From Streptomyces sp. NBC_00271 (GTDB lineage: Bacteria > Actinomycetota > Actinomycetes > Streptomycetales > Streptomycetaceae), in assembly GCF_036178845.1 (NCBI RefSeq), contig NZ_CP108070.1, forward strand, positions 10,974,001 through 11,038,000: 64,000 nt of DNA, in the 5' to 3' direction. The notes beneath the pieces were generated by a model. That model made no database searches. It had not been told where the DNA came from and saw only the letters and a program-made list of their open reading frames with translations. Positions 1 to 64,000 of the stretch are shown here, one piece after another (the stretch's first letter is position 1; each line of letters begins with the position of its first letter). Made by a program: the position numbers and the translations under genes.

Positions 1-303
1 GCGCAGAGTCAGGCGGAAGTGGCCATCCTGGACATCAGCGGAGTGCCCACCATCGACACCCAGGTCGCCCAGCATCTGCTGAAAACGGTGCAGGCGGCGG
101 CCCTCATGGGGACCGTGAGCATCATGAGCGGGGTACGGCCCGAGACGGCTCAGTCGATGGTGCATCTGGGCATCGACATGGGGCGTCTGCGTTCCCGCAA
201 CACGCTGCAGGACGCCTTGCAACTGGCCCTGGCGGTACTCGCCGAGCGGGCCGGGACCGCGGCGACTGCTGCGCACGCACTGAGGTCCGGGGGGGCGCGG
301 TGA
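1..303 (+). CDS. RsbR-like STAS-domain protein, C-terminal part (cut by window edge)
   Basis: The reading frame is open from base 1, so the gene starts upstream of the window; 100 residues are visible. They form a STAS domain with the typical strand-loop segment AILDISGVPTID near the start and the SGVRPETAQ / LGID pattern later, as in RsbR-type stressosome scaffold proteins. In RsbR the conserved Thr/Ser residues are phosphorylated by RsbT. The next gene starts at the overlapping GTGA, followed by RsbS and RsbT homologues, which supports the RsbR assignment. The sensory N-terminal domain lies outside the window and cannot be described. Confidence 0.85.
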   Translation, partial: AQSQAEVAILDISGVPTIDTQVAQHLLKTVQAAALMGTVSIMSGVRPETAQSMVHLGIDMGRLRSRNTLQDALQLALAVLAERAGTAATAAHALRSGGAR

Positions 304-686
304 CCGGGGACGTGGTTCCGGTCATGAGGATCGGTGACACGCTGCTGGTGGCGTTGCAGGGCGATCTGGACGACACCACGGTGATGGCGATCGAGGAGCA
401 GCTCACCCGGGAGATCGCGCACACCTCCGCGTCGGGCATGCTCATCGATGTCAGCCGGCTGAGCGTGGTCGATTCGTTCATCGCCCGTGTACTGGCGAGG
501 ATCGTGGCGATGGTGCGGCTGCTGGGCGCGCAGGCGGCCATCGTGGGGATCCAGCCGGCCGTGGCCATCACCCTGGTGGAGCTGGGTGTGTCGATGGGAC
601 ATTTGGACACCGCGCTCAACGCCGAGCAGGGCCTGGCCCTGCTGGACCGGTTGCGGCGGACCGACGCCGGTGGGGACCGGCCGTGA
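300..686 (+). CDS. rsbS: RsbS-like STAS antagonist of the stressosome
   Basis: The protein has 128 residues and is a single STAS domain. The segment DVSRLSVVDSF carries the serine expected to be phosphorylated by RsbT. RsbS is known to form the stressosome core with RsbR and to hold RsbT until stress triggers phosphorylation. The GTG start overlaps the stop of the upstream STAS gene by four bases, and the stop overlaps the RsbT start in the same way. This implies translational coupling and fixed stoichiometry. There is no N-terminal sensor domain, which separates it from RsbR. Confidence 0.88.
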   Translation: MTGDVVPVMRIGDTLLVALQGDLDDTTVMAIEEQLTREIAHTSASGMLIDVSRLSVVDSFIARVLARIVAMVRLLGAQAAIVGIQPAVAITLVELGVSMGHLDTALNAEQGLALLDRLRRTDAGGDRP

Positions 687-1111
687 CGACGGAGGCGGTG
701 ACGCAGAGGGAGCCGGACGCCTTCACCATCGCCGACGAGGCCGACCTGATCCGGGTGCGTAAGGTGCTGCGGACCGAGGCGGAGGCGGTGGGGCTCAATC
801 TGGTGGACGCGACGAAGCTGATCACGGCCGGCAGCGAGTTGGCCAGGAACATCCTCTACTACGCCACCGGCCGCCGAGGCCGGGTCGGCGTCGAGCGGGT
901 GTATCTGAAGGGCCGCAGGGGCGTGCGGGCCACGTTCGCCGACGACGGTCCGGGCATCGAGGACATCGAGGCGGCGCTGACCGACGGGTTCAGCACCCGG
1001 GGCAGCCTCGGGCTGGGGCTTCCAGGGGCACGGCGGTTGGTCGACGACATGACCCTCACTTCCGTCGCCGGGTCGGGCACGACCGTGGTGATCGTGAAGT
1101 GGCAGCGGTGA
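683..1111 (+). CDS. rsbT: RsbT-like switch serine kinase (GHKL ATPase)
   Basis: The 142-residue protein has the GHKL ATP-binding signature: an N-box like SELARNILYYATG (about residues 54-66), the G1 box DDGPGIED and the G2 box GSLGLGLPGARRL. RsbT phosphorylates RsbS/RsbR under stress and then activates a downstream phosphatase. The GTG start overlaps the rsbS stop. The order STAS, RsbS, RsbT, phosphatase matches the conserved rsbRST-X layout in bacteria that use stressosomes for output other than sigma-B. Confidence 0.88.
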   Translation: MTTEAVTQREPDAFTIADEADLIRVRKVLRTEAEAVGLNLVDATKLITAGSELARNILYYATGRRGRVGVERVYLKGRRGVRATFADDGPGIEDIEAALTDGFSTRGSLGLGLPGARRLVDDMTLTSVAGSGTTVVIVKWQR

Positions 1112-1136
1112 AGCGCGAGTCGAGAACGACGAGGAT

Positions 1137-2234
1137 GTGGCGGCGCTGAGCGAGAGAGAGCACCGTCGCCTTGTCGTCGAGGCCGAGGAGGACGTCGGTG
1201 CGCTGCGCCGGGCGGTGGCGAGGCTGGCCGCCGACCGCCGCGCGTTGCGTCCGGGGGTGGCCGAACTGGTCGCGGCCGAACTCGGTACCAATCTCCTCCG
1301 GCACGCCGTGCCGGGCGGGTATGTGCTCGCCCGGCAGGCAGGCGACGGGATCGAGTTGCTGTCGGTCGACCGCGGCCCGGGCATGACCGCCGCAGGGCTC
1401 GCTGTACCGACCGAGACGGCTCGGGCCTCCGTCCCGCTCCGGCCTGCTGGACGTGGCCTGAACGCGGGGCTGGCCGTGATCCGGCGCAGCGCCGCCGAGT
1501 TCGAGTGGTACTCCACTCTGAACGGCACGGTCCTTTTCGTACGCCTCGGTGCGCCTGAACCTGCGGCGCACCCGGGGTGGCTCGTCGGAGGCGTCAGCGT
1601 TCCCCTGGGCGGCGACGGCGAGTCCGGGGACGCCTGGGCTGTCACCTCCGCCGGCCATCGCGGCTTTCAGGACAGCCCGGCCACATTTCCCGACGTACAC
1701 CCTCATCGCAGCCCCTCCCGCCCGCTGGCCGCTCTGCTCGTGGACGGGCTCGGGCATGGGTCGCATGCCGCTGCGGCGGCCCAGGCCGCTCTCGGTGCCT
1801 TCGAGCGGGTGCCCGTCACCGATCTCGACGCACTGGTCCGGCGGGCCCACGAGGCGATGCGGTCCACCCGTGGTGGGGTCCTGGGCGCGTGTCTGATCGA
1901 TCCCGGGCGCGGGGAACTGGCCTACACGGCCGTAGGCAACATCACAGGGCGAGCCGTGACCGGTGGTCGGTCGGTACATCTGTTGGACCGGCCAGGCATG
2001 CTCGGCACCCAGCTGTCCGTACCCTCCGTCCGCGTTCAGCACTGCCCCTGGGAGCCCGGGTCGACGCTCGTCCTGGCGTCCGACGGGATCCGCTCCGGCT
2101 GGAGCCTGGACGGCCATCCGCGTCTGCTGGAGCAGCACCCGGCGATCGTCGCCGCCGTGCTCCACCGCGACTACGGGCGGCCCACCGACGACGCCACTGT
2201 GCTCGTGGTCCGTCATACCGGCGGCATGCCATGA
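1137..2234 (+). CDS. Anti-sigma-type ATPase domain fused to PP2C/SpoIIE phosphatase (RsbX/TodX-like)
   Basis: This is a 365-residue two-domain protein. Residues about 1-140 are an RsbT/RsbW-like GHKL domain (AELGTNLLRHAV N-box, DRGPGM G1 box, GRGLNAGLAVI G2 region). Residues about 150-365 are a PP2C/SpoIIE phosphatase with LLVDGLGHG carrying the metal-binding Asp, then LASDGIRSGW and TDDATVLVV near the end. Such fusions are inferred to reset stressosome phosphorylation. A GTG start is taken because no in-frame start occurs between it and the rsbT stop 25 bases upstream. The stop overlaps the next gene's ATG. Confidence 0.82.
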   Translation: MAALSEREHRRLVVEAEEDVGALRRAVARLAADRRALRPGVAELVAAELGTNLLRHAVPGGYVLARQAGDGIELLSVDRGPGMTAAGLAVPTETARASVPLRPAGRGLNAGLAVIRRSAAEFEWYSTLNGTVLFVRLGAPEPAAHPGWLVGGVSVPLGGDGESGDAWAVTSAGHRGFQDSPATFPDVHPHRSPSRPLAALLVDGLGHGSHAAAAAQAALGAFERVPVTDLDALVRRAHEAMRSTRGGVLGACLIDPGRGELAYTAVGNITGRAVTGGRSVHLLDRPGMLGTQLSVPSVRVQHCPWEPGSTLVLASDGIRSGWSLDGHPRLLEQHPAIVAAVLHRDYGRPTDDATVLVVRHTGGMP

Positions 2235-3454
2235 TGGCCGGGCCACGTCACTGGTGTGAAGGGCGGCCAGGCATGGGTGACTTGCATGGTTCCGCGACCG
2301 CGGACGGCGCGGACGACACAGCCGCGCCGCAGACCGAACTGGAGCCCAGTGCGCTCCTGGTGGACGAGCTGCGCCAGGAACTGGACGACACCAATCGTGG
2401 CTTGATCGCCCTGCACACCGAACTGGAGACCGCCCGGCTGTCCGAGGCGCGGCTCGCGGCCATCGTGGCCTCCTCCGACGACGCCATGATGTCCCTCGAC
2501 CCCGGCCGTCTCATCGAGACCTGGAACCCGGGCGCCGAGCGGCTGTTCGGCCACACCGAGCAGAACATCATCGGCCAGGCGATCGACGGCCTCATGTCCG
2601 ACGCGGCCTGCGTCGCCTTCCTGGCCGCGGTGGAACAGATTCGTTCCCGGGGGCATGCTGACTCCTACCAGAGCCGGTGGCGCCGTACCGACCGCACCGA
2701 GGTCGACGTGGCGGTCACCGTGTCGCCGATGCGCGACGCCGACGGCGCGCTGATCGGCTTCGCCACGGTGGCGCGCGACATCACCCACCAGGTCGCCGCG
2801 CAGGCCGAGTTGGCCGCTGCCCGGGCGGACCGCGAGGTGATGGCCGAACGCGATCGCATCGCGCGTGACCTGCACGACATGGTCATCCAGCGAGTCTTCG
2901 GCGCCGGTCTGGCGCTGCAGAGCGTCACCGCCCGCATCACCCGCCCCGACTCCGCCGCACGCATCCATACGGTGATCGAGGAACTGGACGCCACCATCCG
3001 GGAGTTGCGCGGCACCATCTTCGAGTTGGGCCAGCCCGCCCAGAAGGCGGCCAGCCTGCGCGCCCAGGTTCTCGACGAGGCCGCCACCGCGCAGGGCCGG
3101 CTCGGCTTCGCCCCCGCGGTCGTGTTCGATGGCCCCGTCGACGCCGCGCTGCCCGACACGACGGCCTCCCACCTGCTGGCGGCGTTGCGTGAGGCCCTCT
3201 CCAATGTGGCCCGCCACGCCCACGCCTCCGCCGTCCGGGTCGCCGTCCACGCCGGAGACGAACTGCTCCTTGAAGTCACCGACAACGGTCGGGGTATCGA
3301 CCCGGCCGTCACCCGAAGCAGCGGGCTGACCAACCTGCGCCGCCGAGCGGAGAAGCTCGGCGGCACGTTCGAGGTGGTCGGCCGACCCGAAGGCGGCACG
3401 TGTCTGTGTTGGCGCATCCCCCTCACCGCCGAGAGCCGGGCCCGTACCTCTTGA
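2231..3454 (+). CDS. PAS-domain sensor histidine kinase (HisKA_3 class)
   Basis: The 407-residue kinase has a short acidic N-terminus and a predicted coiled segment at about 40-70. A PAS domain follows at about 75-195 (SSDDAMMSLDPGRLIETWNPGAE), then a HisKA_3 dimerisation box RDLHDMVIQRVFGAG with phospho-acceptor His215. A HATPase domain ends the protein (EALSNVARHAHA, DNGRGID). The H-box resembles DevS/DosS-type kinases. The ATG overlaps the previous stop as ATGA; ATG at 2234 or 2273 is also possible. No response regulator gene follows. The PAS domain shows no residue that fixes a ligand. Confidence 0.85.
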   Translation: MMAGPRHWCEGRPGMGDLHGSATADGADDTAAPQTELEPSALLVDELRQELDDTNRGLIALHTELETARLSEARLAAIVASSDDAMMSLDPGRLIETWNPGAERLFGHTEQNIIGQAIDGLMSDAACVAFLAAVEQIRSRGHADSYQSRWRRTDRTEVDVAVTVSPMRDADGALIGFATVARDITHQVAAQAELAAARADREVMAERDRIARDLHDMVIQRVFGAGLALQSVTARITRPDSAARIHTVIEELDATIRELRGTIFELGQPAQKAASLRAQVLDEAATAQGRLGFAPAVVFDGPVDAALPDTTASHLLAALREALSNVARHAHASAVRVAVHAGDELLLEVTDNGRGIDPAVTRSSGLTNLRRRAEKLGGTFEVVGRPEGGTCLCWRIPLTAESRARTS

Positions 3455-4164
3455 CCTGGCTGGGCTCGCCAGGGGGACTACCCAGCGCACGTCCACGCCC
3501 CGCCGGCCGTCGGTGAGGGTGCTTCGACCTGTCCTGCCCGTCCGTGAGGGCGACACCGACGTCGGCATGGTGACGGCATGGGCGCCGATGAGTCTCCTGC
3601 GTAGGTGCACGTCGAACGACGTGCCGTCGAGGCGTGGCTCCTGGGCGCTACGGCCGCGCTCGCTTTCGGGGGCCAGACAGTCGGCGTCGGGCGTGCTGCA
3701 CGGTGGCGACTGGACCGGTGATGTATTGGCCAGTGGGGGCTGGAAGCGCGTGGACGAAGCCAGTCAGTCCTTCAACGCGCAGGTGCTGGAGGCTCACCCA
3801 CCGGCGAGCAATCGGCCACGAGTCAGCGCTCCGGCCGCACGGGCGGCGCCTCGGAGGTGCTGTCCAGGACGGGCAGTTCGGCCATCACACACCCCTTTCT
3901 CACACCCACAGTAGGAAGGCGGCAGGCCGTGGAGCAGGGGCCGAAGGTTCCCGCAAGAGGGCCGGGAGCCTGCCGACACCGGACCGCCGGCCCCCAGTCC
4001 CGTCCTTCGGACCCACGGCGCAGGCATTCAGTCCTAGGGAGCGTCGGCGGGAGCGGCCTGCGGCGTTCGCCGCGGTCCGGAGCTGTTTATGGGACCCACC
4101 TGCCGCCTCATCCGTCCCGCCCTACGGTGGAGGGGTGATCAACCACCCTGTGGGAGGAGAGCAC
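3455..4164. other. Gene-poor spacer with decayed fragments
   Basis: This spacer of about 710 bases has no intact gene that I can support. It holds an Rv1733c-like fragment (3620-3760) and a minus-strand 20-codon open frame at about 3885-3823 with no recognisable content. A weak version of the recurring inverted repeat lies at 3938-3951 (GGGCC-GAAG-GTTCC), about 215 bases upstream of the dehydrogenase start. The last 60 bases probably carry the promoter of the next gene, but I see no clear -35/-10 pair. Confidence 0.6.
3620..3760 (+). pseudogene. Fragment of an Rv1733c-family membrane protein (C-terminal part)
   Basis: Translation gives RAVEAWLLGATAALAFGG, then GRAARWRLDR, an in-frame stop at 3719-3721, and GQWGLEA beyond it. 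This parallels the C-terminal end of the intact Rv1733c-like protein on the minus strand ending at 41020, where the order is AAVAFGG, GRVAQWRLDQ, then YDQWGREW. The N-terminal two thirds are missing. It is a decayed paralogue. Confidence 0.5.
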
Positions 4165-5177
4165 ATGGAGATCGTCGCTTACGGCGTCGTCGCGGACGAG
4201 GAGCCACTGCTGCACGACGCGTTCGACAGGGCCGTCGGCGGCCGCCATGAACTGCGCAGTCTGCGGCTGTTCCTGAACCGGGACACCGTCCCGACCGCGG
4301 CTGGCCATGAGGTGGTGCTCAGCAGCGTCAACGACACCCTGGACGCGGAGGTGCTGCGCTCGCTCGCCAAGAACGGCACGAAGATGATCAGCCAGCGGTC
4401 CACCGGCTACAACAACATCGACCTGGCGGTGGCCGAGGGGCTGGGGTCGACCGTGGCCCGAGTGTCGTTCTACTCGCCGTACTCGGTGGCTGAGTTCGCC
4501 TGGGCGCTGGTGCTCGCCATCAACCGGCGGGTCGTCCGCGCGGCTCATCGCACCCGGGAGTTCGACTTCCGGCTCGACGGGCTGATGGGCCGCGACCTGC
4601 ACGGCCGGACGGCCGGACTGGTGGGCACGGGGAAGATCGGGGCCGCGTTCGCCCGGATCGCACACGGCTTCGGGATGCGGCTGCTGGGCTGGGACGTCGC
4701 CGAGACCCCAGACTGCCTGGCCCTGGGCATGCAGTACGTTGAGCGGGAGCGGCTGTTGGCCGAGTCGGACCTGGTCAGCCTCCACATGCCACTGCTGCCG
4801 GACACCCACCATCTCGTCGACGCCCGGGCGCTGGCCGTGATGAAGGACGACGCGATCCTGATCAACTTCAGCCGGGGTGGGCTGGTGGACACTGACGCCC
4901 TGCTGGAAACCCTGCGCGCGGGACGACTGAGCGGTTCGGCCTGGACGTCTACGAGGAGGAGGCTGGCGTGTTCTTCCTCGACAAGTCCCTGGAAGTGATG
5001 ACCGACGAGCGCCTCGCGCGCATGATGACCTTCAGCAACGTGCTGGTCACCTCGCACCAGGCATACTTCACCCGGGACGCCGTGACGCAGATCGCCGAGA
5101 CCACCGTGAGCAACCTCGTGGACTACTTCGCCGGCCGGAGCGGCGACAACGCTCTCGTCCGGGTTGCGAGGACCTGA
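4165..5177 (+). pseudogene. D-lactate dehydrogenase-like 2-hydroxyacid dehydrogenase, frameshifted
   Basis: The protein starts MEIVAYGVVADEE at an ATG preceded by GGGAGGAG. It carries the D-2-hydroxyacid dehydrogenase features: GYNNIDL, the NAD-binding GLVGTGKIGAAFA, SLHMPLLPDTHHL and NFSRGGLVDTDALL. At about 4933-4935 one base is missing. The plus-one reading then continues with the expected FGLDVYEEE and FFLDKSLEVM up to a stop at 5177, restoring a normal length near 337 residues. Fermentative lactate production would fit the anaerobic theme. A single sequencing or assembly error in the ggttcgg stretch would give the same picture. Confidence 0.78.
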
Positions 5178-5587
5178 ACCCCACCGCACGTCCGTCCCCG
5201 GAGTTTCGGGATGGAGGGGGGATCACGCACGGCCACGGAACTTCGAACCGGGGCCGAGGTCTGGCGCGGGCGCCGTTCCGGTGGGGACGCAGGACCCCTC
5301 GCGGATGCCGATCCCGACGCCCGCGCCTGACTCGATGATCACTCCGAAGGGCCGCGTGCAAGAGGGCCGACCGGCCCCTGACGGGGGACGATGGGGTCCT
5401 TGCGGGGCGCGTTCTGTCGTGGTGTCTGGAGGTAGGGCGCAACCGCGACGTGCGGCGGAATCCCGGGCCGCCCGGCGAGCGGAGGTGTAAGCGGGCTCGT
5501 CGCGGCGCCGACACGTACGGCAGTCCGCTCGACTGGGTGCCCGACGGCTGGGACCCTGTCGCATCGGGAGCAGATCAGGAGGATGCC
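5178..5587. other. Upstream region of the first Acg-type nitroreductase
   Basis: This is a 410-base gene-free stretch. It contains one perfect copy of the recurring inverted repeat (5364-5377) and the ribosome binding site GGAGG at 5578-5582. I see no coding sequence supported in either direction. Confidence 0.6.
5364..5377. promoter_or_regulatory. DosR-like inverted repeat GGGCC-GACC-GGCCC
   Basis: This is a perfect 5+5 inverted repeat with a 4-base spacer, 210 bases before the nitroreductase ATG. It has the same form as copies at 17317, 20040, 24091, 26703 and 49319. The half-site GGGNC resembles the DosR/DevR box of mycobacteria (GGGAC-N4-GTCCC). Binding is inferred. Confidence 0.5.
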
Positions 5588-6577
5588 ATGGCATCGCGAC
5601 TCGATGAGGAGACGGTGGCGAAGCTGGTGGCCGAGGCCACGGCGGCCCCGTCCATGCACAACGCGCAGCCGTGGCGCTTCCGCTTCCTGAGCAGCGAGCG
5701 GCTCGTGCTGCTGTACGCCGACCCGGAGCGGGCCATGCCCCACTCGGATCCCGACAACCGGGCGTTGCACATCGGCTGCGGGGCTGCGCTGTTGAACCTG
5801 CGTGTCGCCGCCGCGCACGCAGACCTTGTCCCCGAGACACGACTGCTGCCCGAACCGCAGGATGGACTGCTGCTCGCCGCCGTGCACCTGGCCGACCCCA
5901 CGGGGCGCTTTCGGGACGACGACCTGGCTCGGCTGCACCCGGTGATCCGGGAGCGGCACACCAGCCGCTACCCCTTCGCCGAGAAGGACGTACCCGAGGA
6001 CGTGCGGGCCACCTTGCAGGATGCTGCCACGCGGGAAGGGGCCGAGCTGCTCTTCCCCGGCCTGTGGCATGCCGAGACCGTGCTGGACCTCGTCCGTGAC
6101 GCCGAAAGCCGCGACATCATGGGCACCGAGGCCAATGAGGACCTGGTGCGCTGGACCCGGCTTGGTCCCGAGGCGGACACCGCCGTCGACGGCGTCCCCG
6201 AATACGCCTTCGGGCCGCGCAAACGGGACGGCAAGGCTCCTGTACGGGACTTCACCGGGCGCCGGCCGGTAGCCGACCGCGGCACCACCACCTTTGAGCA
6301 CACCCCGCACTTGGCCCTGCTCAGCACCCTCAGTGACGGCCCCGCCGACTGGCTGCGGGCCGGGCAGGCACTCGAACGAGTCCTGCTGGAGGCCACCCTG
6401 GCCGACCTGGCCACCTCTCTGACCTCGCACGCCCTGGAGGACCGAGAGCTGCGCCTGCTTGCCCGCGACCCGGGACTGGGCACCGGCCAGGTGCAAATGG
6501 TGCTGCGGCTGGGCTACGGTCCGCGAGGCCCGGCCACGCCCCGCCGCCCCGTATGGGATGTCCTGGAGATCGCATGA
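5588..6577 (+). CDS. Acg-family nitroreductase-like flavoprotein
   Basis: The 329-residue protein has the N-terminal segment AAPSMHNAQPWRF typical of Rv2032/Acg and Rv3127-type proteins. A second pattern, ALHIGCGAALLNLRVA, and a C-terminal VLRLGYGP complete the nitroreductase fold. Members of this family are induced through DosR in mycobacteria and are thought to bind or sequester FMN; the substrate is unknown. The ATG at 5588 has GGAGG five bases upstream. A paralogue with very similar motifs lies at 34748-35752. It stands alone, with a DosR-like repeat upstream. Confidence 0.88.
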   Translation: MASRLDEETVAKLVAEATAAPSMHNAQPWRFRFLSSERLVLLYADPERAMPHSDPDNRALHIGCGAALLNLRVAAAHADLVPETRLLPEPQDGLLLAAVHLADPTGRFRDDDLARLHPVIRERHTSRYPFAEKDVPEDVRATLQDAATREGAELLFPGLWHAETVLDLVRDAESRDIMGTEANEDLVRWTRLGPEADTAVDGVPEYAFGPRKRDGKAPVRDFTGRRPVADRGTTTFEHTPHLALLSTLSDGPADWLRAGQALERVLLEATLADLATSLTSHALEDRELRLLARDPGLGTGQVQMVLRLGYGPRGPATPRRPVWDVLEIA

Positions 6578-6710
6578 TCAGGCGCCGTGGTGGTTTGCCG
6601 GGCGGGAGCGAGACGCTCCGGAGTGCGGATGTAGTCCTGACGGAACCGACGATCCGTGATCATTGGCGGTGTGGCGGGGATGCAACCACGCGCGCGTGCT
6701 GCGGTGCGTA

Positions 6711-7141
6711 CCCCGGTCGGGGGGCTGTTGTCGTACGCGGTGTCGGTGGATACGGCGTCCCGGTCGGTGCTGGGGCAGATCTATGAACTCGCGGACAGCC
6801 GGGGCCTTCCACCGGTCTGTATTACCTCCTGCGGGCACGGCATCGGCTGCAGGAGCCGCAGGCGGATGTCGACCGGGCCTCGGACGAGGAACTCGTGGCG
6901 ATGTTCATGGCCTGTCGCAGTGCCCGCGACCGGCTGATCGTGCTGTTGCACGCCCGGGTGGGACTGCGTCGCGGTCAGGTCGCCGGCCTGCGGCGCAGTG
7001 ACTGCCACCTGCTGCCCGATTCACGCCACCTGGGCTGCCACTACAAGGGCGCACACGTGCATGTCCGGCGGCGGAGCAACACGAACCGGGCCTGGTCGAA
7101 GTCGAAGAAGGAGTGGATCCTTCCCGTTGGGGGCAGCACAC
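6711..7141 (+). pseudogene. Remnant of a tyrosine recombinase/integrase
   Basis: One frame gives SVDTASRSVLGQIYELADSR. After a shift, another gives DRASDEELVAMFMACRSARD, then VLLHARVGLRRGQVAGLRR and ARVHV-type sequence ending in SKSKKEWILPV. This matches the core of integrases found with Tn554-like or plasmid-derived elements, including the Arg of the GLRRGE-type box. The N-terminal DNA-binding part and the catalytic C-terminal His/Tyr region are missing, so it is inactive. It marks an old insertion next to the copper oxidase genes. Confidence 0.6.
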
Positions 7142-7207
7142 CTGGCACGGCGGGCATGTCGCGACGAGCTGAACTAGGTTGGGTTCAGGGGAACTGCTTC
7201 AGGGGAC

Positions 7208-7444
7208 GTGATTGCGAAGATGGACGGGCAGACGATCGGCTGGATGTGGGTGTGGCCGGTGCTGGTCGTGGCCGGTCTGCTGATCATCGGCTACGCCGTA
7301 TTGCGGCTGGCGCGAAACGGCCGAGGATCTGCCCGCGGCGGGTCCGATTCGGGTTCGGTGGCGCGACGGATCCTCAATGAGCGCTACGCCCGCGGGGAGA
7401 TCGACGAGCAGGAGTACCAGCACCGATGGAGGGTGTTGCGGTGA
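7208..7444 (+). CDS. Small SHOCT-domain membrane protein
   Basis: The 78-residue protein has one N-terminal transmembrane helix (about residues 12-32, WMWVWPVLVVAGLLIIGYAV). A C-terminal SHOCT motif follows (RILNERYARGEIDEQEYQHR). SHOCT motifs are short helical modules thought to mediate oligomerisation. Its stop overlaps the GTG start of the multicopper oxidase, so the two are probably co-translated. A paralogue lies at 21524. GTG 7208 is used; ATG 7220 is an alternative. Confidence 0.75.
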   Translation: MIAKMDGQTIGWMWVWPVLVVAGLLIIGYAVLRLARNGRGSARGGSDSGSVARRILNERYARGEIDEQEYQHRWRVLR

Positions 7445-8904
7445 CCGGCGCGCCGATCAGCCGGCGCCGGGCCTTGGGCCTGATCGGACTGGGCACGGCC
7501 AACGTCACCGTCGGCGCGACCGGCTGGGCCACCGGTCTGGGCGCCCCGAGCAGGGGCACCTCCGGCCAGGACCTGGCCCAGCCGCCGGTGCTGGCCAGTC
7601 GCGACGGGGTCCTGGATGTGTCGCTGACTGCCGCTCCCGGGGTGCGCCTGGCCGGGCGGGACACTCTGGCGTGGGGGTACAACGGCACCTGCCCGGGGCC
7701 AACCCTGCGGGTACGCCCTGGGGACCTGCTGCGGGTGCGACTGGTCAACCACATCGACCAGCCGACCAACCTGCACACCCACGGCCTGCACGTGTGCCCG
7801 TGTGGCAACGGCGACAACCCGTTCGTCACCGTCGCCCCCGGCGACAGCTTCGACTACGCGTACCGTATCCCGGTCGACCACCCGCCCGGCACGTTCTGGT
7901 ACCACCCGCATCATCACGGCACCGTCGCCGACCAGATCTTCGCCGGCCTGGCCGGGACGCTGCTGGTCGACGGCGGTCCGGACCCGGATCTGCCAGTGAC
8001 CGACGACCTGGCGCTGCTGGTCACTGACACCACCCTCGACGGGGCCGGCCGGGTCGCCGCACCGAACATGATGGCCAAGATGATGGGCCGCGAAGGTGAC
8101 CTGGTGCTGGTCAACGGCCAGCACCAACCCGTCATCACCGCCGCACCCGGCGATGCGCAGCGGTGGCGGGTCATCAACGGCTGTGTCTCCCGGGTGCTCG
8201 CGCTGCGGCTGGAGGGCCACCGGCTGACCCAGCTCGCCCTGGATGGGGCGTTCCTGCCGACCCCGGCCGAGCGGGACCAGGTGGTGCTGGCCCCGGGCAA
8301 CCGGGCCGACCTGCTGGTGCGCCCCGTCCGCGGCGGCCGGTACACGCTGGTTGCCGACCCGTACGACCGGGGCAGTATCGGCATGATGGGCGGCGGCACG
8401 CCCACCTCCGGTCCGGTCACCCTGGCCACCCTGGAAGCCTCCGGACCGGCCGCGACACCGCCGCCGCTGACAGTCACGTTGCCGGCCCCGGCCGCCCCGC
8501 AAGGCCGGGTGGCCGGTCAGCGTCGGCTCACCTTCGCCATGGACATGGGCATGGGCATGATGGGCGGCATGGGCACGGGGATGTTCACCATCGACGGGCG
8601 CACCTTCGACCCGGACCGCGACGATCAGACCGTCCCGCTCGACACCGTCGAGGAGTGGACCGTGGTCAACACCAGTCCCATTGATCATCCGTTCCATCTG
8701 CACGTCTGGCCGTTTCAGGTGCTGGCAACCAGCACCGGCGCACCTCCGACCGGGCTGCGCCAGGATGTTGTGCTCGTGCCCGCGCGGGGCTGGGTGCGGC
8801 TGCGCATCCCGTTCACCGATTACCCCGGCCGCAGCGTCTACCACTGCCACGTTCTCGACCACGAGGACCTCGGCATGATGGCCACCATCAACGTCCACCG
8901 CTGA
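7441..8904 (+). CDS. Tat-exported multicopper oxidase (CueO/laccase-like)
   Basis: This 487-residue protein begins with a Tat-like signal (SRRRALGLIGLGTANV). It carries all four copper motifs: HTHG (His112, His114), WYHPHHHG (His155, His157, His159), HPFHLH (His416, His419, His421) and HCHVLDHEDLGM (Cys469, His474, Met479 as type-1 ligands). A Met-rich stretch near 8539-8586 recalls the copper-binding loop of CueO. The likely role is extracytoplasmic oxidation of Cu(I) or phenolics with O2. GTG 7441 is chosen because GGAGGG lies seven bases upstream and it overlaps the SHOCT stop; ATG 7426 is possible. Confidence 0.9.
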   Translation: MTGAPISRRRALGLIGLGTANVTVGATGWATGLGAPSRGTSGQDLAQPPVLASRDGVLDVSLTAAPGVRLAGRDTLAWGYNGTCPGPTLRVRPGDLLRVRLVNHIDQPTNLHTHGLHVCPCGNGDNPFVTVAPGDSFDYAYRIPVDHPPGTFWYHPHHHGTVADQIFAGLAGTLLVDGGPDPDLPVTDDLALLVTDTTLDGAGRVAAPNMMAKMMGREGDLVLVNGQHQPVITAAPGDAQRWRVINGCVSRVLALRLEGHRLTQLALDGAFLPTPAERDQVVLAPGNRADLLVRPVRGGRYTLVADPYDRGSIGMMGGGTPTSGPVTLATLEASGPAATPPPLTVTLPAPAAPQGRVAGQRRLTFAMDMGMGMMGGMGTGMFTIDGRTFDPDRDDQTVPLDTVEEWTVVNTSPIDHPFHLHVWPFQVLATSTGAPPTGLRQDVVLVPARGWVRLRIPFTDYPGRSVYHCHVLDHEDLGMMATINVHR

Positions 8905-8979
8905 CGGGCTGCCTTGCGCGGGTATCCGGCGACCCTCGCGCCGCTCGGGCAGCGTAAAAGTCCTCGGGCGACCGCCCTT
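8905..8979 (-). pseudogene. Distal fragment of an IS630-type transposase, split by the IS701-like element
   Basis: Read on the minus strand from 8983, the sequence gives YKGGRPRTFTLPERRE. This is the direct continuation of the IS630-type protein whose N-terminal part ends in LYPKY at 10515. After ERRE the match is lost and the fragment ends against the oxidase gene. The remainder of the IS630 transposase, including its catalytic domain, is absent. Confidence 0.7.
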
Positions 8980-8983
8980 GTAC
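8980..8983. repeat. 4-base target-site duplication GTAC (left copy)
   Basis: GTAC directly abuts the left end of the IS701-like element. It is repeated at 10515-10518. The interrupted IS630 reading frame is restored when one copy and the element are removed. Confidence 0.7.
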
Positions 8984-10514
8984 CGGTAGTTCGTTAAATC
9001 CAGCAGTAGAGGTCAAGGCCGTGTCCGGTGGTGACTGCGTCGATCAGGGCCTGGAGCTCGGAGGGTGGGTCTGCGTCCGTCCAGGCTTGCCACCATCGGT
9101 TGACGGTGACGGCGGGGGTGAGCCAGGAACGGATGGCGCGTAAGGCCCTGGGCCGGCAAGGCTGTTGGGGCTGGTGGGACAAGGCCGGTCCCCCTCTCTG
9201 GCGCCTCGTCGGGGCAGGGGTCCGGCGCGGTGGCATCCAGGGGTCCGGGTGGGGCGAACCACTGGTCCCAGCAGAAGGAGAAGGCGCAGTTGACCAGGGT
9301 CTGGTGGCGGCGGATGGCGCGGTCGGAACGGACTTGGAAGTCGGCCCAGCCGAGTTCGTCCTTGACCTGTTTGTAGCTCTGCTCGATCCACGGCCGCAGG
9401 CAGTAGAGGCGGACGATCTCGGCGAGGTCGGCTGGCGGGTGCGGGCTGGTGGTGGCATGGGGTGCGTCGGGGTGGGGCAGGTTGGTGGCCAGGTACCAGG
9501 TGGCCTTCTCCGGCAGGCCGGCCGGGTCGGTGGTGGCCACGATCAGGCGGCAGGGCGAGTCGGGGCCGTAGCCGCCCAGGCGGGCATCGGCGGCCCACCA
9601 GGTTTCGGTGTGCCCGTCGCGGAAGTGACGCTCCACTGGTGTCCAGTCGCCGGGACGCTTGGCGTCCCGCCAGATCAGGGCGTGGGCCGCTTCGATGGGG
9701 GTGTGCGGCTGGTCTGTCGGAGCCCAGGTCCCGCGGTGCGGCTTGAGCGCGACCACGTAGGCCAGGCCGGCCTCGCGCAGCGCGAGGTACCAGTCGTCAC
9801 TGACGGAGTAGGCGCAGTCGGCGATCACCGCCCGGCAGCCGAAGCCCGTAGCCTTCCCGCGGGCCGCGAGGGCAGCAGCCAGCTGCGGTTTCGTACGGAA
9901 GGCCGGATCGGACCGGCCGCGGGCGAAGTGATGCGCGGGGGTGTAGGGAGTCGCGTGCAGCGGGTAGTACACGCGGCCGTCGGTCCACACCGTGGCCACC
10001 GTGACGATGCCGTTGTCCGTCTTGCCCAGCCGGCCCAGCCACTGCCGACCGACATGCGCGGTCGCCGAGCCGTCCTTGCGGTCCCCGGAATCGTCGATCA
10101 CGATGACCCCGCCATCGTGCGGAGCCGTCGCCGACTCTTCGCGCAGCAGCTCAAGCCGCCGGTCGTTGACCAGCTTGGCCTCCCAGGGCGACTCGGACAG
10201 GAAGAACTGCAGCCGCTGGACCCCCGGCATCCCCGCACCTGCCACCGGCTCCGCGCCTGCCAGGCAGGTGATCGTCTTGTTCCGCTCCCGCGGCGCCAGG
10301 AGCCAGGTACTCGCGAAACCCTCGCCGCTGGGCCAGGCTGAAGAAGAGGTCGTCGAACCGGGCGGCGTACTCCTCCAACGGACCCGGCGCAGGCGGACAC
10401 GGACGGCGAGCGGTCATCTTCAGCCCCCAGTAAGGCAGTTGACTCCTACCACCGGCCTACGACCAACCCGACCTGCCGTCAAATCACGCCACCACCGGAT
10501 TCAACGAACTACCA
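8984..10514 (-). mobile_element. IS701-like insertion sequence, about 1.53 kb
   Basis: The ends are inverted repeats. The left end reads CGGTAGTTCGTTAAATCC. The right end, reverse-complemented, reads TGGTAGTTCGTTGAATCC, with similarity extending about 26 bases. GTAC flanks both ends as a target duplication. It carries one minus-strand transposase with disrupted frames. The element sits inside an IS630-type transposase fragment, so this is an insertion sequence within an older insertion sequence. Confidence 0.8.
8994..10417 (-). pseudogene. IS701-family DDE transposase, broken by two frameshifts
   Basis: The N-terminus (MTARRPCPPAPG, then FDDLFFSLAQRRGFREYL) is in one frame. Near 10300 a small deletion shifts the reading to LLAPRERNKTITCLAGAEPV and the main body (DDSGDRKDGSATAHVGRQWL, LRPWIEQSYKQVKDELGW). 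Between about 9260 and 9140 a second shift leads to RSWLTPAVTVNRWWQAW and the end GHGLDLYCWI at 8994. The DDE core is largely present, but no single intact protein can be made unless programmed shifting occurs, for which I see no slippery signal. It may be cross-mobilised by an intact copy elsewhere. Confidence 0.75.
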
Positions 10515-10793
10515 GTACTTGGGGTAGAGCGCCTTGAAGCCGTCGGTGTTGAAGTCGTGAATCACATCGCGGACCCGATCCGCGCTGGTGCACGTCACCT
10601 CGGCGATCTCCGCCACCGCCATGCCCTGTGCTGACAGCAGCACCATCTGGGCCCGCCGCCACGTCACGACCGAGCCGGTGCCTCTGCGGATGATCCGCTG
10701 CAACCTCCGGCCTTCCTCGTCATCGATCTCACGAACCCGTACACGTTCTGCCACCCGGACAGACTCATGGTGACGCACCGCCTGCGCCAGCAC
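10515..10793 (-). pseudogene. IS630-type transposase, N-terminal helix-turn-helix part
   Basis: The frame encodes VAERVRVREIDDEEGRRLQR, then TGSVVTWRRAQMVLLSAQGM and a helix-turn-helix region ending FKALYPKY. This is the usual N-terminus of IS630-family transposases. It is interrupted exactly at KY by the IS701-like element, and the next residues KGGRPRTFTLP lie on the other side at 8979. GTG starts at 10791-10793 or further inside are possible. Confidence 0.75.
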
Positions 10794-11076
10794 CCGAGCG
10801 GCACGTCAGATCACAACAGGGCAGACGCTGCTTGATACGGCGCTAGATGCTCGCCGATGACATGGCGCGATGCGGTCTCGATGCCGCTGGCTCCCGGATT
10901 GTGGCGGCCGCCGACGGGAGGCAGGGTGGTGTCGAGACCGTTTCGCGAAGCAAGTTGTGTGAGCCGGGAACCGGCGAACTTGGTCACCGCCGAACGAGTG
11001 GGTCGGTACACCGGTCCGGAATGCGGTGGCCGATGCAAGATCGTCCATTCTGGGCAGGCTTACGGAGGTGCGGTAC

Positions 11077-11514
11077 ATGTCAGCGAAGGACCCAGAGAGC
11101 GGGAGCACGCACGAGGTCTCCTTGCCGCCCGAAGTCAAGTTGCTGCAGGAAGTCACTCCGCCTTTCTTTCCCGAAGGTGGTTCGGGAATGACCATCCTCG
11201 TCGATTGGCCTCCCGGTCACCCCGGGCTCCCTCCGCATCGCCACTCGGGCCCGTCGTTCGGCTACGTGATGGAGGGCGCGCTCCGGTTCGAGCTCGAGGG
11301 CGAGCCGGAGCGTGTGGTCGAGGCCGGTGGGACGTTCTGGGAGCCAGGCGGTGACGTGATCCACTACCAGGACGGCAACGCCCTGTCGGACGCACCGACC
11401 AAGTTCGTGGTGACCATGGTGTGCGCGCCGGGTCAGCCGATGCTCAAGCTGGTCGACGAGGAGGAGCTGAAGGAACGGGCCCACCTGCGCGCCCCGCGTC
11501 CCTCCGATGGCTGA
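11077..11514 (+). CDS. Small cupin-domain protein
   Basis: The 145-residue protein is a single cupin barrel. The first motif region is PGLPPHRHSGPSFGYVMEG, with His pair and Glu as likely metal ligands. The second is EAGGTFWEPGGDVIHYQ, with the third His. The metal and substrate cannot be told from sequence; it could be an isomerase, a dioxygenase or a stress protein. ATG 11077 is selected by GGAGG at 11064-11068. It lies alone between insertion-sequence debris and a decayed region. Confidence 0.8.
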   Translation: MSAKDPESGSTHEVSLPPEVKLLQEVTPPFFPEGGSGMTILVDWPPGHPGLPPHRHSGPSFGYVMEGALRFELEGEPERVVEAGGTFWEPGGDVIHYQDGNALSDAPTKFVVTMVCAPGQPMLKLVDEEELKERAHLRAPRPSDG

Positions 11515-11751
11515 CCCGCGAGATCGACAAGAGTGCAGAGTTCCGAACACCGAGAGTCCGGGGCCGATACCCAGACCGCGCCGCCACCATGGCAGGCAGC
11601 GTCGGCCTGCTCATCCTCGATGCCACCGCGCTCACCGGCGTCGCGCTGATAGCTCCGGGCCTCGCCTGGCCCTTCCTGGCTGCGGCGCTCGCCAGCCTCA
11701 CCAGGATCGGCCGACCCTGCGCGTCCTGCCGCGCATCTTCACCGGCTGAGG

Positions 11752-11943
11752 TTGACCGTGTCCTCGGCTGCACGGCGAGGGCCAGGCACGCTGACCCCCA
11801 CGTTCCAGTCCGACGACAACTTCGGCCGCATCCTCGCCGCATACGGCGGGATCTTCGTGGCAGGGTCGATCGCCTGGGGCATGGTCGCAGACGGATACCG
11901 TCCCGACCGCTGGAACCTCATCGGGATCCTGGTGCGCCCGTAG
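11752..11943 (+). pseudogene. YnfA-family (UPF0060) membrane protein, C-terminal fragment
   Basis: The segment [20 protein letters not shown] followed by [16 protein letters not shown] is the conserved second half of YnfA-family small multidrug-resistance-like proteins. The first two membrane helices expected upstream are absent in any frame, and the last helix is cut short by a stop. It is a truncated, non-functional remnant. Confidence 0.65.
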
Positions 11944-12085
11944 CCACTGACCTACTCCTGATCCACCGCGAGGTGGCCTTTCCGCCTCAGCCGTTGGCGC
12001 GACTGCTGGAGCTGACCGCTCGGGCGAGAGGTCGTATGCCAGCCGAGGCTGTCATCGCTCGATTCAGCGATGGCGCCACACCTCT

Positions 12086-12172
12086 TGACCCAGAGAATTC
12101 CTGGTCGTCGAGCAGGAACACCCGGATCGGGATTTGCTCCGTGAAGGTTCGTGTCCCGATCATTGCGGCCAC
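12086..12172 (-). pseudogene. N-terminal scrap of a DevR/OsdR-like response regulator
   Basis: The minus strand encodes TEQIPIRVFLLDDQEF, close to the invariant start of NarL/DevR-type receiver domains (IRVFLLDDHEVVRRG). The acidic DD pair is present, but the frame degenerates right after it. No phosphorylation-site Asp region or LuxR helix-turn-helix follows. This may be what remains of the regulator once paired with a local DosS-like kinase. Confidence 0.4.
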
Positions 12173-12263
12173 TCGGTCCCTCGGGACGGACAGGCTGCGG
12201 ACTGCCCACGAGGCCGATCATCACCCGCAGGCCACGGAAGCAATAGGGCCGACCTGGCCCCGT

Positions 12264-12941
12264 TCATTTCATCGAGTGTCCCTGCGCCTCACGCGGACCC
12301 TTGCCGTGGGTGAGGTCGAACTCCACGTCCACCACGCCCTCGACGGCCCGTACCAGACGCGCGGCCACGGCTACCAGGGACGTGTCGCGGACCCTCCCTG
12401 TCAGCGTGGCGACTCCGTCGTGCACGTCCACGTGGATGCTGGAGGCCGGCAGCGGGAAGAGGTACGCCACGATTTCGCGGCGGACCTCCTCGGCGATGTC
12501 CTCGTCCTTGCGCAGGAAGACCTTGAGCAGGTCGGCACGGCTGATCACGCCCTGCAGCAGACCGGCCTCGTCGACCACGGGCAGCCGCTTGACCTTCTCG
12601 TGAGCCATGATTCGCGCGGCTTCGGCCAGGGTGGCGTTCGCCTGGACGGTGATTGCGGGCGAGGACATCAGTTCCCCGGCGGTCAGCGCGCCGGCCTTCG
12701 CCACGTCGGCGGGGCGCAGCAGTGCGTAGCCCTTCTCGGGGCTGTCCCGCAGTTCCTCCGTGGGCAGCAGGTCTGCCTCGGAGACCACACCGATGACCCG
12801 GCCCTCGCCCTCGAGCACGGGCAGGGCGCTGACCCGCCAGTCCTGCATCATCCCCATCATGTCCTTGAACGAGGCCCACCGGCCGACGGTGGCGACGTTG
12901 TGGGTCATGACATCGCTGACGATGTGCGGGGTGCCGTACAT
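12264..12941 (-). CDS. CBS-pair plus BON domain protein (paralogue 1)
   Basis: The 225-residue cytosolic protein has two CBS motifs (SDVMTHNVATVGRWASFKDM to VVSEADLLP, and SSPAITVQANATLAEAARIM to VISRADLLKVF). A C-terminal BON domain follows (VHDGVATLTGRVRDTSLV, AVEGVVDVEFDL). CBS pairs commonly bind adenine nucleotides and BON domains bind phospholipid or mediate contacts. The combination is typical of hypoxia islands in streptomycetes, but no reaction is known. The ATG has GGAG six bases upstream. Close paralogues are at 17403, 18823 and 25776. Confidence 0.85.
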   Translation of the reverse strand: MYGTPHIVSDVMTHNVATVGRWASFKDMMGMMQDWRVSALPVLEGEGRVIGVVSEADLLPTEELRDSPEKGYALLRPADVAKAGALTAGELMSSPAITVQANATLAEAARIMAHEKVKRLPVVDEAGLLQGVISRADLLKVFLRKDEDIAEEVRREIVAYLFPLPASSIHVDVHDGVATLTGRVRDTSLVAVAARLVRAVEGVVDVEFDLTHGKGPREAQGHSMK

Positions 12942-13068
12942 GATGACTCCGTGTGCTCGTCGTTGAGCGGTCCTGCCACTACCAGCGTGTGCCGATGCGA
13001 ACGGGTGGGACAGGGGTCTCTCGGCCCCCAACCGGGCCATTCGGCCTCCCGCGACCTGGCCCGGGAGG

Positions 13069-13488
13069 TCACCGCTCGCGGCACCACGCCTCGTACGGGG
13101 CGAGCGCGGTCGGCAGTGTCAGGAAGATGCGGTCCCTACCCACGGAGTCGGAGAGACCGTACGCCTGCAGGTCGTCCAGCAGGTCCTGTCTGACCCGGGC
13201 GAGGGTGGACACGATGCCGCGGCCCGTGAGTTCCCGGCGCAGGCCGTCGACGGCGTCCAGGGCCGTGATGTCCACCTCGGCGGTGGCCTCGGTGTTCAGG
13301 ACGAACCGGCGGACCGGCTCGGTCCGTTCGTCGACCACGGCCACGAGGAACACCAGCGTGGTGGCCGACAGCGCCACGGTGGCGGGGTGAACGTGCGACA
13401 GATGCCTGAGGAACGAACACAGTTGGGGCAAGAACTGCGAGCTGCCCGACCGCACACCCGTGAGCCGGGGCAACTGGTCCACCGCCAT
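13069..13488 (-). pseudogene. SulP-family anion transporter/STAS protein with internal deletion
   Basis: The N-terminal part (FLPQLCSFLRHLSHVHPATV, ALSATTLVFLVAV) matches a membrane segment of SulP sulfate permeases. It runs directly into a STAS-like C-terminus (RRFVLNTEATAEVDITALDA, GIVSTLARVRQDLLDDLQAY). Most membrane helices normally between these parts are missing, so one large deletion has fused them. SulP permeases are frequent neighbours of USP and CBS proteins in such clusters. Confidence 0.7.
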
Positions 13489-13565
13489 GATCCCGGGCGG
13501 CCCCAGTGGGTGCAGGGCTCCACCGCCTCGTGGTTCCGGGCCAGTAGGTCGGTTGGTCCCGTTCA

Positions 13566-13579
13566 GGGACGTCTGGCCC
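13566..13579. promoter_or_regulatory. DosR-like inverted repeat GGGAC-GTCT-GGCCC
   Basis: Copy of the recurring 5+4+5 element, 61 bases before the universal stress protein start. It sits in a wider palindrome (CAGGG...CCCCTG). The left half GGGAC equals the mycobacterial DosR half-site. Confidence 0.55.
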
Positions 13580-13640
13580 CTGACCTGACCACGACCGCGT
13601 CACCACGCTGGAATCGAATGCTTACCCGGAGGTGGAGACC

Positions 13641-14162
13641 ATGTCCCGAACCGTCACCGTCGGTCTCGACGGATCGACCGAGAGCCGGGCCGCCGCCGAG
13701 TGGGCGGCGCGCGAAGCGCTGCTGCGTGGCCTGCCGCTGAAGATCGTGCACGTCCATGAGCCACTGCCCAAGCACGTGGACCCGCTGCCGGACGACGAGA
13801 CCCACCAGCGTTGGACCGAGCGGCTACCGATCGAGGCCGCGGAAGGCATCCGTCTCCGGCACCCCGGCATAGAGGTGATCACCGAGCAGCTCACGGGAAC
13901 CGTGGCCGACATCCTGCGCGAGGCGGCGGGCTTCGCCGACCTGCTGGCGCTGGGCTCGCGGGGGCTCGGCGGGATCGGTGGGTTCATGGTCGGATCGGTG
14001 AGCCTGGCCGTCGTGGCCCGCGCGGAACGACCAGTGGTGCTGGTGCGGGCGGGCGAACAGGCCGCCGTCCGCATCGCTCCGCTGACGTGGGTGAGGCTGT
14101 CCCCGGACACGCCGACGCCCAAGTGCGCAGTCGCCGGGCTCTACCCAACCGTGGGACGGTGA
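13641..14162 (+). CDS. Universal stress protein, single-domain, truncated tandem type
   Basis: Residues about 1-142 form a complete USP domain: VTVGLDGSTES at the start and the ATP-binding G-2x-G-9x-G(S/T) pattern in GSRGLGGIGGFMVGSVSL, ending PVVLVRAGE. Actinobacterial relatives usually carry a second USP domain. Here the sequence instead continues with a 30-residue tail (IAPLTWVRLSPDTPTP) unlike a USP, so it looks like a truncated tandem protein. ATG 13641 is preceded by GGAGG at 13628-13632. The next gene starts immediately after and is probably co-transcribed. Confidence 0.85.
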   Translation: MSRTVTVGLDGSTESRAAAEWAAREALLRGLPLKIVHVHEPLPKHVDPLPDDETHQRWTERLPIEAAEGIRLRHPGIEVITEQLTGTVADILREAAGFADLLALGSRGLGGIGGFMVGSVSLAVVARAERPVVLVRAGEQAAVRIAPLTWVRLSPDTPTPKCAVAGLYPTVGR

Positions 14163-14167
14163 GCAGC

Positions 14168-15040
14168 ATGGACCTTCCGATCATCGTTGGCATCGATGGT
14201 TCCGAGCCGAGCCTGAGAGCGGTGGACTGGGCGGCCGACGAGGCCGCCCTGCGCGGAGCCGGACTCCGGTTGGTGTACGCGTCGTTGTGGGAGCGCTACG
14301 AAGGCGCCTGCCTCGCGCACGACCTGGGCAAGCCGTCGGAGGAGGTGATGGTGCAGGACATCGTCGACACCGCCGAGCGCCGGGCCCATCGCCGACAGCC
14401 GGGCGTGAAGGTCACCACAGATCTGCTCCCCGAGGAGCCGGAGTACGCGCTTGTGAGGGAGAGCCGGACGGCCCTCGCCGTGGTGGTGGGGTGCCGTGGT
14501 CGCAGCGGCTTGACCGAGACACTCCTGGGCTCCGTCAGCGTCATGGTGGCGGGGCACGCGTACTGTCCGGTCATCGTGTTGCGCGGCAGCCACGACAACC
14601 AGGCACGGTCGGGAGTGCGCGGCCGCATCCTCCTGGGAGTCGGTGAGAAGCCGGCGGGTACGGCCGCCGTGCGGTTCGCCACCGAAGAGGCCCTGTTGCG
14701 TGGCGTCCCGCTGGAGGCCGTACGGGCCTGGCGTCGGCCCGTACACGAGACCACCGGCCACCCGCTGATCGTCGGCGAACCGGCCCACCTGTACGAGCAG
14801 CACGCCGTGGAGGCGCTGGAAGAGGCGCTGCGCGACGTACCGGAGGGCTTGCAGGTACAACGGCGCACGGTCGAGGCTCGCGCCCGCGACGCCCTCCTGG
14901 CCGCTTCTCACGAGGCCGATCTGCTGGTGGTCGGCGCACGGCGCCGCCACGGCCACCTCGGCCTCCAGCTCGGCCGCGTCACCCACGGAGTACTGCACCA
15001 CGCCGCGTGCCCGGTGGCCGTCGTACCGGAACCTGCCTGA
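14168..15040 (+). CDS. Tandem universal stress protein
   Basis: The 290-residue protein has two USP domains. The first (about 1-145) begins LPIIVGIDGSEPSLRAVDWA and ends GCRGRSGLTETLLGSVSVMV. The second (about 150-290) contains GRILLGVGEKP and ends VVGARRRHGHLGLQLGRV, ACPVAVVPE. The first domain keeps the ATP-loop glycines; the second has a changed loop and may not bind ATP. GTG 14159, overlapping the upstream stop as GTGA, is an alternative start in frame. USPs of this type are DosR-regulated in mycobacteria. Confidence 0.85.
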   Translation: MDLPIIVGIDGSEPSLRAVDWAADEAALRGAGLRLVYASLWERYEGACLAHDLGKPSEEVMVQDIVDTAERRAHRRQPGVKVTTDLLPEEPEYALVRESRTALAVVVGCRGRSGLTETLLGSVSVMVAGHAYCPVIVLRGSHDNQARSGVRGRILLGVGEKPAGTAAVRFATEEALLRGVPLEAVRAWRRPVHETTGHPLIVGEPAHLYEQHAVEALEEALRDVPEGLQVQRRTVEARARDALLAASHEADLLVVGARRRHGHLGLQLGRVTHGVLHHAACPVAVVPEPA

Positions 15041-15524
15041 CCTCGACCAGGACACTCACCATCCCGTCCCGGTCCGCGCCCACGCCATGGATCTGTCCGA
15101 GGACGAGAACACGGCCGGAAGCAGATGAACGCCGCGGTGAAATGAAGCCCGGATTCTTTGGAGCGCAATATGCGCCGGAAACCCGGGCTGCCGCCGAGCA
15201 GTCGAAGTCTCCCCTGCTGGGTGAGGGTCCGGTTGCCCGCCCGCGACGACTCGCACGGCGATACCGGTGTGGTCGGGCAGGAACTCCTGAACGGGCGGGT
15301 CCAGCAGCCGGATGGTGACCGGCAGCCCGTCCATCGCCTGAAGGACGCCGGAACAGGGCCGTCGGGGAGGTGCCGTCGGGCCTGCGGGTGGACCGAGCGA
15401 ACCGAGCGGCCCCAGGGCTGCCTGAGCCATGGTGATGTGCGCGGCGTCTTCGAGGGAGGGCCGACCATCTTCTCGGAATACCGCCTTCCGCCGGGGACCG
15501 ATACCGTGGAAACGGAGCGATCCG
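15041..15524. other. Spacer upstream of the GAF kinase with a PPDK remnant
   Basis: The 480-base stretch contains a short piece of pyruvate phosphate dikinase on the minus strand (listed separately). The GGAG ribosome binding site of the kinase is at 15514-15517. Nothing else is supported. Confidence 0.5.
15268..15343 (-). pseudogene. Fragment of pyruvate, phosphate dikinase
   Basis: The minus-strand sequence [20 protein letters not shown] followed by FLPD is a near-exact match, from family knowledge, to the conserved PPDK segment [20 protein letters not shown]. Flanking sequence in all frames is not PPDK-like. A PPDK gene is a common member of streptomycete hypoxia clusters, so this is probably the debris of a lost island gene. 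Confidence 0.6.
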
Positions 15525-17285
15525 ATGGTTCAGGGTCGGCTTGCCGAGGGGACCAGGAGGAACGATGTGGCATGTCCCGAGCAGCCCCGCGTAAGACTGC
15601 CGCAGCTTAAGCTCGACGAGCTGCTGGAGGAACTGCAGGCCCGGATCGACGCGGCCCGCGGCACCCGCGACCGCGTGCACACCCTGCTCGTGGCGGTGCT
15701 CTCCGTCGGCCGGGAGCTGGAACTGGAGCACGCGCTGCACTCCATCGTGGAGGCGGCCGCGCTGCTCGTGAACGCCGAATACGCAGCTCTGGGCGTCATC
15801 AGCCCCGACGGCAAAACCCTGTCGGCCTTCCACACCGTCGGTGTGACCGAGCAGCAGATCGCCGAAGTCGGGCCCTTCCCGCAGGGCCACGGCATTCTCG
15901 GCGAACTGATCCGCCACCCGGAGCCGCTCCGTCTGGAGAAGATCTCCCAGCACCCGGCCTCGTACGGCTTCCCGCCCAACCACCGGCCGATGAACAGCTT
16001 CCTCGGAGTCCCGATCCGAGTCCGCGGCCAGGCCTTCGGCAACTTGTACCTGACTGAGAAACGCGGCGGGCTGCAGTTCGACGAGGAGGACGAGTCGCTG
16101 CTCGCCACACTTGCCGTGGCGGCCGGCGTGGCCATCGACAACGCCCGCCTCTACGAAGAATCCCGGCTGCGCGAGCGCTGGCTGCGGGCCAACGCGGAGA
16201 TCACCCACCTGCTGATGTCCGGCAGCGGGCGAGCCGAGGCTCTCGGCCTGATCGCGGAACGTGCCCGGACGATCTCGGCCTCTGCACTGGCGGCGGTCGC
16301 GATGCCGATGGAGGACACCAAGTCGCTCACCGTGGAGATCGCCGTGGGGCTCGACGCGGAGGAACACCGCGGGCTGGTGCTGCCCATGCACGAATCCCTG
16401 ATGGGACTGGCCTACTCCGCCGCTGCTCCGATCGCCAGCGACGACGTCACCCGGGATCCGCGGATCTGCCCGGAGCCTCCACGTTTCGGCGGACTCGGCC
16501 CTGCCGTTGCCGTCCCCATCGGTACAGGGGAAAGCGGCGTTCGCGGCGTGGTCCTGCTGGCGCGGGAGACGGGTCGGCCGACGTACTCGGAGCGGGAGAC
16601 CGAGATGCTGCAGGGCTTCGCCGCGCAGGCCGCGATCGCGATGGAACTGGCCGAGCGCCGACAGGACGCCGAACAGATCGCGGTACTCGAGGACCGCGAC
16701 CGGATCGCCCGGGACCTGCACGACCTGGCCATCCAGCGATTGTTCGCAACCGGGATGACGCTGCAGAGCGCGGGCCGATTCATCGAGCACCCCGAGGCGG
16801 CCGGACGGGTGCTGCGAGCCGTCGACGACCTGGACGAGACAATCAAGATCATCAGATCGACGATCTTCGGCTTGCGGGCGCGTGAGGGCACGGCCCACAG
16901 CGGGCTGCGGGCCCGCGTCGTCCGTGCGGTGGGCGAGGCGAGCCCGATACTGGGTTTCACTCCCAGCGTGCGCATGGAAGGCCTCGTCGACACCGATGTG
17001 CCACGTGAGATCGCCGACCACGTGATGGCCGTACTCTCCGAGGCCCTCACCAACATCGCACGGCACGCCCACGCCGGCCGGGCCCAGGTGGTCCTGACGA
17101 CTGACGGCCACGAGGCGTCTTTGACAGTCTCGGACGACGGGGTGGGAATAACGCCCGGCGGACGGCGCAGTGGACTGCGCAACATGGCCGAGCGAGCGGA
17201 GCAGCTGGGTGGCCGGTTCGAGGTGAGCAGCCCCGACAGGGGCGGCACGCTGCTGGCCTGGTGGGTTCCGCTGCCCGTCGAGTAG
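15525..17285 (+). CDS. DosS/OsdK-like GAF-GAF sensor histidine kinase
   Basis: The 586-residue kinase has a GAF domain at about 60-210 with LRLEKISQHPASYGFPPNHR, where His153 aligns by eye with the heme-ligating His149 of mycobacterial DosS. A second GAF domain lies at about 225-380. A HisKA_3 box follows (RDRIARDLHDLAIQRLFATG, phospho-acceptor His399), and a HATPase domain ends the protein (EALTNIARHAHAGRA, SDDGVGI). It is probably a redox or oxygen/NO sensor. ATG 15525 has GGAG seven bases upstream. No intact response regulator is adjacent, so its partner is presumably elsewhere. Heme binding is an inference. Confidence 0.88.
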   Translation: MVQGRLAEGTRRNDVACPEQPRVRLPQLKLDELLEELQARIDAARGTRDRVHTLLVAVLSVGRELELEHALHSIVEAAALLVNAEYAALGVISPDGKTLSAFHTVGVTEQQIAEVGPFPQGHGILGELIRHPEPLRLEKISQHPASYGFPPNHRPMNSFLGVPIRVRGQAFGNLYLTEKRGGLQFDEEDESLLATLAVAAGVAIDNARLYEESRLRERWLRANAEITHLLMSGSGRAEALGLIAERARTISASALAAVAMPMEDTKSLTVEIAVGLDAEEHRGLVLPMHESLMGLAYSAAAPIASDDVTRDPRICPEPPRFGGLGPAVAVPIGTGESGVRGVVLLARETGRPTYSERETEMLQGFAAQAAIAMELAERRQDAEQIAVLEDRDRIARDLHDLAIQRLFATGMTLQSAGRFIEHPEAAGRVLRAVDDLDETIKIIRSTIFGLRAREGTAHSGLRARVVRAVGEASPILGFTPSVRMEGLVDTDVPREIADHVMAVLSEALTNIARHAHAGRAQVVLTTDGHEASLTVSDDGVGITPGGRRSGLRNMAERAEQLGGRFEVSSPDRGGTLLAWWVPLPVE

Positions 17286-17316
17286 GAATTGCCTTCCGGA
17301 ACAGGAGCTGGAAGAC

Positions 17317-17330
17317 GGGCCACTCGGCCC
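17317..17330. promoter_or_regulatory. DosR-like inverted repeat GGGCC-ACTC-GGCCC
   Basis: Perfect 5+5 repeat, 72 bases before the CBS-BON gene at 17403 and just after the GAF kinase stop. Confidence 0.6.
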
Positions 17331-17402
17331 ATGCGGTGAACGTGTCCCTTGCTTCAGGCTGAAGGTGTCGTAGGACGGCACCCGAAACCAAGGGAGGACG
17401 CC

Positions 17403-18107
17403 ATGGACGGCGCTGCGACTGTGGTGGGCGACGTGATGACCCGCCGGGTCGTTGCCCTGCGCACGGGAGCGACCTTCAAGGACATCGTGAAGACCATACG
17501 GGAGTGGCGGGTCAGTGCCCTTCCCGTGCTGGATGACGCGGGACGCGTCGTCGGTGTCGTCTCCGAGGCCGACATGCTGCCCAAGGAGGAGTACCGGCGA
17601 AGTGACCTCGACCGGTATGGCCAACTACAGCATCCCGCCGACGTGTACAAGGCCGGCGCGGTGACAGCCGGCGAGCTGATGACCGGCCCAGCCGTCACCG
17701 TGACACCCGACGCCACCCTCGCCCGCGCCGCGCGCATCATGGCACGCCACGGGGTCAAGCGGCTGCCGGTCGTCGGGCACGATGGCGTGCTCAAGGGGAT
17801 CGTCAGCCGCTCCGACCTGCTGAAGGTGTTCCTGCGGGATGACGAGGACATCGCCGAGGAGGTCCGGCGCGAGGTCGTCCAACCGCTCTTCGGTACACAC
17901 GCCGAAGTGGTCCGGGTCGAGGTGCGCGACGGTGTCGTGACGCTCTCGGGCCTGGTGCACGACACCGCGCTCGTCCCGCTCGCCGCCCTGCTGGTGCGGG
18001 GCGTCGAGGGCGTGGTGGACGTGCAGTGCGCGCTGACCGGTCCGGCGAGCCATCCGGACCCCGTCCCTGACCTGCCGGACACGCGCCGGACGTCGGCCTC
18101 CACCTGA
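17403..18107 (+). CDS. CBS-pair plus BON domain protein (paralogue 2)
   Basis: The 234-residue protein has CBS 1 (GDVMTRRVVALRTGATFKDI to VVSEADMLPKEEY), CBS 2 (TGPAVTVTPDATLARAARIM to IVSRSDLLKVF) and a BON domain (VRDGVVTLSGLVHDTALV, GVEGVVDVQCAL). A Pro/Asp-rich tail ends it. It shares the DEDIAEEVRREVV linker with paralogue 1. GGGAGG precedes the ATG. It is followed 35 bases later by an Rv1733c-like gene on the same strand, so a two-gene operon is likely, driven from the repeat at 17317. Confidence 0.87.
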   Translation: MDGAATVVGDVMTRRVVALRTGATFKDIVKTIREWRVSALPVLDDAGRVVGVVSEADMLPKEEYRRSDLDRYGQLQHPADVYKAGAVTAGELMTGPAVTVTPDATLARAARIMARHGVKRLPVVGHDGVLKGIVSRSDLLKVFLRDDEDIAEEVRREVVQPLFGTHAEVVRVEVRDGVVTLSGLVHDTALVPLAALLVRGVEGVVDVQCALTGPASHPDPVPDLPDTRRTSAST

Positions 18108-18142
18108 CGGCGGCCGACGTCCGGTGAGAGGAGGCGGCGACC

Positions 18143-18745
18143 ATGACGCAGACACCTCCCATGACGGTGAAACCCGTACGGCTGTGGCGCTGGCGACGCA
18201 ACCCGCTCCGGCGGCACAGCGATGTCGTCGAAGCGTGGATCGTGCTCGCCACCTGGATCTGTGCTCTTTCCGGCGGGACCCTGGCGGGCGCGGCCGCGGC
18301 CCAGGCGACGGACTCGGCGTTCGCCGCGCGGCAGGCTCAGGTCCACGCCGTGTCCGCCGTCCTCACCGACAACGCGGCGAGGACGGCGCTCGGCGGGAGC
18401 GGATACGACGACGGCCGGGTATGGGCGGTCGTGCGCTGGACGACAGCGGACGGAGCCGTGCACACCGACCGGGCGAAGGTGCTCCCCGGTGCTCCGGCCG
18501 GCACGGGGATCACCGTATGGACGGACCATACGGGTCGCGTCGTGTCCGCACCCGTCACGGGTGCGGCAGCCACCCTGCAGGCGGCCCTGACCGGAGCCCT
18601 CGCGGCACCCTCGGCGGGCGCCGCGGTCTGGACCGCTGGATGGGTGGTTCGCAGCCGGCTCGTCCGGCGGCGCATGGCCGCATGGGACCAGGAATGGAAG
18701 CAGGTCGGACCTCGGTGGGGGAACCTGAGCGGGGGCAAAGGCTGA
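18143..18745 (+). CDS. Rv1733c-family two-helix membrane protein
   Basis: The 200-residue protein begins with a basic stretch (LWRWRRNPLRRHSDVVEAW) typical of the Rv1733c family. A membrane helix (about 31-52, IVLATWICALSGGTLAGAAA), an extracytoplasmic domain and a second helix near residues 150-170 follow. It ends with a basic, Trp-rich tail (RRMAAWDQEWKQVGPRW). Rv1733c is a DosR-induced antigen of unknown function. GAGGAGG lies ahead of the ATG. A paralogue is at 41020 and a fragment at 3620. Confidence 0.85.
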   Translation: MTQTPPMTVKPVRLWRWRRNPLRRHSDVVEAWIVLATWICALSGGTLAGAAAAQATDSAFAARQAQVHAVSAVLTDNAARTALGGSGYDDGRVWAVVRWTTADGAVHTDRAKVLPGAPAGTGITVWTDHTGRVVSAPVTGAAATLQAALTGALAAPSAGAAVWTAGWVVRSRLVRRRMAAWDQEWKQVGPRWGNLSGGKG

Positions 18746-18822
18746 ACGCCGAGCCCGTACGGACAACAGGCCGGCCGCCAACAACCTCGATTGCCAGGGC
18801 GGCTGTTCTCGTCGCGAGAGTG

Positions 18823-19473
18823 CTACCCGTCGGCGGCGGTGAGCCGGCAGTCCACACCCACCACTCCCTCGACGCCCCGCACGAGACGGACGGCAAGCGG
18901 AATGCGGGCGGCGTCCGTAACTCGTCCGGTCAGGGTCGCGACGCCTTCGGTGACCATGATGTGCACGGGCTCGACCGGGGCGGGGAAGAGGACGTCCACG
19001 ATGTCGCGCCGGATCTCGTCGGCGAGATGGTTGTCCGGGCGCAGGAACACCTTGAGCAGGTCCCCGCGGCTGACGACGCCTTCCAGAACGCCCTCGGCGT
19101 TCACGACGGGCAGACGTTTCACATGCCGCAGGGCCATGATGCGTGCGGCCTCGGCGAGCGTGGCGTCGGCGTGGACGGTGACGGCGGGGGTGCTCATCAG
19201 CTCCTCCGCGCTCACCGCCCCGGCCTTGGCCAGGTCGGACAGCCGTTGCAGCTGGGTGAACCGGTCCGGGTCGCTGTCCCGGAACTCCTCCTTGGGCAGC
19301 AGATCGGCCTCGGAAACCACTCCGATCACCCGGCCGTCGCCCTCCAGCACGGGAAGGGCGCTGACCTGCCACTGCTCCATGCGCTCGACGACGTCCTTGA
19401 ACAGTGCCTTGCGGCCCACCGCGACGACGGCACGTGTCATCACGTCACTCACCCGGTGCGGGCTGCTGTCCAT
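18823..19473 (-). CDS. CBS-pair plus BON domain protein (paralogue 3)
   Basis: The 216-residue protein starts MDSSPHRVSDVMTRAVVAVG after a strong AGGAGG. It has two CBS motifs (VVSEADLLPKEEF; STPAVTVHADATLAEAARIM to VVSRGDLLKVF) and a BON domain (VTEGVATLTGRVTDAARIP, GVEGVVGVDCRL). It converges with the Rv1733c gene and lies downstream of the cyclic-nucleotide-binding gene on the same strand with 26 bases between. The two are therefore probably one operon controlled from the repeat at 20040. Confidence 0.87.
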   Translation of the reverse strand: MDSSPHRVSDVMTRAVVAVGRKALFKDVVERMEQWQVSALPVLEGDGRVIGVVSEADLLPKEEFRDSDPDRFTQLQRLSDLAKAGAVSAEELMSTPAVTVHADATLAEAARIMALRHVKRLPVVNAEGVLEGVVSRGDLLKVFLRPDNHLADEIRRDIVDVLFPAPVEPVHIMVTEGVATLTGRVTDAARIPLAVRLVRGVEGVVGVDCRLTAADG

Positions 19474-19499
19474 GCTGTCCTCCTTCTGAGGCCGGGCGG

Positions 19500-19976
19500 T
19501 CACGTCAGGCCACGGCTGCCGTAGGGGGCGTAGAGGTCGAGCAACCGGACCCGGGAGGCGTGCAGCCGCTGGGCGACCACACGGCCGACCCAGACAGCGA
19601 TCGCCCGGCCGAACTCGGCGTCCTCGGCGCACATCGCCCGGACCGCCTCGGCGTCGAACTCCCAGGCCCGCACCGGGCTCATCGCCTCGGCGCCCAGCTG
19701 CCAGAGGTATGGCGGGAAATGCCAGGACCAGCCGACCAGTTCGCCGTGACCGAGCGACTCGATGACGGCGGGACGGCGGCCGGGCACGTACAGGTCGAGG
19801 GCGACGGTGCCGGTCTGCACGATCCAGAAGCGATCGGCGCGCCGACCCTCCTCGAACAGGCGACTGCCCGCATCGAAGGAGACCTCGCGGGCAAGGCGCA
19901 TCAGGCGGTCGCGGTGCTCGGTACGCAAGGCCGTGGTCATGGTGGTGGCGGAAGTCATCACACCGGTTCCCTTCAT
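19500..19976 (-). CDS. Cyclic nucleotide-binding domain protein without DNA-binding domain
   Basis: The 158-residue protein is a lone CRP-type beta-roll: RLAREVSFDAGSRLFEEGRR, ADRFWIVQTGTVALDLYVPG, ESLGHGELVGWSW. The usual phosphate-binding cassette (GE-L-x-x-RSA) is altered to GELVGWSWHFPPY, as in GcvR-like small cNMP-fold proteins, so nucleotide binding is doubtful. There is no helix-turn-helix, and it may act by protein contact. ATG 19976 is used; ATG 19958 is also plausible. Confidence 0.78.
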   Translation of the reverse strand: MKGTGVMTSATTMTTALRTEHRDRLMRLAREVSFDAGSRLFEEGRRADRFWIVQTGTVALDLYVPGRRPAVIESLGHGELVGWSWHFPPYLWQLGAEAMSPVRAWEFDAEAVRAMCAEDAEFGRAIAVWVGRVVAQRLHASRVRLLDLYAPYGSRGLT

Positions 19977-20039
19977 GGTCTCTGCTTCCAGCGTGACCGC
20001 GGACAGACCCCGCCACCACAGGCCGCTCGGATCCGATCA

Positions 20040-20053
20040 GGGCCCTTCGGCCC
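20040..20053. promoter_or_regulatory. DosR-like inverted repeat GGGCC-CTTC-GGCCC
   Basis: Perfect 5+5 repeat, 63 bases upstream of the minus-strand cyclic-nucleotide-binding gene. Confidence 0.6.
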
Positions 20054-20769
20054 CTGCGAGCCGGCATCGCCGCCCCCACGCTGGAGGCACCCGACTGGAG
20101 GGCAGTCACCATGAGCGTCTCCACGAGCATCGCGGTCGGCGACCCGTTCCAGCACGATGCAAGTGTCGGGCGGGCGGTATTTTCCCGCCACTCTCCCGCC
20201 TGCGCGGGCGGGCGCTGAAGAAGCCCTTCCCACCCCGCACCGTCCTTGCGCAGTGCGACCTCGATCCGGGCGGCTGATCAGACTGTGGAACCGCACCGAG
20301 CTGACGGTGGTTCTGAAGGCGGTGTACCCCCACCCGAGCCACCCCGGCCGCATCCACCGTCTGGAATGGGACGCCGCCGACCGGCCCAGGGCGCTACGCC
20401 GTCGCGGTCGCCGGCACCTTGCTCGGACCAGGTCTGTCACCGTCTGTCGCCGCCGCGGGGGATGTCCTCGTCGCACGGCGCGAGGACGGGATCGTCCGGC
20501 ACCGGGTCGCCGCGGCACGCGCAGCGACCGACGCGGCCACGGCATGACGAGACGGGAAGGGCCATCCGCTTCTCGCGGATCCGGATTGCGCGGTGCGCGG
20601 CTGCGGGCCGCTTCTCCGCGTCTCCAACGGGTCCTTCCCGCCACCACCAGCACATCACGTTCTACCGCCGGTGCAACAGTGCCGTTCGGCCCTAATCCTG
20701 CTGCACACACAAGGAGTCGACACCGCGACCACGGCGATTCCCCGCTCCGCAACACAGCCATTCGGCGGG

Positions 20770-20855
20770 TCCGGCCCGCGCTGCTCACGTTCCTCGGCGG
20801 TGTCGGCACGGTCACGGGCAGCGAGTTCTTGGTCGAGAGTGACCATGCGCGGAAC
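20770..20855 (+). pseudogene. N-terminal fragment of an MBL-fold (beta-CASP-type) hydrolase
   Basis: The translation [20 protein letters not shown], then VESDHAR, is the hallmark start of MBL-fold RNA-exonuclease-like proteins ([18 protein letters not shown]). The HxHxDH metal-binding motif that should follow about 30 residues later is absent. Only the first strands survive. Confidence 0.6.
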
Positions 20856-20970
20856 CCTCAGCCGGCAGAGGCCGCCCCGACGGCGTCCGCAGGTCCTGAG
20901 GACCGGGCCCGCGAGGAGTGCGGGGGCGCGTGTCCACACGGCCGGTCTCCTTCGAATTGTGGGGACCGGG

Positions 20971-21130
20971 TCAGCGCAGTCGGCGCAGATACGGGTCGTG
21001 GGCGTGGCGCGGGAGGAGCCGGGCGCGGGCGTCGAGTGTCGTGACCCCCGTGCGGCACGGCGAGCACTGGGTCGAGGTCGGCATCGGTCAGCTGAGGCAG
21101 GTCTGAGGCCATCCGCGAGAGTCGGTGCAC
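20971..21130 (-). pseudogene. C-terminal fragment of an ADP-forming acyl-CoA synthetase
   Basis: On the minus strand one frame gives ASDLPQLTDADLDPVLAVPH. A shifted frame continues [20 protein letters not shown] and ends LRRLR-stop at 20971. This is the conserved end of GNAT-linked, ATP-grasp acetate-CoA ligases (DLPQLxDxDLNPVLA...DARVRL...PYLRRL). The rest of the roughly 900-residue protein is missing. Such acetyltransferase/synthetase proteins are frequent in dormancy clusters. Confidence 0.55.
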
Positions 21131-21385
21131 TCGGCCGGCGAGAAGTAGCTCTCCTCCTGTGTGAAGTGCGGGCGGAGGACGGTGTGCGGCGCGAGCGAGG
21201 GGTCGGGCGGGCCGCCGGGGCCCGGCTCGACGCCCGGCTCGTCATATCCCGCCTGTCCCATCCCACGCGAAGGGCTGCGTGATCGTCCTCGGTGACGAGC
21301 ACCCTTGGCCGCCCGGTCGAGCTGCCACTTGCGGCTCACGTGCTCCCAGGGCAGCAGATCCTGTTCATCCACCTCTCGGCGATGA

Positions 21386-21399
21386 GGGCCCATCGGTCC
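21386..21399. promoter_or_regulatory. DosR-like inverted repeat variant GGGCC-CATC-GGTCC
   Basis: One mismatch from the symmetric form (T in the right half, followed by a further C). It lies 124 bases upstream of the SHOCT gene start. Confidence 0.4.
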
Positions 21400-21523
21400 C
21401 TTGCATTGGCCTCACCGGCTCATGACGTGCTGCACGGTCTGGGCGAGCGTGAGAAGCAGACACTTCGAAAGCCGCAGGCACCGGCCCCTGGCTCGCGGTG
21501 TTCCTGGAGGGAGATGAGTCACC

Positions 21524-21814
21524 GTGATGTTCTGGTACGACCACAATGTCGGCGGATGGGGCTGGTTCGCCATGTCCGCCGGCACGATCCTCTTCTGGGC
21601 CCTGATCATCACCTTCGGCGTCCTCCTGTACCGCGCCCTGGCGAAGCCGGGAAGGAGCAGTGACCGTTCCGACGCCCGGCCTCCTGGGCCGTCGCCCGAG
21701 CAGTTCCTGGCAGAACGCTTCGCCCGGGGAGAGATCGACGAGGACGAATACCACCGCCGTCTGACCGTTTTGCGGGAGACCACTGGATGCGGGCCCCGGC
21801 CCAGCCAACGCTGA
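21524..21814 (+). CDS. SHOCT-domain membrane protein (paralogue 2)
   Basis: The 96-residue protein has one membrane helix (about residues 13-37, GWFAMSAGTILFWALIITFG) and a C-terminal SHOCT motif (EQFLAERFARGEIDEDEYHR). It closely parallels the protein at 7208. GTG 21524 and ATG 21527 are both usable; GGAGGG lies about 12 bases upstream, a little long. The CBS gene follows 16 bases after the stop, suggesting an operon. Confidence 0.78.
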   Translation: MMFWYDHNVGGWGWFAMSAGTILFWALIITFGVLLYRALAKPGRSSDRSDARPPGPSPEQFLAERFARGEIDEDEYHRRLTVLRETTGCGPRPSQR

Positions 21815-21830
21815 CCGGAAGGAGGCAGTC

Positions 21831-22328
21831 GTGGACGAGGGGCTGTCTGTGGGTGCCCTGATGAACGAGGCGCCGTACTCGATCAGCGAGGACGAGACGC
21901 TGCTGTTGGCCTGGGAGGTGGTAGAGCGGTCCGGGCAGCGTCATCTGCCGGTGATCCGCCAGGACGGCTGCTGCGCCGGTGTGCTGGACCGCGCCGAGCT
22001 CGCCGTCGCCTGCGCGGACCCCGCGGTGACGTTGTCCTGCCGGACGGTGCGCGACCTCGTGCACCGGCGCCGCACGGTCACGGTCCATCCGGAGGAGTCG
22101 ACGCTCCGCGCTGCAGCCGTGATGACGGAGGAACACCTGGACGCGCTGCCGGTCACCGACCCGCAAGGCCGACTGACCGGCCTGCTCACGGCGCAGGACT
22201 ACGTGGCCGCCGCTGCTGGTCTGCACGAGCACACTGAGTCGGCGCAGGAGACGCCGCACGCACGGCCTACGCTGCCCAGGCTGCCACCTCGTCGAAGGGA
22301 GCGGGAACACGGTATTCCCATCCCTTGA
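21831..22328 (+). CDS. CBS-pair protein without BON domain
   Basis: The 165-residue protein is one CBS pair: VGALMNEAPYSISEDETLLL to RDGCCAGVLDRAEL-type sequence, and VRDLVHRRRTVTVHPEESTL to LTGLLTAQDYVAA. A basic Pro/Arg-rich tail may be partly read into debris of the neighbouring insertion sequence. The GTG start has AAGGAGG seven bases upstream. CBS pairs usually sense adenylates; the effector domain here is missing, so it may regulate a partner in trans. Confidence 0.8.
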   Translation: MDEGLSVGALMNEAPYSISEDETLLLAWEVVERSGQRHLPVIRQDGCCAGVLDRAELAVACADPAVTLSCRTVRDLVHRRRTVTVHPEESTLRAAAVMTEEHLDALPVTDPQGRLTGLLTAQDYVAAAAGLHEHTESAQETPHARPTLPRLPPRRREREHGIPIP

Positions 22329-22329
22329 A

Positions 22330-23090
22330 GGTGCGCGCCGATCCCATTCAGAGGTTCTCCCGGTGTTTCGGTGGGCAGCGCGCACAGAGGGCAGGCGTTG
22401 ATTGTCCTCGTGGGGGCTGGTTGGGACGTCTGGTTGTAGCCAGTGCCGAGAGCACTTCGGCAAGACGGACGCGGTGCCGGCCGCCTGCCCCTGCTGCGCC
22501 GAGCGTCGTACTTTGCCGTGGTGCGAGTCATGTCCAGGGTCACCTCCGCCGATCGGTCGGGGCTGCTGAGTCCTTCGCCAGAGTGAGGCCTCCGGGTGAG
22601 GCTGGAGCCACGGACGGCCGACAGGCGGACAGACTCGCACCTTCTGCAACACGGGAACGAACTGCGGGCTGTCGGCGGCCTGTCCTGCGGTCAGGACGAG
22701 CGTCAACGGACGGCACTTTCGGTCCGCGGCGAGATGAACCTTGCTCGTCAGCGTCCATGACCTCCTTGCCGATGCACATCCCGGCGGCGTCGTGATGGGC
22801 GCGGGCGGTGGTGGAGTCCACCGCTGACCAGGGACAGATCCGTCCTCCTCTGGCGGGCGGCCTCGGCGATCACGCCTTCCGGCAATGCGGTGAAGACGCC
22901 GGCATCCCTCCAGACCCGGAAGCGGCTGTGGACCGTCGCCCACGGACCGAACTCACCCGGCATCTCCCGCCACCGACTGGTGCGCAACCGCCAGACCCCC
23001 CTCGAACTGCTTCCGGCAGCCGCTCGGGGTACGGGCCGTATTCACCTCTCGGCAGGAACGGCTCGATCAACTTCGATTGCTTGTGGGTGA
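22330..23090 (-). pseudogene. Degenerate IS5-family transposase
   Basis: Minus-strand pieces in several frames read KLIEPFLPRGEYGPYPERLP, SRWREMPGEFGPWATVHSRF, RVWRDAGVFTALPEG, VDSTTARAHHDAAGMCIGKE and LTSKVHLAADRKCRPLTLVL. This is the order of an IS5-type transposase. Multiple frameshifts and the lack of the last catalytic region make it inactive. It separates the CBS gene from the lipoprotein gene. Confidence 0.7.
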
Positions 23091-23193
23091 GTTGCCTGCC
23101 ACAGCCACAGTCTCCAGGGTTTGCGGAAGGGGAGTACGAGGTGGCAGCGGAATCGGGGAAGCCGCTCCGAGGCCATGATCCACTTTGCCGAAA

Positions 23194-23991
23194 CTACCGT
23201 TGGCTGGTGGCGATGTAGGTGCCGTGCCAGGTGTGGTACCAGACCTGGCCGGTGGAGGCATTGACCGACAGCATGCCAGTGATCTTCCCGTCCCGCATGG
23301 TGTGCAGGGTGTAGTAGCCGGGGTAGGGCTCCGGGGCGCCCGCGGTCAGTGTGTTGCCGTGGTCGCGGAGCCACTGCTGGGCGATGCTCCGGGCCTGTGT
23401 GGCCGAGACCCGGGCCTGGCTTCGGCTGCCGTAGTGCATGCCGTAGTCGGTGTTCCACATCATCGCGGGCCCGTACTCGATCTGTACGGCCCCGTCGGTG
23501 GGGTTGACCAGGGCCTCGGTGGCCGGGTGGCCGTCGGCGGTCCGCAGTTCGGCGTAGAAGTTGCGGGAGAACTGCATGATCTCGCCGACCCGGAGGCCGA
23601 GCCGGTCGGCGAACGCCGTCGCCCGCTGGCGGGCCTGGTCGAGGGTCTGTACCCGGGTGCCGTTGCCTGGCAGCCACCAGTTGCCCATCATGCCGTTGCC
23701 CATCATGCCGGGCCCCCATGAGCCCCCGCCGCCGCCCATCATGCTGGAACCCGAATTTCCGTTCCACATGTCCGGTCCCCACCCGCTGGTCGGCCCGGCC
23801 GGAGAGGGAGTGCCGTCGGGAACGGTCGGTGTGCCGCCGCCCGGCACGGTGGGGCCGACCGAGACGGCGGGCGGAGGACTGGCGGGCACACCGATGGAGG
23901 TGCTGCCGTTCCCGCCACACCCGCCGATGGCCACGGCGCCCGCCAGGGCCAGGGCCGCCGCGGCGGCGACACGTGCATTTCTACGGATCAT
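23194..23991 (-). CDS. Met/Gly-rich PepSY-like lipoprotein
   Basis: The 265-residue protein has a signal peptide with lipobox (LALAGAVAIGGC). A Pro/Gly/Ser-rich linker and a Met-Gly-Trp stretch (GGGGGSWGPGMMGNGMMGNW, with MW motifs before it) follow. The C-terminal half resembles PepSY domains (ATQARSIAQQWLRDHGN, GYYTLHTMRDGKITGMLSVN, GQVWYHTWHGTY). The Met cluster could bind Cu(I), which would match the multicopper oxidase, but this is inference. The ATG is preceded by GAGG. A perfect DosR-like repeat lies about 100 bases upstream. Confidence 0.75.
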   Translation of the reverse strand: MIRRNARVAAAAALALAGAVAIGGCGGNGSTSIGVPASPPPAVSVGPTVPGGGTPTVPDGTPSPAGPTSGWGPDMWNGNSGSSMMGGGGGSWGPGMMGNGMMGNWWLPGNGTRVQTLDQARQRATAFADRLGLRVGEIMQFSRNFYAELRTADGHPATEALVNPTDGAVQIEYGPAMMWNTDYGMHYGSRSQARVSATQARSIAQQWLRDHGNTLTAGAPEPYPGYYTLHTMRDGKITGMLSVNASTGQVWYHTWHGTYIATSQR

Positions 23992-24090
23992 GATCCTCAC
24001 CTCTGCGGTCGGGTTCCCGTCGACGACCGCCGGACCGGGGCCGCCGACTGTCTGGTTTCCAGCCTTCCGCGGGCAGGTGGCCGGCGTCGT

Positions 24091-24104
24091 GGGCCGTTCG
24101 GCCC
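24091..24104. promoter_or_regulatory. DosR-like inverted repeat GGGCC-GTTC-GGCCC
   Basis: Perfect repeat embedded in a 16-base palindrome (T...A flanks), 99 bases upstream of the minus-strand lipoprotein gene. Confidence 0.6.
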
Positions 24105-24549
24105 ACACCCGCCGACGACCGGCACACGAGTTCCGTCACCATGCATCGGATGCGGCACACCAGCGCGAGGAGGACCACGACGACTGGAGCCGCTGGGCGG
24201 TCGACGACGCGACGGCGAGGGCCTGCCGTTGGGGTCAGGCCGCAGGCAAGTGCGCTGGGTGCTGTCCGGCCGGAGTGCGCGGGGTCTGGCAGGTACGGCG
24301 TGAGCGCGGGTCGACGGCCGGGCGCGGGACACCGGGTGTCTCCCGCCGGATCGGCAGAGCACTCGACGGGCCGGCCGGGCAGACCCGCGAGCATCTCGCC
24401 CGTGACCTGCCGACCGCGGGGCCGGAGCAGTTGCGTGGGCTGGAGGGGTGGTCGCAGCTGTACGGCCACCCCTGCCCAGCAGGCCGAAACGACCCCATGC
24501 CTGCCGAAAGCCTCATCCGCCGTGGCGGAGGCGGTGTGGGGGATGCGCG

Positions 24550-24577
24550 GGGGCTCGGGCACTCGACGACGAGCCCC
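24550..24577 (-). terminator. Putative terminator hairpin after the site-2 protease gene
   Basis: GGGGCTCG and CGAGCCCC form an 8-base stem with a 12-base loop, 29 bases beyond the stop of the minus-strand protease gene. There is no clear U-tract, as is common in high-GC genomes. Confidence 0.4.
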
Positions 24578-24605
24578 ACCGCGCCGATGGCGCCGCACCC
24601 CTGAG

Positions 24606-25757
24606 TCACCCCGGCAGCTGACCGAGGGAGCGCCGTGTGGCGTCGCTCAGCGTGTGCTGCTGGAGCAGTCGCATCAGGTCGTGCGGGGTGACGATTCCCA
24701 CGAGGCGCCCGCCGTCGACGACCAGGATCCGCATCGCGGTCTGCGTGTGCACCCGTGAGAGAACGTCGTTGAGCAGTTCGTCCGGGGCGGCCAGGGTGAG
24801 TTGCGACAGGGGCGTGGCCACGTCGCGTACGCGCACCGTCGCCCGGCTGTCGGTCGGCACGGTGGCGATGGTGCGCATCTGGACGATCCCGGTGGGGCGG
24901 GCGTCCAGGTCGAGCAACGGTATCGCCGAGTGACGGGCTCGCAGCGCGACCTCGTCGATGAACCGGTCCACGGTCAGCCAGTCGGATGCCGTGGTCACCG
25001 GACTGGACATGGCCTCGGACACCCGCACTCCGCGCAGCACCGTGGTGAGGACGGCCCGTTGTCGTTCGGCGCCGGCGGTGACGGCGATGAACAGGCCGAT
25101 GAAGGCCAGCCACAGACCGCCGGTCGCCCCGCGCAGCAAGGCCAGCCAGCCGACGGCCATCAGCAGCATCCCGACGACCTGGCCGCCCCGATCGGCCGCC
25201 AGCTCGGCGCGGTCGCGCTCCCCGGTGCGCCACCACAGAGCGGCGTGCAGTACGCGGCCCCCGTCGAGCGGCACGGCGGGCAGCAGGTTGAGCACACCGA
25301 GCAGCAGGTTGGCCCAGCCCAGCCAGACGAGGAGGGCCGCGGGTACCGCCCAGCCGGAGACGCTGTGCAGGCCCGCTCCCGCGGCGAGGGCGACGCCACC
25401 GACGAGGAGGCTGGTCATGGGTCCGCTCGCGGCCACCGCCAGCGCCACCGGGGCGGTGCCGGGCTTACCGGTGCGGGTCATTCCGCCCATGGCCCAGAGG
25501 GTCACGTCCTCCACCGGGACGTTGTTCCTGCGGGCGGTGGCCGCGTGCGTGGCCTCGTGCAGCAGCAGGCTCGCCACCAGCAGCACGGCACCGGCCAGGC
25601 TCATGAACGTGTACACGATGGTCGACCGGCCGGGAAGCCACGCGGGCAGCGTGTCGTGCCCGAGACCGTATGCGATCAGAACCACCAGCAGCGGCACACT
25701 CCAGTGCATGCGCAGCGGCACCCCGAACACCCGGCCGATCTGGAACGAACCCTTCAT
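24606..25757 (-). CDS. Site-2 protease (M50) with C-terminal CBS pair, Rip3-like
   Basis: The 383-residue membrane protease has helices in the first 230 residues. The zinc motif is HEATH (residues 67-71), and the third ligand is in NLLPAVPLDGGRVL (Asp165). A CBS pair occupies about 245-375 (VSEAMSSPVTTASDWLTVDR, MRILVVDGGRLVGIVTPHDL). This architecture is that of Rv2625c/Rip3, a DosR-regulated intramembrane protease of M. tuberculosis; its substrate is unknown. It lies 18 bases downstream of a CBS-BON gene on the same strand, so the pair is likely one operon. Confidence 0.9.
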   Translation of the reverse strand: MKGSFQIGRVFGVPLRMHWSVPLLVVLIAYGLGHDTLPAWLPGRSTIVYTFMSLAGAVLLVASLLLHEATHAATARRNNVPVEDVTLWAMGGMTRTGKPGTAPVALAVAASGPMTSLLVGGVALAAGAGLHSVSGWAVPAALLVWLGWANLLLGVLNLLPAVPLDGGRVLHAALWWRTGERDRAELAADRGGQVVGMLLMAVGWLALLRGATGGLWLAFIGLFIAVTAGAERQRAVLTTVLRGVRVSEAMSSPVTTASDWLTVDRFIDEVALRARHSAIPLLDLDARPTGIVQMRTIATVPTDSRATVRVRDVATPLSQLTLAAPDELLNDVLSRVHTQTAMRILVVDGGRLVGIVTPHDLMRLLQQHTLSDATRRSLGQLPG

Positions 25758-25775
25758 GGGTGCCGCCGCCCTCGG

Positions 25776-26630
25776 TCAGTGCGCCGTGAGATGTTCGGAG
25801 ACCTCGACCACGTCGTCGATCTCCTCGATGGATTCGAGCAGCTCCGGGATGAGCGATCCGTCCACCTCGCCCCTCACGCTGACCACGCCGTTCTCCACGG
25901 TCACCTCGAAGGCGTCTGGATCGAGAAGGAAGTCCTGCCGGATGATCCGGGTCTCGATCTCCTCGCGGATCTTCGTGTCGTCGCGCACCAGAGCCCGTAC
26001 CAGGTCGATCCGGCTCACCACGCCCACCAGCCGGTCCTTGTGATCGACGACCGGTAGCCGCTTGAGGCGCGAACGCGCGGCCAGCCAGGCGGCGTCGGCC
26101 ACCGTCGTGCCGGGAGCGACCGTGATCGCCGGGGAGGTCATGAGGGTGGCCGCGGTCTCCCCGCGGCCCTTCTCGTACAGGCGGTGCTCCCGGAGCCGGC
26201 GAATCGGACCGGGGTGAGGGACCGCCACTTGCGCCGCCGCCTTGGCCAGCAGGTCGGACTCGGAGACCACGCCGATCACCCGGTCGTCGGCGTCGACCAC
26301 CGGCACGGCGCCGAGGTGCTCACGGGACAGTGTCCGGACGATCTCCAGGAAGGGTGTTTCGCCCGGTACGGAGACGGCCGGCACGCTCATCACCTCGCGC
26401 ACACGTGGGGTGGCGGGGGCCGACTTGTCCTCGTCGAGGAGGGGTCGCGGCTCCTTCGGGCGAGAGGGGCGAGAAGGCTGCTCGCCGGCGCGCGCCGCGG
26501 AAGCGGTGGCCACGGCGCTGAGATAGCGCAGCATCAGGTCCTGACGGTTCTCCTCGCCGGGCCTCCAGCCGAATCCGGGCACGACCTTCCGCGCCTGCCG
26601 CTCCACGGAATCACGTTCGAGTCCACTCAT
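25776..26630 (-). CDS. CBS-pair plus BON domain protein with N-terminal extension (paralogue 4)
   Basis: The 284-residue protein has an extra N-terminal region of about 75 residues (charged, MLRYLSAVATASAARAGEQP), then CBS 1 (VREVMSVPAVSVPGETPFLE to VVSESDLLAKAA). CBS 2 (TSPAITVAPGTTVADAAWLA to VVSRIDLVRALV) and a BON domain (VENGVVSVRGEVDGSLIPEL) follow. It is the most divergent of the four. A strong GGGAGG precedes the ATG. A perfect repeat at 26703 lies between this gene and the divergent ATPase operon. Confidence 0.87.
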   Translation of the reverse strand: MSGLERDSVERQARKVVPGFGWRPGEENRQDLMLRYLSAVATASAARAGEQPSRPSRPKEPRPLLDEDKSAPATPRVREVMSVPAVSVPGETPFLEIVRTLSREHLGAVPVVDADDRVIGVVSESDLLAKAAAQVAVPHPGPIRRLREHRLYEKGRGETAATLMTSPAITVAPGTTVADAAWLAARSRLKRLPVVDHKDRLVGVVSRIDLVRALVRDDTKIREEIETRIIRQDFLLDPDAFEVTVENGVVSVRGEVDGSLIPELLESIEEIDDVVEVSEHLTAH

Positions 26631-26702
26631 GGCAGCCTCCCTGCAGCGTTCGGCCGAACCGTCTACGGGACCAGTCTCATGCCGGTGGAACGGCTGAGCA
26701 CA

Positions 26703-26716
26703 GGGCCGGTCGGCCC
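26703..26716. promoter_or_regulatory. DosR-like inverted repeat GGGCC-GGTC-GGCCC between divergent operons
   Basis: Perfect repeat located 72 bases upstream of the minus-strand CBS-BON gene and 97 bases upstream of the first V-ATPase gene, so it could serve either or both. Confidence 0.6.
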
Positions 26717-26813
26717 CGGGTCGGGGACGGGCGGCCCCACTCCGCGAGCTGCGTTCCTCCCTAACGTGGACACTGGACTGGGAGCGACGCGACCGACTCG
26801 TAGGAGCACTGTT

Positions 26814-27293
26814 GTGGCGGGATTCCGGGATTTCCTGATGCGGTTCCGGCCGGTGGGTCTGCCCGGTCCGGCCGCCGCGGGAGGAGTGCCCGCCGACCGG
26901 TCGGCCGAGCTCGCCGCCGAGCTGGAGCCGCCCCTCGTACTCCTGGAGGAGACCGAGGCCGAGGCGCGGGCCGTACGGGAGCGGGCGGACGTGGAGGCGA
27001 CCCGGCGCCGTCGGGCGGCCGAACGGACTGCGAAGGACATCGTCGAACAGGCCCGAGCGCGTGCACCCGTCGTACGGGAGCAGAGCGCCGCCCTGGTGCG
27101 CGACGCCACCGAAGCCGAGGCCACGGAGCTGCTCACGGCCGCCGCGCGCGACACCGCTGCCCTGCGGCGCCGGATTGAGCTCCGCACGCCGGCACTCGTG
27201 GACCGTCTCGTGGACGCTCTGGCCAAGGAACTGACGGCCCCGGACGACGAGCGCCGGGAAGGGGGTCCGCCGCCATGGGCGCCGGCTGGGTAG
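26814..27293 (+). CDS. V/A-type ATPase peripheral-stalk subunit (H/G-like coiled coil)
   Basis: The 159-residue protein is mostly one long charged helix from about residue 40 to 135 (LEETEAEARAVRERADVEAT, RRAAERTAKDIVEQARARA). This is typical of the stalk subunit G/H (AhaH, NtpF). It is the first gene of the ATPase operon, and its stop overlaps the subunit C start by 19 bases. GTG 26814 is chosen because AGGAG lies eight bases upstream. Sequence identity alone would be weak; position gives most of the support. Confidence 0.72.
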   Translation: MAGFRDFLMRFRPVGLPGPAAAGGVPADRSAELAAELEPPLVLLEETEAEARAVRERADVEATRRRRAAERTAKDIVEQARARAPVVREQSAALVRDATEAEATELLTAAARDTAALRRRIELRTPALVDRLVDALAKELTAPDDERREGGPPPWAPAG

Positions 27294-28193
27294 CGGGCGT
27301 GACGCGGTCCAGGGCCATGCTGTCCAGGTGTCTGGGCGCCGGGGCCCAGAACGTGGCCGGCGCCGCGACACTCGACGACGCGCTGAGGTACCTCGGTGCC
27401 ACGGCGTACGGGCACGATCTCGGCTCGGAGGCCGACCTGGCCGACGCCCAGCGGGCGGTGTCAGCGACCCTTCTGTGGCATCTGCGGGTGCTCGCCGGAT
27501 GGCAGCCCCGCGCGGGCGCCACCGCCGTCCGGCACCTCGCCTCCGGATTCGAGATCGCCAACGTGGACGACCACGCACGCGCGCTGTCGGGCGCGACCCC
27601 CTCTCCGCCCGCGCGGCGCGCCTACGGACTGGGCGCGTTGGCGACCGCGTGGCCGAGGCTGTCCCGCACCGGCTCGCCGGCCGAGCTGCGCGCCGCCATG
27701 GCCGGCTCCGCGTGGGGCGACCCGGGAGGCGACTCCCCGGCCGCCGTCGCCATCGGCATACGGATCGCCGCCGCCGGGCGTACCGCGGCGGCCGTGCCGC
27801 CCGCGACGCGCTGGGCGGCCGGCCGGGCCGCCCTGCTGGTGGGCCGCGAAGTATTCCTCGCCGACCGCGCTTTGACGCTGCCGACCGCACACCGCGCCGC
27901 CCGGGTACTGGGTTCCAAGGCCGTGGGGGCGGCCTCGTTCGCCGAGTTCCTGCGGCACCTGCCGGCCGCGGCGCGCTGGGCGGTGGACGGCATCGGCACC
28001 CCCGCGGATCTGTGGCGGGCGGAGACCCGGTGGTGGTCGCGGTTGCGGCAGGACGGCCTTGAGCTGCTCCACGGCTCCGGCCTCGATTCCTCGCCGGTCG
28101 TGGGCGCTGTCGCCGTGCTCTCGGCCGACGCGTGGCGGGTACGGGCCGCTCTCGAACTGGCCGCGCGTGGCGGCGGATCGCTGGAGGTGCTCG

Positions 28194-28207
<14 letters not shown>
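27275..28207 (+). CDS. ntpC: V/A-type ATPase subunit C (central-shaft/membrane linker)
   Basis: The 310-residue, Ala-rich all-helical protein matches the V-type subunit C/d pattern. It has repeated helical units such as WHLRVLAGWQPRAGATAVRH and DLWRAETRWWSRLRQDGLEL, and the C-terminal phrase AVLSADAWRVRAALELAARG. Subunit C seats the rotor shaft on the c-ring. It overlaps the upstream stalk gene and the downstream subunit I gene by 14 bases. The sequence is divergent, so the assignment rests on both pattern and gene order. Confidence 0.75.
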
Positions 28208-30263
<2,056 letters not shown>

Positions 30264-30267
<4 letters not shown>

Positions 30268-30788
30268 GGCCCCCGGCCCACGTCGCGGACTCCGCCCTCG
30301 AACCGGTGCGGGAGCGGCTGCTGCGCTCGGCCCGCGCGGACGCGGAGGAACTGCTCGCCCGCACGGATCGGGAGACCGAAGCACTGCTGGAGGGCGCCCG
30401 GGCCCAGGCCGCCGCGATCCTCGAGGACGCCCGCCGGCAGGGCGAGGCCGACGCGGCTCAAGGCCGTGCCGCGGTGCTCACCAGGGTTCGCAGGACCCTA
30501 CGAGCCCGCGAACTCGACATCCGGCGGCAGGCCTACGAGGAGTTGTGCCGCAGCACCGCGGAACGGGTCGGGGGACTGCGGCAAAGGCCTGACTACCCGG
30601 CCATGCGCGACCGGCTGGCCCGACGTGCCCGGCAGCTCCTCGGACCGGACTGCGAGGTCGCCGAGGACCCCTCGGGAGGCATCGTGGCCCGGGCGCCGGG
30701 CCGCCGGGCCGACTGCACCCTGGATGCCCTGGCCGCCCGTGCCCTGGACCGGCTCGGCGCGGAGACGGAGACCCTGTGGGCACCGTGA
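30264..30788 (+). CDS. ntpE: V/A-type ATPase subunit E (peripheral stalk)
   Basis: The 174-residue protein has a long coiled N-terminal helix (about residues 10-90, ARADAEELLARTDRETEALL). A small globular C-terminal domain ending in GGIVARAPGRRADCTLDALA follows, the typical subunit E phrase (GG-hydrophobic-x-DNT-LDxRL) in a variant form. It pairs with the H/G-like subunit to form the outer stalk. The ATG overlaps the subunit F stop. Confidence 0.82.
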
Positions 30789-32608
30789 AGGGCGCGACCG
30801 ACGCGGTCACCGTCACTCCCGGCGGCGGCCGGGAGCGACCCTGCCGCGTCCTGCGGGTGGCCGGTCCCCTGGTCGAAATGGAGTACGCGGTCGGTACCGC
30901 CATGTACGACGTCGTCTCCCTCGGCGAAGCCGGGCTGCCCGGCGAGGTGGTGGCGATCGAAGGAGGCGTGGTCACGGTCCAGGCGTACGAGTACACGGGC
31001 GGGCTGGCCCCCGGGCACAGCGCCCGTCCCCGGGGCATGCCGCTGGCCGCCCGCCTCGGCCCCGGTCTGCTCGGCGGGATCTTCGACGGTCTGCTGCGCC
31101 CGCTGTCCGGCGGTGGCGACTGGCTTCTCCCTGGTGCCGGCGCGACCGGGGACGGAGGGCGCCGGTGGCGGTTCACTCCCCGGGTGGCCGCAGGGGAACG
31201 GGTGTCGCAGGGCGAGACCCTGGGCGAGATCCGGGGAACCGGGCCGGTGCGCCTGCGGACTCTCGTACCGCCCGGTGCCGGCGGCGTGGTGGAGCGGATC
31301 GCCCCCGAGGACGTGTTTCCCGAGGACGCGGTCGTGGCCGTCGTCGGAGGCACCGAGGTGCGGATGACCGAGGACTGGCCCATCCGCCGTCCGCGCCCGG
31401 TTCGTGAACGCCTCGGTGCGGAGCAGCCGCTGAACACCGGCCAGCGCGCGATCGACCTGCTGTTTCCCGTCGCCCGGGGCAGTACCGTCGCCGTGCCCGG
31501 TGGCTTCGGAACCGGCAAGACGCTGCTGCTGCAGCAGATCGCCAAATGGTGCGACGCCGACGTCATCGTCTACATCGGCTGCGGAGAGCGCGGCAACGAG
31601 ATGGCCGACGTCATCACCGAACTGGCCGCGCTGGAGGACCCAAGGACCGGAGGCCGACTCGCCGATCGCACGGTGACCATCGCCAACACCTCGAACATGC
31701 CGATGATGGCCCGCGAGGCGAGCATCTACACCGGCGCCACGGTCGCCGAGTACTTCCGCGACATGGGACTCGACGTCGTGGTCATCGCCGACTCGACCTC
31801 CCGCTGGGCCGAGGCACTGCGCGAGTTCGCCTCGCGCACCGGCGCGCTGCCCGCAGAAGAGGGGTATCCGGCGGGCCTGGCCTCGGCGATCGCCGCCTTC
31901 TACGAACGGGCCGGTGCGGTGACCACGCTCGGAGGCGCCCGGGGTTCGGTGACCGTGATCGGCGCGGTCTCCCCGCCCGGCGGAGACATGACCGAACCGG
32001 TCACCGCCCACACCGAACGGTTCGTACGCTGCCTGTGGACCCTCGACCGTGAACTCGCCTACGCCCGCCATTACCCGGCGGTGTCCTGGGCGGGATCCTT
32101 CTCGCGCGACGCGCAGATCCTCGCCCCGGGCCACACGGCGGCCGGCGACGCCGACTGGTCCTCCCGGCGTGCCAGGGCCGCCGGCCTGCTGGCCGAGGCC
32201 GACCGGCTGGCCGACCTCGTCGACCTGATCGGCATCACCGCGCTTCCCGACCAGGAGCGGGTCAGCGTGCTCGCCGGACGGCTGATGCGTGAGGGCGTCC
32301 TCCAACAGAGCGCGCTCTCCGCTCAGGACTCCTACTGCGGTGCGGACAAGAGCGCGGCGCTCGTCGAGGCGGTGCTCGCGGTCGTCGACCGGTGCCGAGA
32401 GCTCGTCGACGCCGGCGTGCCCGCCGCGGTCGTGGAGGAGGTGGACTTCGGACCTCTGCTGCGCGCCCGCGAGGACGCCGGACCGAACGACGCCGCGGTC
32501 GTGGCGACTCGACGGAAGACCATGCTCGCCACGCTCACCGGGCTCACCGCGCTTCACGGGACGGCGACGGACGGGGAGGAAGACGGGGTGGAGGGGGAGA
32601 GGGCGTGA
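30776..32608 (+). CDS. ntpA: V/A-type ATPase catalytic subunit A
   Basis: The 610-residue protein carries the V-type A-subunit signature: a beta-barrel start (RVLRVAGPLVEMEYAVGTAM), the non-homologous insert, and the P-loop GGFGTGKT at residues 242-249 (usual form GPFGSGKT). The catalytic Glu lies in CGERGNEM. MMAREASIYTGATVAEYFRD and VVIADSTSRWAEALREF follow. All catalytic residues appear to be present. GTG 30776 has GGAG five bases upstream; GTG 30785, overlapping the subunit E stop, is an alternative. It overlaps subunit B by GTGA. Confidence 0.95.
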   Translation: MGTVKGATDAVTVTPGGGRERPCRVLRVAGPLVEMEYAVGTAMYDVVSLGEAGLPGEVVAIEGGVVTVQAYEYTGGLAPGHSARPRGMPLAARLGPGLLGGIFDGLLRPLSGGGDWLLPGAGATGDGGRRWRFTPRVAAGERVSQGETLGEIRGTGPVRLRTLVPPGAGGVVERIAPEDVFPEDAVVAVVGGTEVRMTEDWPIRRPRPVRERLGAEQPLNTGQRAIDLLFPVARGSTVAVPGGFGTGKTLLLQQIAKWCDADVIVYIGCGERGNEMADVITELAALEDPRTGGRLADRTVTIANTSNMPMMAREASIYTGATVAEYFRDMGLDVVVIADSTSRWAEALREFASRTGALPAEEGYPAGLASAIAAFYERAGAVTTLGGARGSVTVIGAVSPPGGDMTEPVTAHTERFVRCLWTLDRELAYARHYPAVSWAGSFSRDAQILAPGHTAAGDADWSSRRARAAGLLAEADRLADLVDLIGITALPDQERVSVLAGRLMREGVLQQSALSAQDSYCGADKSAALVEAVLAVVDRCRELVDAGVPAAVVEEVDFGPLLRAREDAGPNDAAVVATRRKTMLATLTGLTALHGTATDGEEDGVEGERA

Positions 32609-33987
32609 CCGGTTGGGGCGAGGTCGAATACACGGCGATCCGCGAACTGCGCGGCCCGCTCGCCGTCGTCGACGGGGTGACCGGGGTCGGCTGGGACGAG
32701 TTCGTCCGGATCACGCTCGACTCCGGGGAGCAGCGGCACGGCCTCGTACTGGAGGTGGACCGCGGACTCGCCGTGGTGCAGGTCCTGGAGGACACCACAG
32801 GCATGGATCCGGCGCGGGTCAGGATGGCCTTCGCCGGAGGGCCGTTGCGCATCCCGGTCGGTGCCGGCTGGCTGGGCCGGGTCTGCAACGGACGTGGTGA
32901 ACCGATCGACGGTGGGCCGCCGGTCTTCGGGGCCTCCACCGCGGCGGTGGGCGGGAATCCGATCAACCCGGTGCGGCGTGAACCGCCGGCGGACCCGGTG
33001 CTCACGGGCGTCGGAGCCGTGGACGCGCTGACCACCCTCGTACGAGGCCAGAAGCTGCCGGTGTTCTCCGTCGCGGGCCTGCCGCACCTGGAGCTGGCCG
33101 CGCAGATCGCGGCCCAGTCCACGGCGGCCGGAGAGGCCTTCAGCGTCGTCTTCGCCGGAATGGGACTCACCCACGCGGACGCGTCCTTCGTCCGCGACGC
33201 CCTGGAGCAGCGGTCCGCCGCCGGAGAACTGGTCCTCCTGCTCAACACCGCCGACGACCCGGTCATCGAACGGATCCTCACCCCCAGGATCGCGCTCACG
33301 GTCGCGGAACACCTCGCCTTCGACATGGGCAGGCACGTGCTCGTGGTCATGACCGACATGACCAGCTACGCCGAGGCACTGCGCGAAGTCTCCGCGGCGC
33401 GCGGCGAGATCCCCGCCCGCCGCGCCTACCCCGGCTATCTCTACAGCGACCTCGCCTCCCTCTACGAACGCTGCGGACGCATCCGCGGCCGGCCCGGCTC
33501 CGTCACCGTCCTCCCGGTGCTCACCATGCCCGCCGGTGACATCACCCATCCGGTCTCCGACCTCACCGGCTACATCACGGAGGGGCAGATCGTGCTGTCC
33601 CGCGAGACGCACGCGCAGGGCGTCTATCCACCCGTGGACGCCCTGTCCTCGCTCTCCCGCCTGATGCGCAAGGGCGCTGGTCCCGGCCGTACCCGGCCCG
33701 ACCACCTCGATGTCGCCGCGCAGATGCTCGCCGCCCTGGCCCGTGCCCGGCAGGTACGTGAGTTCGCCGACCTGGTCGGGCAGACCGCGCTGAGCCAGGC
33801 CGACCGCCGGTACCTCGAATTCGACGAGGCCTTCCTGCGGCGCTTCGTGGACCAGCGGCGCGACGAACTGCGGACCCTCGACGAGACGTTGGAAAGCGCC
33901 TGGCGGGTGCTGCTCACCCTGCCCCGCGGTCAGCTCGCCATGCTGCCGCCCGCGCTGCTGGACGCGCACGGCGCGGAGCGGGGGTGA
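32605..33987 (+). CDS. ntpB: V/A-type ATPase regulatory subunit B
   Basis: The 460-residue protein has the subunit B pattern: EYTAIRELRGPLAVVDGVTG, GRVCNGRGEPIDGGPPV, NPVRREPPADPVLTGVGAVD, LVVMTDMTSYAEALREVSAA, and RRAYPGYLYSDLASLYERCG with SVTVLPVLTMPAGDITHPVS. It lacks a functional P-loop, as expected for the non-catalytic nucleotide-site subunit. It forms the A3B3 head with subunit A. Four-base overlaps exist with both neighbours. Confidence 0.95.
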   Translation: MTGWGEVEYTAIRELRGPLAVVDGVTGVGWDEFVRITLDSGEQRHGLVLEVDRGLAVVQVLEDTTGMDPARVRMAFAGGPLRIPVGAGWLGRVCNGRGEPIDGGPPVFGASTAAVGGNPINPVRREPPADPVLTGVGAVDALTTLVRGQKLPVFSVAGLPHLELAAQIAAQSTAAGEAFSVVFAGMGLTHADASFVRDALEQRSAAGELVLLLNTADDPVIERILTPRIALTVAEHLAFDMGRHVLVVMTDMTSYAEALREVSAARGEIPARRAYPGYLYSDLASLYERCGRIRGRPGSVTVLPVLTMPAGDITHPVSDLTGYITEGQIVLSRETHAQGVYPPVDALSSLSRLMRKGAGPGRTRPDHLDVAAQMLAALARARQVREFADLVGQTALSQADRRYLEFDEAFLRRFVDQRRDELRTLDETLESAWRVLLTLPRGQLAMLPPALLDAHGAERG

Positions 33988-34664
33988 ACGCGGTGGCCCC
34001 CATCCGTACTCCGCCCGGGCGTGCCGGCCGGCAGCATCTGCTGCACCGCCTGGCCGTCGCCGCGCGGGGAGCCGACCTGCTGGAGAAGAAGCTTCGTGTC
34101 CTGCGCACGGAACACCAGCGCCTCGTACAGGCCGAGGAGGCCTGCGCGGCCGCCTGGCGGGAGCGGCTGGGGGAGGCCGAGACCTGGTTGTCGCGCGGGC
34201 TCGTCCTGAGCGGGGAGCACGCCCTCTACGCGGCGGCGGCCGGTCTCGCTCCGGCGGACGTCACCGTCCGCTGGACCGCGTCCATGGGAGTGCGTCGCCC
34301 CTCGGGGATCTCGTGCACGGTCCCCGCACGCCCGACGAGCGCAGCCACACCGGGCAACACCGCCCTGGTCCACGCCGAGGCCGCCTACCGGCTAGCGGTA
34401 CGGGCCGCCGCCGACCACGCCTGCGCACGGGCAGCCGCGCGCATCGTCGGCGCGGAGGTGGCGAGCACGAGTCGGCGGGTCCGCGCGCTCCGGCGCCATT
34501 GGATCCCGCGCCTGCAGGAGGCACTGGCCCACGTGGACCTCGCTCTGGAGCAGAGCGAGCACGAGGACTCGGTCCGGCGGCGGTGGGCCGCTCAGGTCCT
34601 GAAGGGAATGGAACGGCCGACCGAGCGGGATGGACCGTCCGAAGACCGAAGTGCCCGGCGCTGA
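33984..34664 (+). CDS. ntpD: V/A-type ATPase subunit D (rotor shaft)
   Basis: The 226-residue, mostly helical protein has the subunit D N-terminal phrase in variant form (GRQHLLHRLAVAARGADLLE, KKLRVLRTEHQRL). The paired C-terminal helix contains AAARIVGAEVASTSRRVRAL, RRHWIPRLQEALAHVDLALE. Subunit D is the central shaft turned by the A3B3 head. It is the last gene of the nine-gene operon; no clear hairpin follows, and 83 bases separate it from the convergent nitroreductase gene. Confidence 0.88.
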   Translation: MNAVAPIRTPPGRAGRQHLLHRLAVAARGADLLEKKLRVLRTEHQRLVQAEEACAAAWRERLGEAETWLSRGLVLSGEHALYAAAAGLAPADVTVRWTASMGVRRPSGISCTVPARPTSAATPGNTALVHAEAAYRLAVRAAADHACARAAARIVGAEVASTSRRVRALRRHWIPRLQEALAHVDLALEQSEHEDSVRRRWAAQVLKGMERPTERDGPSEDRSARR

Positions 34665-34697
34665 ACGCGCGTGCCTCGTCTGGGCCATGACGTGTGC

Positions 34698-34745
34698 CTC
34701 GTCCGGGTCATGGAAGGTGTCGTGGACGTCGAGTGCCGAGCCGAC
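34698..34745 (+). pseudogene. BON-domain tail of a lost CBS-BON gene
   Basis: The translation LVRVMEGVVDVECRADLQG matches the last BON strand of the four intact paralogues (for example LVRGVEGVVDVQCALTG). There is no gene body before it. A small remnant of a fifth copy at the ATPase operon's end. Confidence 0.5.
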
Positions 34746-34747
34746 CT

Positions 34748-35752
34748 TCAGGGCTGGATGTCGAGTACCTCCGGTACCGGGCGGCGTGGTGTGCCGGGGC
34801 CCCCGGGCCCGTAGCCGAGGCGAAGAACCATCTGTACGTGGGCGGAGCCCGACAACGGGTCTCGCAGTGGCCAGCGCAGGTCCGGCCATTCCAGGGCCTG
34901 AGTGACGAACGAGCTGGACAGACCTTCGAGGTTGGCCAGCAGCAGCACGTGCTGCATGGCCTGCCCGGCACGCAGCCAGTCCTCCGGGCGGTCGCGAGAG
35001 GTGCTGAGGAGGGCGAGTTGGGGGGAGCGTTCGAATGCGGTCGCGGTGCGGCCCGCCACTGACCTGGCGCCCGCGAAATCGCGCACCGGAGCCTTGCCGC
35101 CGCGCTTACGCGGCCCGAAGGCGTACTCCGGGACCCCGTCAGCGGCCGACATCACCGATGGGGTGCCGATACGGGTCCAGGTGGCCAGGTCCTCGTCGCT
35201 GCCGCGATCGGTCCGATTGCGTGCCTCGGCCTCCTCGACGAGTTCCAGCACCTCCTGCAGATGCCATGCGGTGGCGAAGGACAGTGACGCCCCCTCCAGA
35301 TGGGCGGCGTCGCTCAGTGCCGTCCGCACGGCCTCGGGTATCTCCGTCTCCTCGAACGGGAAACGACTGCTGTGTCGCTGGTGGATCGCCGGATACAGCG
35401 CGGCGAGGTCGCTCTCGCTGCTTCCGAACCCGGTCAGTTGTACGGTCGCGAGCAGGGCGGGGTCGGCGAGGTCGGGCAGCAGCAGGGTCGCCGGGTACCA
35501 GCCCCCGTGGGCGACCGAGACCCGCAGGTTGAGCAGCGCGGCGCCGCAGCCGAGGTGGAGGGCGCGGGTGTCCGGGTCGCTGTGGGGCATGGCTCGGGCG
35601 AGATCGGCGCGCACATGGAACGTGCGGCTGCCCTCGAAGTAGCTGAACCGCCACGGCTGTGCGTTGTGCATCGACGGCGCGGCCGTGGCGTCGCGGACCA
35701 GGGTCGCCACACGCTCCGGCGAGAGTGCTCGTTGGCTCACCGGTGCCTCCAT
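34748..35752 (-). CDS. Acg-family nitroreductase-like flavoprotein (paralogue 2)
   Basis: The 334-residue protein shares its motifs with the protein at 5588: AAPSMHNAQPWRF, ARAMPHSDPDTRALHLGCGA, PEYAFGPRKRGGKAPVRDFA and VLRLGYGPGGPGTPRRPV. It is therefore a paralogue of the Rv2032/Rv3127 type. FMN binding and sequestration is the usual suggestion; no substrate is known. It starts at ATG 35752. It is 86 bases downstream of the XRE-PNPOx gene on the same strand and may be co-transcribed with it. Confidence 0.88.
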   Translation of the reverse strand: MEAPVSQRALSPERVATLVRDATAAPSMHNAQPWRFSYFEGSRTFHVRADLARAMPHSDPDTRALHLGCGAALLNLRVSVAHGGWYPATLLLPDLADPALLATVQLTGFGSSESDLAALYPAIHQRHSSRFPFEETEIPEAVRTALSDAAHLEGASLSFATAWHLQEVLELVEEAEARNRTDRGSDEDLATWTRIGTPSVMSAADGVPEYAFGPRKRGGKAPVRDFAGARSVAGRTATAFERSPQLALLSTSRDRPEDWLRAGQAMQHVLLLANLEGLSSSFVTQALEWPDLRWPLRDPLSGSAHVQMVLRLGYGPGGPGTPRRPVPEVLDIQP

Positions 35753-35838
35753 TCACAGATCGGCGAACCCTTCGGCGGGGCCCGCTCCTGGACTGTCGCG
35801 GGACGCTCGGGGCGAAACGCCCGCAGGCAGAAGCGCGG

Positions 35839-36795
35839 TCAGTGCCCGCTCCGATCGGACGGACTGATGCGACGCCCCGTGAGCTGTGTGGGCCTGATCG
35901 ACACCCACAGCTCGCGTTCGCCCCCCGCCCATGGCTTGCTGTGGGCATGATCGGCCAGCCGTCGCACCGCCTCGGGCTCGGTGACCGCCCGGGCGGGACC
36001 GACGGCCAGCACACTCCAGCCCTGGCTCATGGCCTCGTCCACATGGTCGACCTCGAAGGCGACGTCCGTTCCCACGGCTGCCGCCGGGGCCGAGTTCGGC
36101 GCGGTCCGGAAGACGATCGCGTCGTCGACGACCTCGTAGTTCACCGGAACGACCGCCGGGCCGCCGGGGGTCGACACCGCGACACGCCCCAGGCCGTGTG
36201 TGGAGAGCCGGGCGCGACACTCGTCCGGGCTGAGGTCCCGCAGCTGGGGATCGAGGAGTGCCTGGCCCCGGCCGGGCGGGAGATCGATTCCGCTCCCGCG
36301 CAGCGCCGCGACGGACGTGCCCAGCGCGGCGGCCAGCCTGATGAGACTCGCCAGGCTCGGGTCGGCCGACCGCTCTTCGAGGTAGGCCAGGTACTGCGGC
36401 GCCATTTTGGCGCGCCGGGCTGTCTCCGCCCGGGTCAGTCCCTGTCGCCGGCGTTCGGCGGCCACGCGGCGGCCGATGTCACCGGCGTGGGACGCCCCCT
36501 CCGGCGGTGGCGTGTCGGACCCGGCACCCGTCCGCTGACGGGCCTCGTCCGAGCTCGGCCGGGAACCCACGTCAGGGGAAACCGGGTCAGGGCTCCTCCC
36601 TGTCCCGTGTTCGAGGTGACGGATGTGCGCGTCGGGTCCGGGGAACACGAGCGTCACCTCGTCCGTGTCCGACCAGTGCACGTCGTAGGGAGGGGTTCCG
36701 TCCTCGTGATGGAGCCCCACGATTTCGCCGTCGCGCCTGGTGGCGCCGTTGGCCGGGCTTTCGACAACGAGTTGATCGCCGAGGTGAGCTCGCAT
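35839..36795 (-). CDS. DUF1918 - XRE helix-turn-helix - PNPOx-like fusion protein
   Basis: The 318-residue protein joins three modules. Residues about 1-60 form a DUF1918 SH3-like barrel (MRAHLGDQLVVESPANGATR, GEIVGLHHEDGTPPYDVHW). Residues about 105-170 are an XRE helix-turn-helix (RRVAAERRRQGLTRAETARR, YLAYLEERSADPSLASLIRL). Residues about 180-310 are a pyridoxamine-5-phosphate-oxidase-like flavin fold (LSTHGLGRVAVSTPGGPAVV, VPVNYEVVDDAIVFRTAPNS). A flavin- or redox-responsive regulator is a reasonable inference. A shorter relative without DUF1918 is at 43024. Confidence 0.82.
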   Translation of the reverse strand: MRAHLGDQLVVESPANGATRRDGEIVGLHHEDGTPPYDVHWSDTDEVTLVFPGPDAHIRHLEHGTGRSPDPVSPDVGSRPSSDEARQRTGAGSDTPPPEGASHAGDIGRRVAAERRRQGLTRAETARRAKMAPQYLAYLEERSADPSLASLIRLAAALGTSVAALRGSGIDLPPGRGQALLDPQLRDLSPDECRARLSTHGLGRVAVSTPGGPAVVPVNYEVVDDAIVFRTAPNSAPAAAVGTDVAFEVDHVDEAMSQGWSVLAVGPARAVTEPEAVRRLADHAHSKPWAGGERELWVSIRPTQLTGRRISPSDRSGH

Positions 36796-37336
36796 GGTCG
36801 CCGCCCCTTCCTCAGAATGGTGCTGTACCCAACGTGCCACGCGCACAGGCCCGCCGCATGGCCCGAACAGCCCGACCAGGGGTGCCGAACGGACTGTTCT
36901 CCGGCCGACCGGCCCCTCAAGAGCTGTCGAGGGCGCCGCACCCGGTGGCGGCCGGTTCCAGACACTGCGGGGCATCGTCAGCCGCGGCGACGGCTGCGGA
37001 TATTTTTGCGGCGCGACGACGCCATCCGTGACGAGAAGACCGGGGACGCGCTGCGGCGGGCGCGCCCGGCCCAGCTTCCTCCGGGGTGACGATCGAGGTG
37101 TGTGAGGGGCAGTTGACCCTGGGCGGATCCGTCGAGGTCCAAGGCCGGTCTGATCCCGGGCATCGAGCGGCGGTGACGGAGCGTTGACGGCGTCGTCTCG
37201 GTCTCTGAGCACATCGCCTGCCGGAACGACGACTCACGCTCCCCGGGCACATGAGATCGAGGTGGATGTCCGTCGTCGCCGGGCACCGGGCGTGTGCGTG
37301 GCCCGGGTCTACGCGAGCCCGCTGCGCCGACGTCCG
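36796..37336. other. Gene-free spacer of about 540 bases
   Basis: It carries the inverted repeat variant at 36902. No coding sequence in either direction has recognisable content or a good ribosome binding site. Confidence 0.5.
36902..36915. promoter_or_regulatory. DosR-like inverted repeat variant CGGCC-GACC-GGCCC
   Basis: One mismatch in the first base of the left half. It is 106 bases upstream of the minus-strand DUF1918-XRE-PNPOx gene. Confidence 0.45.
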
Positions 37337-37630
37337 TCACACGGGCCATCCAGCTGCCGGTCGAGGACTTCGCCCGGTGCCGGGCGCGCCCAAGCCCTTG
37401 ATGTCGCGCTCGGCGGTGCTGACCAGTTGCTGGCCGAGGTCGTGCATGGCCCTGCCCGCCGCGAGTTCGTCACCGATCTCGGGCACCTCGGCGTCCGCGG
37501 GGTTGCAGCGCGCCGCCCCGTGGCCGGTGAGGGTCGTGGTCCCGGTGTTGACAACGACACGTGCCTTGGTCGTTCCCTCGTCGTCCTCGGAGAGGTAGAG
37601 GCGAACCTTCCATTCCACCGTATGCAGCAT
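37337..37630 (-). CDS. DUF1876 (Rv2632c-like) small protein
   Basis: The 97-residue protein starts MLHTVEWKVRLYLSEDDEGT and continues with RVVVNTGTTTLTGHGAARCN and IGDELAAGRAMHDLGQQLVS. This is the full DUF1876 pattern of dsRBD-like small proteins such as Rv2632c. The function is unknown. AAGGAG lies six bases before ATG 37630 and three before ATG 37633, so the inner ATG is preferred. It lies next to the pncB fragment on the same strand with 65 bases between. Confidence 0.85.
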   Translation of the reverse strand: MLHTVEWKVRLYLSEDDEGTTKARVVVNTGTTTLTGHGAARCNPADAEVPEIGDELAAGRAMHDLGQQLVSTAERDIKGLGAPGTGRSPRPAAGWPV

Positions 37631-37695
37631 CATTTTCTCCTTACCTTCGTACGGACCGGTCCGGTCCGGATGGAACTCGCCCGGAATGCCGGCGA

Positions 37696-38136
37696 TCACC
37701 GGTCGTCCTGGCCAGGTCTCTTCCTCGACGCGGTGTCGGACGCGGTCGGTGAGGTCACCTGGCTGAGCACGTATGTTTCGAACAGCTGGGCCTGCGGGAG
37801 CGGAGCGGTCACCTCCAGCAGGGGCTCTCCCGTGAGAACGATCCGTCCTTCCGGCACCACTCGGACCTGTCCGGTGAACTCAAGGCCGAGCAGCGTGTCC
37901 ACGTCGGCGGGCGGACGGTGCCGCACGGTGGCGAAGGCGTCGGCGTCCTCGGCGCCGATCCGGAAGCCGGACAGGAAATCCAGCGCCGATTCCAGGCCCG
38001 TACCGACGAGGAAGCCGCGGTCGGACGGCAGGTTGCGGACGCAGAGGCTGAAGGTCGCCGGTCCGGTCGTCGCCTCCCGCAGAGGGGACACCGCCACCCT
38101 CACTTCGTACAGATCGGTGGTCGTCGCATCGGGCAT
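37696..38136 (-). pseudogene. pncB: Nicotinate phosphoribosyltransferase, N-terminal third only
   Basis: The 146-residue frame begins TTDLYEVRVAVSPLREATTG and holds FLVGTGLESALDFLSGFRIG and LTGEPLLEVTAPLPQAQLFE, then TYVLSQVT. This is the N-terminal domain of nicotinate phosphoribosyltransferase. A normal enzyme has about 430 residues; here it ends in an unrelated tail (SPTASDTASRKRPGQDDR), and the catalytic PRPP-binding and His regions are lost. PncB2 (Rv0573c) belongs to the mycobacterial DosR regulon, so this is another eroded island member. Confidence 0.8.
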
Positions 38137-38519
38137 CGACGCCAACTCCTCGCCGCCGGTGGGGGCTTCACCCAAGCACTGGCGCAGGCGCGCGGACCGA
38201 CCGGGTTCGCCCACGAGTGGGCCCGGCTTCACGCGGGCGGTCCCGCTCCGTTCCCCACCACGGTCGAACGGCGGCGAACCCCGGTCATAGGGCCGAAGGT
38301 CCCCGGCGGGCGGCCATCCGGGCCACGCACCGGCGGGACTCACCCCTACGACCCGTCGCACCGGAGAGTCCGCATGCGCCGCGAGCGGATTTCGGGTACT
38401 CCTCGGATGAAAGGTGTGAGAGGCAACCGTGTTCGGCGCGTCGGCGCGGACGATCGAGCAGTGGGCAAGTGGACCCGCTCACGGTCATTCCGGTTTCTTA
38501 CGAGACGAAGGTAGTCGCC
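38137..38519. other. Divergent promoter region before the tandem USP gene
   Basis: A 383-base spacer between the pncB remnant (minus) and the USP gene (plus). It carries the repeat at 38290. No supported gene. Confidence 0.5.
38290..38303. promoter_or_regulatory. DosR-like inverted repeat GGGCC-GAAG-GTCCC
   Basis: Fits GGGNC-N4-GNCCC exactly. It is 216 bases from the USP start and 153 bases from the start of the pncB remnant. Confidence 0.45.
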
Positions 38520-39395
38520 ATGGAGCCAGTGGTCACCGTGGGCCTCGACGGCTCACCCGAGAGTCTTGCCGCCGCCCACTGGGCAGCCGACGAGGCCGAG
38601 CGGCGTCGGCTCTCGCTGCGTCTCTTGCACGCATGGCCCCTGCTGGCGCCGGAACCGCCCCGTGCCCCCGCGGAGGTGGATCAGAACTACTGGGCGAAGA
38701 GGATCGTGCACAACGCGCGGGCGGAGCTCCAGGCGAGCCACCCGGGCCTCTCGATCGTCGGCAATCTGGTCGCCGAAGACGCCCAGGACGCCCTGCTGCA
38801 AGCGGCATCGGAGTCGGAGATGACCGTGCTCGGCTCGCGCGGGATCGGGGCCGTCGGGAGTTACTTCCTGGGTGACATCAGCATGCCCGTCGTGGCACGG
38901 GCCGATCGCCCGGTGGTCCTCGTGCGCGCGGAAACCCGCGAAGCGGGGTCACGGCCCGCGCCGGGTAAGGCGGGTGGCGTAGTCGTGGCTCTGAAACTGC
39001 ACGGTCCATCCGACGACCTGCTCGAATTCGCCTTTGTCAGTGCCGCGGCGCGGGGTGTCCCGCTTCGAGCCCTCCACGGCCGGAGCCTGCCGCTTCACGC
39101 GCACGTGCCCTGGGGTACGGACCACGCCGTCACCGAAGAGATCACGCAGGACGCGCAGAAGCACCTGAGTCTGGCCCTGCGCGCCTGGCGCGAGAAGTTC
39201 CCAGGCGTGGAGGTGGAAGACCACGTCGCACTCGAAAGCCCTGCCAAGGCCGTGATGCAGGCCGCCGACGGCGCCGGGCTGCTGGTCGTGGGCCGACGCA
39301 AGCACGTCCCCGGACCGGCACCACGCCTGGGCCCCGTGACGCAGGCCGCTGCCCATCACGCGCGCTGCCCGGTCGCCGTCGTCCCCCATGACTGA
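38520..39395 (+). CDS. Tandem universal stress protein
   Basis: The 291-residue protein has two USP domains. Domain 1 begins VVTVGLDGSPESLAAAHWAA and has the ATP-loop GSRGIGAVGSYFLGDISMPV. Domain 2 starts near residue 152 (GVVVALKLHGPSDDLLEFAF) and ends VVGRRKHVPGPAPRLGPVTQ, HHARCPVAVVPHD. The second loop is degenerate, so ATP binding is expected only in the first domain. GAAGG lies nine bases before the ATG. Its stop overlaps the start of the next gene by eight bases, so the two proteins are coupled. Confidence 0.9.
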   Translation: MEPVVTVGLDGSPESLAAAHWAADEAERRRLSLRLLHAWPLLAPEPPRAPAEVDQNYWAKRIVHNARAELQASHPGLSIVGNLVAEDAQDALLQAASESEMTVLGSRGIGAVGSYFLGDISMPVVARADRPVVLVRAETREAGSRPAPGKAGGVVVALKLHGPSDDLLEFAFVSAAARGVPLRALHGRSLPLHAHVPWGTDHAVTEEITQDAQKHLSLALRAWREKFPGVEVEDHVALESPAKAVMQAADGAGLLVVGRRKHVPGPAPRLGPVTQAAAHHARCPVAVVPHD

Positions 39396-40893
39396 GCCGG
39401 GCGGCCCGCGTGCGGAGGTGCGTGAGACCCATACCGCCGTGGTGTTCTTCGTCGGCGACCGCGCCTACAAGGTCAAGAAACCGGTCGACCTCGGGTTCCT
39501 GGACCACACCACCGTGGTGGCGCGCCGGGCCACCTGCGAGCGGGAAGTCGCGCTGAACCGTCGCTTCGCCCCCGACGTCTATCTCGGCCTGGGGGAATTC
39601 CACAGCCCGGAGACGGACATGCCCGAACCCCTCGTCGTGATGCGCCGTATGCCGGCGGAGCGTCGCCTTTCCCGGCTGGTGAGGGAGGGCATGGACGTTG
39701 ACGAGGCCGTGCGGGCCGTGGCCCGGTTGCTCGCCACCCGGCACGCCGGCGCCACCCGTACCCGGGACGTGGACGAGCAGGGAACCCGGGATGCCCTCGC
39801 GGCACGATGGGAAGCGAACTTCGCAGAGGTTCGGGCATTGGCGGACGACGGTCTCGTGCCCGAGGGCGTGGAGGACGTCGAGCGACTCGTGCGCCGCTAT
39901 CTCGTCGGCCGAAAACGGCTGTTCGACATGCGCATCGAACAGGGGCGGGTGGTGGACGGGCACGGCGACCTGCTCGCCGACGACATCTTCTGCCTCGACG
40001 ACGGCCCACGCGTCCTGGACTGTCTGGAGTTCGACGACCGGCTGCGCTACGTCGACGGCCTCGACGACGCCGCCTTCCTCGCCATGGACCTGGAACAGCT
40101 CGGTGCCCCGGAGACGGCGGCACTCTTCCTCGCCGCGTACAGCGAGTACTCCGGCGACCCGGCGCCGCCCTCCCTCCGTCACCACTACGTCGCCTATCGC
40201 GCGTTCGTGCGTGCCAAGGTCGCGCTCATCCAGGCGCGCCAGGGCGCGCCCGGCGCGGAGGGGGCCGCACGTCGACTGATCGCGACGGCCCTGCGGCACC
40301 TTCGTACGTCCGCTGTCGGCCTGACGCTCGTCGGCGGGCTTCCGGGCAGCGGGAAGTCCACGCTCTCCGGCGCCCTCGCGGACCGGCTGGGCGTCACCCT
40401 GCTCAGCAGCGACCGCGTCCGCAAGGAGCTGGCGGGCATCCCGGCCGAGGAGTCCGCGTCGGCGGGGTACGGCGAGGGCCTGTACACACCGGAGTGGACC
40501 GACAAGACCTACGCGGCCCTGCTCGATCGCGCGTCCGCCCTGCTGGCCGACGGCGAGTCCGTCGTCCTGGACGCCACCTGGACCGGCGCGAGGCAGCGCG
40601 AAGCCGCCCTGCGCATGGCCGAACAGGCAGGCGCCGACCTCGTGGCCCTGCACTGCCAGGTTCCGGGTGATGTCGCGGCGGCCCGCCTGACCACCCGCGC
40701 ACGCGGAGCATCCGACGCCGACCTCGACGTGGCCGCCACGATGGCGACCACGGAACCGCCCTGGCCAGAAGCCGTCGTCATCGACACGAGAGGCCCCCTG
40801 GAGGCCGCGGTGGTCCGGGCGCTGGCGGCGGTACGCCCTTACGCCACCAGCCAGGCCCCGGTCTTCCGGCGCCCCTACATGGAGCCGGACTGA
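39388..40893 (+). CDS. APH-like domain fused to a P-loop kinase (Rv2004c-like)
   Basis: The 501-residue protein has two parts. Residues about 1-305 are aminoglycoside-phosphotransferase-like (FFVGDRAYKVKKPVDLGFLD, VVDGHGDLLADDIFCLDDGP with the catalytic HGDL, VLDCLEFDDRLRYVDGLDD). Residues about 310-490 are an AAA/zeta-type P-loop kinase (LTLVGGLPGSGKSTLSGALA, SVVLDATWTGARQREAALRM). The same architecture is found in Rv2004c, a DosR-regulon protein of unknown substrate. The ATG lies within the last codons of the USP gene. Confidence 0.88.
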   Translation: MTEPGGPRAEVRETHTAVVFFVGDRAYKVKKPVDLGFLDHTTVVARRATCEREVALNRRFAPDVYLGLGEFHSPETDMPEPLVVMRRMPAERRLSRLVREGMDVDEAVRAVARLLATRHAGATRTRDVDEQGTRDALAARWEANFAEVRALADDGLVPEGVEDVERLVRRYLVGRKRLFDMRIEQGRVVDGHGDLLADDIFCLDDGPRVLDCLEFDDRLRYVDGLDDAAFLAMDLEQLGAPETAALFLAAYSEYSGDPAPPSLRHHYVAYRAFVRAKVALIQARQGAPGAEGAARRLIATALRHLRTSAVGLTLVGGLPGSGKSTLSGALADRLGVTLLSSDRVRKELAGIPAEESASAGYGEGLYTPEWTDKTYAALLDRASALLADGESVVLDATWTGARQREAALRMAEQAGADLVALHCQVPGDVAAARLTTRARGASDADLDVAATMATTEPPWPEAVVIDTRGPLEAAVVRALAAVRPYATSQAPVFRRPYMEPD

Positions 40894-40900
40894 AGAGGTG

Positions 40901-40997
40901 ACCCGGAGGACCCAGTGGCTGAGGCGCTGGACGAGGTCGTACAGATCCTTCGGGTACTTGTCGGTGAACGCCATGGGCACGGCGGCCATGAGCGTCA
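40901..40997 (-). pseudogene. Possible DUF4389-like membrane protein fragment
   Basis: The minus strand reads LTLMAAVPMAFTDKYPKDLY, then DLVQRLSHWVLRV, resembling the repeated helix-hairpin of DUF4389 proteins (hydrophobic segment, G/D-x-YP, then HWVLRV). Only one unit is left and the flanks do not match. Confidence 0.3.
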
Positions 40998-41019
40998 GGG
41001 CGAGGACGTTTCTCGCGCT

Positions 41020-41604
41020 TCACGTGGTCTTGCGCCGCCACTGCGGTCCGACCTGGTCCCACTCACGCCCCCACTGGTCGTAGCGCCGCTGGTCGAGCCG
41101 CCACTGTGCGACGCGCCCGGCGGCGAAGGCCAGGCCGCCGAAGGCGACAGCGGCCGCGGCACCGAGACAGGCTGCCTCGGCGGCGGCCGCCGAGGCGGTC
41201 GGCGGCTGTGTGGTGAGCTGCTCCTTGCTGTTCAGCCAGACGACGACCCTCGAGCCGACCCGGTGGCCGTAGTCCACCATGGCTTGGCCGGTACGGGTCG
41301 AGCCGTCCGTCGCCGTCCAGCGGACCGTCGCTCGGACCCGGTCGTAGGGGGTATCCGCCCCGATCCCCACCGCTTGGGCCTTGCTCGCGACGAGGACGGC
41401 CTGGACCGGATGCCGCTCGTGCCGAAGCCGCGCGAAGGACGCGTCGGCGGCATGGGCCGTCAGCAGGCCGGTCAGGGTGCCGCCGATCGCCATGACCAGC
41501 CAGATGGCCAGCACGACCCAGGCCTCGACGAGGTCGTCGTGCCGTCGCAACGGATTGCTCCGCCACCGCCAGAGCAGCTGCCTCACACGCTTGGTCCTGC
41601 GCAT
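41020..41604 (-). CDS. Rv1733c-family two-helix membrane protein (paralogue 2)
   Basis: The 194-residue protein starts MRRTKRVRQLLWRWRSNPLR with the family's basic leader. A membrane helix at about 28-50 (AWVVLAIWLVMAIGGTLTGL) is followed by an outer domain (VRATVRWTATDGSTRTGQAM). A second helix (CLGAAAAVAFGGLAFAAGRV) and the tail RRYDQWGREWDQVGPQW end it. GGAGG lies nine bases before the ATG. It is a close paralogue of the protein at 18143. A repeat variant lies 105 bases upstream. Confidence 0.87.
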   Translation of the reverse strand: MRRTKRVRQLLWRWRSNPLRRHDDLVEAWVVLAIWLVMAIGGTLTGLLTAHAADASFARLRHERHPVQAVLVASKAQAVGIGADTPYDRVRATVRWTATDGSTRTGQAMVDYGHRVGSRVVVWLNSKEQLTTQPPTASAAAAEAACLGAAAAVAFGGLAFAAGRVAQWRLDQRRYDQWGREWDQVGPQWRRKTT

Positions 41605-41916
41605 CCGACCGCACCTCCTCATCGCCGTTGACTGGACGGTGCCATTGGGGAACGCGCGGCGGCAGGGGCCGACCAGGCGGCATCGCGCCCCCGCTCGGTC
41701 CCGCAATGGGGACCGATCGGCCCAAGCGGACGGGCGTCGTCGCCCTCAGGCTGGACATACAAGGCCAACCCGCGCGTGAGTAGGCCGCGCAGCGGCGCCC
41801 CACCAGCCAACCTCGGAGTCGGCGAGTCGACCGGGAGGGGTGGTCGCGCGCATCGGGGCGCTCGCACGCCGTAGTCCCCCGCCACCGGCGTCCGCCTGGC
41901 CCAGAAAGGGGTCGTC
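41605..41916. other. Divergent spacer between Rv1733c-like and alcohol dehydrogenase genes
   Basis: 312 bases with the repeat variant at 41710 and nothing else that I can support. Confidence 0.5.
41710..41723. promoter_or_regulatory. DosR-like inverted repeat variant GGACC-GATC-GGCCC
   Basis: One mismatch (A for G in the left half), with two extra G before it. It is 105 bases from the minus-strand Rv1733c-like gene and 193 bases from the plus-strand dehydrogenase. Confidence 0.45.
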
Positions 41917-42987
41917 ATGAAAGCACTCGTGTTCCACGGTTCCGGAAAGTCCGCGTGGGAGGACGTCGCGGACCCCGGTATCCAGGATGCCACCGACGCG
42001 ATCGTCCGTGTCGACGCCGTCACGATCTGCGGAACCGACCTGCACATCCTCAAGGGCGACCTACCGGAGGTGCGCCCGGGAACGGTGCTCGGACACGAGG
42101 CCGTCGGGGAGGTCGTCGAAGTGGGAAGCGACGTCCGTACGGTCCGCCCCGGTGATCGTGTCCTGGTCTCGTGCATCACGGCGTGCGGCCGCTGCCGCTA
42201 CTGCCGGGAGGGCTCGTACGGGCAGTGCCGTGCGGGCGGGGGCTGGATCCTCGGCCACTTGATCGACGGCACGCAGGCAGAGTACGTCCGCGTACCGCAT
42301 GCGGATCTGTCGACGTATGCGCTGCGCGGCGCGGTGGACAGCAAGGACGCTGTGCTGCTGGCCGACATCTTCCCCACCGCCTACGAGGTGGGCGTGCTGA
42401 ACGGGCGGGTACGGCCCGCGGACACCGTGGTCGTGGTCGGGGCGGGGCCGATCGGGCTCGCCGCGATCGCCACGGCACGGTTCTACACCCCGGAGAGGAT
42501 CATCGCCGTGGATCTGTCCCCGGCCAGGCTGGACGCCGCCAAACGCCTCGGTGCCGACGCCGTCGCCTCGGCCGGGGACGAGGCGGAGCAGCTGGTCGCC
42601 GACCTCACCGAGGGACTCGGGGCCGACGTGGTCATCGAGGCGGTGGGGGTGCCGGCGAGCTTCGAGGCGTGTACGCGCATGGTGCGGCCCGGCGGGCACG
42701 TGGCCAACGTCGGGGTGCACGGCAAGCCCGCGACACTCCACCTCGAAGACCTGTGGATCAAGAACGTGACGATCACCACCGGCCTGGTCGACACGTACTC
42801 CACTCCCACCCTGCTGCGCATGATGGCCGCCGGACAACTCCCCACGTCGTCCCTGGTCACCCACACCTTCCCGATGGACGCGATGGAGGAGGCGTACGAG
42901 GTCTTCGCGCGGGCCGCGGACACCGGTGCGCTCAAGGTCGTCCTGGGCGGTCCGCAGCACGACGCCCTGACGATCAGGACGCCTTGA
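41917..42987 (+). CDS. Zinc-dependent alcohol dehydrogenase (MDR family)
   Basis: The 356-residue protein has the catalytic-zinc residues in ICGTDLHI (Cys38) and GHEAVGEVVEVGSDV. The structural-zinc Cys cluster is CITACGRCRYCREGSYGQC, and the NAD(P)-binding VVVVGAGPIGLAAIATARFY follows. It probably interconverts short alcohols and aldehydes such as ethanol or isopropanol with NAD(P)H, which would help re-oxidise NADH without oxygen. AAAGGGG precedes the ATG. A helix-turn-helix gene follows 36 bases later. Confidence 0.9.
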   Translation: MKALVFHGSGKSAWEDVADPGIQDATDAIVRVDAVTICGTDLHILKGDLPEVRPGTVLGHEAVGEVVEVGSDVRTVRPGDRVLVSCITACGRCRYCREGSYGQCRAGGGWILGHLIDGTQAEYVRVPHADLSTYALRGAVDSKDAVLLADIFPTAYEVGVLNGRVRPADTVVVVGAGPIGLAAIATARFYTPERIIAVDLSPARLDAAKRLGADAVASAGDEAEQLVADLTEGLGADVVIEAVGVPASFEACTRMVRPGGHVANVGVHGKPATLHLEDLWIKNVTITTGLVDTYSTPTLLRMMAAGQLPTSSLVTHTFPMDAMEEAYEVFARAADTGALKVVLGGPQHDALTIRTP

Positions 42988-43023
42988 CAGCCAGGACGCC
43001 TCGACAGGAGGAAGTGAACGGCC

Positions 43024-43710
43024 ATGTGTGAACACACACCGTCGAACGCCGCGTCCGCCACCGCGGACAGCGCACAGGGCGACATCGGACGTCGCATCGC
43101 TCAGCGACGTGAGGAACTGGGACTGAGCCGGGAGGAGACGGCCTTCCGGGCGGGCACGGCTCCTGGCTACGTCCAGTACCTGGAAGAACAGTCCACCGCG
43201 ATGCCCGGGACGGCCGTCCTCATCCGGCTCGCGGACGCGCTGAGCACGAGCGTGACGGCCCTGCGCGGAGGCGACGCCGATCTGCCACCCGGCGTGGGCC
43301 GAGCCGCCCTCCACCCGGAGCTGGTCGAACTCAGCGCCGAGGAATGCCGCAGCCGACTCTCCGGGCACGGTGTCGGCAGGATCGCGATGGACACCCCCGA
43401 CGGGCCGATCGTCGTCCCCCTGAACTACACCGTGATCGATGATTCGGTCGTGTTCCGGACGACGCCCGACGCCGTGCCCGCCGCAGCCGTCGGGGCACAT
43501 GTCGCCTTCGAGGTCGACCACATCGACGAGGCGCTCAGCCAGGGCTGGAGCGTACTCATCCGCGGCTTCGGCCGGGCCGTGACGGACCCCGACGCCGTAC
43601 GTCGGCTGACGGAACTCGCCTACAGCCGTCCATGGGCGGGCGGTGAGCGTGACGTGTGGGTGCGCCTCGAGCCCACCGACATCACCGGGCGCCGAATCTC
43701 GGTGCGGTGA
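43024..43710 (+). CDS. XRE helix-turn-helix - PNPOx-like protein
   Basis: The 228-residue protein has an XRE helix-turn-helix at about 20-85 (GRRIAQRREELGLSREETAF, YVQYLEEQSTAMPGTAVLIR). A pyridoxamine-oxidase-like fold lies at about 95-225 (LSGHGVGRIAMDTPDGPIVV, PLNYTVIDDSVVFRTTPDAV, WAGGERDVWVRLEP). It is a close relative of the DUF1918 fusion at 35839 without the first module. ATG 43024 has AGGAGG upstream. It may form an operon with the dehydrogenase. Confidence 0.85.
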   Translation: MCEHTPSNAASATADSAQGDIGRRIAQRREELGLSREETAFRAGTAPGYVQYLEEQSTAMPGTAVLIRLADALSTSVTALRGGDADLPPGVGRAALHPELVELSAEECRSRLSGHGVGRIAMDTPDGPIVVPLNYTVIDDSVVFRTTPDAVPAAAVGAHVAFEVDHIDEALSQGWSVLIRGFGRAVTDPDAVRRLTELAYSRPWAGGERDVWVRLEPTDITGRRISVR

Positions 43711-43783
43711 CGTCATGGGTCGGGGTGCGATGACCTCATGGGTCGGTTGGGGCACCGAAGGGTGGCCGCTCTCAGGCCGACCT

Positions 43784-43797
43784 GGACCGAAGGGCCC
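43784..43797. promoter_or_regulatory. DosR-like inverted repeat variant GGACC-GAAG-GGCCC
   Basis: One mismatch, the same substitution as at 41710. It is 91 bases upstream of the small PNPOx-like gene. Confidence 0.4.
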
Positions 43798-43888
43798 TCG
43801 CCTCTGTCCCTCGCCCCTCACAGGATGAAACACGTACCGCTGTACCCCGTGACGGCTGAGCCCGTCCACCCCGTGAAAGTCGAACCCG

Positions 43889-44332
43889 GTGATGAATCCC
43901 AACGACGGCTTCCGTGAACTCGACCGCGAGGAGTGCCTGCGTCTGCTGGAGCGGGCACCGATCGGCCGCGTAGTCCACACGCGCCACGCCCTGCCCGCCG
44001 TCCTGCCGGTCAACTTCTGCCTGGACATCGACTACGCGGTACTGATGCGTACGTCCGCCGACTCGGAACTGGCCGCCGCGATCGACGGCGTGGTGATCGC
44101 CTTCGAAGCGGACGAGGTGGATGCGACGGCGCACTCCGGCTGGAGTGTCGTGGTCACCGGCCGCGCGACGGTGGTGACCGATCCCGTGGAGCACGGTCGG
44201 CTGACCAGGATCGGCCCGCGCTCATGGGTGGCCTCGCCCAAGGAGATCTTCATCCGCATCGAGCCCGAATTGGTGACCGGCCGTCAACTCGTCGCAGGGC
44301 GCACGGTCTACGGCGTCGACCTCTCCTCCTGA
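43889..44332 (+). CDS. Small PNPOx-like flavin-fold protein
   Basis: The 147-residue protein is a lone split-barrel flavin fold (REECLRLLERAPIGRVVHTR, LPVNFCLDIDYAVLMRTSAD, SGWSVVVTGRATVVTDPVEH). Relatives bind FMN or F420 and reduce or shield small molecules. The start is uncertain: GTG 43889 or ATG 43892, neither with a good ribosome binding site. It ends 18 bases before a very strong hairpin terminator. Confidence 0.82.
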   Translation: MMNPNDGFRELDREECLRLLERAPIGRVVHTRHALPAVLPVNFCLDIDYAVLMRTSADSELAAAIDGVVIAFEADEVDATAHSGWSVVVTGRATVVTDPVEHGRLTRIGPRSWVASPKEIFIRIEPELVTGRQLVAGRTVYGVDLSS

Positions 44333-44350
44333 GCGGCTCCGCCACTCACA

Positions 44351-44403
44351 ACGGCCCAGTGCGCCGTCTCCCCGTCGACCGGGGAGACGGCGCACTGGGC
44401 CGT
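44351..44403 (+). terminator. Perfect 23-base-pair hairpin terminator
   Basis: Bases 44351-44373 are exactly complementary to 44381-44403, with a 7-base loop. The stem begins ACGGCCCAGTGCGCC. It starts 18 bases after the PNPOx stop and isolates this gene from the arginine operon. The right arm ends 16 bases before the DosR-like repeat of that operon. Confidence 0.85.
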
Positions 44404-44419
44404 TCGGGGCGACGCGCCC

Positions 44420-44433
44420 GGGACCAATGGCCC
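44420..44433. promoter_or_regulatory. DosR-like inverted repeat GGGAC-CAAT-GGCCC
   Basis: Fits GGGNC-N4-GNCCC; the left half equals the mycobacterial half-site. It is 109 bases upstream of the permease that opens the arginine deiminase operon. Confidence 0.5.
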
Positions 44434-44542
44434 CCGTGGGGGACGAGTGGCCGCTGACCACGATCACGGCAGCCCAGCAGGATCGTTCCCGGATCGACTT
44501 TTCCGCAGCCCGTCCCCAGCGACCCGCGCAAGGAGCACAGCC

Positions 44543-46027
44543 ATGTCCAGCACCCCAAGCAGCGGCGAGAAACCAACCCCCAAGGCGGCACTGGGCCTCC
44601 CCTCGGCGACCGCGCTCGTGATCGGCAGCATCATCGGCACCGGAGTCTTCGCGCTCCCCTCGGCCCTCGCACCGTACGGGCCGATATCGCTCGTGGCGTT
44701 CGGCGTCGTCACGCTCGGCGCGCTCGCCCTCGCAGTCACCTTCGGGGCGCTGTCGAAGCGCGTCCCGGCGAGCGGCGGGCCGTACGTCTACGCCCGTGAG
44801 GCCTTCGGCGAGTTCGCCGGCTTCCTCAACGCCTGGTCGTACTGGATCACCGCGTGGGCCGGGAACGCCGCCATCGTGGTGGCGTGGGTCGGATACGTCG
44901 AGGTGTTCGTCAACACCGGCCACCGTACGGCGATGTCGGTGCTCATCGCGCTGGTCGGGCTGTGGATCCCGGCCGCGATCAACCTCACCGGCGTACGGAA
45001 CATCGGTGCCTTCCAAGTGATCACCACCGTGCTGAAGTTCATCCCGCTGGTCTTCATGGCCACGGTCGGGCTGCTGTTCGTGGACGCGCACAACTTCGGT
45101 TCCTTCAACGCCGGCGGCCAGTCGGCGATGGGCGCGATCTCGGCCGCCGCGGCCATCGCCCTGTTCAGCTACCTCGGCCTGGAGGCCGCCTCCGTGGTCG
45201 CCGGCCGGGTCCGTGAGCCCGGCCGCAACGTGCCGCGCGCCACCGTGTACGGCACCCTTGCCTGCGCGGTCATCTACATCCTGGGCACGCTCGCCGTCTT
45301 CGGCACCGTCCCGCACGGCGAACTCGGTTCCTCCACAGCGCCGTTCACCGACGCCGCCAACAACATCTTCGGCGGCACCTGGGCCGGTGACACGGTCGCG
45401 GTGGCTGCCATCATCTCCGGGATCGGCGCTCTCAACGGCTGGACCATGCTCTGCGCAGAGATGCCGTACGCCGCCGCCCGCGACGGACTCTTCCCCGGGG
45501 CCTTCGCGAAGCTGCGCGGCGAGAACGGCGTCCCGGTGTTCGGCATCGTCGCCTCCACCGTCCTCGCCTCGCTGATCACCGTGTTCAGCTACACCCGCTT
45601 CGACGACGTCTTCACCAAGATCGTGCTGCTGAGCGTGCTCACCGCCGTGATCCCGTACCTCTTCTCCGCCGCCGCCCAGCTGTACTGGCTGCTGGTCCGA
45701 GGCCGCGAGCACCTCAGCCCCCGGCGGCTGGCCCGGGACGCCACCGTCTCCGCGCTGGCGATGGCCTTCTCGTACTGGTCGATCCAGGGCAGCGGCTACC
45801 AGACCGTCTATTACGGACTGTTCGTCCTGCTGCTCGGACTACCGGTGTACGTGTGGCTGAAGCGCGACCGCGGGGAGTACGGCGAGACCGGCGGCGTGCG
45901 GCTCGCGGCCGCGCCCGGAGAGGTGCGGGCCGCGGAGACCGTCCTGACGGCCAAGCGACTCTCCCGAGGCCTGCCCACGAGCCGAACCGGCGGCTTCCGG
46001 AAGAGCCCCCTCAACCACCAGGACTGA
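44543..46027 (+). CDS. APC-family amino acid permease (likely arginine/ornithine exchanger)
   Basis: The 494-residue protein has about 12 membrane helices. The APC start motif is ALVIGSIIGTGVFALPSALA, followed by SGGPYVYAREAFGEFAGFLN. The helix-6 region is AAIALFSYLGLEAASVVAGR, where Gly-rich unwound segments bind the amino-acid backbone. Its place directly before arcA-arcB-arcC argues for arginine uptake coupled to ornithine export, the AdiC/ArcD role; substrate choice is inferred from context. AAGGAG lies seven bases before the ATG. Confidence 0.87.
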   Translation: MSSTPSSGEKPTPKAALGLPSATALVIGSIIGTGVFALPSALAPYGPISLVAFGVVTLGALALAVTFGALSKRVPASGGPYVYAREAFGEFAGFLNAWSYWITAWAGNAAIVVAWVGYVEVFVNTGHRTAMSVLIALVGLWIPAAINLTGVRNIGAFQVITTVLKFIPLVFMATVGLLFVDAHNFGSFNAGGQSAMGAISAAAAIALFSYLGLEAASVVAGRVREPGRNVPRATVYGTLACAVIYILGTLAVFGTVPHGELGSSTAPFTDAANNIFGGTWAGDTVAVAAIISGIGALNGWTMLCAEMPYAAARDGLFPGAFAKLRGENGVPVFGIVASTVLASLITVFSYTRFDDVFTKIVLLSVLTAVIPYLFSAAAQLYWLLVRGREHLSPRRLARDATVSALAMAFSYWSIQGSGYQTVYYGLFVLLLGLPVYVWLKRDRGEYGETGGVRLAAAPGEVRAAETVLTAKRLSRGLPTSRTGGFRKSPLNHQD

Positions 46028-46078
46028 CCGCACCACTCCACCGCCCGGCATTCGTACGACCACAGGAGCAGCCACGCC

Positions 46079-47293
46079 ATGAACACCTTCCACGTCGACT
46101 CCGAGGTCGGCCGCCTCCGCCAGGTGATCCTGCACCGCCCCGGCCTCGAACTCTCCCGGCTGACCCCGCGCAACGTCGACTCCCTGCTCTTCGACGACAT
46201 CCTCTGGGCCAAGCGGGCTCGCGAGGAGCACGACGCCTTCGCCCAGGTCCTGCGCGACCACGGAGCCCGTGTGCACTACTTCGCCGACCTGCTGGCCCAG
46301 ACCCTCGACGTCCCGGAGGCCCGTGACTGGCTCCTGGACCGGGTCGTCACCCGCGCGAGTGTCGGCCCTGCCCTGCTGGATCCGGTGCGCGCGCGCTGCG
46401 CCGAGCTGGACGGCGAGACCCTCGCCGGCTACCTGATCGGCGGCATGCTCAAGAGCGACCTGCCGCTCGCCACCCCGCACAGCCTGGTCTGGAACGCGCT
46501 CGACACCGACGCCTTCGCGCTCGCCCCACTGCCCAACCACCTCTTCCCGCGCGACAACTCCTGCTGGATGTACGACCGGTTGTCGGTCAACCCGATGGCC
46601 AAGCACGCCCGGCGGCGCGAGAGCCTGCACGCCGAGGCCATCTACCGGTTCCATCCGATGTTCGCCTCCGTCGCGCCCGAGCCGATCCTCGACGGCCCCG
46701 TGGGGACGCTCGAAGGCGGCGACGTGCACGTCCTCGGCAACGGCGCCGTCATGGTCGGCATGGGGGAGCGGACCACCGCCCAGGCCGTGGAGAACCTGGC
46801 CGGGCGGCTCTTCGCCGACGGCACGGTCACCCGGCTGATCGCCGTCCAACTCCCCGCCACCCGTGCGTACATGCACCTCGACACCGTGCTGACCATGCTC
46901 GACCGCGACGCCTTCGCCATCTACCCGGGCCTCGCCGACGCCCTGCGCTCGTGGACCCTGCGGCCCAGTGACGCCCACGCGACCGGCTTCGACGTCACCC
47001 CCAACTCCGACCTGGCGACCGCGCTCGCCGAGGCCCTCGACCTCGACAAGGTGCGGATGCTCTCCGCGCCGCAGGACATGGCGGGCGCCGAGCGCGAACA
47101 GTGGGACGACGGCAGCAACTTCCTCGCGCTCGCGCCCGGAGTCGTCGTCGGCTACGAGCGCAACGTCACCACCAACACCTACCTCCGCAAGCAGGGCATC
47201 GAGATCGTCACCATCGCCGGCGCCGAACTCGGCCGCGGCCGGGGCGGCCCGCGCTGCATGAGCTGCCCGATCGAACGCGACCCGGCCGACTGA
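46079..47293 (+). CDS. arcA: Arginine deiminase
   Basis: The 404-residue enzyme hydrolyses arginine to citrulline and ammonia. The guanidine-modifying signatures are all present: [69 protein letters not shown] and the catalytic Cys393 in [15 protein letters not shown]. The length is normal. It starts 51 bases after the permease stop, in the same operon. Arginine deiminase is a cytosolic enzyme of anaerobic ATP supply. Confidence 0.96.
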
Positions 47294-47374
47294 GCGTCGC
47301 CGTCACCGACACGGCCGTACGCCCCGACGACACCCCGGCCCCTGCCCGCATCAGCCTCATCAGCGAGGAACCTC

Positions 47375-48376
47375 ATGACCACAGACCTGCGAGGCCGCTC
47401 CTACCTGAGCGAACTCGACTTCACCGCCGCCGAGATCCACCACCTTCTCGACCTGGCCGCCGAGCTCAAGGCGGCCAAGCGCTCCGGCACCGAACAGCCC
47501 CGGCTGACCGGCAAGCATCTCGCGCTGATCTTCGAGAAGACCTCCACCCGCACCCGCTGCGCCTTCGAGGTCGCCGCCGCCGACCAGGGCGCCGCCACCA
47601 CCTACCTCGGCCCCGGCGACACCCACGTCGGCAGCAAGGAGTCCATCGCCGACACCGCCCGCGTCCTCGGACGGATGTTCGATGCCATCGAGTACCGCGG
47701 CTCCGCCCAGTCGATCGTCACCGAACTCGCGGCCCGCTCCGGTGTCCCCGTCTACAACGGCCTGACCGACACCGCGCACCCGACCCAGAGCCTGTGCGAC
47801 GTCCTCACCATGCACGAGCACAGCCCCAAACCACTGCAGGAAATCAGCTACTGCTATCTCGGCGACGCCCGCAACAACATGGGCAACTCGTTGCTGTCGA
47901 TGGGCGCCCTGCTCGGCATGGACGTACGGATCGCCGCGCCCAAGGCGCTGTGGCCCGAGCCGGAGTTGGTCGGGTCGTGCCGCGCGCTCGGCGAGGGCAG
48001 TGGGGCCCGGATCACCCTCACCGAGGACGTCGAGACCGCTGTACGCGGCGCGGACTTCCTGCACACCGACGTCTGGGTCTCCATGGGCGAACCGGCCGAC
48101 ACCTGGCGCGAGCGCATCGAACTGCTGGCGCCCTACCAGGTCAATGCCAAGACGCTCGCCCTCACCGGCAACCCGGACGTCAGGTTCATGCACTGCCTGC
48201 CCGCCCTCCACGACCACAGCACCCGCCTGGGCCGCGAACTGCTCGACACCTACGGCCTCGACGGCCTCGAAGTCACCGACGAGATCTTCTCCTCGGCCGC
48301 CTCCGTCGTCTTCGACCAGGCGGAGAACCGGCTGCACACCATCAAGGCCGTACTAGTCGCCACCCTGGAGGACTGA
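47375..48376 (+). CDS. arcB: Ornithine carbamoyltransferase, catabolic
   Basis: The 333-residue enzyme converts citrulline and phosphate to ornithine and carbamoyl phosphate in this pathway. It shows the carbamoyl-phosphate loop [15 protein letters not shown], then [14 protein letters not shown], and the ornithine loop [10 protein letters not shown] with the catalytic Cys. The catabolic role is inferred from the arc gene order. It lies 81 bases after arcA; no hairpin is evident between them. Confidence 0.95.
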
Positions 48377-48379
48377 GCC

Positions 48380-49303
48380 ATGCGCATCGTCATCGCCCTC
48401 GGTGGCAACGCCCTGCTGCACCGCGGTGAACGCCCCGACGCGGCCGTCCAGGAAGCGAACATCGACCGGGTGACCACGGCGATCGCCGCCCTCGCCCAAG
48501 AACACGAGATCGTCATCACCCACGGCAACGGCCCCCAGATAGGGCTGCTCGCCGTCGAGAGCGCCGCCGACCCCGCCCTGAGCGCCCCCTACCCGCTGGA
48601 TCTGCTCGGCGCCCAGACCCAGGGCATGATCGGCTCCCTGCTGGCACGCACCCTGCACGACGCCCTGCCCGGACGGCGGATCGCCGCGCTGGTCACCCAC
48701 ACCCTTGTCCGCGCCGACGACCCGGCCTTCGACCACCCCACCAAGTTCGTCGGCCAGGTGTACCCCTACGAGGTCGCCTCCACGCTCGCCCGAACGCGCG
48801 GCTGGCACATCGCCGCCGACACCACCGGCTGGCGCCGCGTCGTCCCCTCCCCGGCACCCGAACGCATCCTGGAGACCGACACCGTCCACGAACTGCTGAA
48901 CAGCGGCACGCTCGTCATCTGCGCCGGCGGCGGAGGCGTCCCTGTCACCGCCGAGAAGGACACCGGCGCACTCACCGGTGCCGAGGCCGTCATCGACAAG
49001 GACCTCACCGCGGCGCTGCTCGCCGAGGACCTGAAGGCCGACTTCCTCCTCATCCTCACCGACGTGCCCTGCGTCTACGCCGGCTACGGCACCCCCGACC
49101 AGCGGCCCGTCCTCGGCGCGACCCCCGCCGAACTGCGCCGCGGCGGCTTCCCCGACGGCTCGATGGGTCCCAAGACCGAGGCCGCCGCCCGGTTCGTCGA
49201 ACACACCGGGGGACTGGCCGCGATCGGATCCCTGGACGCCGCGTACGAGATCGTCCACGGCAGGTCGGGCACCCTCGTCAGGCCGGACCTGACCGTCGCG
49301 TGA
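48380..49303 (+). CDS. arcC: Carbamate kinase
   Basis: The 307-residue enzyme makes ATP from carbamoyl phosphate and ADP, the energy-yielding step. Motifs are MRIVIALGGNALLHRGERPD, IVITHGNGPQIGLL, VICAGGGGVPVTAEK and ADFLLILTDVPCVYAGYG of the amino-acid-kinase fold. Three bases separate it from arcB, so the two are coupled. It is the last gene of the arginine operon; 145 bases with a repeat follow before the formate-lyase gene. Confidence 0.95.
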   Translation: MRIVIALGGNALLHRGERPDAAVQEANIDRVTTAIAALAQEHEIVITHGNGPQIGLLAVESAADPALSAPYPLDLLGAQTQGMIGSLLARTLHDALPGRRIAALVTHTLVRADDPAFDHPTKFVGQVYPYEVASTLARTRGWHIAADTTGWRRVVPSPAPERILETDTVHELLNSGTLVICAGGGGVPVTAEKDTGALTGAEAVIDKDLTAALLAEDLKADFLLILTDVPCVYAGYGTPDQRPVLGATPAELRRGGFPDGSMGPKTEAAARFVEHTGGLAAIGSLDAAYEIVHGRSGTLVRPDLTVA

Positions 49304-49318
49304 ACGCCCGTGACCAGA

Positions 49319-49332
49319 GGGCCGAACGGCCC
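49319..49332. promoter_or_regulatory. DosR-like inverted repeat GGGCC-GAAC-GGCCC
   Basis: Perfect repeat within a longer palindrome (GAGGGCC...GGCCCTC). It lies 15 bases after the arcC stop and 116 bases before the pyruvate formate-lyase start. Confidence 0.6.
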
Positions 49333-49448
49333 TCGGCGAAGGCCGGACAGCCGGGGCACGGGCCCTGCCCGGCCCTCCCGTCGGCCACCACGTCGCACGA
49401 GTATCGAAAGGGAGACATTCCAGTGCGGAGCAAGGGAGAGAACCGGCG

Positions 49449-51707
49449 ATGACAGCCACAGTGACAGCCGGAACGCGCGCCCCCGAGGCATGGCGCGGCT
49501 TCGCCGGGACGCGATGGCGCGAGTGCGTCGACGTACGCGACTTCATCCAGGCCAACTACACGCCGTACGAGGGCGACGGGGCCTTCCTGACCGGCCCGAC
49601 GGACCGCACCCGCACCGTGTGGGACGAGGTCAGCGCCCTCTTCCCGGAGGAACGGCGCCGGGGGATCCTCGATGTCGACCCGGCGACCCCCTCGACGATC
49701 ACCTCGCACGAGCCCGGGTACATCGACCGCGAGCGGGAGCTGATCGTCGGCCTGCAGACCGACGCCCCGCTGAAGCGCGCGATCATGCCGAACGGCGGCC
49801 TGCGGATGGTCGAGAACAGCCTGAAGGCGTACGGCTACGCGCCCGACCCCTTCGTCACCCGCGTCTTCGGCACCTACCGCAAGACGCACAACGACGGTGT
49901 CTTCGACGCCTACACCCCCGAGATGCGCGCCGCCCGCAAGGCCGGGATCATCACCGGACTGCCCGACGCCTACGGCCGCGGCCGGATCATCGGCGACTAC
50001 CGGCGCGTGGCGCTGTACGGCACCGCACGGCTGACCGCGGCCAAGCGCGCCGAACGGGCCCTGCAGGACGCCGAGCCCTCGACCGAGCACGTCATCCGCG
50101 ATCGTGAGGAACTCGCCGAGCAGATCAGGGCGTTGGACGAACTGACGCGGATGGCGGCCACGTATGGCTGTGACGTCTCCCGCCCCGCCACCACAGCGCA
50201 CGAGGCCGTGCAGTGGCTCTACCTCGGCTATCTCGCCGCCGTGAAGGAGCAGAACGGCGCCGCGATGTCGCTCGGCCGCACCTCCACCTTCCTGGACGTG
50301 TACCTGCAACGGGACCTGGCGGAGGGAATCCTCGACGAGACCCGCGCCCAGGAGCTGGTCGACGACTTCGTGATCAAGCTGCGGATCGTACGGTTCCTGC
50401 GCACCCCCGAGTACGACGCCCTGTTCTCCGGCGACCCGACCTGGGTGACGGAGTCCCTCGGCGGCCTCGGCACGGACGGTCGGCCGCTGGTCACCCGCAC
50501 CTCCTTCCGCTTCCTGCAGACCCTGTACAACCTCGGCCCGGCCCCCGAGCCCAACCTGACCGTGCTCTGGTCGCCCCGGCTGCCCACGGGCTTCAAGGAG
50601 TTCTGCGCCAAGGTCTCCATCGACACCAGCGCCGTCCAGTACGAGTCCGACGAGCTGACGCGCCCGCGCACCGGGGACGACACCGCGATCGCCTGCTGTG
50701 TGTCGGCGATGGCGGTCGGCAGGCAGATGCAGTTCTTCGGGGCACGGGTCAACCTCGCCAAGGCCCTGCTGTACGCGATCAACGGTGGCCGGGACGAGCT
50801 GACCGGTGAGCAGATCGCCCCCGAGGCGCCCGCGCTGACCGGGGAGTACCTGGAGTACGAGGAGTTGTCGACGGCGTACGACCGCATGCTGGACTGGCTC
50901 GCCGCGACCTACGTCAACACGCTCGACGTCATCCACTACATGCACGACAAGTACGCCTACGAGCGCATCGAGATGGCACTGCACGACCATCCGGTGCACC
51001 GCTTCATGGCCTGCGGCATCGCGGGTCTGTCGGTCGCCGCAGACAGTCTGTCCGCCGTCAAGCACGCTCGCGTGAAGGTGATCAGGGACGACACCGGCCT
51101 GGCCGTCGACTTCGAGACCGAGGGCGACTGGCCGGCGTACGGGAACAACGACGACCGTGTCGACACCCTCGCGGTTGGCCTGGTCGAGTCCTTCATGGCG
51201 AAGGTGCGCAGGCACCCGACGTACCGGGACGCCGAGCACACCCAGTCCGTACTGACGATCACCTCGAACGTCGTCTACGGCAAGCACACCGGCAACACCC
51301 CCGACGGCCGGCGCGCCGGACAGCCCTTCGCACCCGGGGCCAACCCCATGAACGGGCGTGACCGGCACGGTGTGGCGGCCTCCGCGCTGTCGGTCGCCAA
51401 ACTGCCCTACGAGCAGGCGCGCGACGGCATTTCCCTGACGACGACGATCACCCCGGAGGGGCTGGGGCACGCGCCCGGCGAGCGGGTCGGGAACCTGGTC
51501 GGCATTCTCGACGCGTACACGGCATCCGGCGGCTTCCACATGAACGTCAACGTCCTGGACCGGACCACGCTGGAAGACGCGATGGAAAACCCCGCGAAGT
51601 ACCCGGAGTTGACCATCCGTGTCTCCGGCTACGCCGTCAACTTCGTCCGTCTGACCCGTGAGCAGCAGCTCGACGTGATCGGCCGCACCTTCCACGGATC
51701 GCTGTGA
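49449..51707 (+). CDS. pflB: Pyruvate formate-lyase (glycyl-radical enzyme)
   Basis: The 752-residue enzyme cleaves pyruvate with CoA to formate and acetyl-CoA. It has the paired catalytic cysteines Cys416-Cys417 in [10 protein letters not shown]. The glycyl-radical site is Gly727 in [14 protein letters not shown], with the usual 25-residue tail after it, and the length is normal. GGGAGAG lies ahead of the ATG. The radical is destroyed by O2, so this enzyme is useful only under oxygen lack. The activase gene overlaps its stop by four bases. Confidence 0.96.
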
Positions 51708-52450
51708 GGGCTGTGAGGGCCATGGCGACCGGCCGGATCCACTCCTGGGACCTGTCCACCGGCGTGGACGGCCCCGGGACCCGGTTCGTCCTTTTCGTCA
51801 GCGGCTGCCCGCTCCGCTGCCTCTACTGCGCCAACCCCGACACCTGGCACATGAGGGACGGGAAGGAGGCCGCGGTCGAGGCGGTGATGGCCGAGATCGA
51901 GAAATACCGGGCCTTCGTCACCACGGCCGGCGGAGGGGTGACGGTCACGGGTGGTGAACCCCTGCTCCAGCCCGTGTTCACAGCCGAAATCCTGCGCCGC
52001 TGCAAGGAGGCCGGCCTGCACACCGCCCTCGACACCTCCGGGTTCCTCGGAGCTCGGGCCACCGACGAACTCCTCGCCGACACCGACCTCGTGCTCCTGG
52101 ACATCAAGTCCTTCGACGTCCCTGCCTACCGGCAACTGACCGGCGGAGAACTGGCGCCCACGCTCAACTTCGCCACCCGCCTGGACCGCCTCGGCATCCC
52201 CACCTGGATCCGCTACGTCCTCGTCCCCGGCTGGACGGACGCCCCGGAGGCCGTCGCCGGCCTCGCCCGCTTCGTCGCGGGCCTCGGCAACGTCGACCGG
52301 GTGGACGTCCTGCCCTTCCACAAGCTGGGCGCCTCGAAGTACGAGGCCCTGGGGATCCCCTTCCCGCTGCGCGACACCCCGGTTCCCGAACCGGGGCTGA
52401 CCGAGCGCGTGCGAGAGCAGTTCAGGGAGTGCGGGCTCGCCGCGTACTGA
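51704..52450 (+). CDS. pflA: Pyruvate formate-lyase activating enzyme (radical SAM)
   Basis: The 248-residue protein holds the [4Fe-4S] motif C-x3-C-x2-C (Cys35, Cys39, Cys42 in [13 protein letters not shown]). The SAM-binding [14 protein letters not shown] and [11 protein letters not shown] with LDIKSF complete the PflA pattern. It installs the glycyl radical on PflB. GTG 51704 overlaps the pflB stop; ATG 51722 ([10 protein letters not shown]) is an alternative start just before the conserved region. Confidence 0.94.
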
Positions 52451-52490
52451 GAGGCAGCGCCGCCTGTGCTCCGGAACCGCGCGTGTGGCT

Positions 52491-52715
52491 GCCGGCCGCG
52501 TGGTCGGCGCGCAGGGACAGCGTTTCGCTCAGGTGGCTCAGGCGCCAGGCGATGGTGGTGAAGGGCGGCGGCCACGAATGCGGGTAGGGCGCGGCGTCGC
52601 GTCCCCAGTCTCCGGTGCCGGCCAGCAGGGTCGCGCGCGGCCCGGGTCCGTCCGTACGCCGCCGGATCGACCAGCAGCCCGGCACCGGCTCCCAGAAGTA
52701 CTCCTCGTCGGTCAT
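52491..52715 (-). pseudogene. DinB-family protein fragment
   Basis: The minus strand reads MTDEEYFWEPVPGCWSIRRR and PPPFTTIAWRLSHLSETLSL, the central DinB_2 helix-pair motif. The N-terminal helix and the metal-binding C-terminal histidines are missing. It is a remnant between the pfl genes and the hydrolase gene. Confidence 0.6.
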
Positions 52716-52927
52716 GGGCCCGACCTCGGTGTCCGTCTGACGCGCCGGCCTGCCAGAGACGGCAGAACGCCGCGTCTCATCTTCCGCGATCCCACGTACC
52801 GATCCCACCTACCGATCCCACGCACCGACGCCTCGCACCAAGTCCTCACACCGCTGACCGGATCGTTCCGGTGCCGGCCTGGATCAGGCCTGCGGATCCG
52901 GTATCCGGCCAGGTCAGAATGGGAGGC

Positions 52928-53479
52928 ATGAACCGAGCCCTGATCGTGATCGATGTCCAGGAATCCTTCCGAGCCCGCCCGCTGTGGGAACAGATCGCCA
53001 ACCCGAAGATCGCGGAACCGGTCAACCGTCTGGTGCGACTCGCCCGCGCCAACGGCGATCTGGTCGTCTGGGTCCTCCACACGGAGCCCGGCAGCGGCGG
53101 CGTCTTCGACCCGGCCCAGGGGCACGTCCGCCTGCTGGACGAACTGGAGCAGCCGCAGTCCGGTGAGCCGGTCCTGCACAAGACCTCCCACAACGCCTTC
53201 ACCACCACCCATCTGCAACAACTGCTCACCGAGGCCGGCGTGCGCGAGCTGACGGTCTGCGGCATCCGTACCGAGCAGTGCGTGGAAACCACCACCCGGG
53301 TGGGAAGCGACCTCGGATACCGGATGGTCTTCGTCACCGACGCCACCACCACCAATCCGATCGGCGACCTGAGCGCCGACGCGATCATCGAGCGCACGGA
53401 GGCGGTCCTGCGCGACCGGTTCGCCCGGATCTCCACGGTGGCCGAACGGGAGGCGGAGCTGGGAGCATCCGAGGCGTGA
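52928..53479 (+). CDS. Isochorismatase-family cysteine hydrolase
   Basis: The 183-residue protein has the catalytic Asp in ALIVIDVQESF, a Lys in EPVLHKTSHNAF and the nucleophile Cys in ELTVCGIRTEQCVETTTR, the standard triad. Substrates in this family include nicotinamide and other amides. GGGAGG precedes the ATG. The stop overlaps the start of the regulator gene by four bases, so the regulator may control this hydrolase. Confidence 0.88.
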   Translation: MNRALIVIDVQESFRARPLWEQIANPKIAEPVNRLVRLARANGDLVVWVLHTEPGSGGVFDPAQGHVRLLDELEQPQSGEPVLHKTSHNAFTTTHLQQLLTEAGVRELTVCGIRTEQCVETTTRVGSDLGYRMVFVTDATTTNPIGDLSADAIIERTEAVLRDRFARISTVAEREAELGASEA

Positions 53480-54402
53480 GCCATGTCGTCTTCGTCCTCG
53501 TACCCGGCGTCCACCTGCTCGACCTCGCCGGACCGGCCCAGGTCTTCAGCATGGCGGGGGACTTCGGACAGCCCTACCGGCTGAGCTACGTCGCCGACCA
53601 GGAAGAGGTGCGCAGCGCCCAGGGCCTGCCGCTGGCCGCCCAGACCCAGTGGCCGGAGCTGAGCGCCGACGACCTGGTGGTGGTGCCGGGGTGGAGGGCG
53701 TCCACACTGCGCGGCGGCCCCGAGCTGAGCCGGTCCGTGCTGGAGCGGCTGCGCGCCCACCACACCGCCGGGGGCGCTGTCGCCAGCGTGTGTGCCGGGG
53801 CCGAGGCCCTCGGCCGCGCCGGGCTGCTGGACGGGCGCAGGTGCACCACGCACCACCACCTCCAGGACGAGCTGGCGGCCCGCCACCCCCGGGCGATCGT
53901 GGTGCGGGATGTGCTGTTCACCGCCGACGACCGGGTGGTGACGTCGGCCGGCATCGCCAGCGGCATCGACCTGGCGCTGCACCTGCTGGCCGTCCGCCAC
54001 GGTCCCGCACTCGCCGCCCAGGTGGCGCGGGACATGGTCGTCTACGCCCGCCGCAACGGCCACGAGCCGCAGGCCAGCGCCATGCTCCGGCACCGGTCCC
54101 ACCTCGACGACGCCGTCCATCGCGCTCAGGACCTCATCGACGCACGATTCGCCGAACCACTGCCGCTGGCCTACGTGGCCGCCAGCGTCGGCGTCAGCGA
54201 ACGCACGCTGACCCGGATGTTTCACCGTGCCACAGGCGGCCTGACGCCGCTGCGCTACCAGCAGACCCTGAGGGTGGAACGCGCGGAGCACCTGATCGGC
54301 CACGGCACAACGGTGGAAGCCGCGGCCCGCGAGGTGGGCTTCCAGGACGTTCGGATGCTCCGCCGGCTGCGTTCCCGAGCGCCCTCCGAGACGGCGGGGT
54401 GA
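53476..54402 (+). CDS. GlxA-type AraC regulator with DJ-1/PfpI domain
   Basis: The 308-residue protein has a DJ-1/PfpI-like ligand domain (residues about 1-170; VFVLVPGVHLLDLAGPAQVF, VASVCAGAEALGRAGLLDGR). An AraC helix-turn-helix follows (about 215-300; PLAYVAASVGVSERTLTRMF, EAAAREVGFQDVRMLRRLRS). The nucleophile-elbow Cys is kept in SVCAGA. The GTG overlaps the hydrolase stop. It probably senses a small amide or nitrogen compound; this is inference. Confidence 0.88.
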   Translation: MSHVVFVLVPGVHLLDLAGPAQVFSMAGDFGQPYRLSYVADQEEVRSAQGLPLAAQTQWPELSADDLVVVPGWRASTLRGGPELSRSVLERLRAHHTAGGAVASVCAGAEALGRAGLLDGRRCTTHHHLQDELAARHPRAIVVRDVLFTADDRVVTSAGIASGIDLALHLLAVRHGPALAAQVARDMVVYARRNGHEPQASAMLRHRSHLDDAVHRAQDLIDARFAEPLPLAYVAASVGVSERTLTRMFHRATGGLTPLRYQQTLRVERAEHLIGHGTTVEAAAREVGFQDVRMLRRLRSRAPSETAG

Positions 54403-54447
54403 GCCTTCTCGCTCGGCACGGTCTTTCATCTGATCCCTCTGTGGATA

Positions 54448-54467
54448 CTCCGCCCTTCAGGGCGGAG
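54448..54467 (+). repeat. IS605-type left-end hairpin
   Basis: CTCCGCCC and GGGCGGAG form an 8-base stem around a TTCA loop, 114 bases before the tnpB start. The right end has the same TTCA loop. IS200/IS605 elements are recognised through such subterminal hairpins. Confidence 0.6.
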
Positions 54468-54581
54468 AGGAATCGGACTCCTGCGGAGCAGGGCAGGGAA
54501 GGACGATTCGCCGCCAGAGCGGATCGCCCTTCTCGCCCAACTTGCCGCAGACATTCGCAAGTTGGCGATAGTTTGTGAGCT

Positions 54582-55760
54582 GTGACCACTCACGTGAAGC
54601 GGGCCTTCAGGTACCGCTTCTATCCGACGGATGCGCAGGCGGCGGAGCTGTCGCGCACGTTCGGGTGCGTGCGGAAGGTCTACAACCTGGCACTCGCCGC
54701 GCGGACGGAGGCGTGGGTGACCCGTCAGGAGCGGGTCAGCTACAACCAGACGTCGGCGATGCTGACGGCGTGGAAGAAGACCGAGGAGCTGGCTTACCTG
54801 AACGAGGTGTCCTCGGTCCCCCTCCAGCAGACGCTGCGGCATTTGCAGGCAGCGTTCTCCCATTTCTTCGGCAAGCGGGCGAAGTACCCGCGGTTCAAGT
54901 CGCGGAAGAAGTCGCGCAGGAGTGCGGAGTACACCACCAGCGCATTTCGCTTCCGCGACGGTGAGCTGCGGCTCGCGAAGATGAGCGAGCCTCTGCGCAT
55001 CGTGTGGTCCAGGTCGCTCCCCGAGGGGGTGAGCCCGTCCACGGTGACCGTGTCCCAGGATGCGGCGGGGCGCTGGTCCGTCTCCCTGCTGTGCGACGAC
55101 CCCGGCGTCAAGCCGCTCCCTGAGAACGGGAATGCGGTAGGCATCGACGCCGGGCTGGAGCATCTTCTGACCCTCTCGACCGGGGAGAAGATCGCCAACC
55201 CCCGGCACGAGCGCCGTGACCGTGCCGCTCTGGCCAAGGCGCAGCGTCGTCTGGCGAAGAAGGAGAAGGGGTCGGCGAACCGGGCCAGGGCCCGGCTGAA
55301 GGTCGCGAAGATCCATGCCCGGATCGCTGACCGGCGCCGCGACACGCTGCACAAGCTGACCACTCGGCTCGTTCGTGAAAATCAAACGATCGTGATCGAG
55401 GACCTGACCGTGCGCAACATGGTCAAAAACCACCGGCTCGCCCGCGCCATCAGTGACGCGGCATGGAGTGAGTTCCGGAGCATGCTGGAGTACAAGGCCC
55501 AGTGGTCCGGGCGCGAAGTGATCGCGGTGGACCGGTGGTTCCCCTCCTCCAGGCTGTGCTCCGCCTGCAACACCCTGCAGGACACGATGCCGCTGCACGT
55601 GCGCACCTGGACGTGCGACTGCGGTATGACCCATGACCGCGACGTGAACGCGGCGCACAACCTTTTGGCCGCCGGGCTGGCGGTGACAGTCTGTGGAGCT
55701 GGTGTAAGACCTCAACGGAGTACTCCGGACAGGCAGTCGGCAACGAAGCAGAAACCCTGA
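54582..55760 (+). CDS. tnpB: TnpB RNA-guided nuclease of an IS605-group element
   Basis: The 392-residue protein has the N-terminal helix-turn-helix-like region (KRAFRYRFYPTDAQAAELSR). The RuvC-type catalytic residues are Asp in AVGIDAGLEHLL, Glu in TIVIEDLTVRNM and Asp in THDRDVNAAHNL. A CXXC zinc ribbon is present (CSACNTLQDTM and CDCG). All three acidic residues are kept, so it is probably active. TnpB proteins cut DNA under guidance of a right-end RNA. No tnpA is adjacent. Confidence 0.9.
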   Translation: MTTHVKRAFRYRFYPTDAQAAELSRTFGCVRKVYNLALAARTEAWVTRQERVSYNQTSAMLTAWKKTEELAYLNEVSSVPLQQTLRHLQAAFSHFFGKRAKYPRFKSRKKSRRSAEYTTSAFRFRDGELRLAKMSEPLRIVWSRSLPEGVSPSTVTVSQDAAGRWSVSLLCDDPGVKPLPENGNAVGIDAGLEHLLTLSTGEKIANPRHERRDRAALAKAQRRLAKKEKGSANRARARLKVAKIHARIADRRRDTLHKLTTRLVRENQTIVIEDLTVRNMVKNHRLARAISDAAWSEFRSMLEYKAQWSGREVIAVDRWFPSSRLCSACNTLQDTMPLHVRTWTCDCGMTHDRDVNAAHNLLAAGLAVTVCGAGVRPQRSTPDRQSATKQKP

Positions 55761-55808
55761 CGGCGCGAGCCGTAAGAATCCCCCTCCTTCAGGAAGGGGA
55801 GAAGTCAA
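55640..55808 (+). ncRNA. Possible omega (reRNA) guide scaffold at the right end
   Basis: In IS605-group elements the guide RNA overlaps the tnpB 3' end and runs through the right-end hairpin; bases just beyond the element act as the guide. Here the 3' coding end, the hairpin at 55781-55799 and the end near 55808 fit that layout. The exact 5' end is unknown. Support is by analogy only. Confidence 0.35.
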
Positions 55809-56352
55809 GACCTAGGACATGACCCAGCGGCCGGCGGACGTGCCAGGCACCGCCGTCGGTGGTCGCCCCGCGCAGGCCGTGCAGGGTGTCCGGGCCTGTG
55901 AGCGCGGGGAGTCGGGAGTCCCGCAGAGAGGCGAAGGCGAAGGTGCGCGCCGGGTCCCAGTCGGTGGAGTGGCGCAGACGGCGGGCGAGTTGGGCGAAGC
56001 CGAGCGGGGCTGCGGCCATGACCCAGGCGTCGGGTGCCTCGGCAGTCAGCCTGCTGGCGGGGCGCAGCCAGGATGCGGCGGTCTCCGGCCAGTCCACCGA
56101 CGCGAGGACCTTTCCGCCCCGCGCCTCCCACGCGGCGGCGAAGGCTTCGGCGGCCGCCAGGGAATCCGCATCGCGGCTGTGACCGATGGTCAGGGTCTCG
56201 ATCCGTGACTTCGGAGCGGTCAACAGGCCGATGAGGGCCGAGAGTTCGGCCTCCGTGTGCGGAGTAGTCGCGGACAGGTCACCGAACTCGACCAACTCGG
56301 CGGCGCCGATCAGGGGTGAGCGGGACCGTTCTCGCTCGGCGCGGATGTTCAT
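55789..56352 (-). pseudogene. Periplasmic-binding-fold-like protein, 3' end lost to the IS element
   Basis: The 187-residue frame starts MNIRAERERSRSPLIGAAEL. It continues with ESRIETLTIGHSRDADSLAA-type sequence, SWLRPASRLTAEAPDAWVMA and STDWDPARTFAFASLRDSRL. The repeated hydrophobic/aromatic segments recall ABC-type substrate-binding or TIM-like proteins, but I do not recognise the family. Its last residues (GLDFSPS) come from the IS605 right end, so the natural C-terminus is gone. The ATG overlaps the stop of the Ada-like gene, implying a former operon. Confidence 0.45.
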
Positions 56353-56642
56353 GGCGAGGCGCTGCTGCTTTCCCGGGTCGTTTTCCAGCGGGCGTACGCG
56401 CCGGGCAGGCAGACCGCGCAGGGCCGGTATCCGGCCGCGATCGCGGTGGCCTCGTCCGGAAAGAACACGCGGTGCTCGGCATAGTGGCCGCGGGCGATGG
56501 CCCGGAGGGCGGAAGGACAGTCGAGGCGCCCGTCGAGGCGCCCGCGCCGGTGTCCGCCGAGTGTGCCGGGCGTGCCGCTCCGGCAGAGCTGTCCGTCCGG
56601 GCCGAGCAGTGTGTACGCACGGTGCGCGGCGGCGGGCGTCAT
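56349..56642 (-). CDS. Ada-type metal-binding domain protein
   Basis: The 97-residue protein matches the N-terminal Ada zinc domain in a stand-alone form: YTLLGPDGQLCRSGTPGTLG, HRRGRLDGRLDCPSALRAIA, HRVFFPDEATAIAAGYRPCA and VCLP. Cysteines for the zinc site are DC and CAVC. Such proteins are annotated as methylphosphotriester-DNA or metal-binding proteins, and a repair role is not proven. It begins at ATG 56642 with a weak ribosome binding site. Confidence 0.8.
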   Translation of the reverse strand: MTPAAAHRAYTLLGPDGQLCRSGTPGTLGGHRRGRLDGRLDCPSALRAIARGHYAEHRVFFPDEATAIAAGYRPCAVCLPGAYARWKTTRESSSASP

Positions 56643-56817
56643 CGATCTCGATCCCTTCCTGTCCAAGGTCACCAGTGGTGTTGCACCCCCAACCTTGCGG
56701 CTTGTGGATCGCCTTGCCCGGCGGGATTCGGACGTCATGTTGTGGAGACGGCGGTGCCATGGCGCTGACGGAGACCGCCGCCCACGCCGACGGCGGATCC
56801 CGCGTCCTCCGCGTTTC

Positions 56818-57429
56818 CTAAGAAGCCTGGGTTGTCGGGGTTCCCGCGACGAGGCGTCGGACGGCCTCGACGACCGCGTCGCGGTGCTGTCGGGTCTGCT
56901 CGGCAGCCTGGTCGTTGGTGGCCATGGGGCTGGTGGGCATCCATGCGTTGGCGAGGGCGAGGGTGAAGACGAGCAGGTCTTCAGGGGTGAAGGTCGTGGT
57001 CAGCAGGCCGTCGGTCTGCGCCTGGGTGATCGCGGCGGTCTTCTGCCGCATGGAGGTTCCCAGCCCTTGCGGCTCGTGGTCGGTGCCCGAGCGTTCGAGG
57101 CGGTGCCAGGTGGCCAGCCGGAGCTGGTGCGGGTTGGCGAGGAGGAAGTCGAACAGGCGGCCCGCGTAGCCGGGCAGGTCCTCGGGCGTGAAGGGGACCT
57201 CGTCGAGGATGCGGGCGACATGTGCGTCCATGACGGCGTCGAACAACTGCTCCTTGTTGCCGAAGTACGTGTAGATGAGGGCTTTGTTCACCTCTGCCGC
57301 GGCGCCTATGCGATCCACTCGGGCACCGGCGATACCGCGGGCCGCGAACTCGTCCGTCGCGGCTTTGAGCAGGCGGGCCTTGGAGGCCTCGGAGTCCCGG
57401 GGGCGGGCCGGGGGCTGGTGCTGGGGCAT
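56818..57429 (-). CDS. TetR-family transcriptional regulator
   Basis: The 203-residue protein has the TetR helix-turn-helix at about 17-63 (SKARLLKAATDEFAARGIAG, AAEVNKALIYTYFGNKEQLF). A C-terminal ligand domain resembles TetR_C_29-type regulators (MDAHVARILDEVPFTPEDLP). It is divergent from the SDR gene with 128 bases between, in an A/T-rich intergenic patch with repeated ACTGTTTA. It very likely represses that gene and itself. ATG 57429 is chosen over an upstream TTG. Confidence 0.88.
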   Translation of the reverse strand: MPQHQPPARPRDSEASKARLLKAATDEFAARGIAGARVDRIGAAAEVNKALIYTYFGNKEQLFDAVMDAHVARILDEVPFTPEDLPGYAGRLFDFLLANPHQLRLATWHRLERSGTDHEPQGLGTSMRQKTAAITQAQTDGLLTTTFTPEDLLVFTLALANAWMPTSPMATNDQAAEQTRQHRDAVVEAVRRLVAGTPTTQAS

Positions 57430-57450
57430 GACCCCAGAATAGTGCAACTA

Positions 57451-57503
57451 ACTGTTTATTTGACACGCCTCACGACCGGCCGCACCATATAAATGACTGT
57501 TTA
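57451..57503. promoter_or_regulatory. Candidate TetR operator with two ACTGTTTA repeats
   Basis: ACTGTTTA occurs at 57451-57458 and again at 57496-57503 in a locally A/T-rich region between the divergent TetR and SDR genes. CTAACT flanks the first copy and its complement AGTTAG flanks the second, giving a partly symmetric layout. TTGACA at 57460-57465 could be a -35 element. Confidence 0.5.
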
Positions 57504-57557
57504 GTTAGCAGGGCTCCAGCCCTGCGGCCAGCGCCATCCCGGAAGCGAAGACACCTC

Positions 57558-58397
57558 ATGACCAAGACCTGGCTCATCACCGGCAGCTCCCGCGGCTTCG
57601 GCAGGGCACTCGCCCGCCACGTCCTCGACCACGGCCACCGCGTCGTGGCCACTGCCCGCCGCCCCGAACAGCTCAAGGACCTCGTCGAGCGCCACGGCGA
57701 CCGGGTCCGCGCCGTCGCCCTCGACGTCACCGACCCGGCAGCCGCCCGCGCCGCCGTACAACTGGCCCTGGACGCCTTCGGCAGGCTCGACGTCGTCGCG
57801 AACAACGCCGGGTACGCCAACAGCGCCGCCATCGAGGACATGCCGGACGAGGACTTCCGGGCCCAGATCGAGACGAACCTGTTCGGCGTCGTCAACGTCA
57901 CCAAGGCTGCCCTGCCCGTACTCCGCCGCCAGGGTTCCGGCCACTTCCTCCAGTTCTCCTCCATCGGCGGACGCGTGGGCGGATCACCGGGCCTGAGCGC
58001 TTATCAGACCGCGAAGTTCGCCGTCGAAGGCTTCTCCGAAGTCCTCAACGCCGAGGTCGGGCCCCTCGGTATCAAGGTCACCATCATCGAGCCCGGTGGC
58101 TTCCGTACCGACTGGGGCGGCTCGTCCATGACCGCCCTGCCCGTAAGTCCCGCCTACGAAGAGACCGTTGGCGCGATGAACCGCTACCGCGAACAGACCG
58201 CAGCCACCTGGCCCGGAGACCCGGCCCGGGCAGCCAAGATCATCACCGACCTCGTCGGGCTCGACGAGCCGCCGCTGCGCCTGCTGCTCGGCGCCGGAGC
58301 CGTCGAGATGGCGGCCGGTGCCTCCCGTAGCCGTGCCGCCGAAGCCGAGCGGTGGGCCGACATCAGCCGCTCGGCGGACTTCCCCGCGGGCGAATGA
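57558..58397 (+). CDS. Short-chain dehydrogenase/reductase (classical SDR)
   Basis: The 279-residue enzyme has the NAD(P) motif TGSSRGFG at residues 8-15, ALDVTDPAAA, the NNAG motif (VVANNAGYAN), and the catalytic Ser (LQFSSIGG) with YxxxK in SAYQTAKFAVEGF. The substrate is unknown; relatives are often ketoreductases. It is controlled, by context, by the divergent TetR regulator. Confidence 0.9.
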   Translation: MTKTWLITGSSRGFGRALARHVLDHGHRVVATARRPEQLKDLVERHGDRVRAVALDVTDPAAARAAVQLALDAFGRLDVVANNAGYANSAAIEDMPDEDFRAQIETNLFGVVNVTKAALPVLRRQGSGHFLQFSSIGGRVGGSPGLSAYQTAKFAVEGFSEVLNAEVGPLGIKVTIIEPGGFRTDWGGSSMTALPVSPAYEETVGAMNRYREQTAATWPGDPARAAKIITDLVGLDEPPLRLLLGAGAVEMAAGASRSRAAEAERWADISRSADFPAGE

Positions 58398-58443
58398 CGG
58401 CGACGACGGGTCGGAGTACGCCCGACGGGCCGGGAGCGGTGAC

Positions 58444-59061
58444 TCACGACATTGACGGCGGGGTGGTGGGGGTCGCCCGGTCGGAGTCGGACGGGGAGGG
58501 CTTCGCGCGGACCACGGCTTGATCGCCTCGCGGTCCGAACAGATGCAGGATTTCGACGGCGCTGGTGTTCGCAGGACCGAACCAGTGCGGTTCTCTGGTG
58601 TCGAACTCGGCCACTTCGCCCGGGTGGAGTGTGCAGTCCTGCGCTCCGAGGATGAGGCGCAGTTCGCCCGCGAGGACGTAGAGCCATTCGTAACCGTCAT
58701 GGGTCACCAACACCGGCTCGCGGGGAGCCAGTACCTGCTTGAACACCTGCACCCGACCCGGGTACTGCGTCAGAGGCACAAGGACGCTGCCGTGACCCTT
58801 GCGCAAGGGCTTGAGATGCACCCGAGGATCACCGGTGGCCGGCGCGGCCACCAGCTGGTCGAGTGCGACGCGGTGCGTACGCGCGAGCGGGATGAGCAAG
58901 TCCAGAGTCGGGCGCCGCTTGCCCGACTCGAGACGCGACAGCGTGCTCACCGACATTCCGGTCGTCGCCGCGAGCGCCTCCAGCGTGAGCCCGCGGTCCC
59001 GGCGCAGCGTGCGCAGCCGGGGGCCGATGCCGTCGATGATCTGTTCCAGCTCCGCGTCCAT
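58444..59061 (-). CDS. XRE helix-turn-helix - cupin regulator
   Basis: The 205-residue protein has an XRE domain at about 10-70 (GPRLRTLRRDRGLTLEALAA, MSVSTLSRLESGKRRPTLDL). A cupin domain follows at about 95-185 (VFKQVLAPREPVLVTHDGYE, WLYVLAGELRLILG, HPGEVAEFDTREPHWFGP). Such regulators usually respond to a small ligand and control adjacent transporters. It is divergent from the MFS gene with 97 bases between. The ATG has no strong ribosome binding site. Confidence 0.88.
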   Translation of the reverse strand: MDAELEQIIDGIGPRLRTLRRDRGLTLEALAATTGMSVSTLSRLESGKRRPTLDLLIPLARTHRVALDQLVAAPATGDPRVHLKPLRKGHGSVLVPLTQYPGRVQVFKQVLAPREPVLVTHDGYEWLYVLAGELRLILGAQDCTLHPGEVAEFDTREPHWFGPANTSAVEILHLFGPRGDQAVVRAKPSPSDSDRATPTTPPSMS

Positions 59062-59070
59062 GGGGTCCAG

Positions 59071-59087
59071 TTTGCAGCCTTCGCAAA
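59071..59087. promoter_or_regulatory. Inverted repeat TTTGC-N7-GCAAA between regulator and MFS genes
   Basis: A 5-base inverted repeat just upstream of the XRE-cupin start and about 70 bases before the MFS start. It is a plausible operator for the divergent regulator. Confidence 0.4.
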
Positions 59088-59158
59088 TTTGGTGGGCGGC
59101 GGGTGCGGTCCGGCCTGAGCCTTGCCGGGCAGCCCCTTCCGGACGTGAGAGGTACCAG

Positions 59159-60595
59159 GTGACCGCGACCACCCATCCCATTCAGCCACTTGACCCGATT
59201 CGGCCCGCTCTGAGCGCACGCAGACGCTGGACGGTCCTGGCCGTCTGCTGTCTGAGCATGTTCCTGGTGGGCCTGGACACCACCATCGTCAATGTCGGAC
59301 TGCCGGCGATCGGGCACGGTCTAGGCATCGGGACCCGCAGCCTCGAATGGACCGTGGACGCGTACACGCTCGTCCTGGCCAGTCTCCTGATCTCCTCCGG
59401 CGCGCTGGCGGACCGGTTCGGACGCCGACGGGTGTTCCAGGTCGGCCTCGTTGTGTTCGGTGCGGCCTCGCTGGTCTGCGCGATCGCCCCTTCGGTGGGC
59501 GTGCTGATCGCGGCCCGCGCCGTCCAGGGAATCGGCGCCTCGATGCTCAGCCCCGTGGCTCTCGCGATCGTGGTCAACGCGATGCCCGACCCGAGGGAGC
59601 GGGCACAGGCGATCGGTGTCTGGGCGTCGGTCTTCGGGCTCAGCATGGCCGCCGGCCCGGTCACGGGCGGCGCCCTCATCGCGGGTTTCGGCTGGCGGTC
59701 GGTGTTCTGGATCAACACGCCGGTCATCGTGGCCGCCCTCGTGCTCAGCGCACTGTTCGTGCCGGAGTCCCGGGCACCGCGGGCACAGCGGCTCGACCTC
59801 CCGGGGCAGGCCCTGCTGACGGTGGTCATCGGCGTCTCGGTCGGCGTCCTCATCGAAGGACCGCGCATCGGTTGGGCGTCGCTTCCGGCGCTGGTCGCGT
59901 ACGCGATCGCTGCCGTGGCGGCAGTCGGATTCGTGTCGGTCGAATCTCGCAGGAGCGAGCCGCTGATGGATCTACGGCTGTACCGGCATCCGGTCTTCAG
60001 CAGTGCCGTGCTGGGCGCGGTGGCGGTCTTCGTCGCCCTGAACGTGACGCTCCTGCTCAACACCCTCTACCTGCAACACGCCCGAGGATGGACACCACTG
60101 GCGGCCGGGGTGGCGACCTTGCCCATGGCTGTCGGAGCGACCGTCTGCGCACCCCTGTCCGGCCGCCTGGTCGGTCGTACCGGACCGCGGTTGCCGCTTG
60201 TCCTGGCCGGCGGTTTCATCACGGTGGGCGGACTCTGCCTGGTCGGGCTCGGCCAGTACACGAGCGTGCTCCTGCTCCTGTCGGCCTACTTGCTCATCGG
60301 CGTCGGGTTCGGCTTCGCCAACGCGCCGATCACCAACACCGCGGTGAGTGGCCTGCCTTCCACCCGTGCCGGCGTGGCCGGAGCGATCACGTCCACCGCA
60401 CGTCAGCTCGGCTCCGCGCTCGGCATAGCCATCGCAGGCGGCCTGGTCGCGGGCACCGCTCCGGCGGGACTCGCACGCGCGTCCCGCCCGGGCTGGATCC
60501 TGGTCGCCACCTGCGGACTGTTCCTGCTCCTCGTGGCCCACGCGGCGCGGCCGAAGAAGGACACGAGCCGCCCCACCTCCCCGCGATCACGGTGA
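59159..60595 (+). CDS. MFS transporter, DHA2 (14-helix) drug-efflux type
   Basis: The 478-residue protein has about 14 membrane helices. The DHA2 motifs are LVGLDTTIVNVGLPAIGHGL (helix 1), ALADRFGRRRVFQVGL (motif A) and AVQGIGASMLSPVALAIVVN (motif B/C region). It likely exports drugs or small toxic compounds with proton exchange. GTG 59159 has AGAGG seven bases upstream. Control by the divergent XRE-cupin regulator is inferred. Confidence 0.9.
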   Translation: MTATTHPIQPLDPIRPALSARRRWTVLAVCCLSMFLVGLDTTIVNVGLPAIGHGLGIGTRSLEWTVDAYTLVLASLLISSGALADRFGRRRVFQVGLVVFGAASLVCAIAPSVGVLIAARAVQGIGASMLSPVALAIVVNAMPDPRERAQAIGVWASVFGLSMAAGPVTGGALIAGFGWRSVFWINTPVIVAALVLSALFVPESRAPRAQRLDLPGQALLTVVIGVSVGVLIEGPRIGWASLPALVAYAIAAVAAVGFVSVESRRSEPLMDLRLYRHPVFSSAVLGAVAVFVALNVTLLLNTLYLQHARGWTPLAAGVATLPMAVGATVCAPLSGRLVGRTGPRLPLVLAGGFITVGGLCLVGLGQYTSVLLLLSAYLLIGVGFGFANAPITNTAVSGLPSTRAGVAGAITSTARQLGSALGIAIAGGLVAGTAPAGLARASRPGWILVATCGLFLLLVAHAARPKKDTSRPTSPRSR

Positions 60596-61103
<508 letters not shown>

Positions 61104-61121
61104 CGCTGACACGTACTTCGC

Positions 61122-61157
61122 AGCTGGGGCCCGCACCTTGGGGTGCGGGCCCCAGCT
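61122..61157 (+). terminator. Perfect 16-base-pair terminator after cspA
   Basis: Bases 61122-61137 pair fully with 61142-61157 around a TTGG loop, 18 bases after the cspA stop. Confidence 0.85.
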
Positions 61158-61510
61158 CGCCGCTTTCCGGGGCTCAGCCGCTCCGTCAGGGCCGTGGTGA
61201 TGTCTCCCACGGCATGATCAGGGGCGCCGCTGCCCCGCCCCTGGGGAAGGCTCCACCGGATCCCCCCGGGGATGCTCCACCCCAACGCTCCGGACGTAAT
61301 TCCGGCAAGGCCTCACTCACGGAATGCCCGATCTCACTGTCGAGATCGCGCTGCTCTCTTCGCCGGCGTATTCCGAGTGCATTCCCTGCCGATCCGGTTG
61401 ATCCGGTTGATCCGACAGATCTGACTGATCCGATCCGACCGACCGATTCGGCTCCGCATCATTTTCGGCTCGTTCTTGCGATTCTCTGCGCTGTTCATTC
61501 GCTGCGGGAA
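61158..61510. other. Helicase leader with short ATCCG repeats
   Basis: No gene is supported. At about 61389-61446 the sequence GATCCGGTT and close variants (GATCCGA, GATCTGA, GACCGA) repeat several times in a pyrimidine/purine rhythm. GC falls toward the 3' end. It is probably the promoter and 5' leader of the helicase mRNA. Confidence 0.5.
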
Positions 61511-61537
61511 TTCCTTGATACGTGCCACATCAAGGAA
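61511..61537 (+). promoter_or_regulatory. Hairpin hiding the helicase ribosome binding site
   Basis: TTCCTTGAT (61511-61519) pairs perfectly with ATCAAGGAA (61529-61537) around a 9-base loop. The right arm contains most of the ribosome binding site AAGGAAGG (61532-61539) for the TTG start at 61546. Translation would be blocked while the hairpin is closed, suggesting control by temperature, cold-shock protein or the helicase itself. Confidence 0.6.
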
Positions 61538-61545
61538 GGTTCCAC

Positions 61546-63072
61546 TTGAACCGCACGCGTACAAATGATCGTTTCGCCCGCACCCGATCCCGCACCGAAA
61601 ATTCTGGTTCCCAAAGGGGCGGCAGCCGCTTCGGAGCCGCCTCCTCCGGCCGCTCCGGTGCTCCCAGCCGTGCGAAGGGTTACGGACGTCGACAGAGCAC
61701 GCCGCAAGGTGAGTTCGCGCTGCCGACGACGATCACCCCCGCGCTGCCAGCCGTCGAGGCGTTCGCCGATCTCGCCCTGCCGACGCCGCTGCTGGCCGAA
61801 CTCGGCCACGCAGGCGTGACCGTACCGTTCCCGATCCAGGCGGCGACCCTGCCGAACTCCGTCGCGGGCCGTGACGTACTCGGCCGTGGCCGCACCGGCT
61901 CCGGCAAGACGCTCGCCTTCGGTCTTGCCCTGCTGGCCCGTACGGCCGGTCGGCGCGCCGAGCCGCGGCTGCCGCTGGCCCTGGTCCTCGTACCCACCCG
62001 AGAGCTGGCCCAACAGGTCACCGACGCTCTCATTCCGTACGCCCGTTCCGTGCGACTGCGTCTGGCCACGGTGGTCGGTGGGATGCCGATCGGCAGGCAG
62101 GCCAGTGCGCTGCGCGGCGGCGCCGAGGTCGTCGTGGCGACGCCGGGCCGGCTCAAGGACCTCATCGACCGCGGCGAATGCAGTTTGGACCAGGTCGCCA
62201 TCACCGTCCTCGACGAGGCCGACCAGATGGCCGACATGGGCTTCATGCCCCAGGTCACCGCGCTGCTCGACCAGGTGCGCCCCGAGGGGCAGCGGATGCT
62301 GTTCTCGGCCACCTTGGACCGTAACGTCGACCTCCTGGTCCGCCGCTACCTGACCGACCCGGTGGTCCACTCCGTCGACCCGTCCGCGGGCGCGGTCACC
62401 ACCATGGAGCACCACGTACTCCACGTGCACGGCGCGGACAAGCAGCGGACGACCACCGAGATCGCGGCCCGCGAGGGCCGGGTGATCATGTTCCTGGACA
62501 CCAAGCACGCGGTGGACCGGCTGACCGAGCACCTGCTGAACAGCGGCGTCCGTGCCGCGGCCCTGCACGGCGGCAAGTCCCAGCCGCAGCGCACACGGAC
62601 CCTGGCCCAGTTCAAGACCGGGCATGTGACGGTGCTGGTGGCGACCAATGTCGCGGCGCGCGGGATCCACGTCGACAACCTCGACCTGGTCGTGAACGTG
62701 GACCCGCCCAGCGACCCCAAGGACTATCTGCACCGGGGCGGCCGCACGGCCCGCGCCGGCGAGTCCGGCAGCGTCGTCACCCTGGTGACGCCTCAGCAGC
62801 GACGCGACATGAGCCGACTGATGACTGCCGCCGGCATCACTCCCCAGACCACCCAAGTGCGCTCGGGCGAAGCCGAGTTGAGTCGCATCACCGGCGCCCA
62901 GGCCCCCTCGGGGATCGCGGTCACCATCACCGCGCCGGTCGTGGAACGTCCTCGGCGCGGCTCCTCTTCCCCGTCCCGGGGCCGGCGCGGCCGTACCGGC
63001 CAGGGCCGATCCGCCGGCGAGGCGGCACGCCGTACGCCGCGGCGGTCGTCCGCGGTTACAGCGGCGGCCTAG
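61546..63072 (+). CDS. DEAD-box RNA helicase
   Basis: The 508-residue helicase has motif Q region (FPIQAATLPNSVAGRDVLGR), motif I GRTGSGKT, Ia VPTRELAQQ, Ib TPGRLKD and DEAD as DEADQMADMG. Motif III SAT, motif V VATNVAARGIHV and motif VI HRGGRTARAG follow. The N-terminus (NRTRTNDRFARTRSRTENS) and C-terminus are basic and disordered, for RNA binding. The start is taken as TTG 61546 because AAGGAAGG lies six bases upstream; GTG 61522 is in frame but has no such site. It follows cspA, as in other streptomycetes. Confidence 0.93.
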   Translation: MNRTRTNDRFARTRSRTENSGSQRGGSRFGAASSGRSGAPSRAKGYGRRQSTPQGEFALPTTITPALPAVEAFADLALPTPLLAELGHAGVTVPFPIQAATLPNSVAGRDVLGRGRTGSGKTLAFGLALLARTAGRRAEPRLPLALVLVPTRELAQQVTDALIPYARSVRLRLATVVGGMPIGRQASALRGGAEVVVATPGRLKDLIDRGECSLDQVAITVLDEADQMADMGFMPQVTALLDQVRPEGQRMLFSATLDRNVDLLVRRYLTDPVVHSVDPSAGAVTTMEHHVLHVHGADKQRTTTEIAAREGRVIMFLDTKHAVDRLTEHLLNSGVRAAALHGGKSQPQRTRTLAQFKTGHVTVLVATNVAARGIHVDNLDLVVNVDPPSDPKDYLHRGGRTARAGESGSVVTLVTPQQRRDMSRLMTAAGITPQTTQVRSGEAELSRITGAQAPSGIAVTITAPVVERPRRGSSSPSRGRRGRTGQGRSAGEAARRTPRRSSAVTAAA

Positions 63073-63118
63073 AACCTTCGTGATCGGAAGCCCCGCCCAC
63101 CCATGCAGGAGGACCCCT

Positions 63119-63439
63119 TTGACGCTGGTTCAGACGCAGCAACGCCTGGTCGGTTCCGTTCCCACGACCGTGTTCGACGCCCTGGACACATCCGGACCGC
63201 GGGTCGGTGACGACATGACCGTCGAGGTGGCCCTGTTCCTCATGGCCAGTGCCCGCGTCGAGTACCTGCTCCTTTGCGACCAGGACGAACACTGCACAGG
63301 CTCGGTCACGCGGGCCCAACTCGCCGTGGTCCGTGACAGCCCCGCCTATACGGACCGGATGCGTGTACGGGACGTCCTCGGCGCCGGCGGATCGCACGGC
63401 CGTGGCCCGGGTGCCCTCGCCCTCACCGTCTCCCTCTGA
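63119..63439 (+). CDS. Small CBS-domain protein with TTG start
   Basis: The 106-residue protein begins LVQTQQRLVGSVPTTVFDAL and contains a single CBS-like unit (GDDMTVEVALFLMASARVEY, LLLCDQDEHCTGSVTRAQL, YTDRMRVRDVLGAGG). It follows the DEAD-box helicase in the usual streptomycete order. TTG 63119 is preceded by AGGAGGA about seven bases upstream. GTG 63080 in frame has no ribosome binding site. The function is unknown. Confidence 0.78.
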   Translation: MTLVQTQQRLVGSVPTTVFDALDTSGPRVGDDMTVEVALFLMASARVEYLLLCDQDEHCTGSVTRAQLAVVRDSPAYTDRMRVRDVLGAGGSHGRGPGALALTVSL

Positions 63440-63504
63440 TCCGGCTGACCGTTCGGTATCAGCCCCGTTCCTCCCTCTCCCTTCTCCCTTCCCTGCGAGG
63501 CATC

Positions 63505-63834
63505 ATGCGCTGCGTCATCGCCCGGTTCCCCTTCGACCTCACCAAGAGCGGGGTACTTGCCTCGATGAAGGGCGTCAAGCCGGAGCCCATCACGGGGGAG
63601 TCCGTGCTCATCGGCCGCCGCCACTACCCCGCCAAGCAAGTGGGCGTGGTCATCACCCGGCAGGACCCCCGCGACTTCACCAGCGGGGAGGTCACCCGGG
63701 CCATGACACGCCTCGGCTTCACCTGCCGAGGCGTCCAAGAGCCCACCCGGGAGTCCGCGACCGCCGTGCGGGCCCTTACGCCGTTGCAGACCGCGTCGGC
63801 GCTGCTCGGCAGCCCCGCGCCGCTGGGACTGTGA
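63505..63834 (+). CDS. SCO5918-family protein
   Basis: The 109-residue protein starts MRCVIARFPFDLTKSGVLAS and contains IGRRHYPAKQVGVVITRQDP and DFTSGEVTRAMTRLGFTCRG. This is the pattern of the small SCO5918-type proteins always found downstream of the CspA/DEAD-helicase genes. The role is unknown; the basic surface suggests RNA or ribosome contact. It is followed by a strong terminator. Confidence 0.88.
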   Translation: MRCVIARFPFDLTKSGVLASMKGVKPEPITGESVLIGRRHYPAKQVGVVITRQDPRDFTSGEVTRAMTRLGFTCRGVQEPTRESATAVRALTPLQTASALLGSPAPLGL

Positions 63835-63860
63835 GAACCGACGGAAGCTGACACCAGAAC

Positions 63861-63904
63861 AGCGAGGGGGCCCTGCCGACGCGCGTCGGCAGGGCCCCCT
63901 CGCT
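63861..63904 (+). terminator. Perfect 20-base-pair terminator ending the cold-shock block
   Basis: Bases 63861-63880 pair completely with 63885-63904 around a GCGC loop, 27 bases after the SCO5918-family stop. It is probably bidirectional, serving also the minus-strand gene that ends at 63960. Confidence 0.85.
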
Positions 63905-63959
63905 TGTCACCGTCCGGCCGACGGCTCCCGGCCGACCGGAGCGGTCCGGGTACGGCGCC

Positions 63960-64000
63960 TCACTGGTCGGAGTAGCTGAAGTCGCCCACCGTCCAGGCGC
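63960..64000 (-). CDS. C-terminal end of an unidentified gene (cut by window edge)
   Basis: The minus-strand frame ends AWTVGDFSYSDQ followed by a stop at 63960. Thirteen codons are not enough to name a family. A convergent terminator at 63861-63904 agrees with a real gene end here. Confidence 0.35.
   Translation of the reverse strand, partial: AWTVGDFSYSDQ

Follow-up and report, generated by a model that had tools for sequence, protein, structure and literature searches.

The palindrome GGGCC-N4-GGCCC recurs in a 64,000-nucleotide stretch of the genome of Streptomyces sp. NBC_00271 (hereafter the window), and we read its intergenic copies, with a probability of roughly nine in ten, as predicted OsdR boxes, operators for OsdR, which in Streptomyces is the homologue of the mycobacterial dormancy regulator DevR/DosR. 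Judging from the sequence, the boxes very probably mark an island of genes for survival at low oxygen, among them those of a rotary ATPase and a pyruvate formate-lyase (PFL) and an operon for arginine fermentation. The regulon is of an already known kind; the genome is new. The published OsdR consensus, AGGGCCGATCGGCCCT, is the same palindrome as the window motif, and gel shifts have been reported for OsdR sites (PMC5069765). The intergenic boxes fit this consensus, and the core families USP, Hsp20, nitroreductase and Rv1733c are present. A preliminary description had likened the half-site to the DosR/DevR box; this is supported by the consensus, the island of matrix matches, a DevR homologue with a box of its own, the pattern across the genus and the boxes at orthologous operons.

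Distribution and form of the palindromes

The strict form has seven exact matches in the window (5364, 17317, 20040, 24091, 26703, 34797 and 49319), compared with a mean of 0.67 and a maximum of 3 in 100 dinucleotide shuffles. Six of these coordinates had been listed in the preliminary description and all six are recovered by exact match; the copy at 34797 had been overlooked, and is judged to be a chance copy and a poor site. Coding and intergenic frequencies, whose comparison had also been proposed there, are unequal: on a home-made gene map, six of the seven copies are found in the 12.7 kb of intergenic sequence and one in about 51 kb of coding sequence. All 13 sites described earlier are intergenic on the same map. 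The loose form GGGNC-N4-GNCCC is found 14 times in the window against 9.8 expected and, because 14 or more copies are reached in 11 of the 100 shuffles, it is not significant, as had been said before. Across the 12.28 Mb of the genome the strict form has 149 copies (an expectation of about 0.8 per 64 kb) and is rarer than its reversed control, which has 290; the excess is therefore visible only in the island. The sequence GGGCCGNNCGGCCC has 47 genomic copies, 16 of which lie inside 164 kb (1.3% of the genome) overlapping the window.

We derived a 16-mer OsdR matrix from the sites published for S. coelicolor. At a threshold of at least 12, the 169-kb island overlapping the window contains 30 intergenic and 4 coding matches, the 95 kb of island flanks contain neither intergenic nor coding matches, and ten 20-kb controls (200 kb) contain 2 of each; the intergenic excess is thus confined to one island. 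The 13 sites described earlier score from 5.7 (17317) and 8.0 (44420) up to 21.8 (49319). Eleven of them reach at least 10.8, whereas 17317 is poor and 44420 is weak when taken alone, and at least one strong intergenic site, at 20678, is missing from that list. The distance of 60–130 bases before the start codon given there is roughly right, as 28 of 35 site–gene pairs in the whole island are 55–140 bp apart. The sites of the window are listed in Table 1.

Table 1. Predicted OsdR boxes, sensor kinase and energy operons of the window, with scores on the OsdR matrix
Feature	Position	Strand	Context or content	Matrix score	Basis
Predicted OsdR box	5363..5378		Before nitroreductase-family gene (start 5450 or 5588, end 6577, +)	18.9	Nitroreductase domain
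Partner box of 5363 site	21 bp downstream			4.2	
Predicted OsdR box	13565..13580		Between SulP/STAS fragment (13069-13488, -) and USP gene (13641-14162, +)	13.1	Pfam
DevS/DosT-like sensor kinase	15567..17285	+	GAF-GAF-HisKA_3-HATPase		Pfam
Strict palindrome, doubtful OsdR site	17316..17331		Before CBS-BON gene (17403-18107, +)	5.7	
Predicted OsdR box	20039..20054		~70 bp before cNMP-binding-domain gene (19500-19976, -)	16.4	PF00027
Strong OsdR-type box AGTGCCGTTCGGCCCT	20678..20693		DNA without confident gene	17.8	
Predicted OsdR box	21385..21400		132 bp before predicted gene at 21524 (+)	13.1	
Predicted OsdR box	24090..24105		Before lipoprotein-like gene (23194 to ~23991, -)	14.9	
Weak partner of 24090 box	at 21 bp			1.2	
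Predicted OsdR box pair, 21 bp apart	26702..26738 (26702, 26723)		Between divergent CBS-BON gene (25776-26630, -) and V/A-type ATPase operon	18.9 and 9.6	
V/A-type ATPase operon	26814..34664	+	Subunits I, K-like, E, A, B, C/AC39-type, further ones		Pfam, NCBIfam
Seventh strict palindrome	34797..34810		Inside nitroreductase gene (34748-35710, -)	2.3	
Predicted OsdR box	36901..36916		113 bp before DUF1918-XRE-PNPOx gene (35839-36795, -)	11.6	Pfam
Predicted OsdR box	38289..38304		Between nicotinate phosphoribosyltransferase-like fragment (37696-38136, -) and USP gene (38469-39395, +)	15.1	Pfam
Partner of 38289 box	at 21 bp			3.3	
Predicted OsdR box	41709..41724		Between Rv1733c-family gene (41020-41604, -) and zinc alcohol dehydrogenase gene (41917-42987, +)	13.3	NF050032; Pfam
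Predicted OsdR box	43783..43798		99 bp before PNPOx gene (43889-44332, +)	10.8	Pfam
Three weak OsdR-type boxes	44396..44454		Spacing 23 and 20 bp, before arginine deiminase operon	6.7, 8.0, 3.3	
Arginine deiminase pathway operon	44543..49303	+	Amino-acid permease, arginine deiminase, ornithine carbamoyltransferase, carbamate kinase		Pfam, NCBIfam
Predicted OsdR box, window's strongest, with partner 49339 (21 bp downstream)	49318..49354		Before pyruvate formate-lyase	21.8 and 5.8	Alignment with relatives
Pyruvate formate-lyase (formate C-acetyltransferase) and radical-SAM activase	49449..52450	+			TIGR01255 above cut-off; Pfam

Half of the island sites (15 of 30) have a partner box at 20–22 bp, compared with an average of 1.23 and a maximum of 4 in the 71 other distance classes, which fits helical phasing on DNA. 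Chance in DNA of 70% G+C would agree with the loose form being at chance level and with the strict form being outnumbered by its reversed control genome-wide, but we find it hardly credible and rejected it on the shuffles, the clustering in the island and the 20–22-bp pairing, to which the intergenic excess and the conserved positions can be added.

Concerning the form of the repeats, the strict palindrome could also give an RNA hairpin with a 5-bp stem and a 4-base loop, acting as an attenuator or terminator in 5' leaders. The stretch 49300-49360 folds somewhat better than its shuffles (z -1.70), but the two further stretches that were folded are unremarkable (z 0.20 and 0.22). Among 55 sites, departures at the fifth pair of the 16-mer are one-sided (A-G 5, C-T 5; A-T at most 1) and not compensatory; half-sites that vary one side at a time are as expected of a DNA site. 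Several boxes are shared by divergent genes, one on either strand, and the pairing distance argues in the same direction. Hairpins were rejected based on the one-sided changes and the mostly ordinary folding energies, and are considered very improbable.

A conserved -10-like element was tried and rejected: GCTSGAA-like words occur about 42 or 63 bp after the box starts in several promoters, but with one mismatch allowed GCTCGAA is found in 11 and GCTGGAG in 20 of 35, which is no excess over the largest shuffle word count of 23, and they are only a lead. The reading frame of the lipoprotein-like gene (23194 to ~23991) contains a lipobox-like AIGGC.

The probable regulator, the kinases and the genus

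The DevR homologue is encoded in the island, 90 kb away. Its best PDB match is DevR (3c3w, 253 bits), the next PDB sequence reaching 142, and a box with a matrix score of 17.2 is located 95 bp upstream of its own gene. The closest PDB matches of the window kinase are the GAF domains of DosT and DevS; its first GAF domain contains the conserved His139 and Tyr161, which we take to have roles in a heme GAF domain. These features place it in the DevS/DosT type, with a predicted heme GAF domain. A second kinase, putatively DevS/DosT-like too, adjoins osdR, tail to tail.

In 128 Streptomyces genomes, the motif has on average 5.07 copies in those with the DevR homologue (n=97) and 1.55 in those without (n=31), a 3.3-fold difference in a raw comparison which ignores phylogeny and genome size; the reversed control pattern differs 1.4 times between the same groups (4.90 vs 3.45, p 0.002). 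Some homologue-bearing genomes (e.g. G024, G076 and G084) contain zero copies.

Another NarL/LuxR-type response regulator, paralogous to OsdR, might read some or all of the boxes, the island being common to related regulators. Queried with OsdR, the genome yields two matches with E at or below 1e-60, many genomes yield 2 to 4, and similar boxes are found at lower-identity PFL genes, where 22-kb loci showed no OsdR, USP or kinase genes. We regard this as unlikely, given that the close DevR match lies in the island with a box of its own and that the motif number tracks its presence.

Energy operons and their boxes in relatives

Counting this one, 11 of 121 genomes of the genus encode the A subunit of the V/A-type ATPase, and a box precedes the operon in 8 of the 10 relatives examined, being absent from two loci (L142 and L143). 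Weak boxes at common spacings precede the island-type arginine deiminase operon in relatives too; for the 44420 box, the support comes from this conserved spacing. An alignment places conserved boxes before the PFL operons of relatives, yet two PFL genes of 88–89% identity (S. griseorubiginosus, L048, and L177) lack a preceding box. Among actinobacterial PFL loci, p 0.05 against their own resamples is reached in only 15 of 39. The promoters of lower-identity PFL genes, intended as a negative control, bear moderate boxes too (p 0.048 between the classes) and were dropped because they are not clean. The island also contains a [NiFe] hydrogenase operon, outside the window.

Comparison with known regulons and proposed mechanism

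The OsdKR regulon of S. coelicolor (SCO0167-SCO0219) has the same consensus, box positions (e.g. -81, -99 and -100) and autoregulatory box, and the common targets near osdR are USP, nitroreductase, PNPOx, cNMP/Crp-like, PPDK and zinc dehydrogenase genes (PMC5069765). Unlike that regulon, the island here spans about 165 kb, and osdR and the neighbouring kinase, which form one operon in S. coelicolor, are arranged tail to tail (PMC5069765). The V/A-type ATPase, the arginine deiminase operon and the hydrogenase are added here; the words 'arginine', 'formate' and 'ATPase' are absent from the main text of PMC5069765. In S. lividans TK24, genes for a putative pyruvate formate-lyase (SCO0206), PPDK, USP, nitroreductase, PNPOx and nicotinate phosphoribosyltransferase rise with osdR, in data which are of co-expression only, without sites; arginine deiminase was not found in the searched text (PMC6302529). 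Neither the spacing rule nor any of the V/A-type ATPase, arginine deiminase and hydrogenase targets appears in the literature searched, and a search for arginine deiminase with Streptomyces and hypoxia gave no relevant title among the matches listed.

The regulator and the kinase GAF domain of the M. tuberculosis DevR/DosR system are homologous to those found here. Its targets include the Hsp20, USP, nitroreductase and Rv1733c families, all common to both regulons. The box here is richer in G+C, and the fermentation and ATPase targets are extra relative to the known M. tuberculosis targets. According to PMC3029386, DevR binds cooperatively and with close packing to a strong box and a weak one adjacent to it, which the strong/weak pairs here resemble.

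In the proposed mechanism, two DevS/DosT-like heme-type kinases, one in the window and one beside osdR, would respond to low oxygen or NO by phosphorylating OsdR. Once phosphorylated, an OsdR dimer would bind the strong box and draw another dimer to the weaker one, some two helical turns away; the latter would sit near RNA polymerase, and the island would be switched on. Its reach would comprise the USP, CBS-BON, nitroreductase, Hsp20, PNPOx and Rv1733c-family genes and, for oxygen-free energy, the pyruvate formate-lyase, the arginine deiminase pathway, the V/A-type ATPase and the [NiFe] hydrogenase operon.

More tentatively, and with more doubt than belief, we suggest that in this and related Streptomyces OsdR may command a whole oxygen-independent energy programme, i.e. 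PFL, arginine deiminase, [NiFe] hydrogenase and V/A-type ATPase, via a two-box promoter code of about 21 bp. PFL and arginine deiminase would supply substrate-level ATP, the hydrogenase would dispose of or recover electrons, and the dedicated V/A-type ATPase would maintain the membrane potential. If true, this programme would account for the survival of an obligate aerobe in anoxia. Streptomycetes do not grow anaerobically and nevertheless possess many genes of anaerobic metabolism, the 'anaerobic paradox' (PMC5069765). If the boxes function, the formate-lyase, the hydrogenase, the operon for arginine fermentation and the rotary ATPase, a rare enzyme, would all answer to a single oxygen-linked regulator; the paradox would become testable in laboratory species that do no harm, and the island would offer a safe model for a dormancy control common to mycobacteria.

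Distribution of the palindromes and of the OsdR matrix matches

The window contains seven copies of the strict palindrome GGGCC-N4-GGCCC, against a mean of 0.67 and a maximum of 3 in 100 dinucleotide shuffles. The six copies of the preliminary description are all exact matches, but its list lacked the seventh, at 34797. Based on a home-made gene map of the window, six of the seven fall in the 12.7 kb of intergenic sequence and the other in about 51 kb of coding sequence. Genome-wide (12.28 Mb) there are 149 strict copies, so about 0.8 would be expected per window vs the seven present; the reversed control occurs 290 times. The loose form GGGNC-N4-GNCCC, previously judged not significant, is indeed at chance level in the window (14 vs 9.8 expected).

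OsdR is the Streptomyces counterpart of Mycobacterium tuberculosis DevR/DosR. Its motif AGGGCCGATCGGCCCT was derived from osdR upstream regions of 12 Streptomyces species, and gel shifts demonstrated OsdR binding, a mutated site being bound more weakly (PMC5069765). Our matrix was built from the 25 distinct sites in Table 1 of that paper, which are predicted sites, some of them tested by gel shift. The remaining sites of the window score below the five candidate OsdR boxes of the table. OsdR binding at the boxes, the oxygen response and the promoter positions are predicted for this strain.

Selected features (bare positions, window; C1, contig holding the window; L034, the hydrogenase locus)
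Feature	Position	Matrix score	Remarks
Candidate OsdR box	49318	21.8	
Candidate OsdR box	26702	18.9	
Candidate OsdR box	5363	18.9	
Candidate OsdR box	20678	17.8	absent from the preliminary description
Candidate OsdR box	20039	16.4	
Strict palindrome	17316	5.7	
Strict palindrome	34797	2.3 only	coding copy
V/A-type ATPase operon	26814-34664		
[NiFe] hydrogenase operon	L034:2493-12949 (C1:10956493-10966949)		large, small, NAD-binding and Fe-S subunits, hyp genes, CBS-BON gene, cNMP-domain gene

When 264 kb around the window were scanned, all 34 matches scoring at least 12 were found within C1:10858854-C1:11023318, and the formate-lyase site in the window is the last of them. The 169-kb island in which they concentrate contains 30 intergenic matches (36.4 kb) and 4 coding ones (132.6 kb), and the coding vs intergenic comparison proposed in the preliminary description therefore gives an intergenic excess. 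No intergenic or coding match is found in the 95 kb of flanks, to which the final 13 kb of the window belong; ten 20-kb control stretches, one of them called wholly coding, contain 2 matches in 34.9 kb of intergenic and 2 in 165.1 kb of coding sequence. Also, 16 of the 47 genomic copies of GGGCCGNNCGGCCC lie inside 164 kb. The distance from site to gene is 55-140 bp in 28 of 35 pairs, with gene starts taken from a home-made gene caller. The box cluster is thus a feature of the island and is not confined to the window.

The window also contains a DDE transposase gene (9013-10230), an IS605 OrfB/TnpB-like gene (54582-55760), and two pieces which look shortened or split: a nicotinate phosphoribosyltransferase N-terminal piece (37337-38136) and a SulP/STAS piece (13069-13488). 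About 1.4 kb (20157-21520) has no confident gene and carries OsdR-type boxes at 20678 and 21385; it may represent a decayed gene or a small RNA.

Regulator, kinase and paired sites

A response regulator of 233 aa is encoded 90 kb from the window (C1:10883118-10883816, minus strand), with a candidate box 95 bp upstream; the protein scores 253 bits against M. tuberculosis DevR (3c3w) and 142 against the PDB sequence ranked second. The adjoining kinase gene, tail to tail with it, shares 59% identity with the kinase of the window (15567-17285), which in the PDB best matches the GAF domains of DosT and DevS. In the window kinase the aligned His is kept, as is the Tyr 22 residues further on; we take these to be the heme ligand and distal Tyr, respectively.

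A second site (score at least 0) lies at 20-22 bp on either side of 15 of the 30 intergenic sites; the 71 other distance classes have a mean of 1.23 partners (maximum 4), and random intergenic anchors (1000 draws) a mean of 1.66 at 20-22 bp (maximum 7). Outside the window 10 of 20 sites are paired; within it, a partner follows exactly 21 bp after 5363, 24090, 26702, 38289 and 49318. M. tuberculosis DevR is described as binding cooperatively to a strong site and a weak one beside it (PMC3029386), and the paired architecture is therefore of a known kind; the terms 'tandem' and 'two binding sites' are absent from the main text of the OsdR paper (PMC5069765). A GCTSGAA-like word is seen about 42 or 63 bp after the start of the box in island promoters (e.g. 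the C1:10865700 and C1:10942878 sites); its recurrence there is not significant vs shuffles, and it is a possible promoter element.

Concerning the order, 147 genomes were searched for an OsdR homologue and AGGGCCGRHCGGCCC was counted in each. In the same-genus subset (n=132), the 97 genomes with a homologue (E below 1e-90) have a mean of 5.07 copies vs 1.55 in the 31 without (Mann-Whitney p 2e-10, kinship and genome size ignored), and the 4 borderline genomes 4.00; the reversed control gives 4.90 vs 3.45 (p 0.002). Some homologue-bearing genomes have zero copies (G024, G076, G084).

Predicted targets in the island and in relatives

The OsdR regulon is already known. In S. lividans, putative pyruvate formate-lyase (PFL), PPDK, USP and other genes are OsdR-correlated (PMC6302529). 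Our search of literature listings, covering few subscription journals, showed no paper that places a V/A-ATPase, an arginine deiminase (ADI) or a hydrogenase under OsdR. Outside the window, boxes precede one Hsp20 gene, six USP genes, two nitroreductase genes, two acyl-CoA-synthetase/acetyltransferase genes and the [NiFe] hydrogenase operon with hyp genes, where two lie upstream of the Fe-S subunit gene (93 and 135 bp) and one upstream of the maturation-protease gene (78 bp). M. smegmatis has a DosR-controlled hydrogenase.

Only 11 of the 121 genomes sampled in the genus encode the V/A-ATPase A subunit, this strain among them. Among ten relatives, which are not independent of one another, the operon start adjoins a divergent CBS-BON gene in nine and a box scoring 13.9 to 22.4 precedes the operon in eight; no box precedes it in the other two loci, L142 and L143.

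ADI is present in 118 of the 121 genomes, its island type (86-100% identity) in 13, own included and two being partial matches. Weak boxes before the island-type operon recur at -127 to -130 (8 of 11 relatives) and -104 to -106 (6 of 11), the 23-bp step matching that of the window; no such series is seen in nine housekeeping copies. The island ADI (operon 44543-49303) is distinct from the second copy of this genome (C1:8471517-8472728, 58% identical), which is the type carried by most of the genus.

PFL is present in 45 of the 121 genomes, and two loci (L050, L057) have the genes for PFL, PFL activase, OsdR and the kinase side by side. The best match within 400 bp upstream of PFL beats its own resamples (p <=0.05) at 15 of 39 actinobacterial loci, 11 of 18 in Streptomyces. 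All 11 PFL promoters that were aligned have the promoter-proximal block, and six of them also have the upstream box. High-identity promoters have a box of at least 9.9 in 10 of 12 cases; the best scores of the eight lower-identity ones range from 5.1 to 15.1 (p 0.048 vs high-identity). Given these moderate boxes, PFL genes lying outside the island may be read as well.
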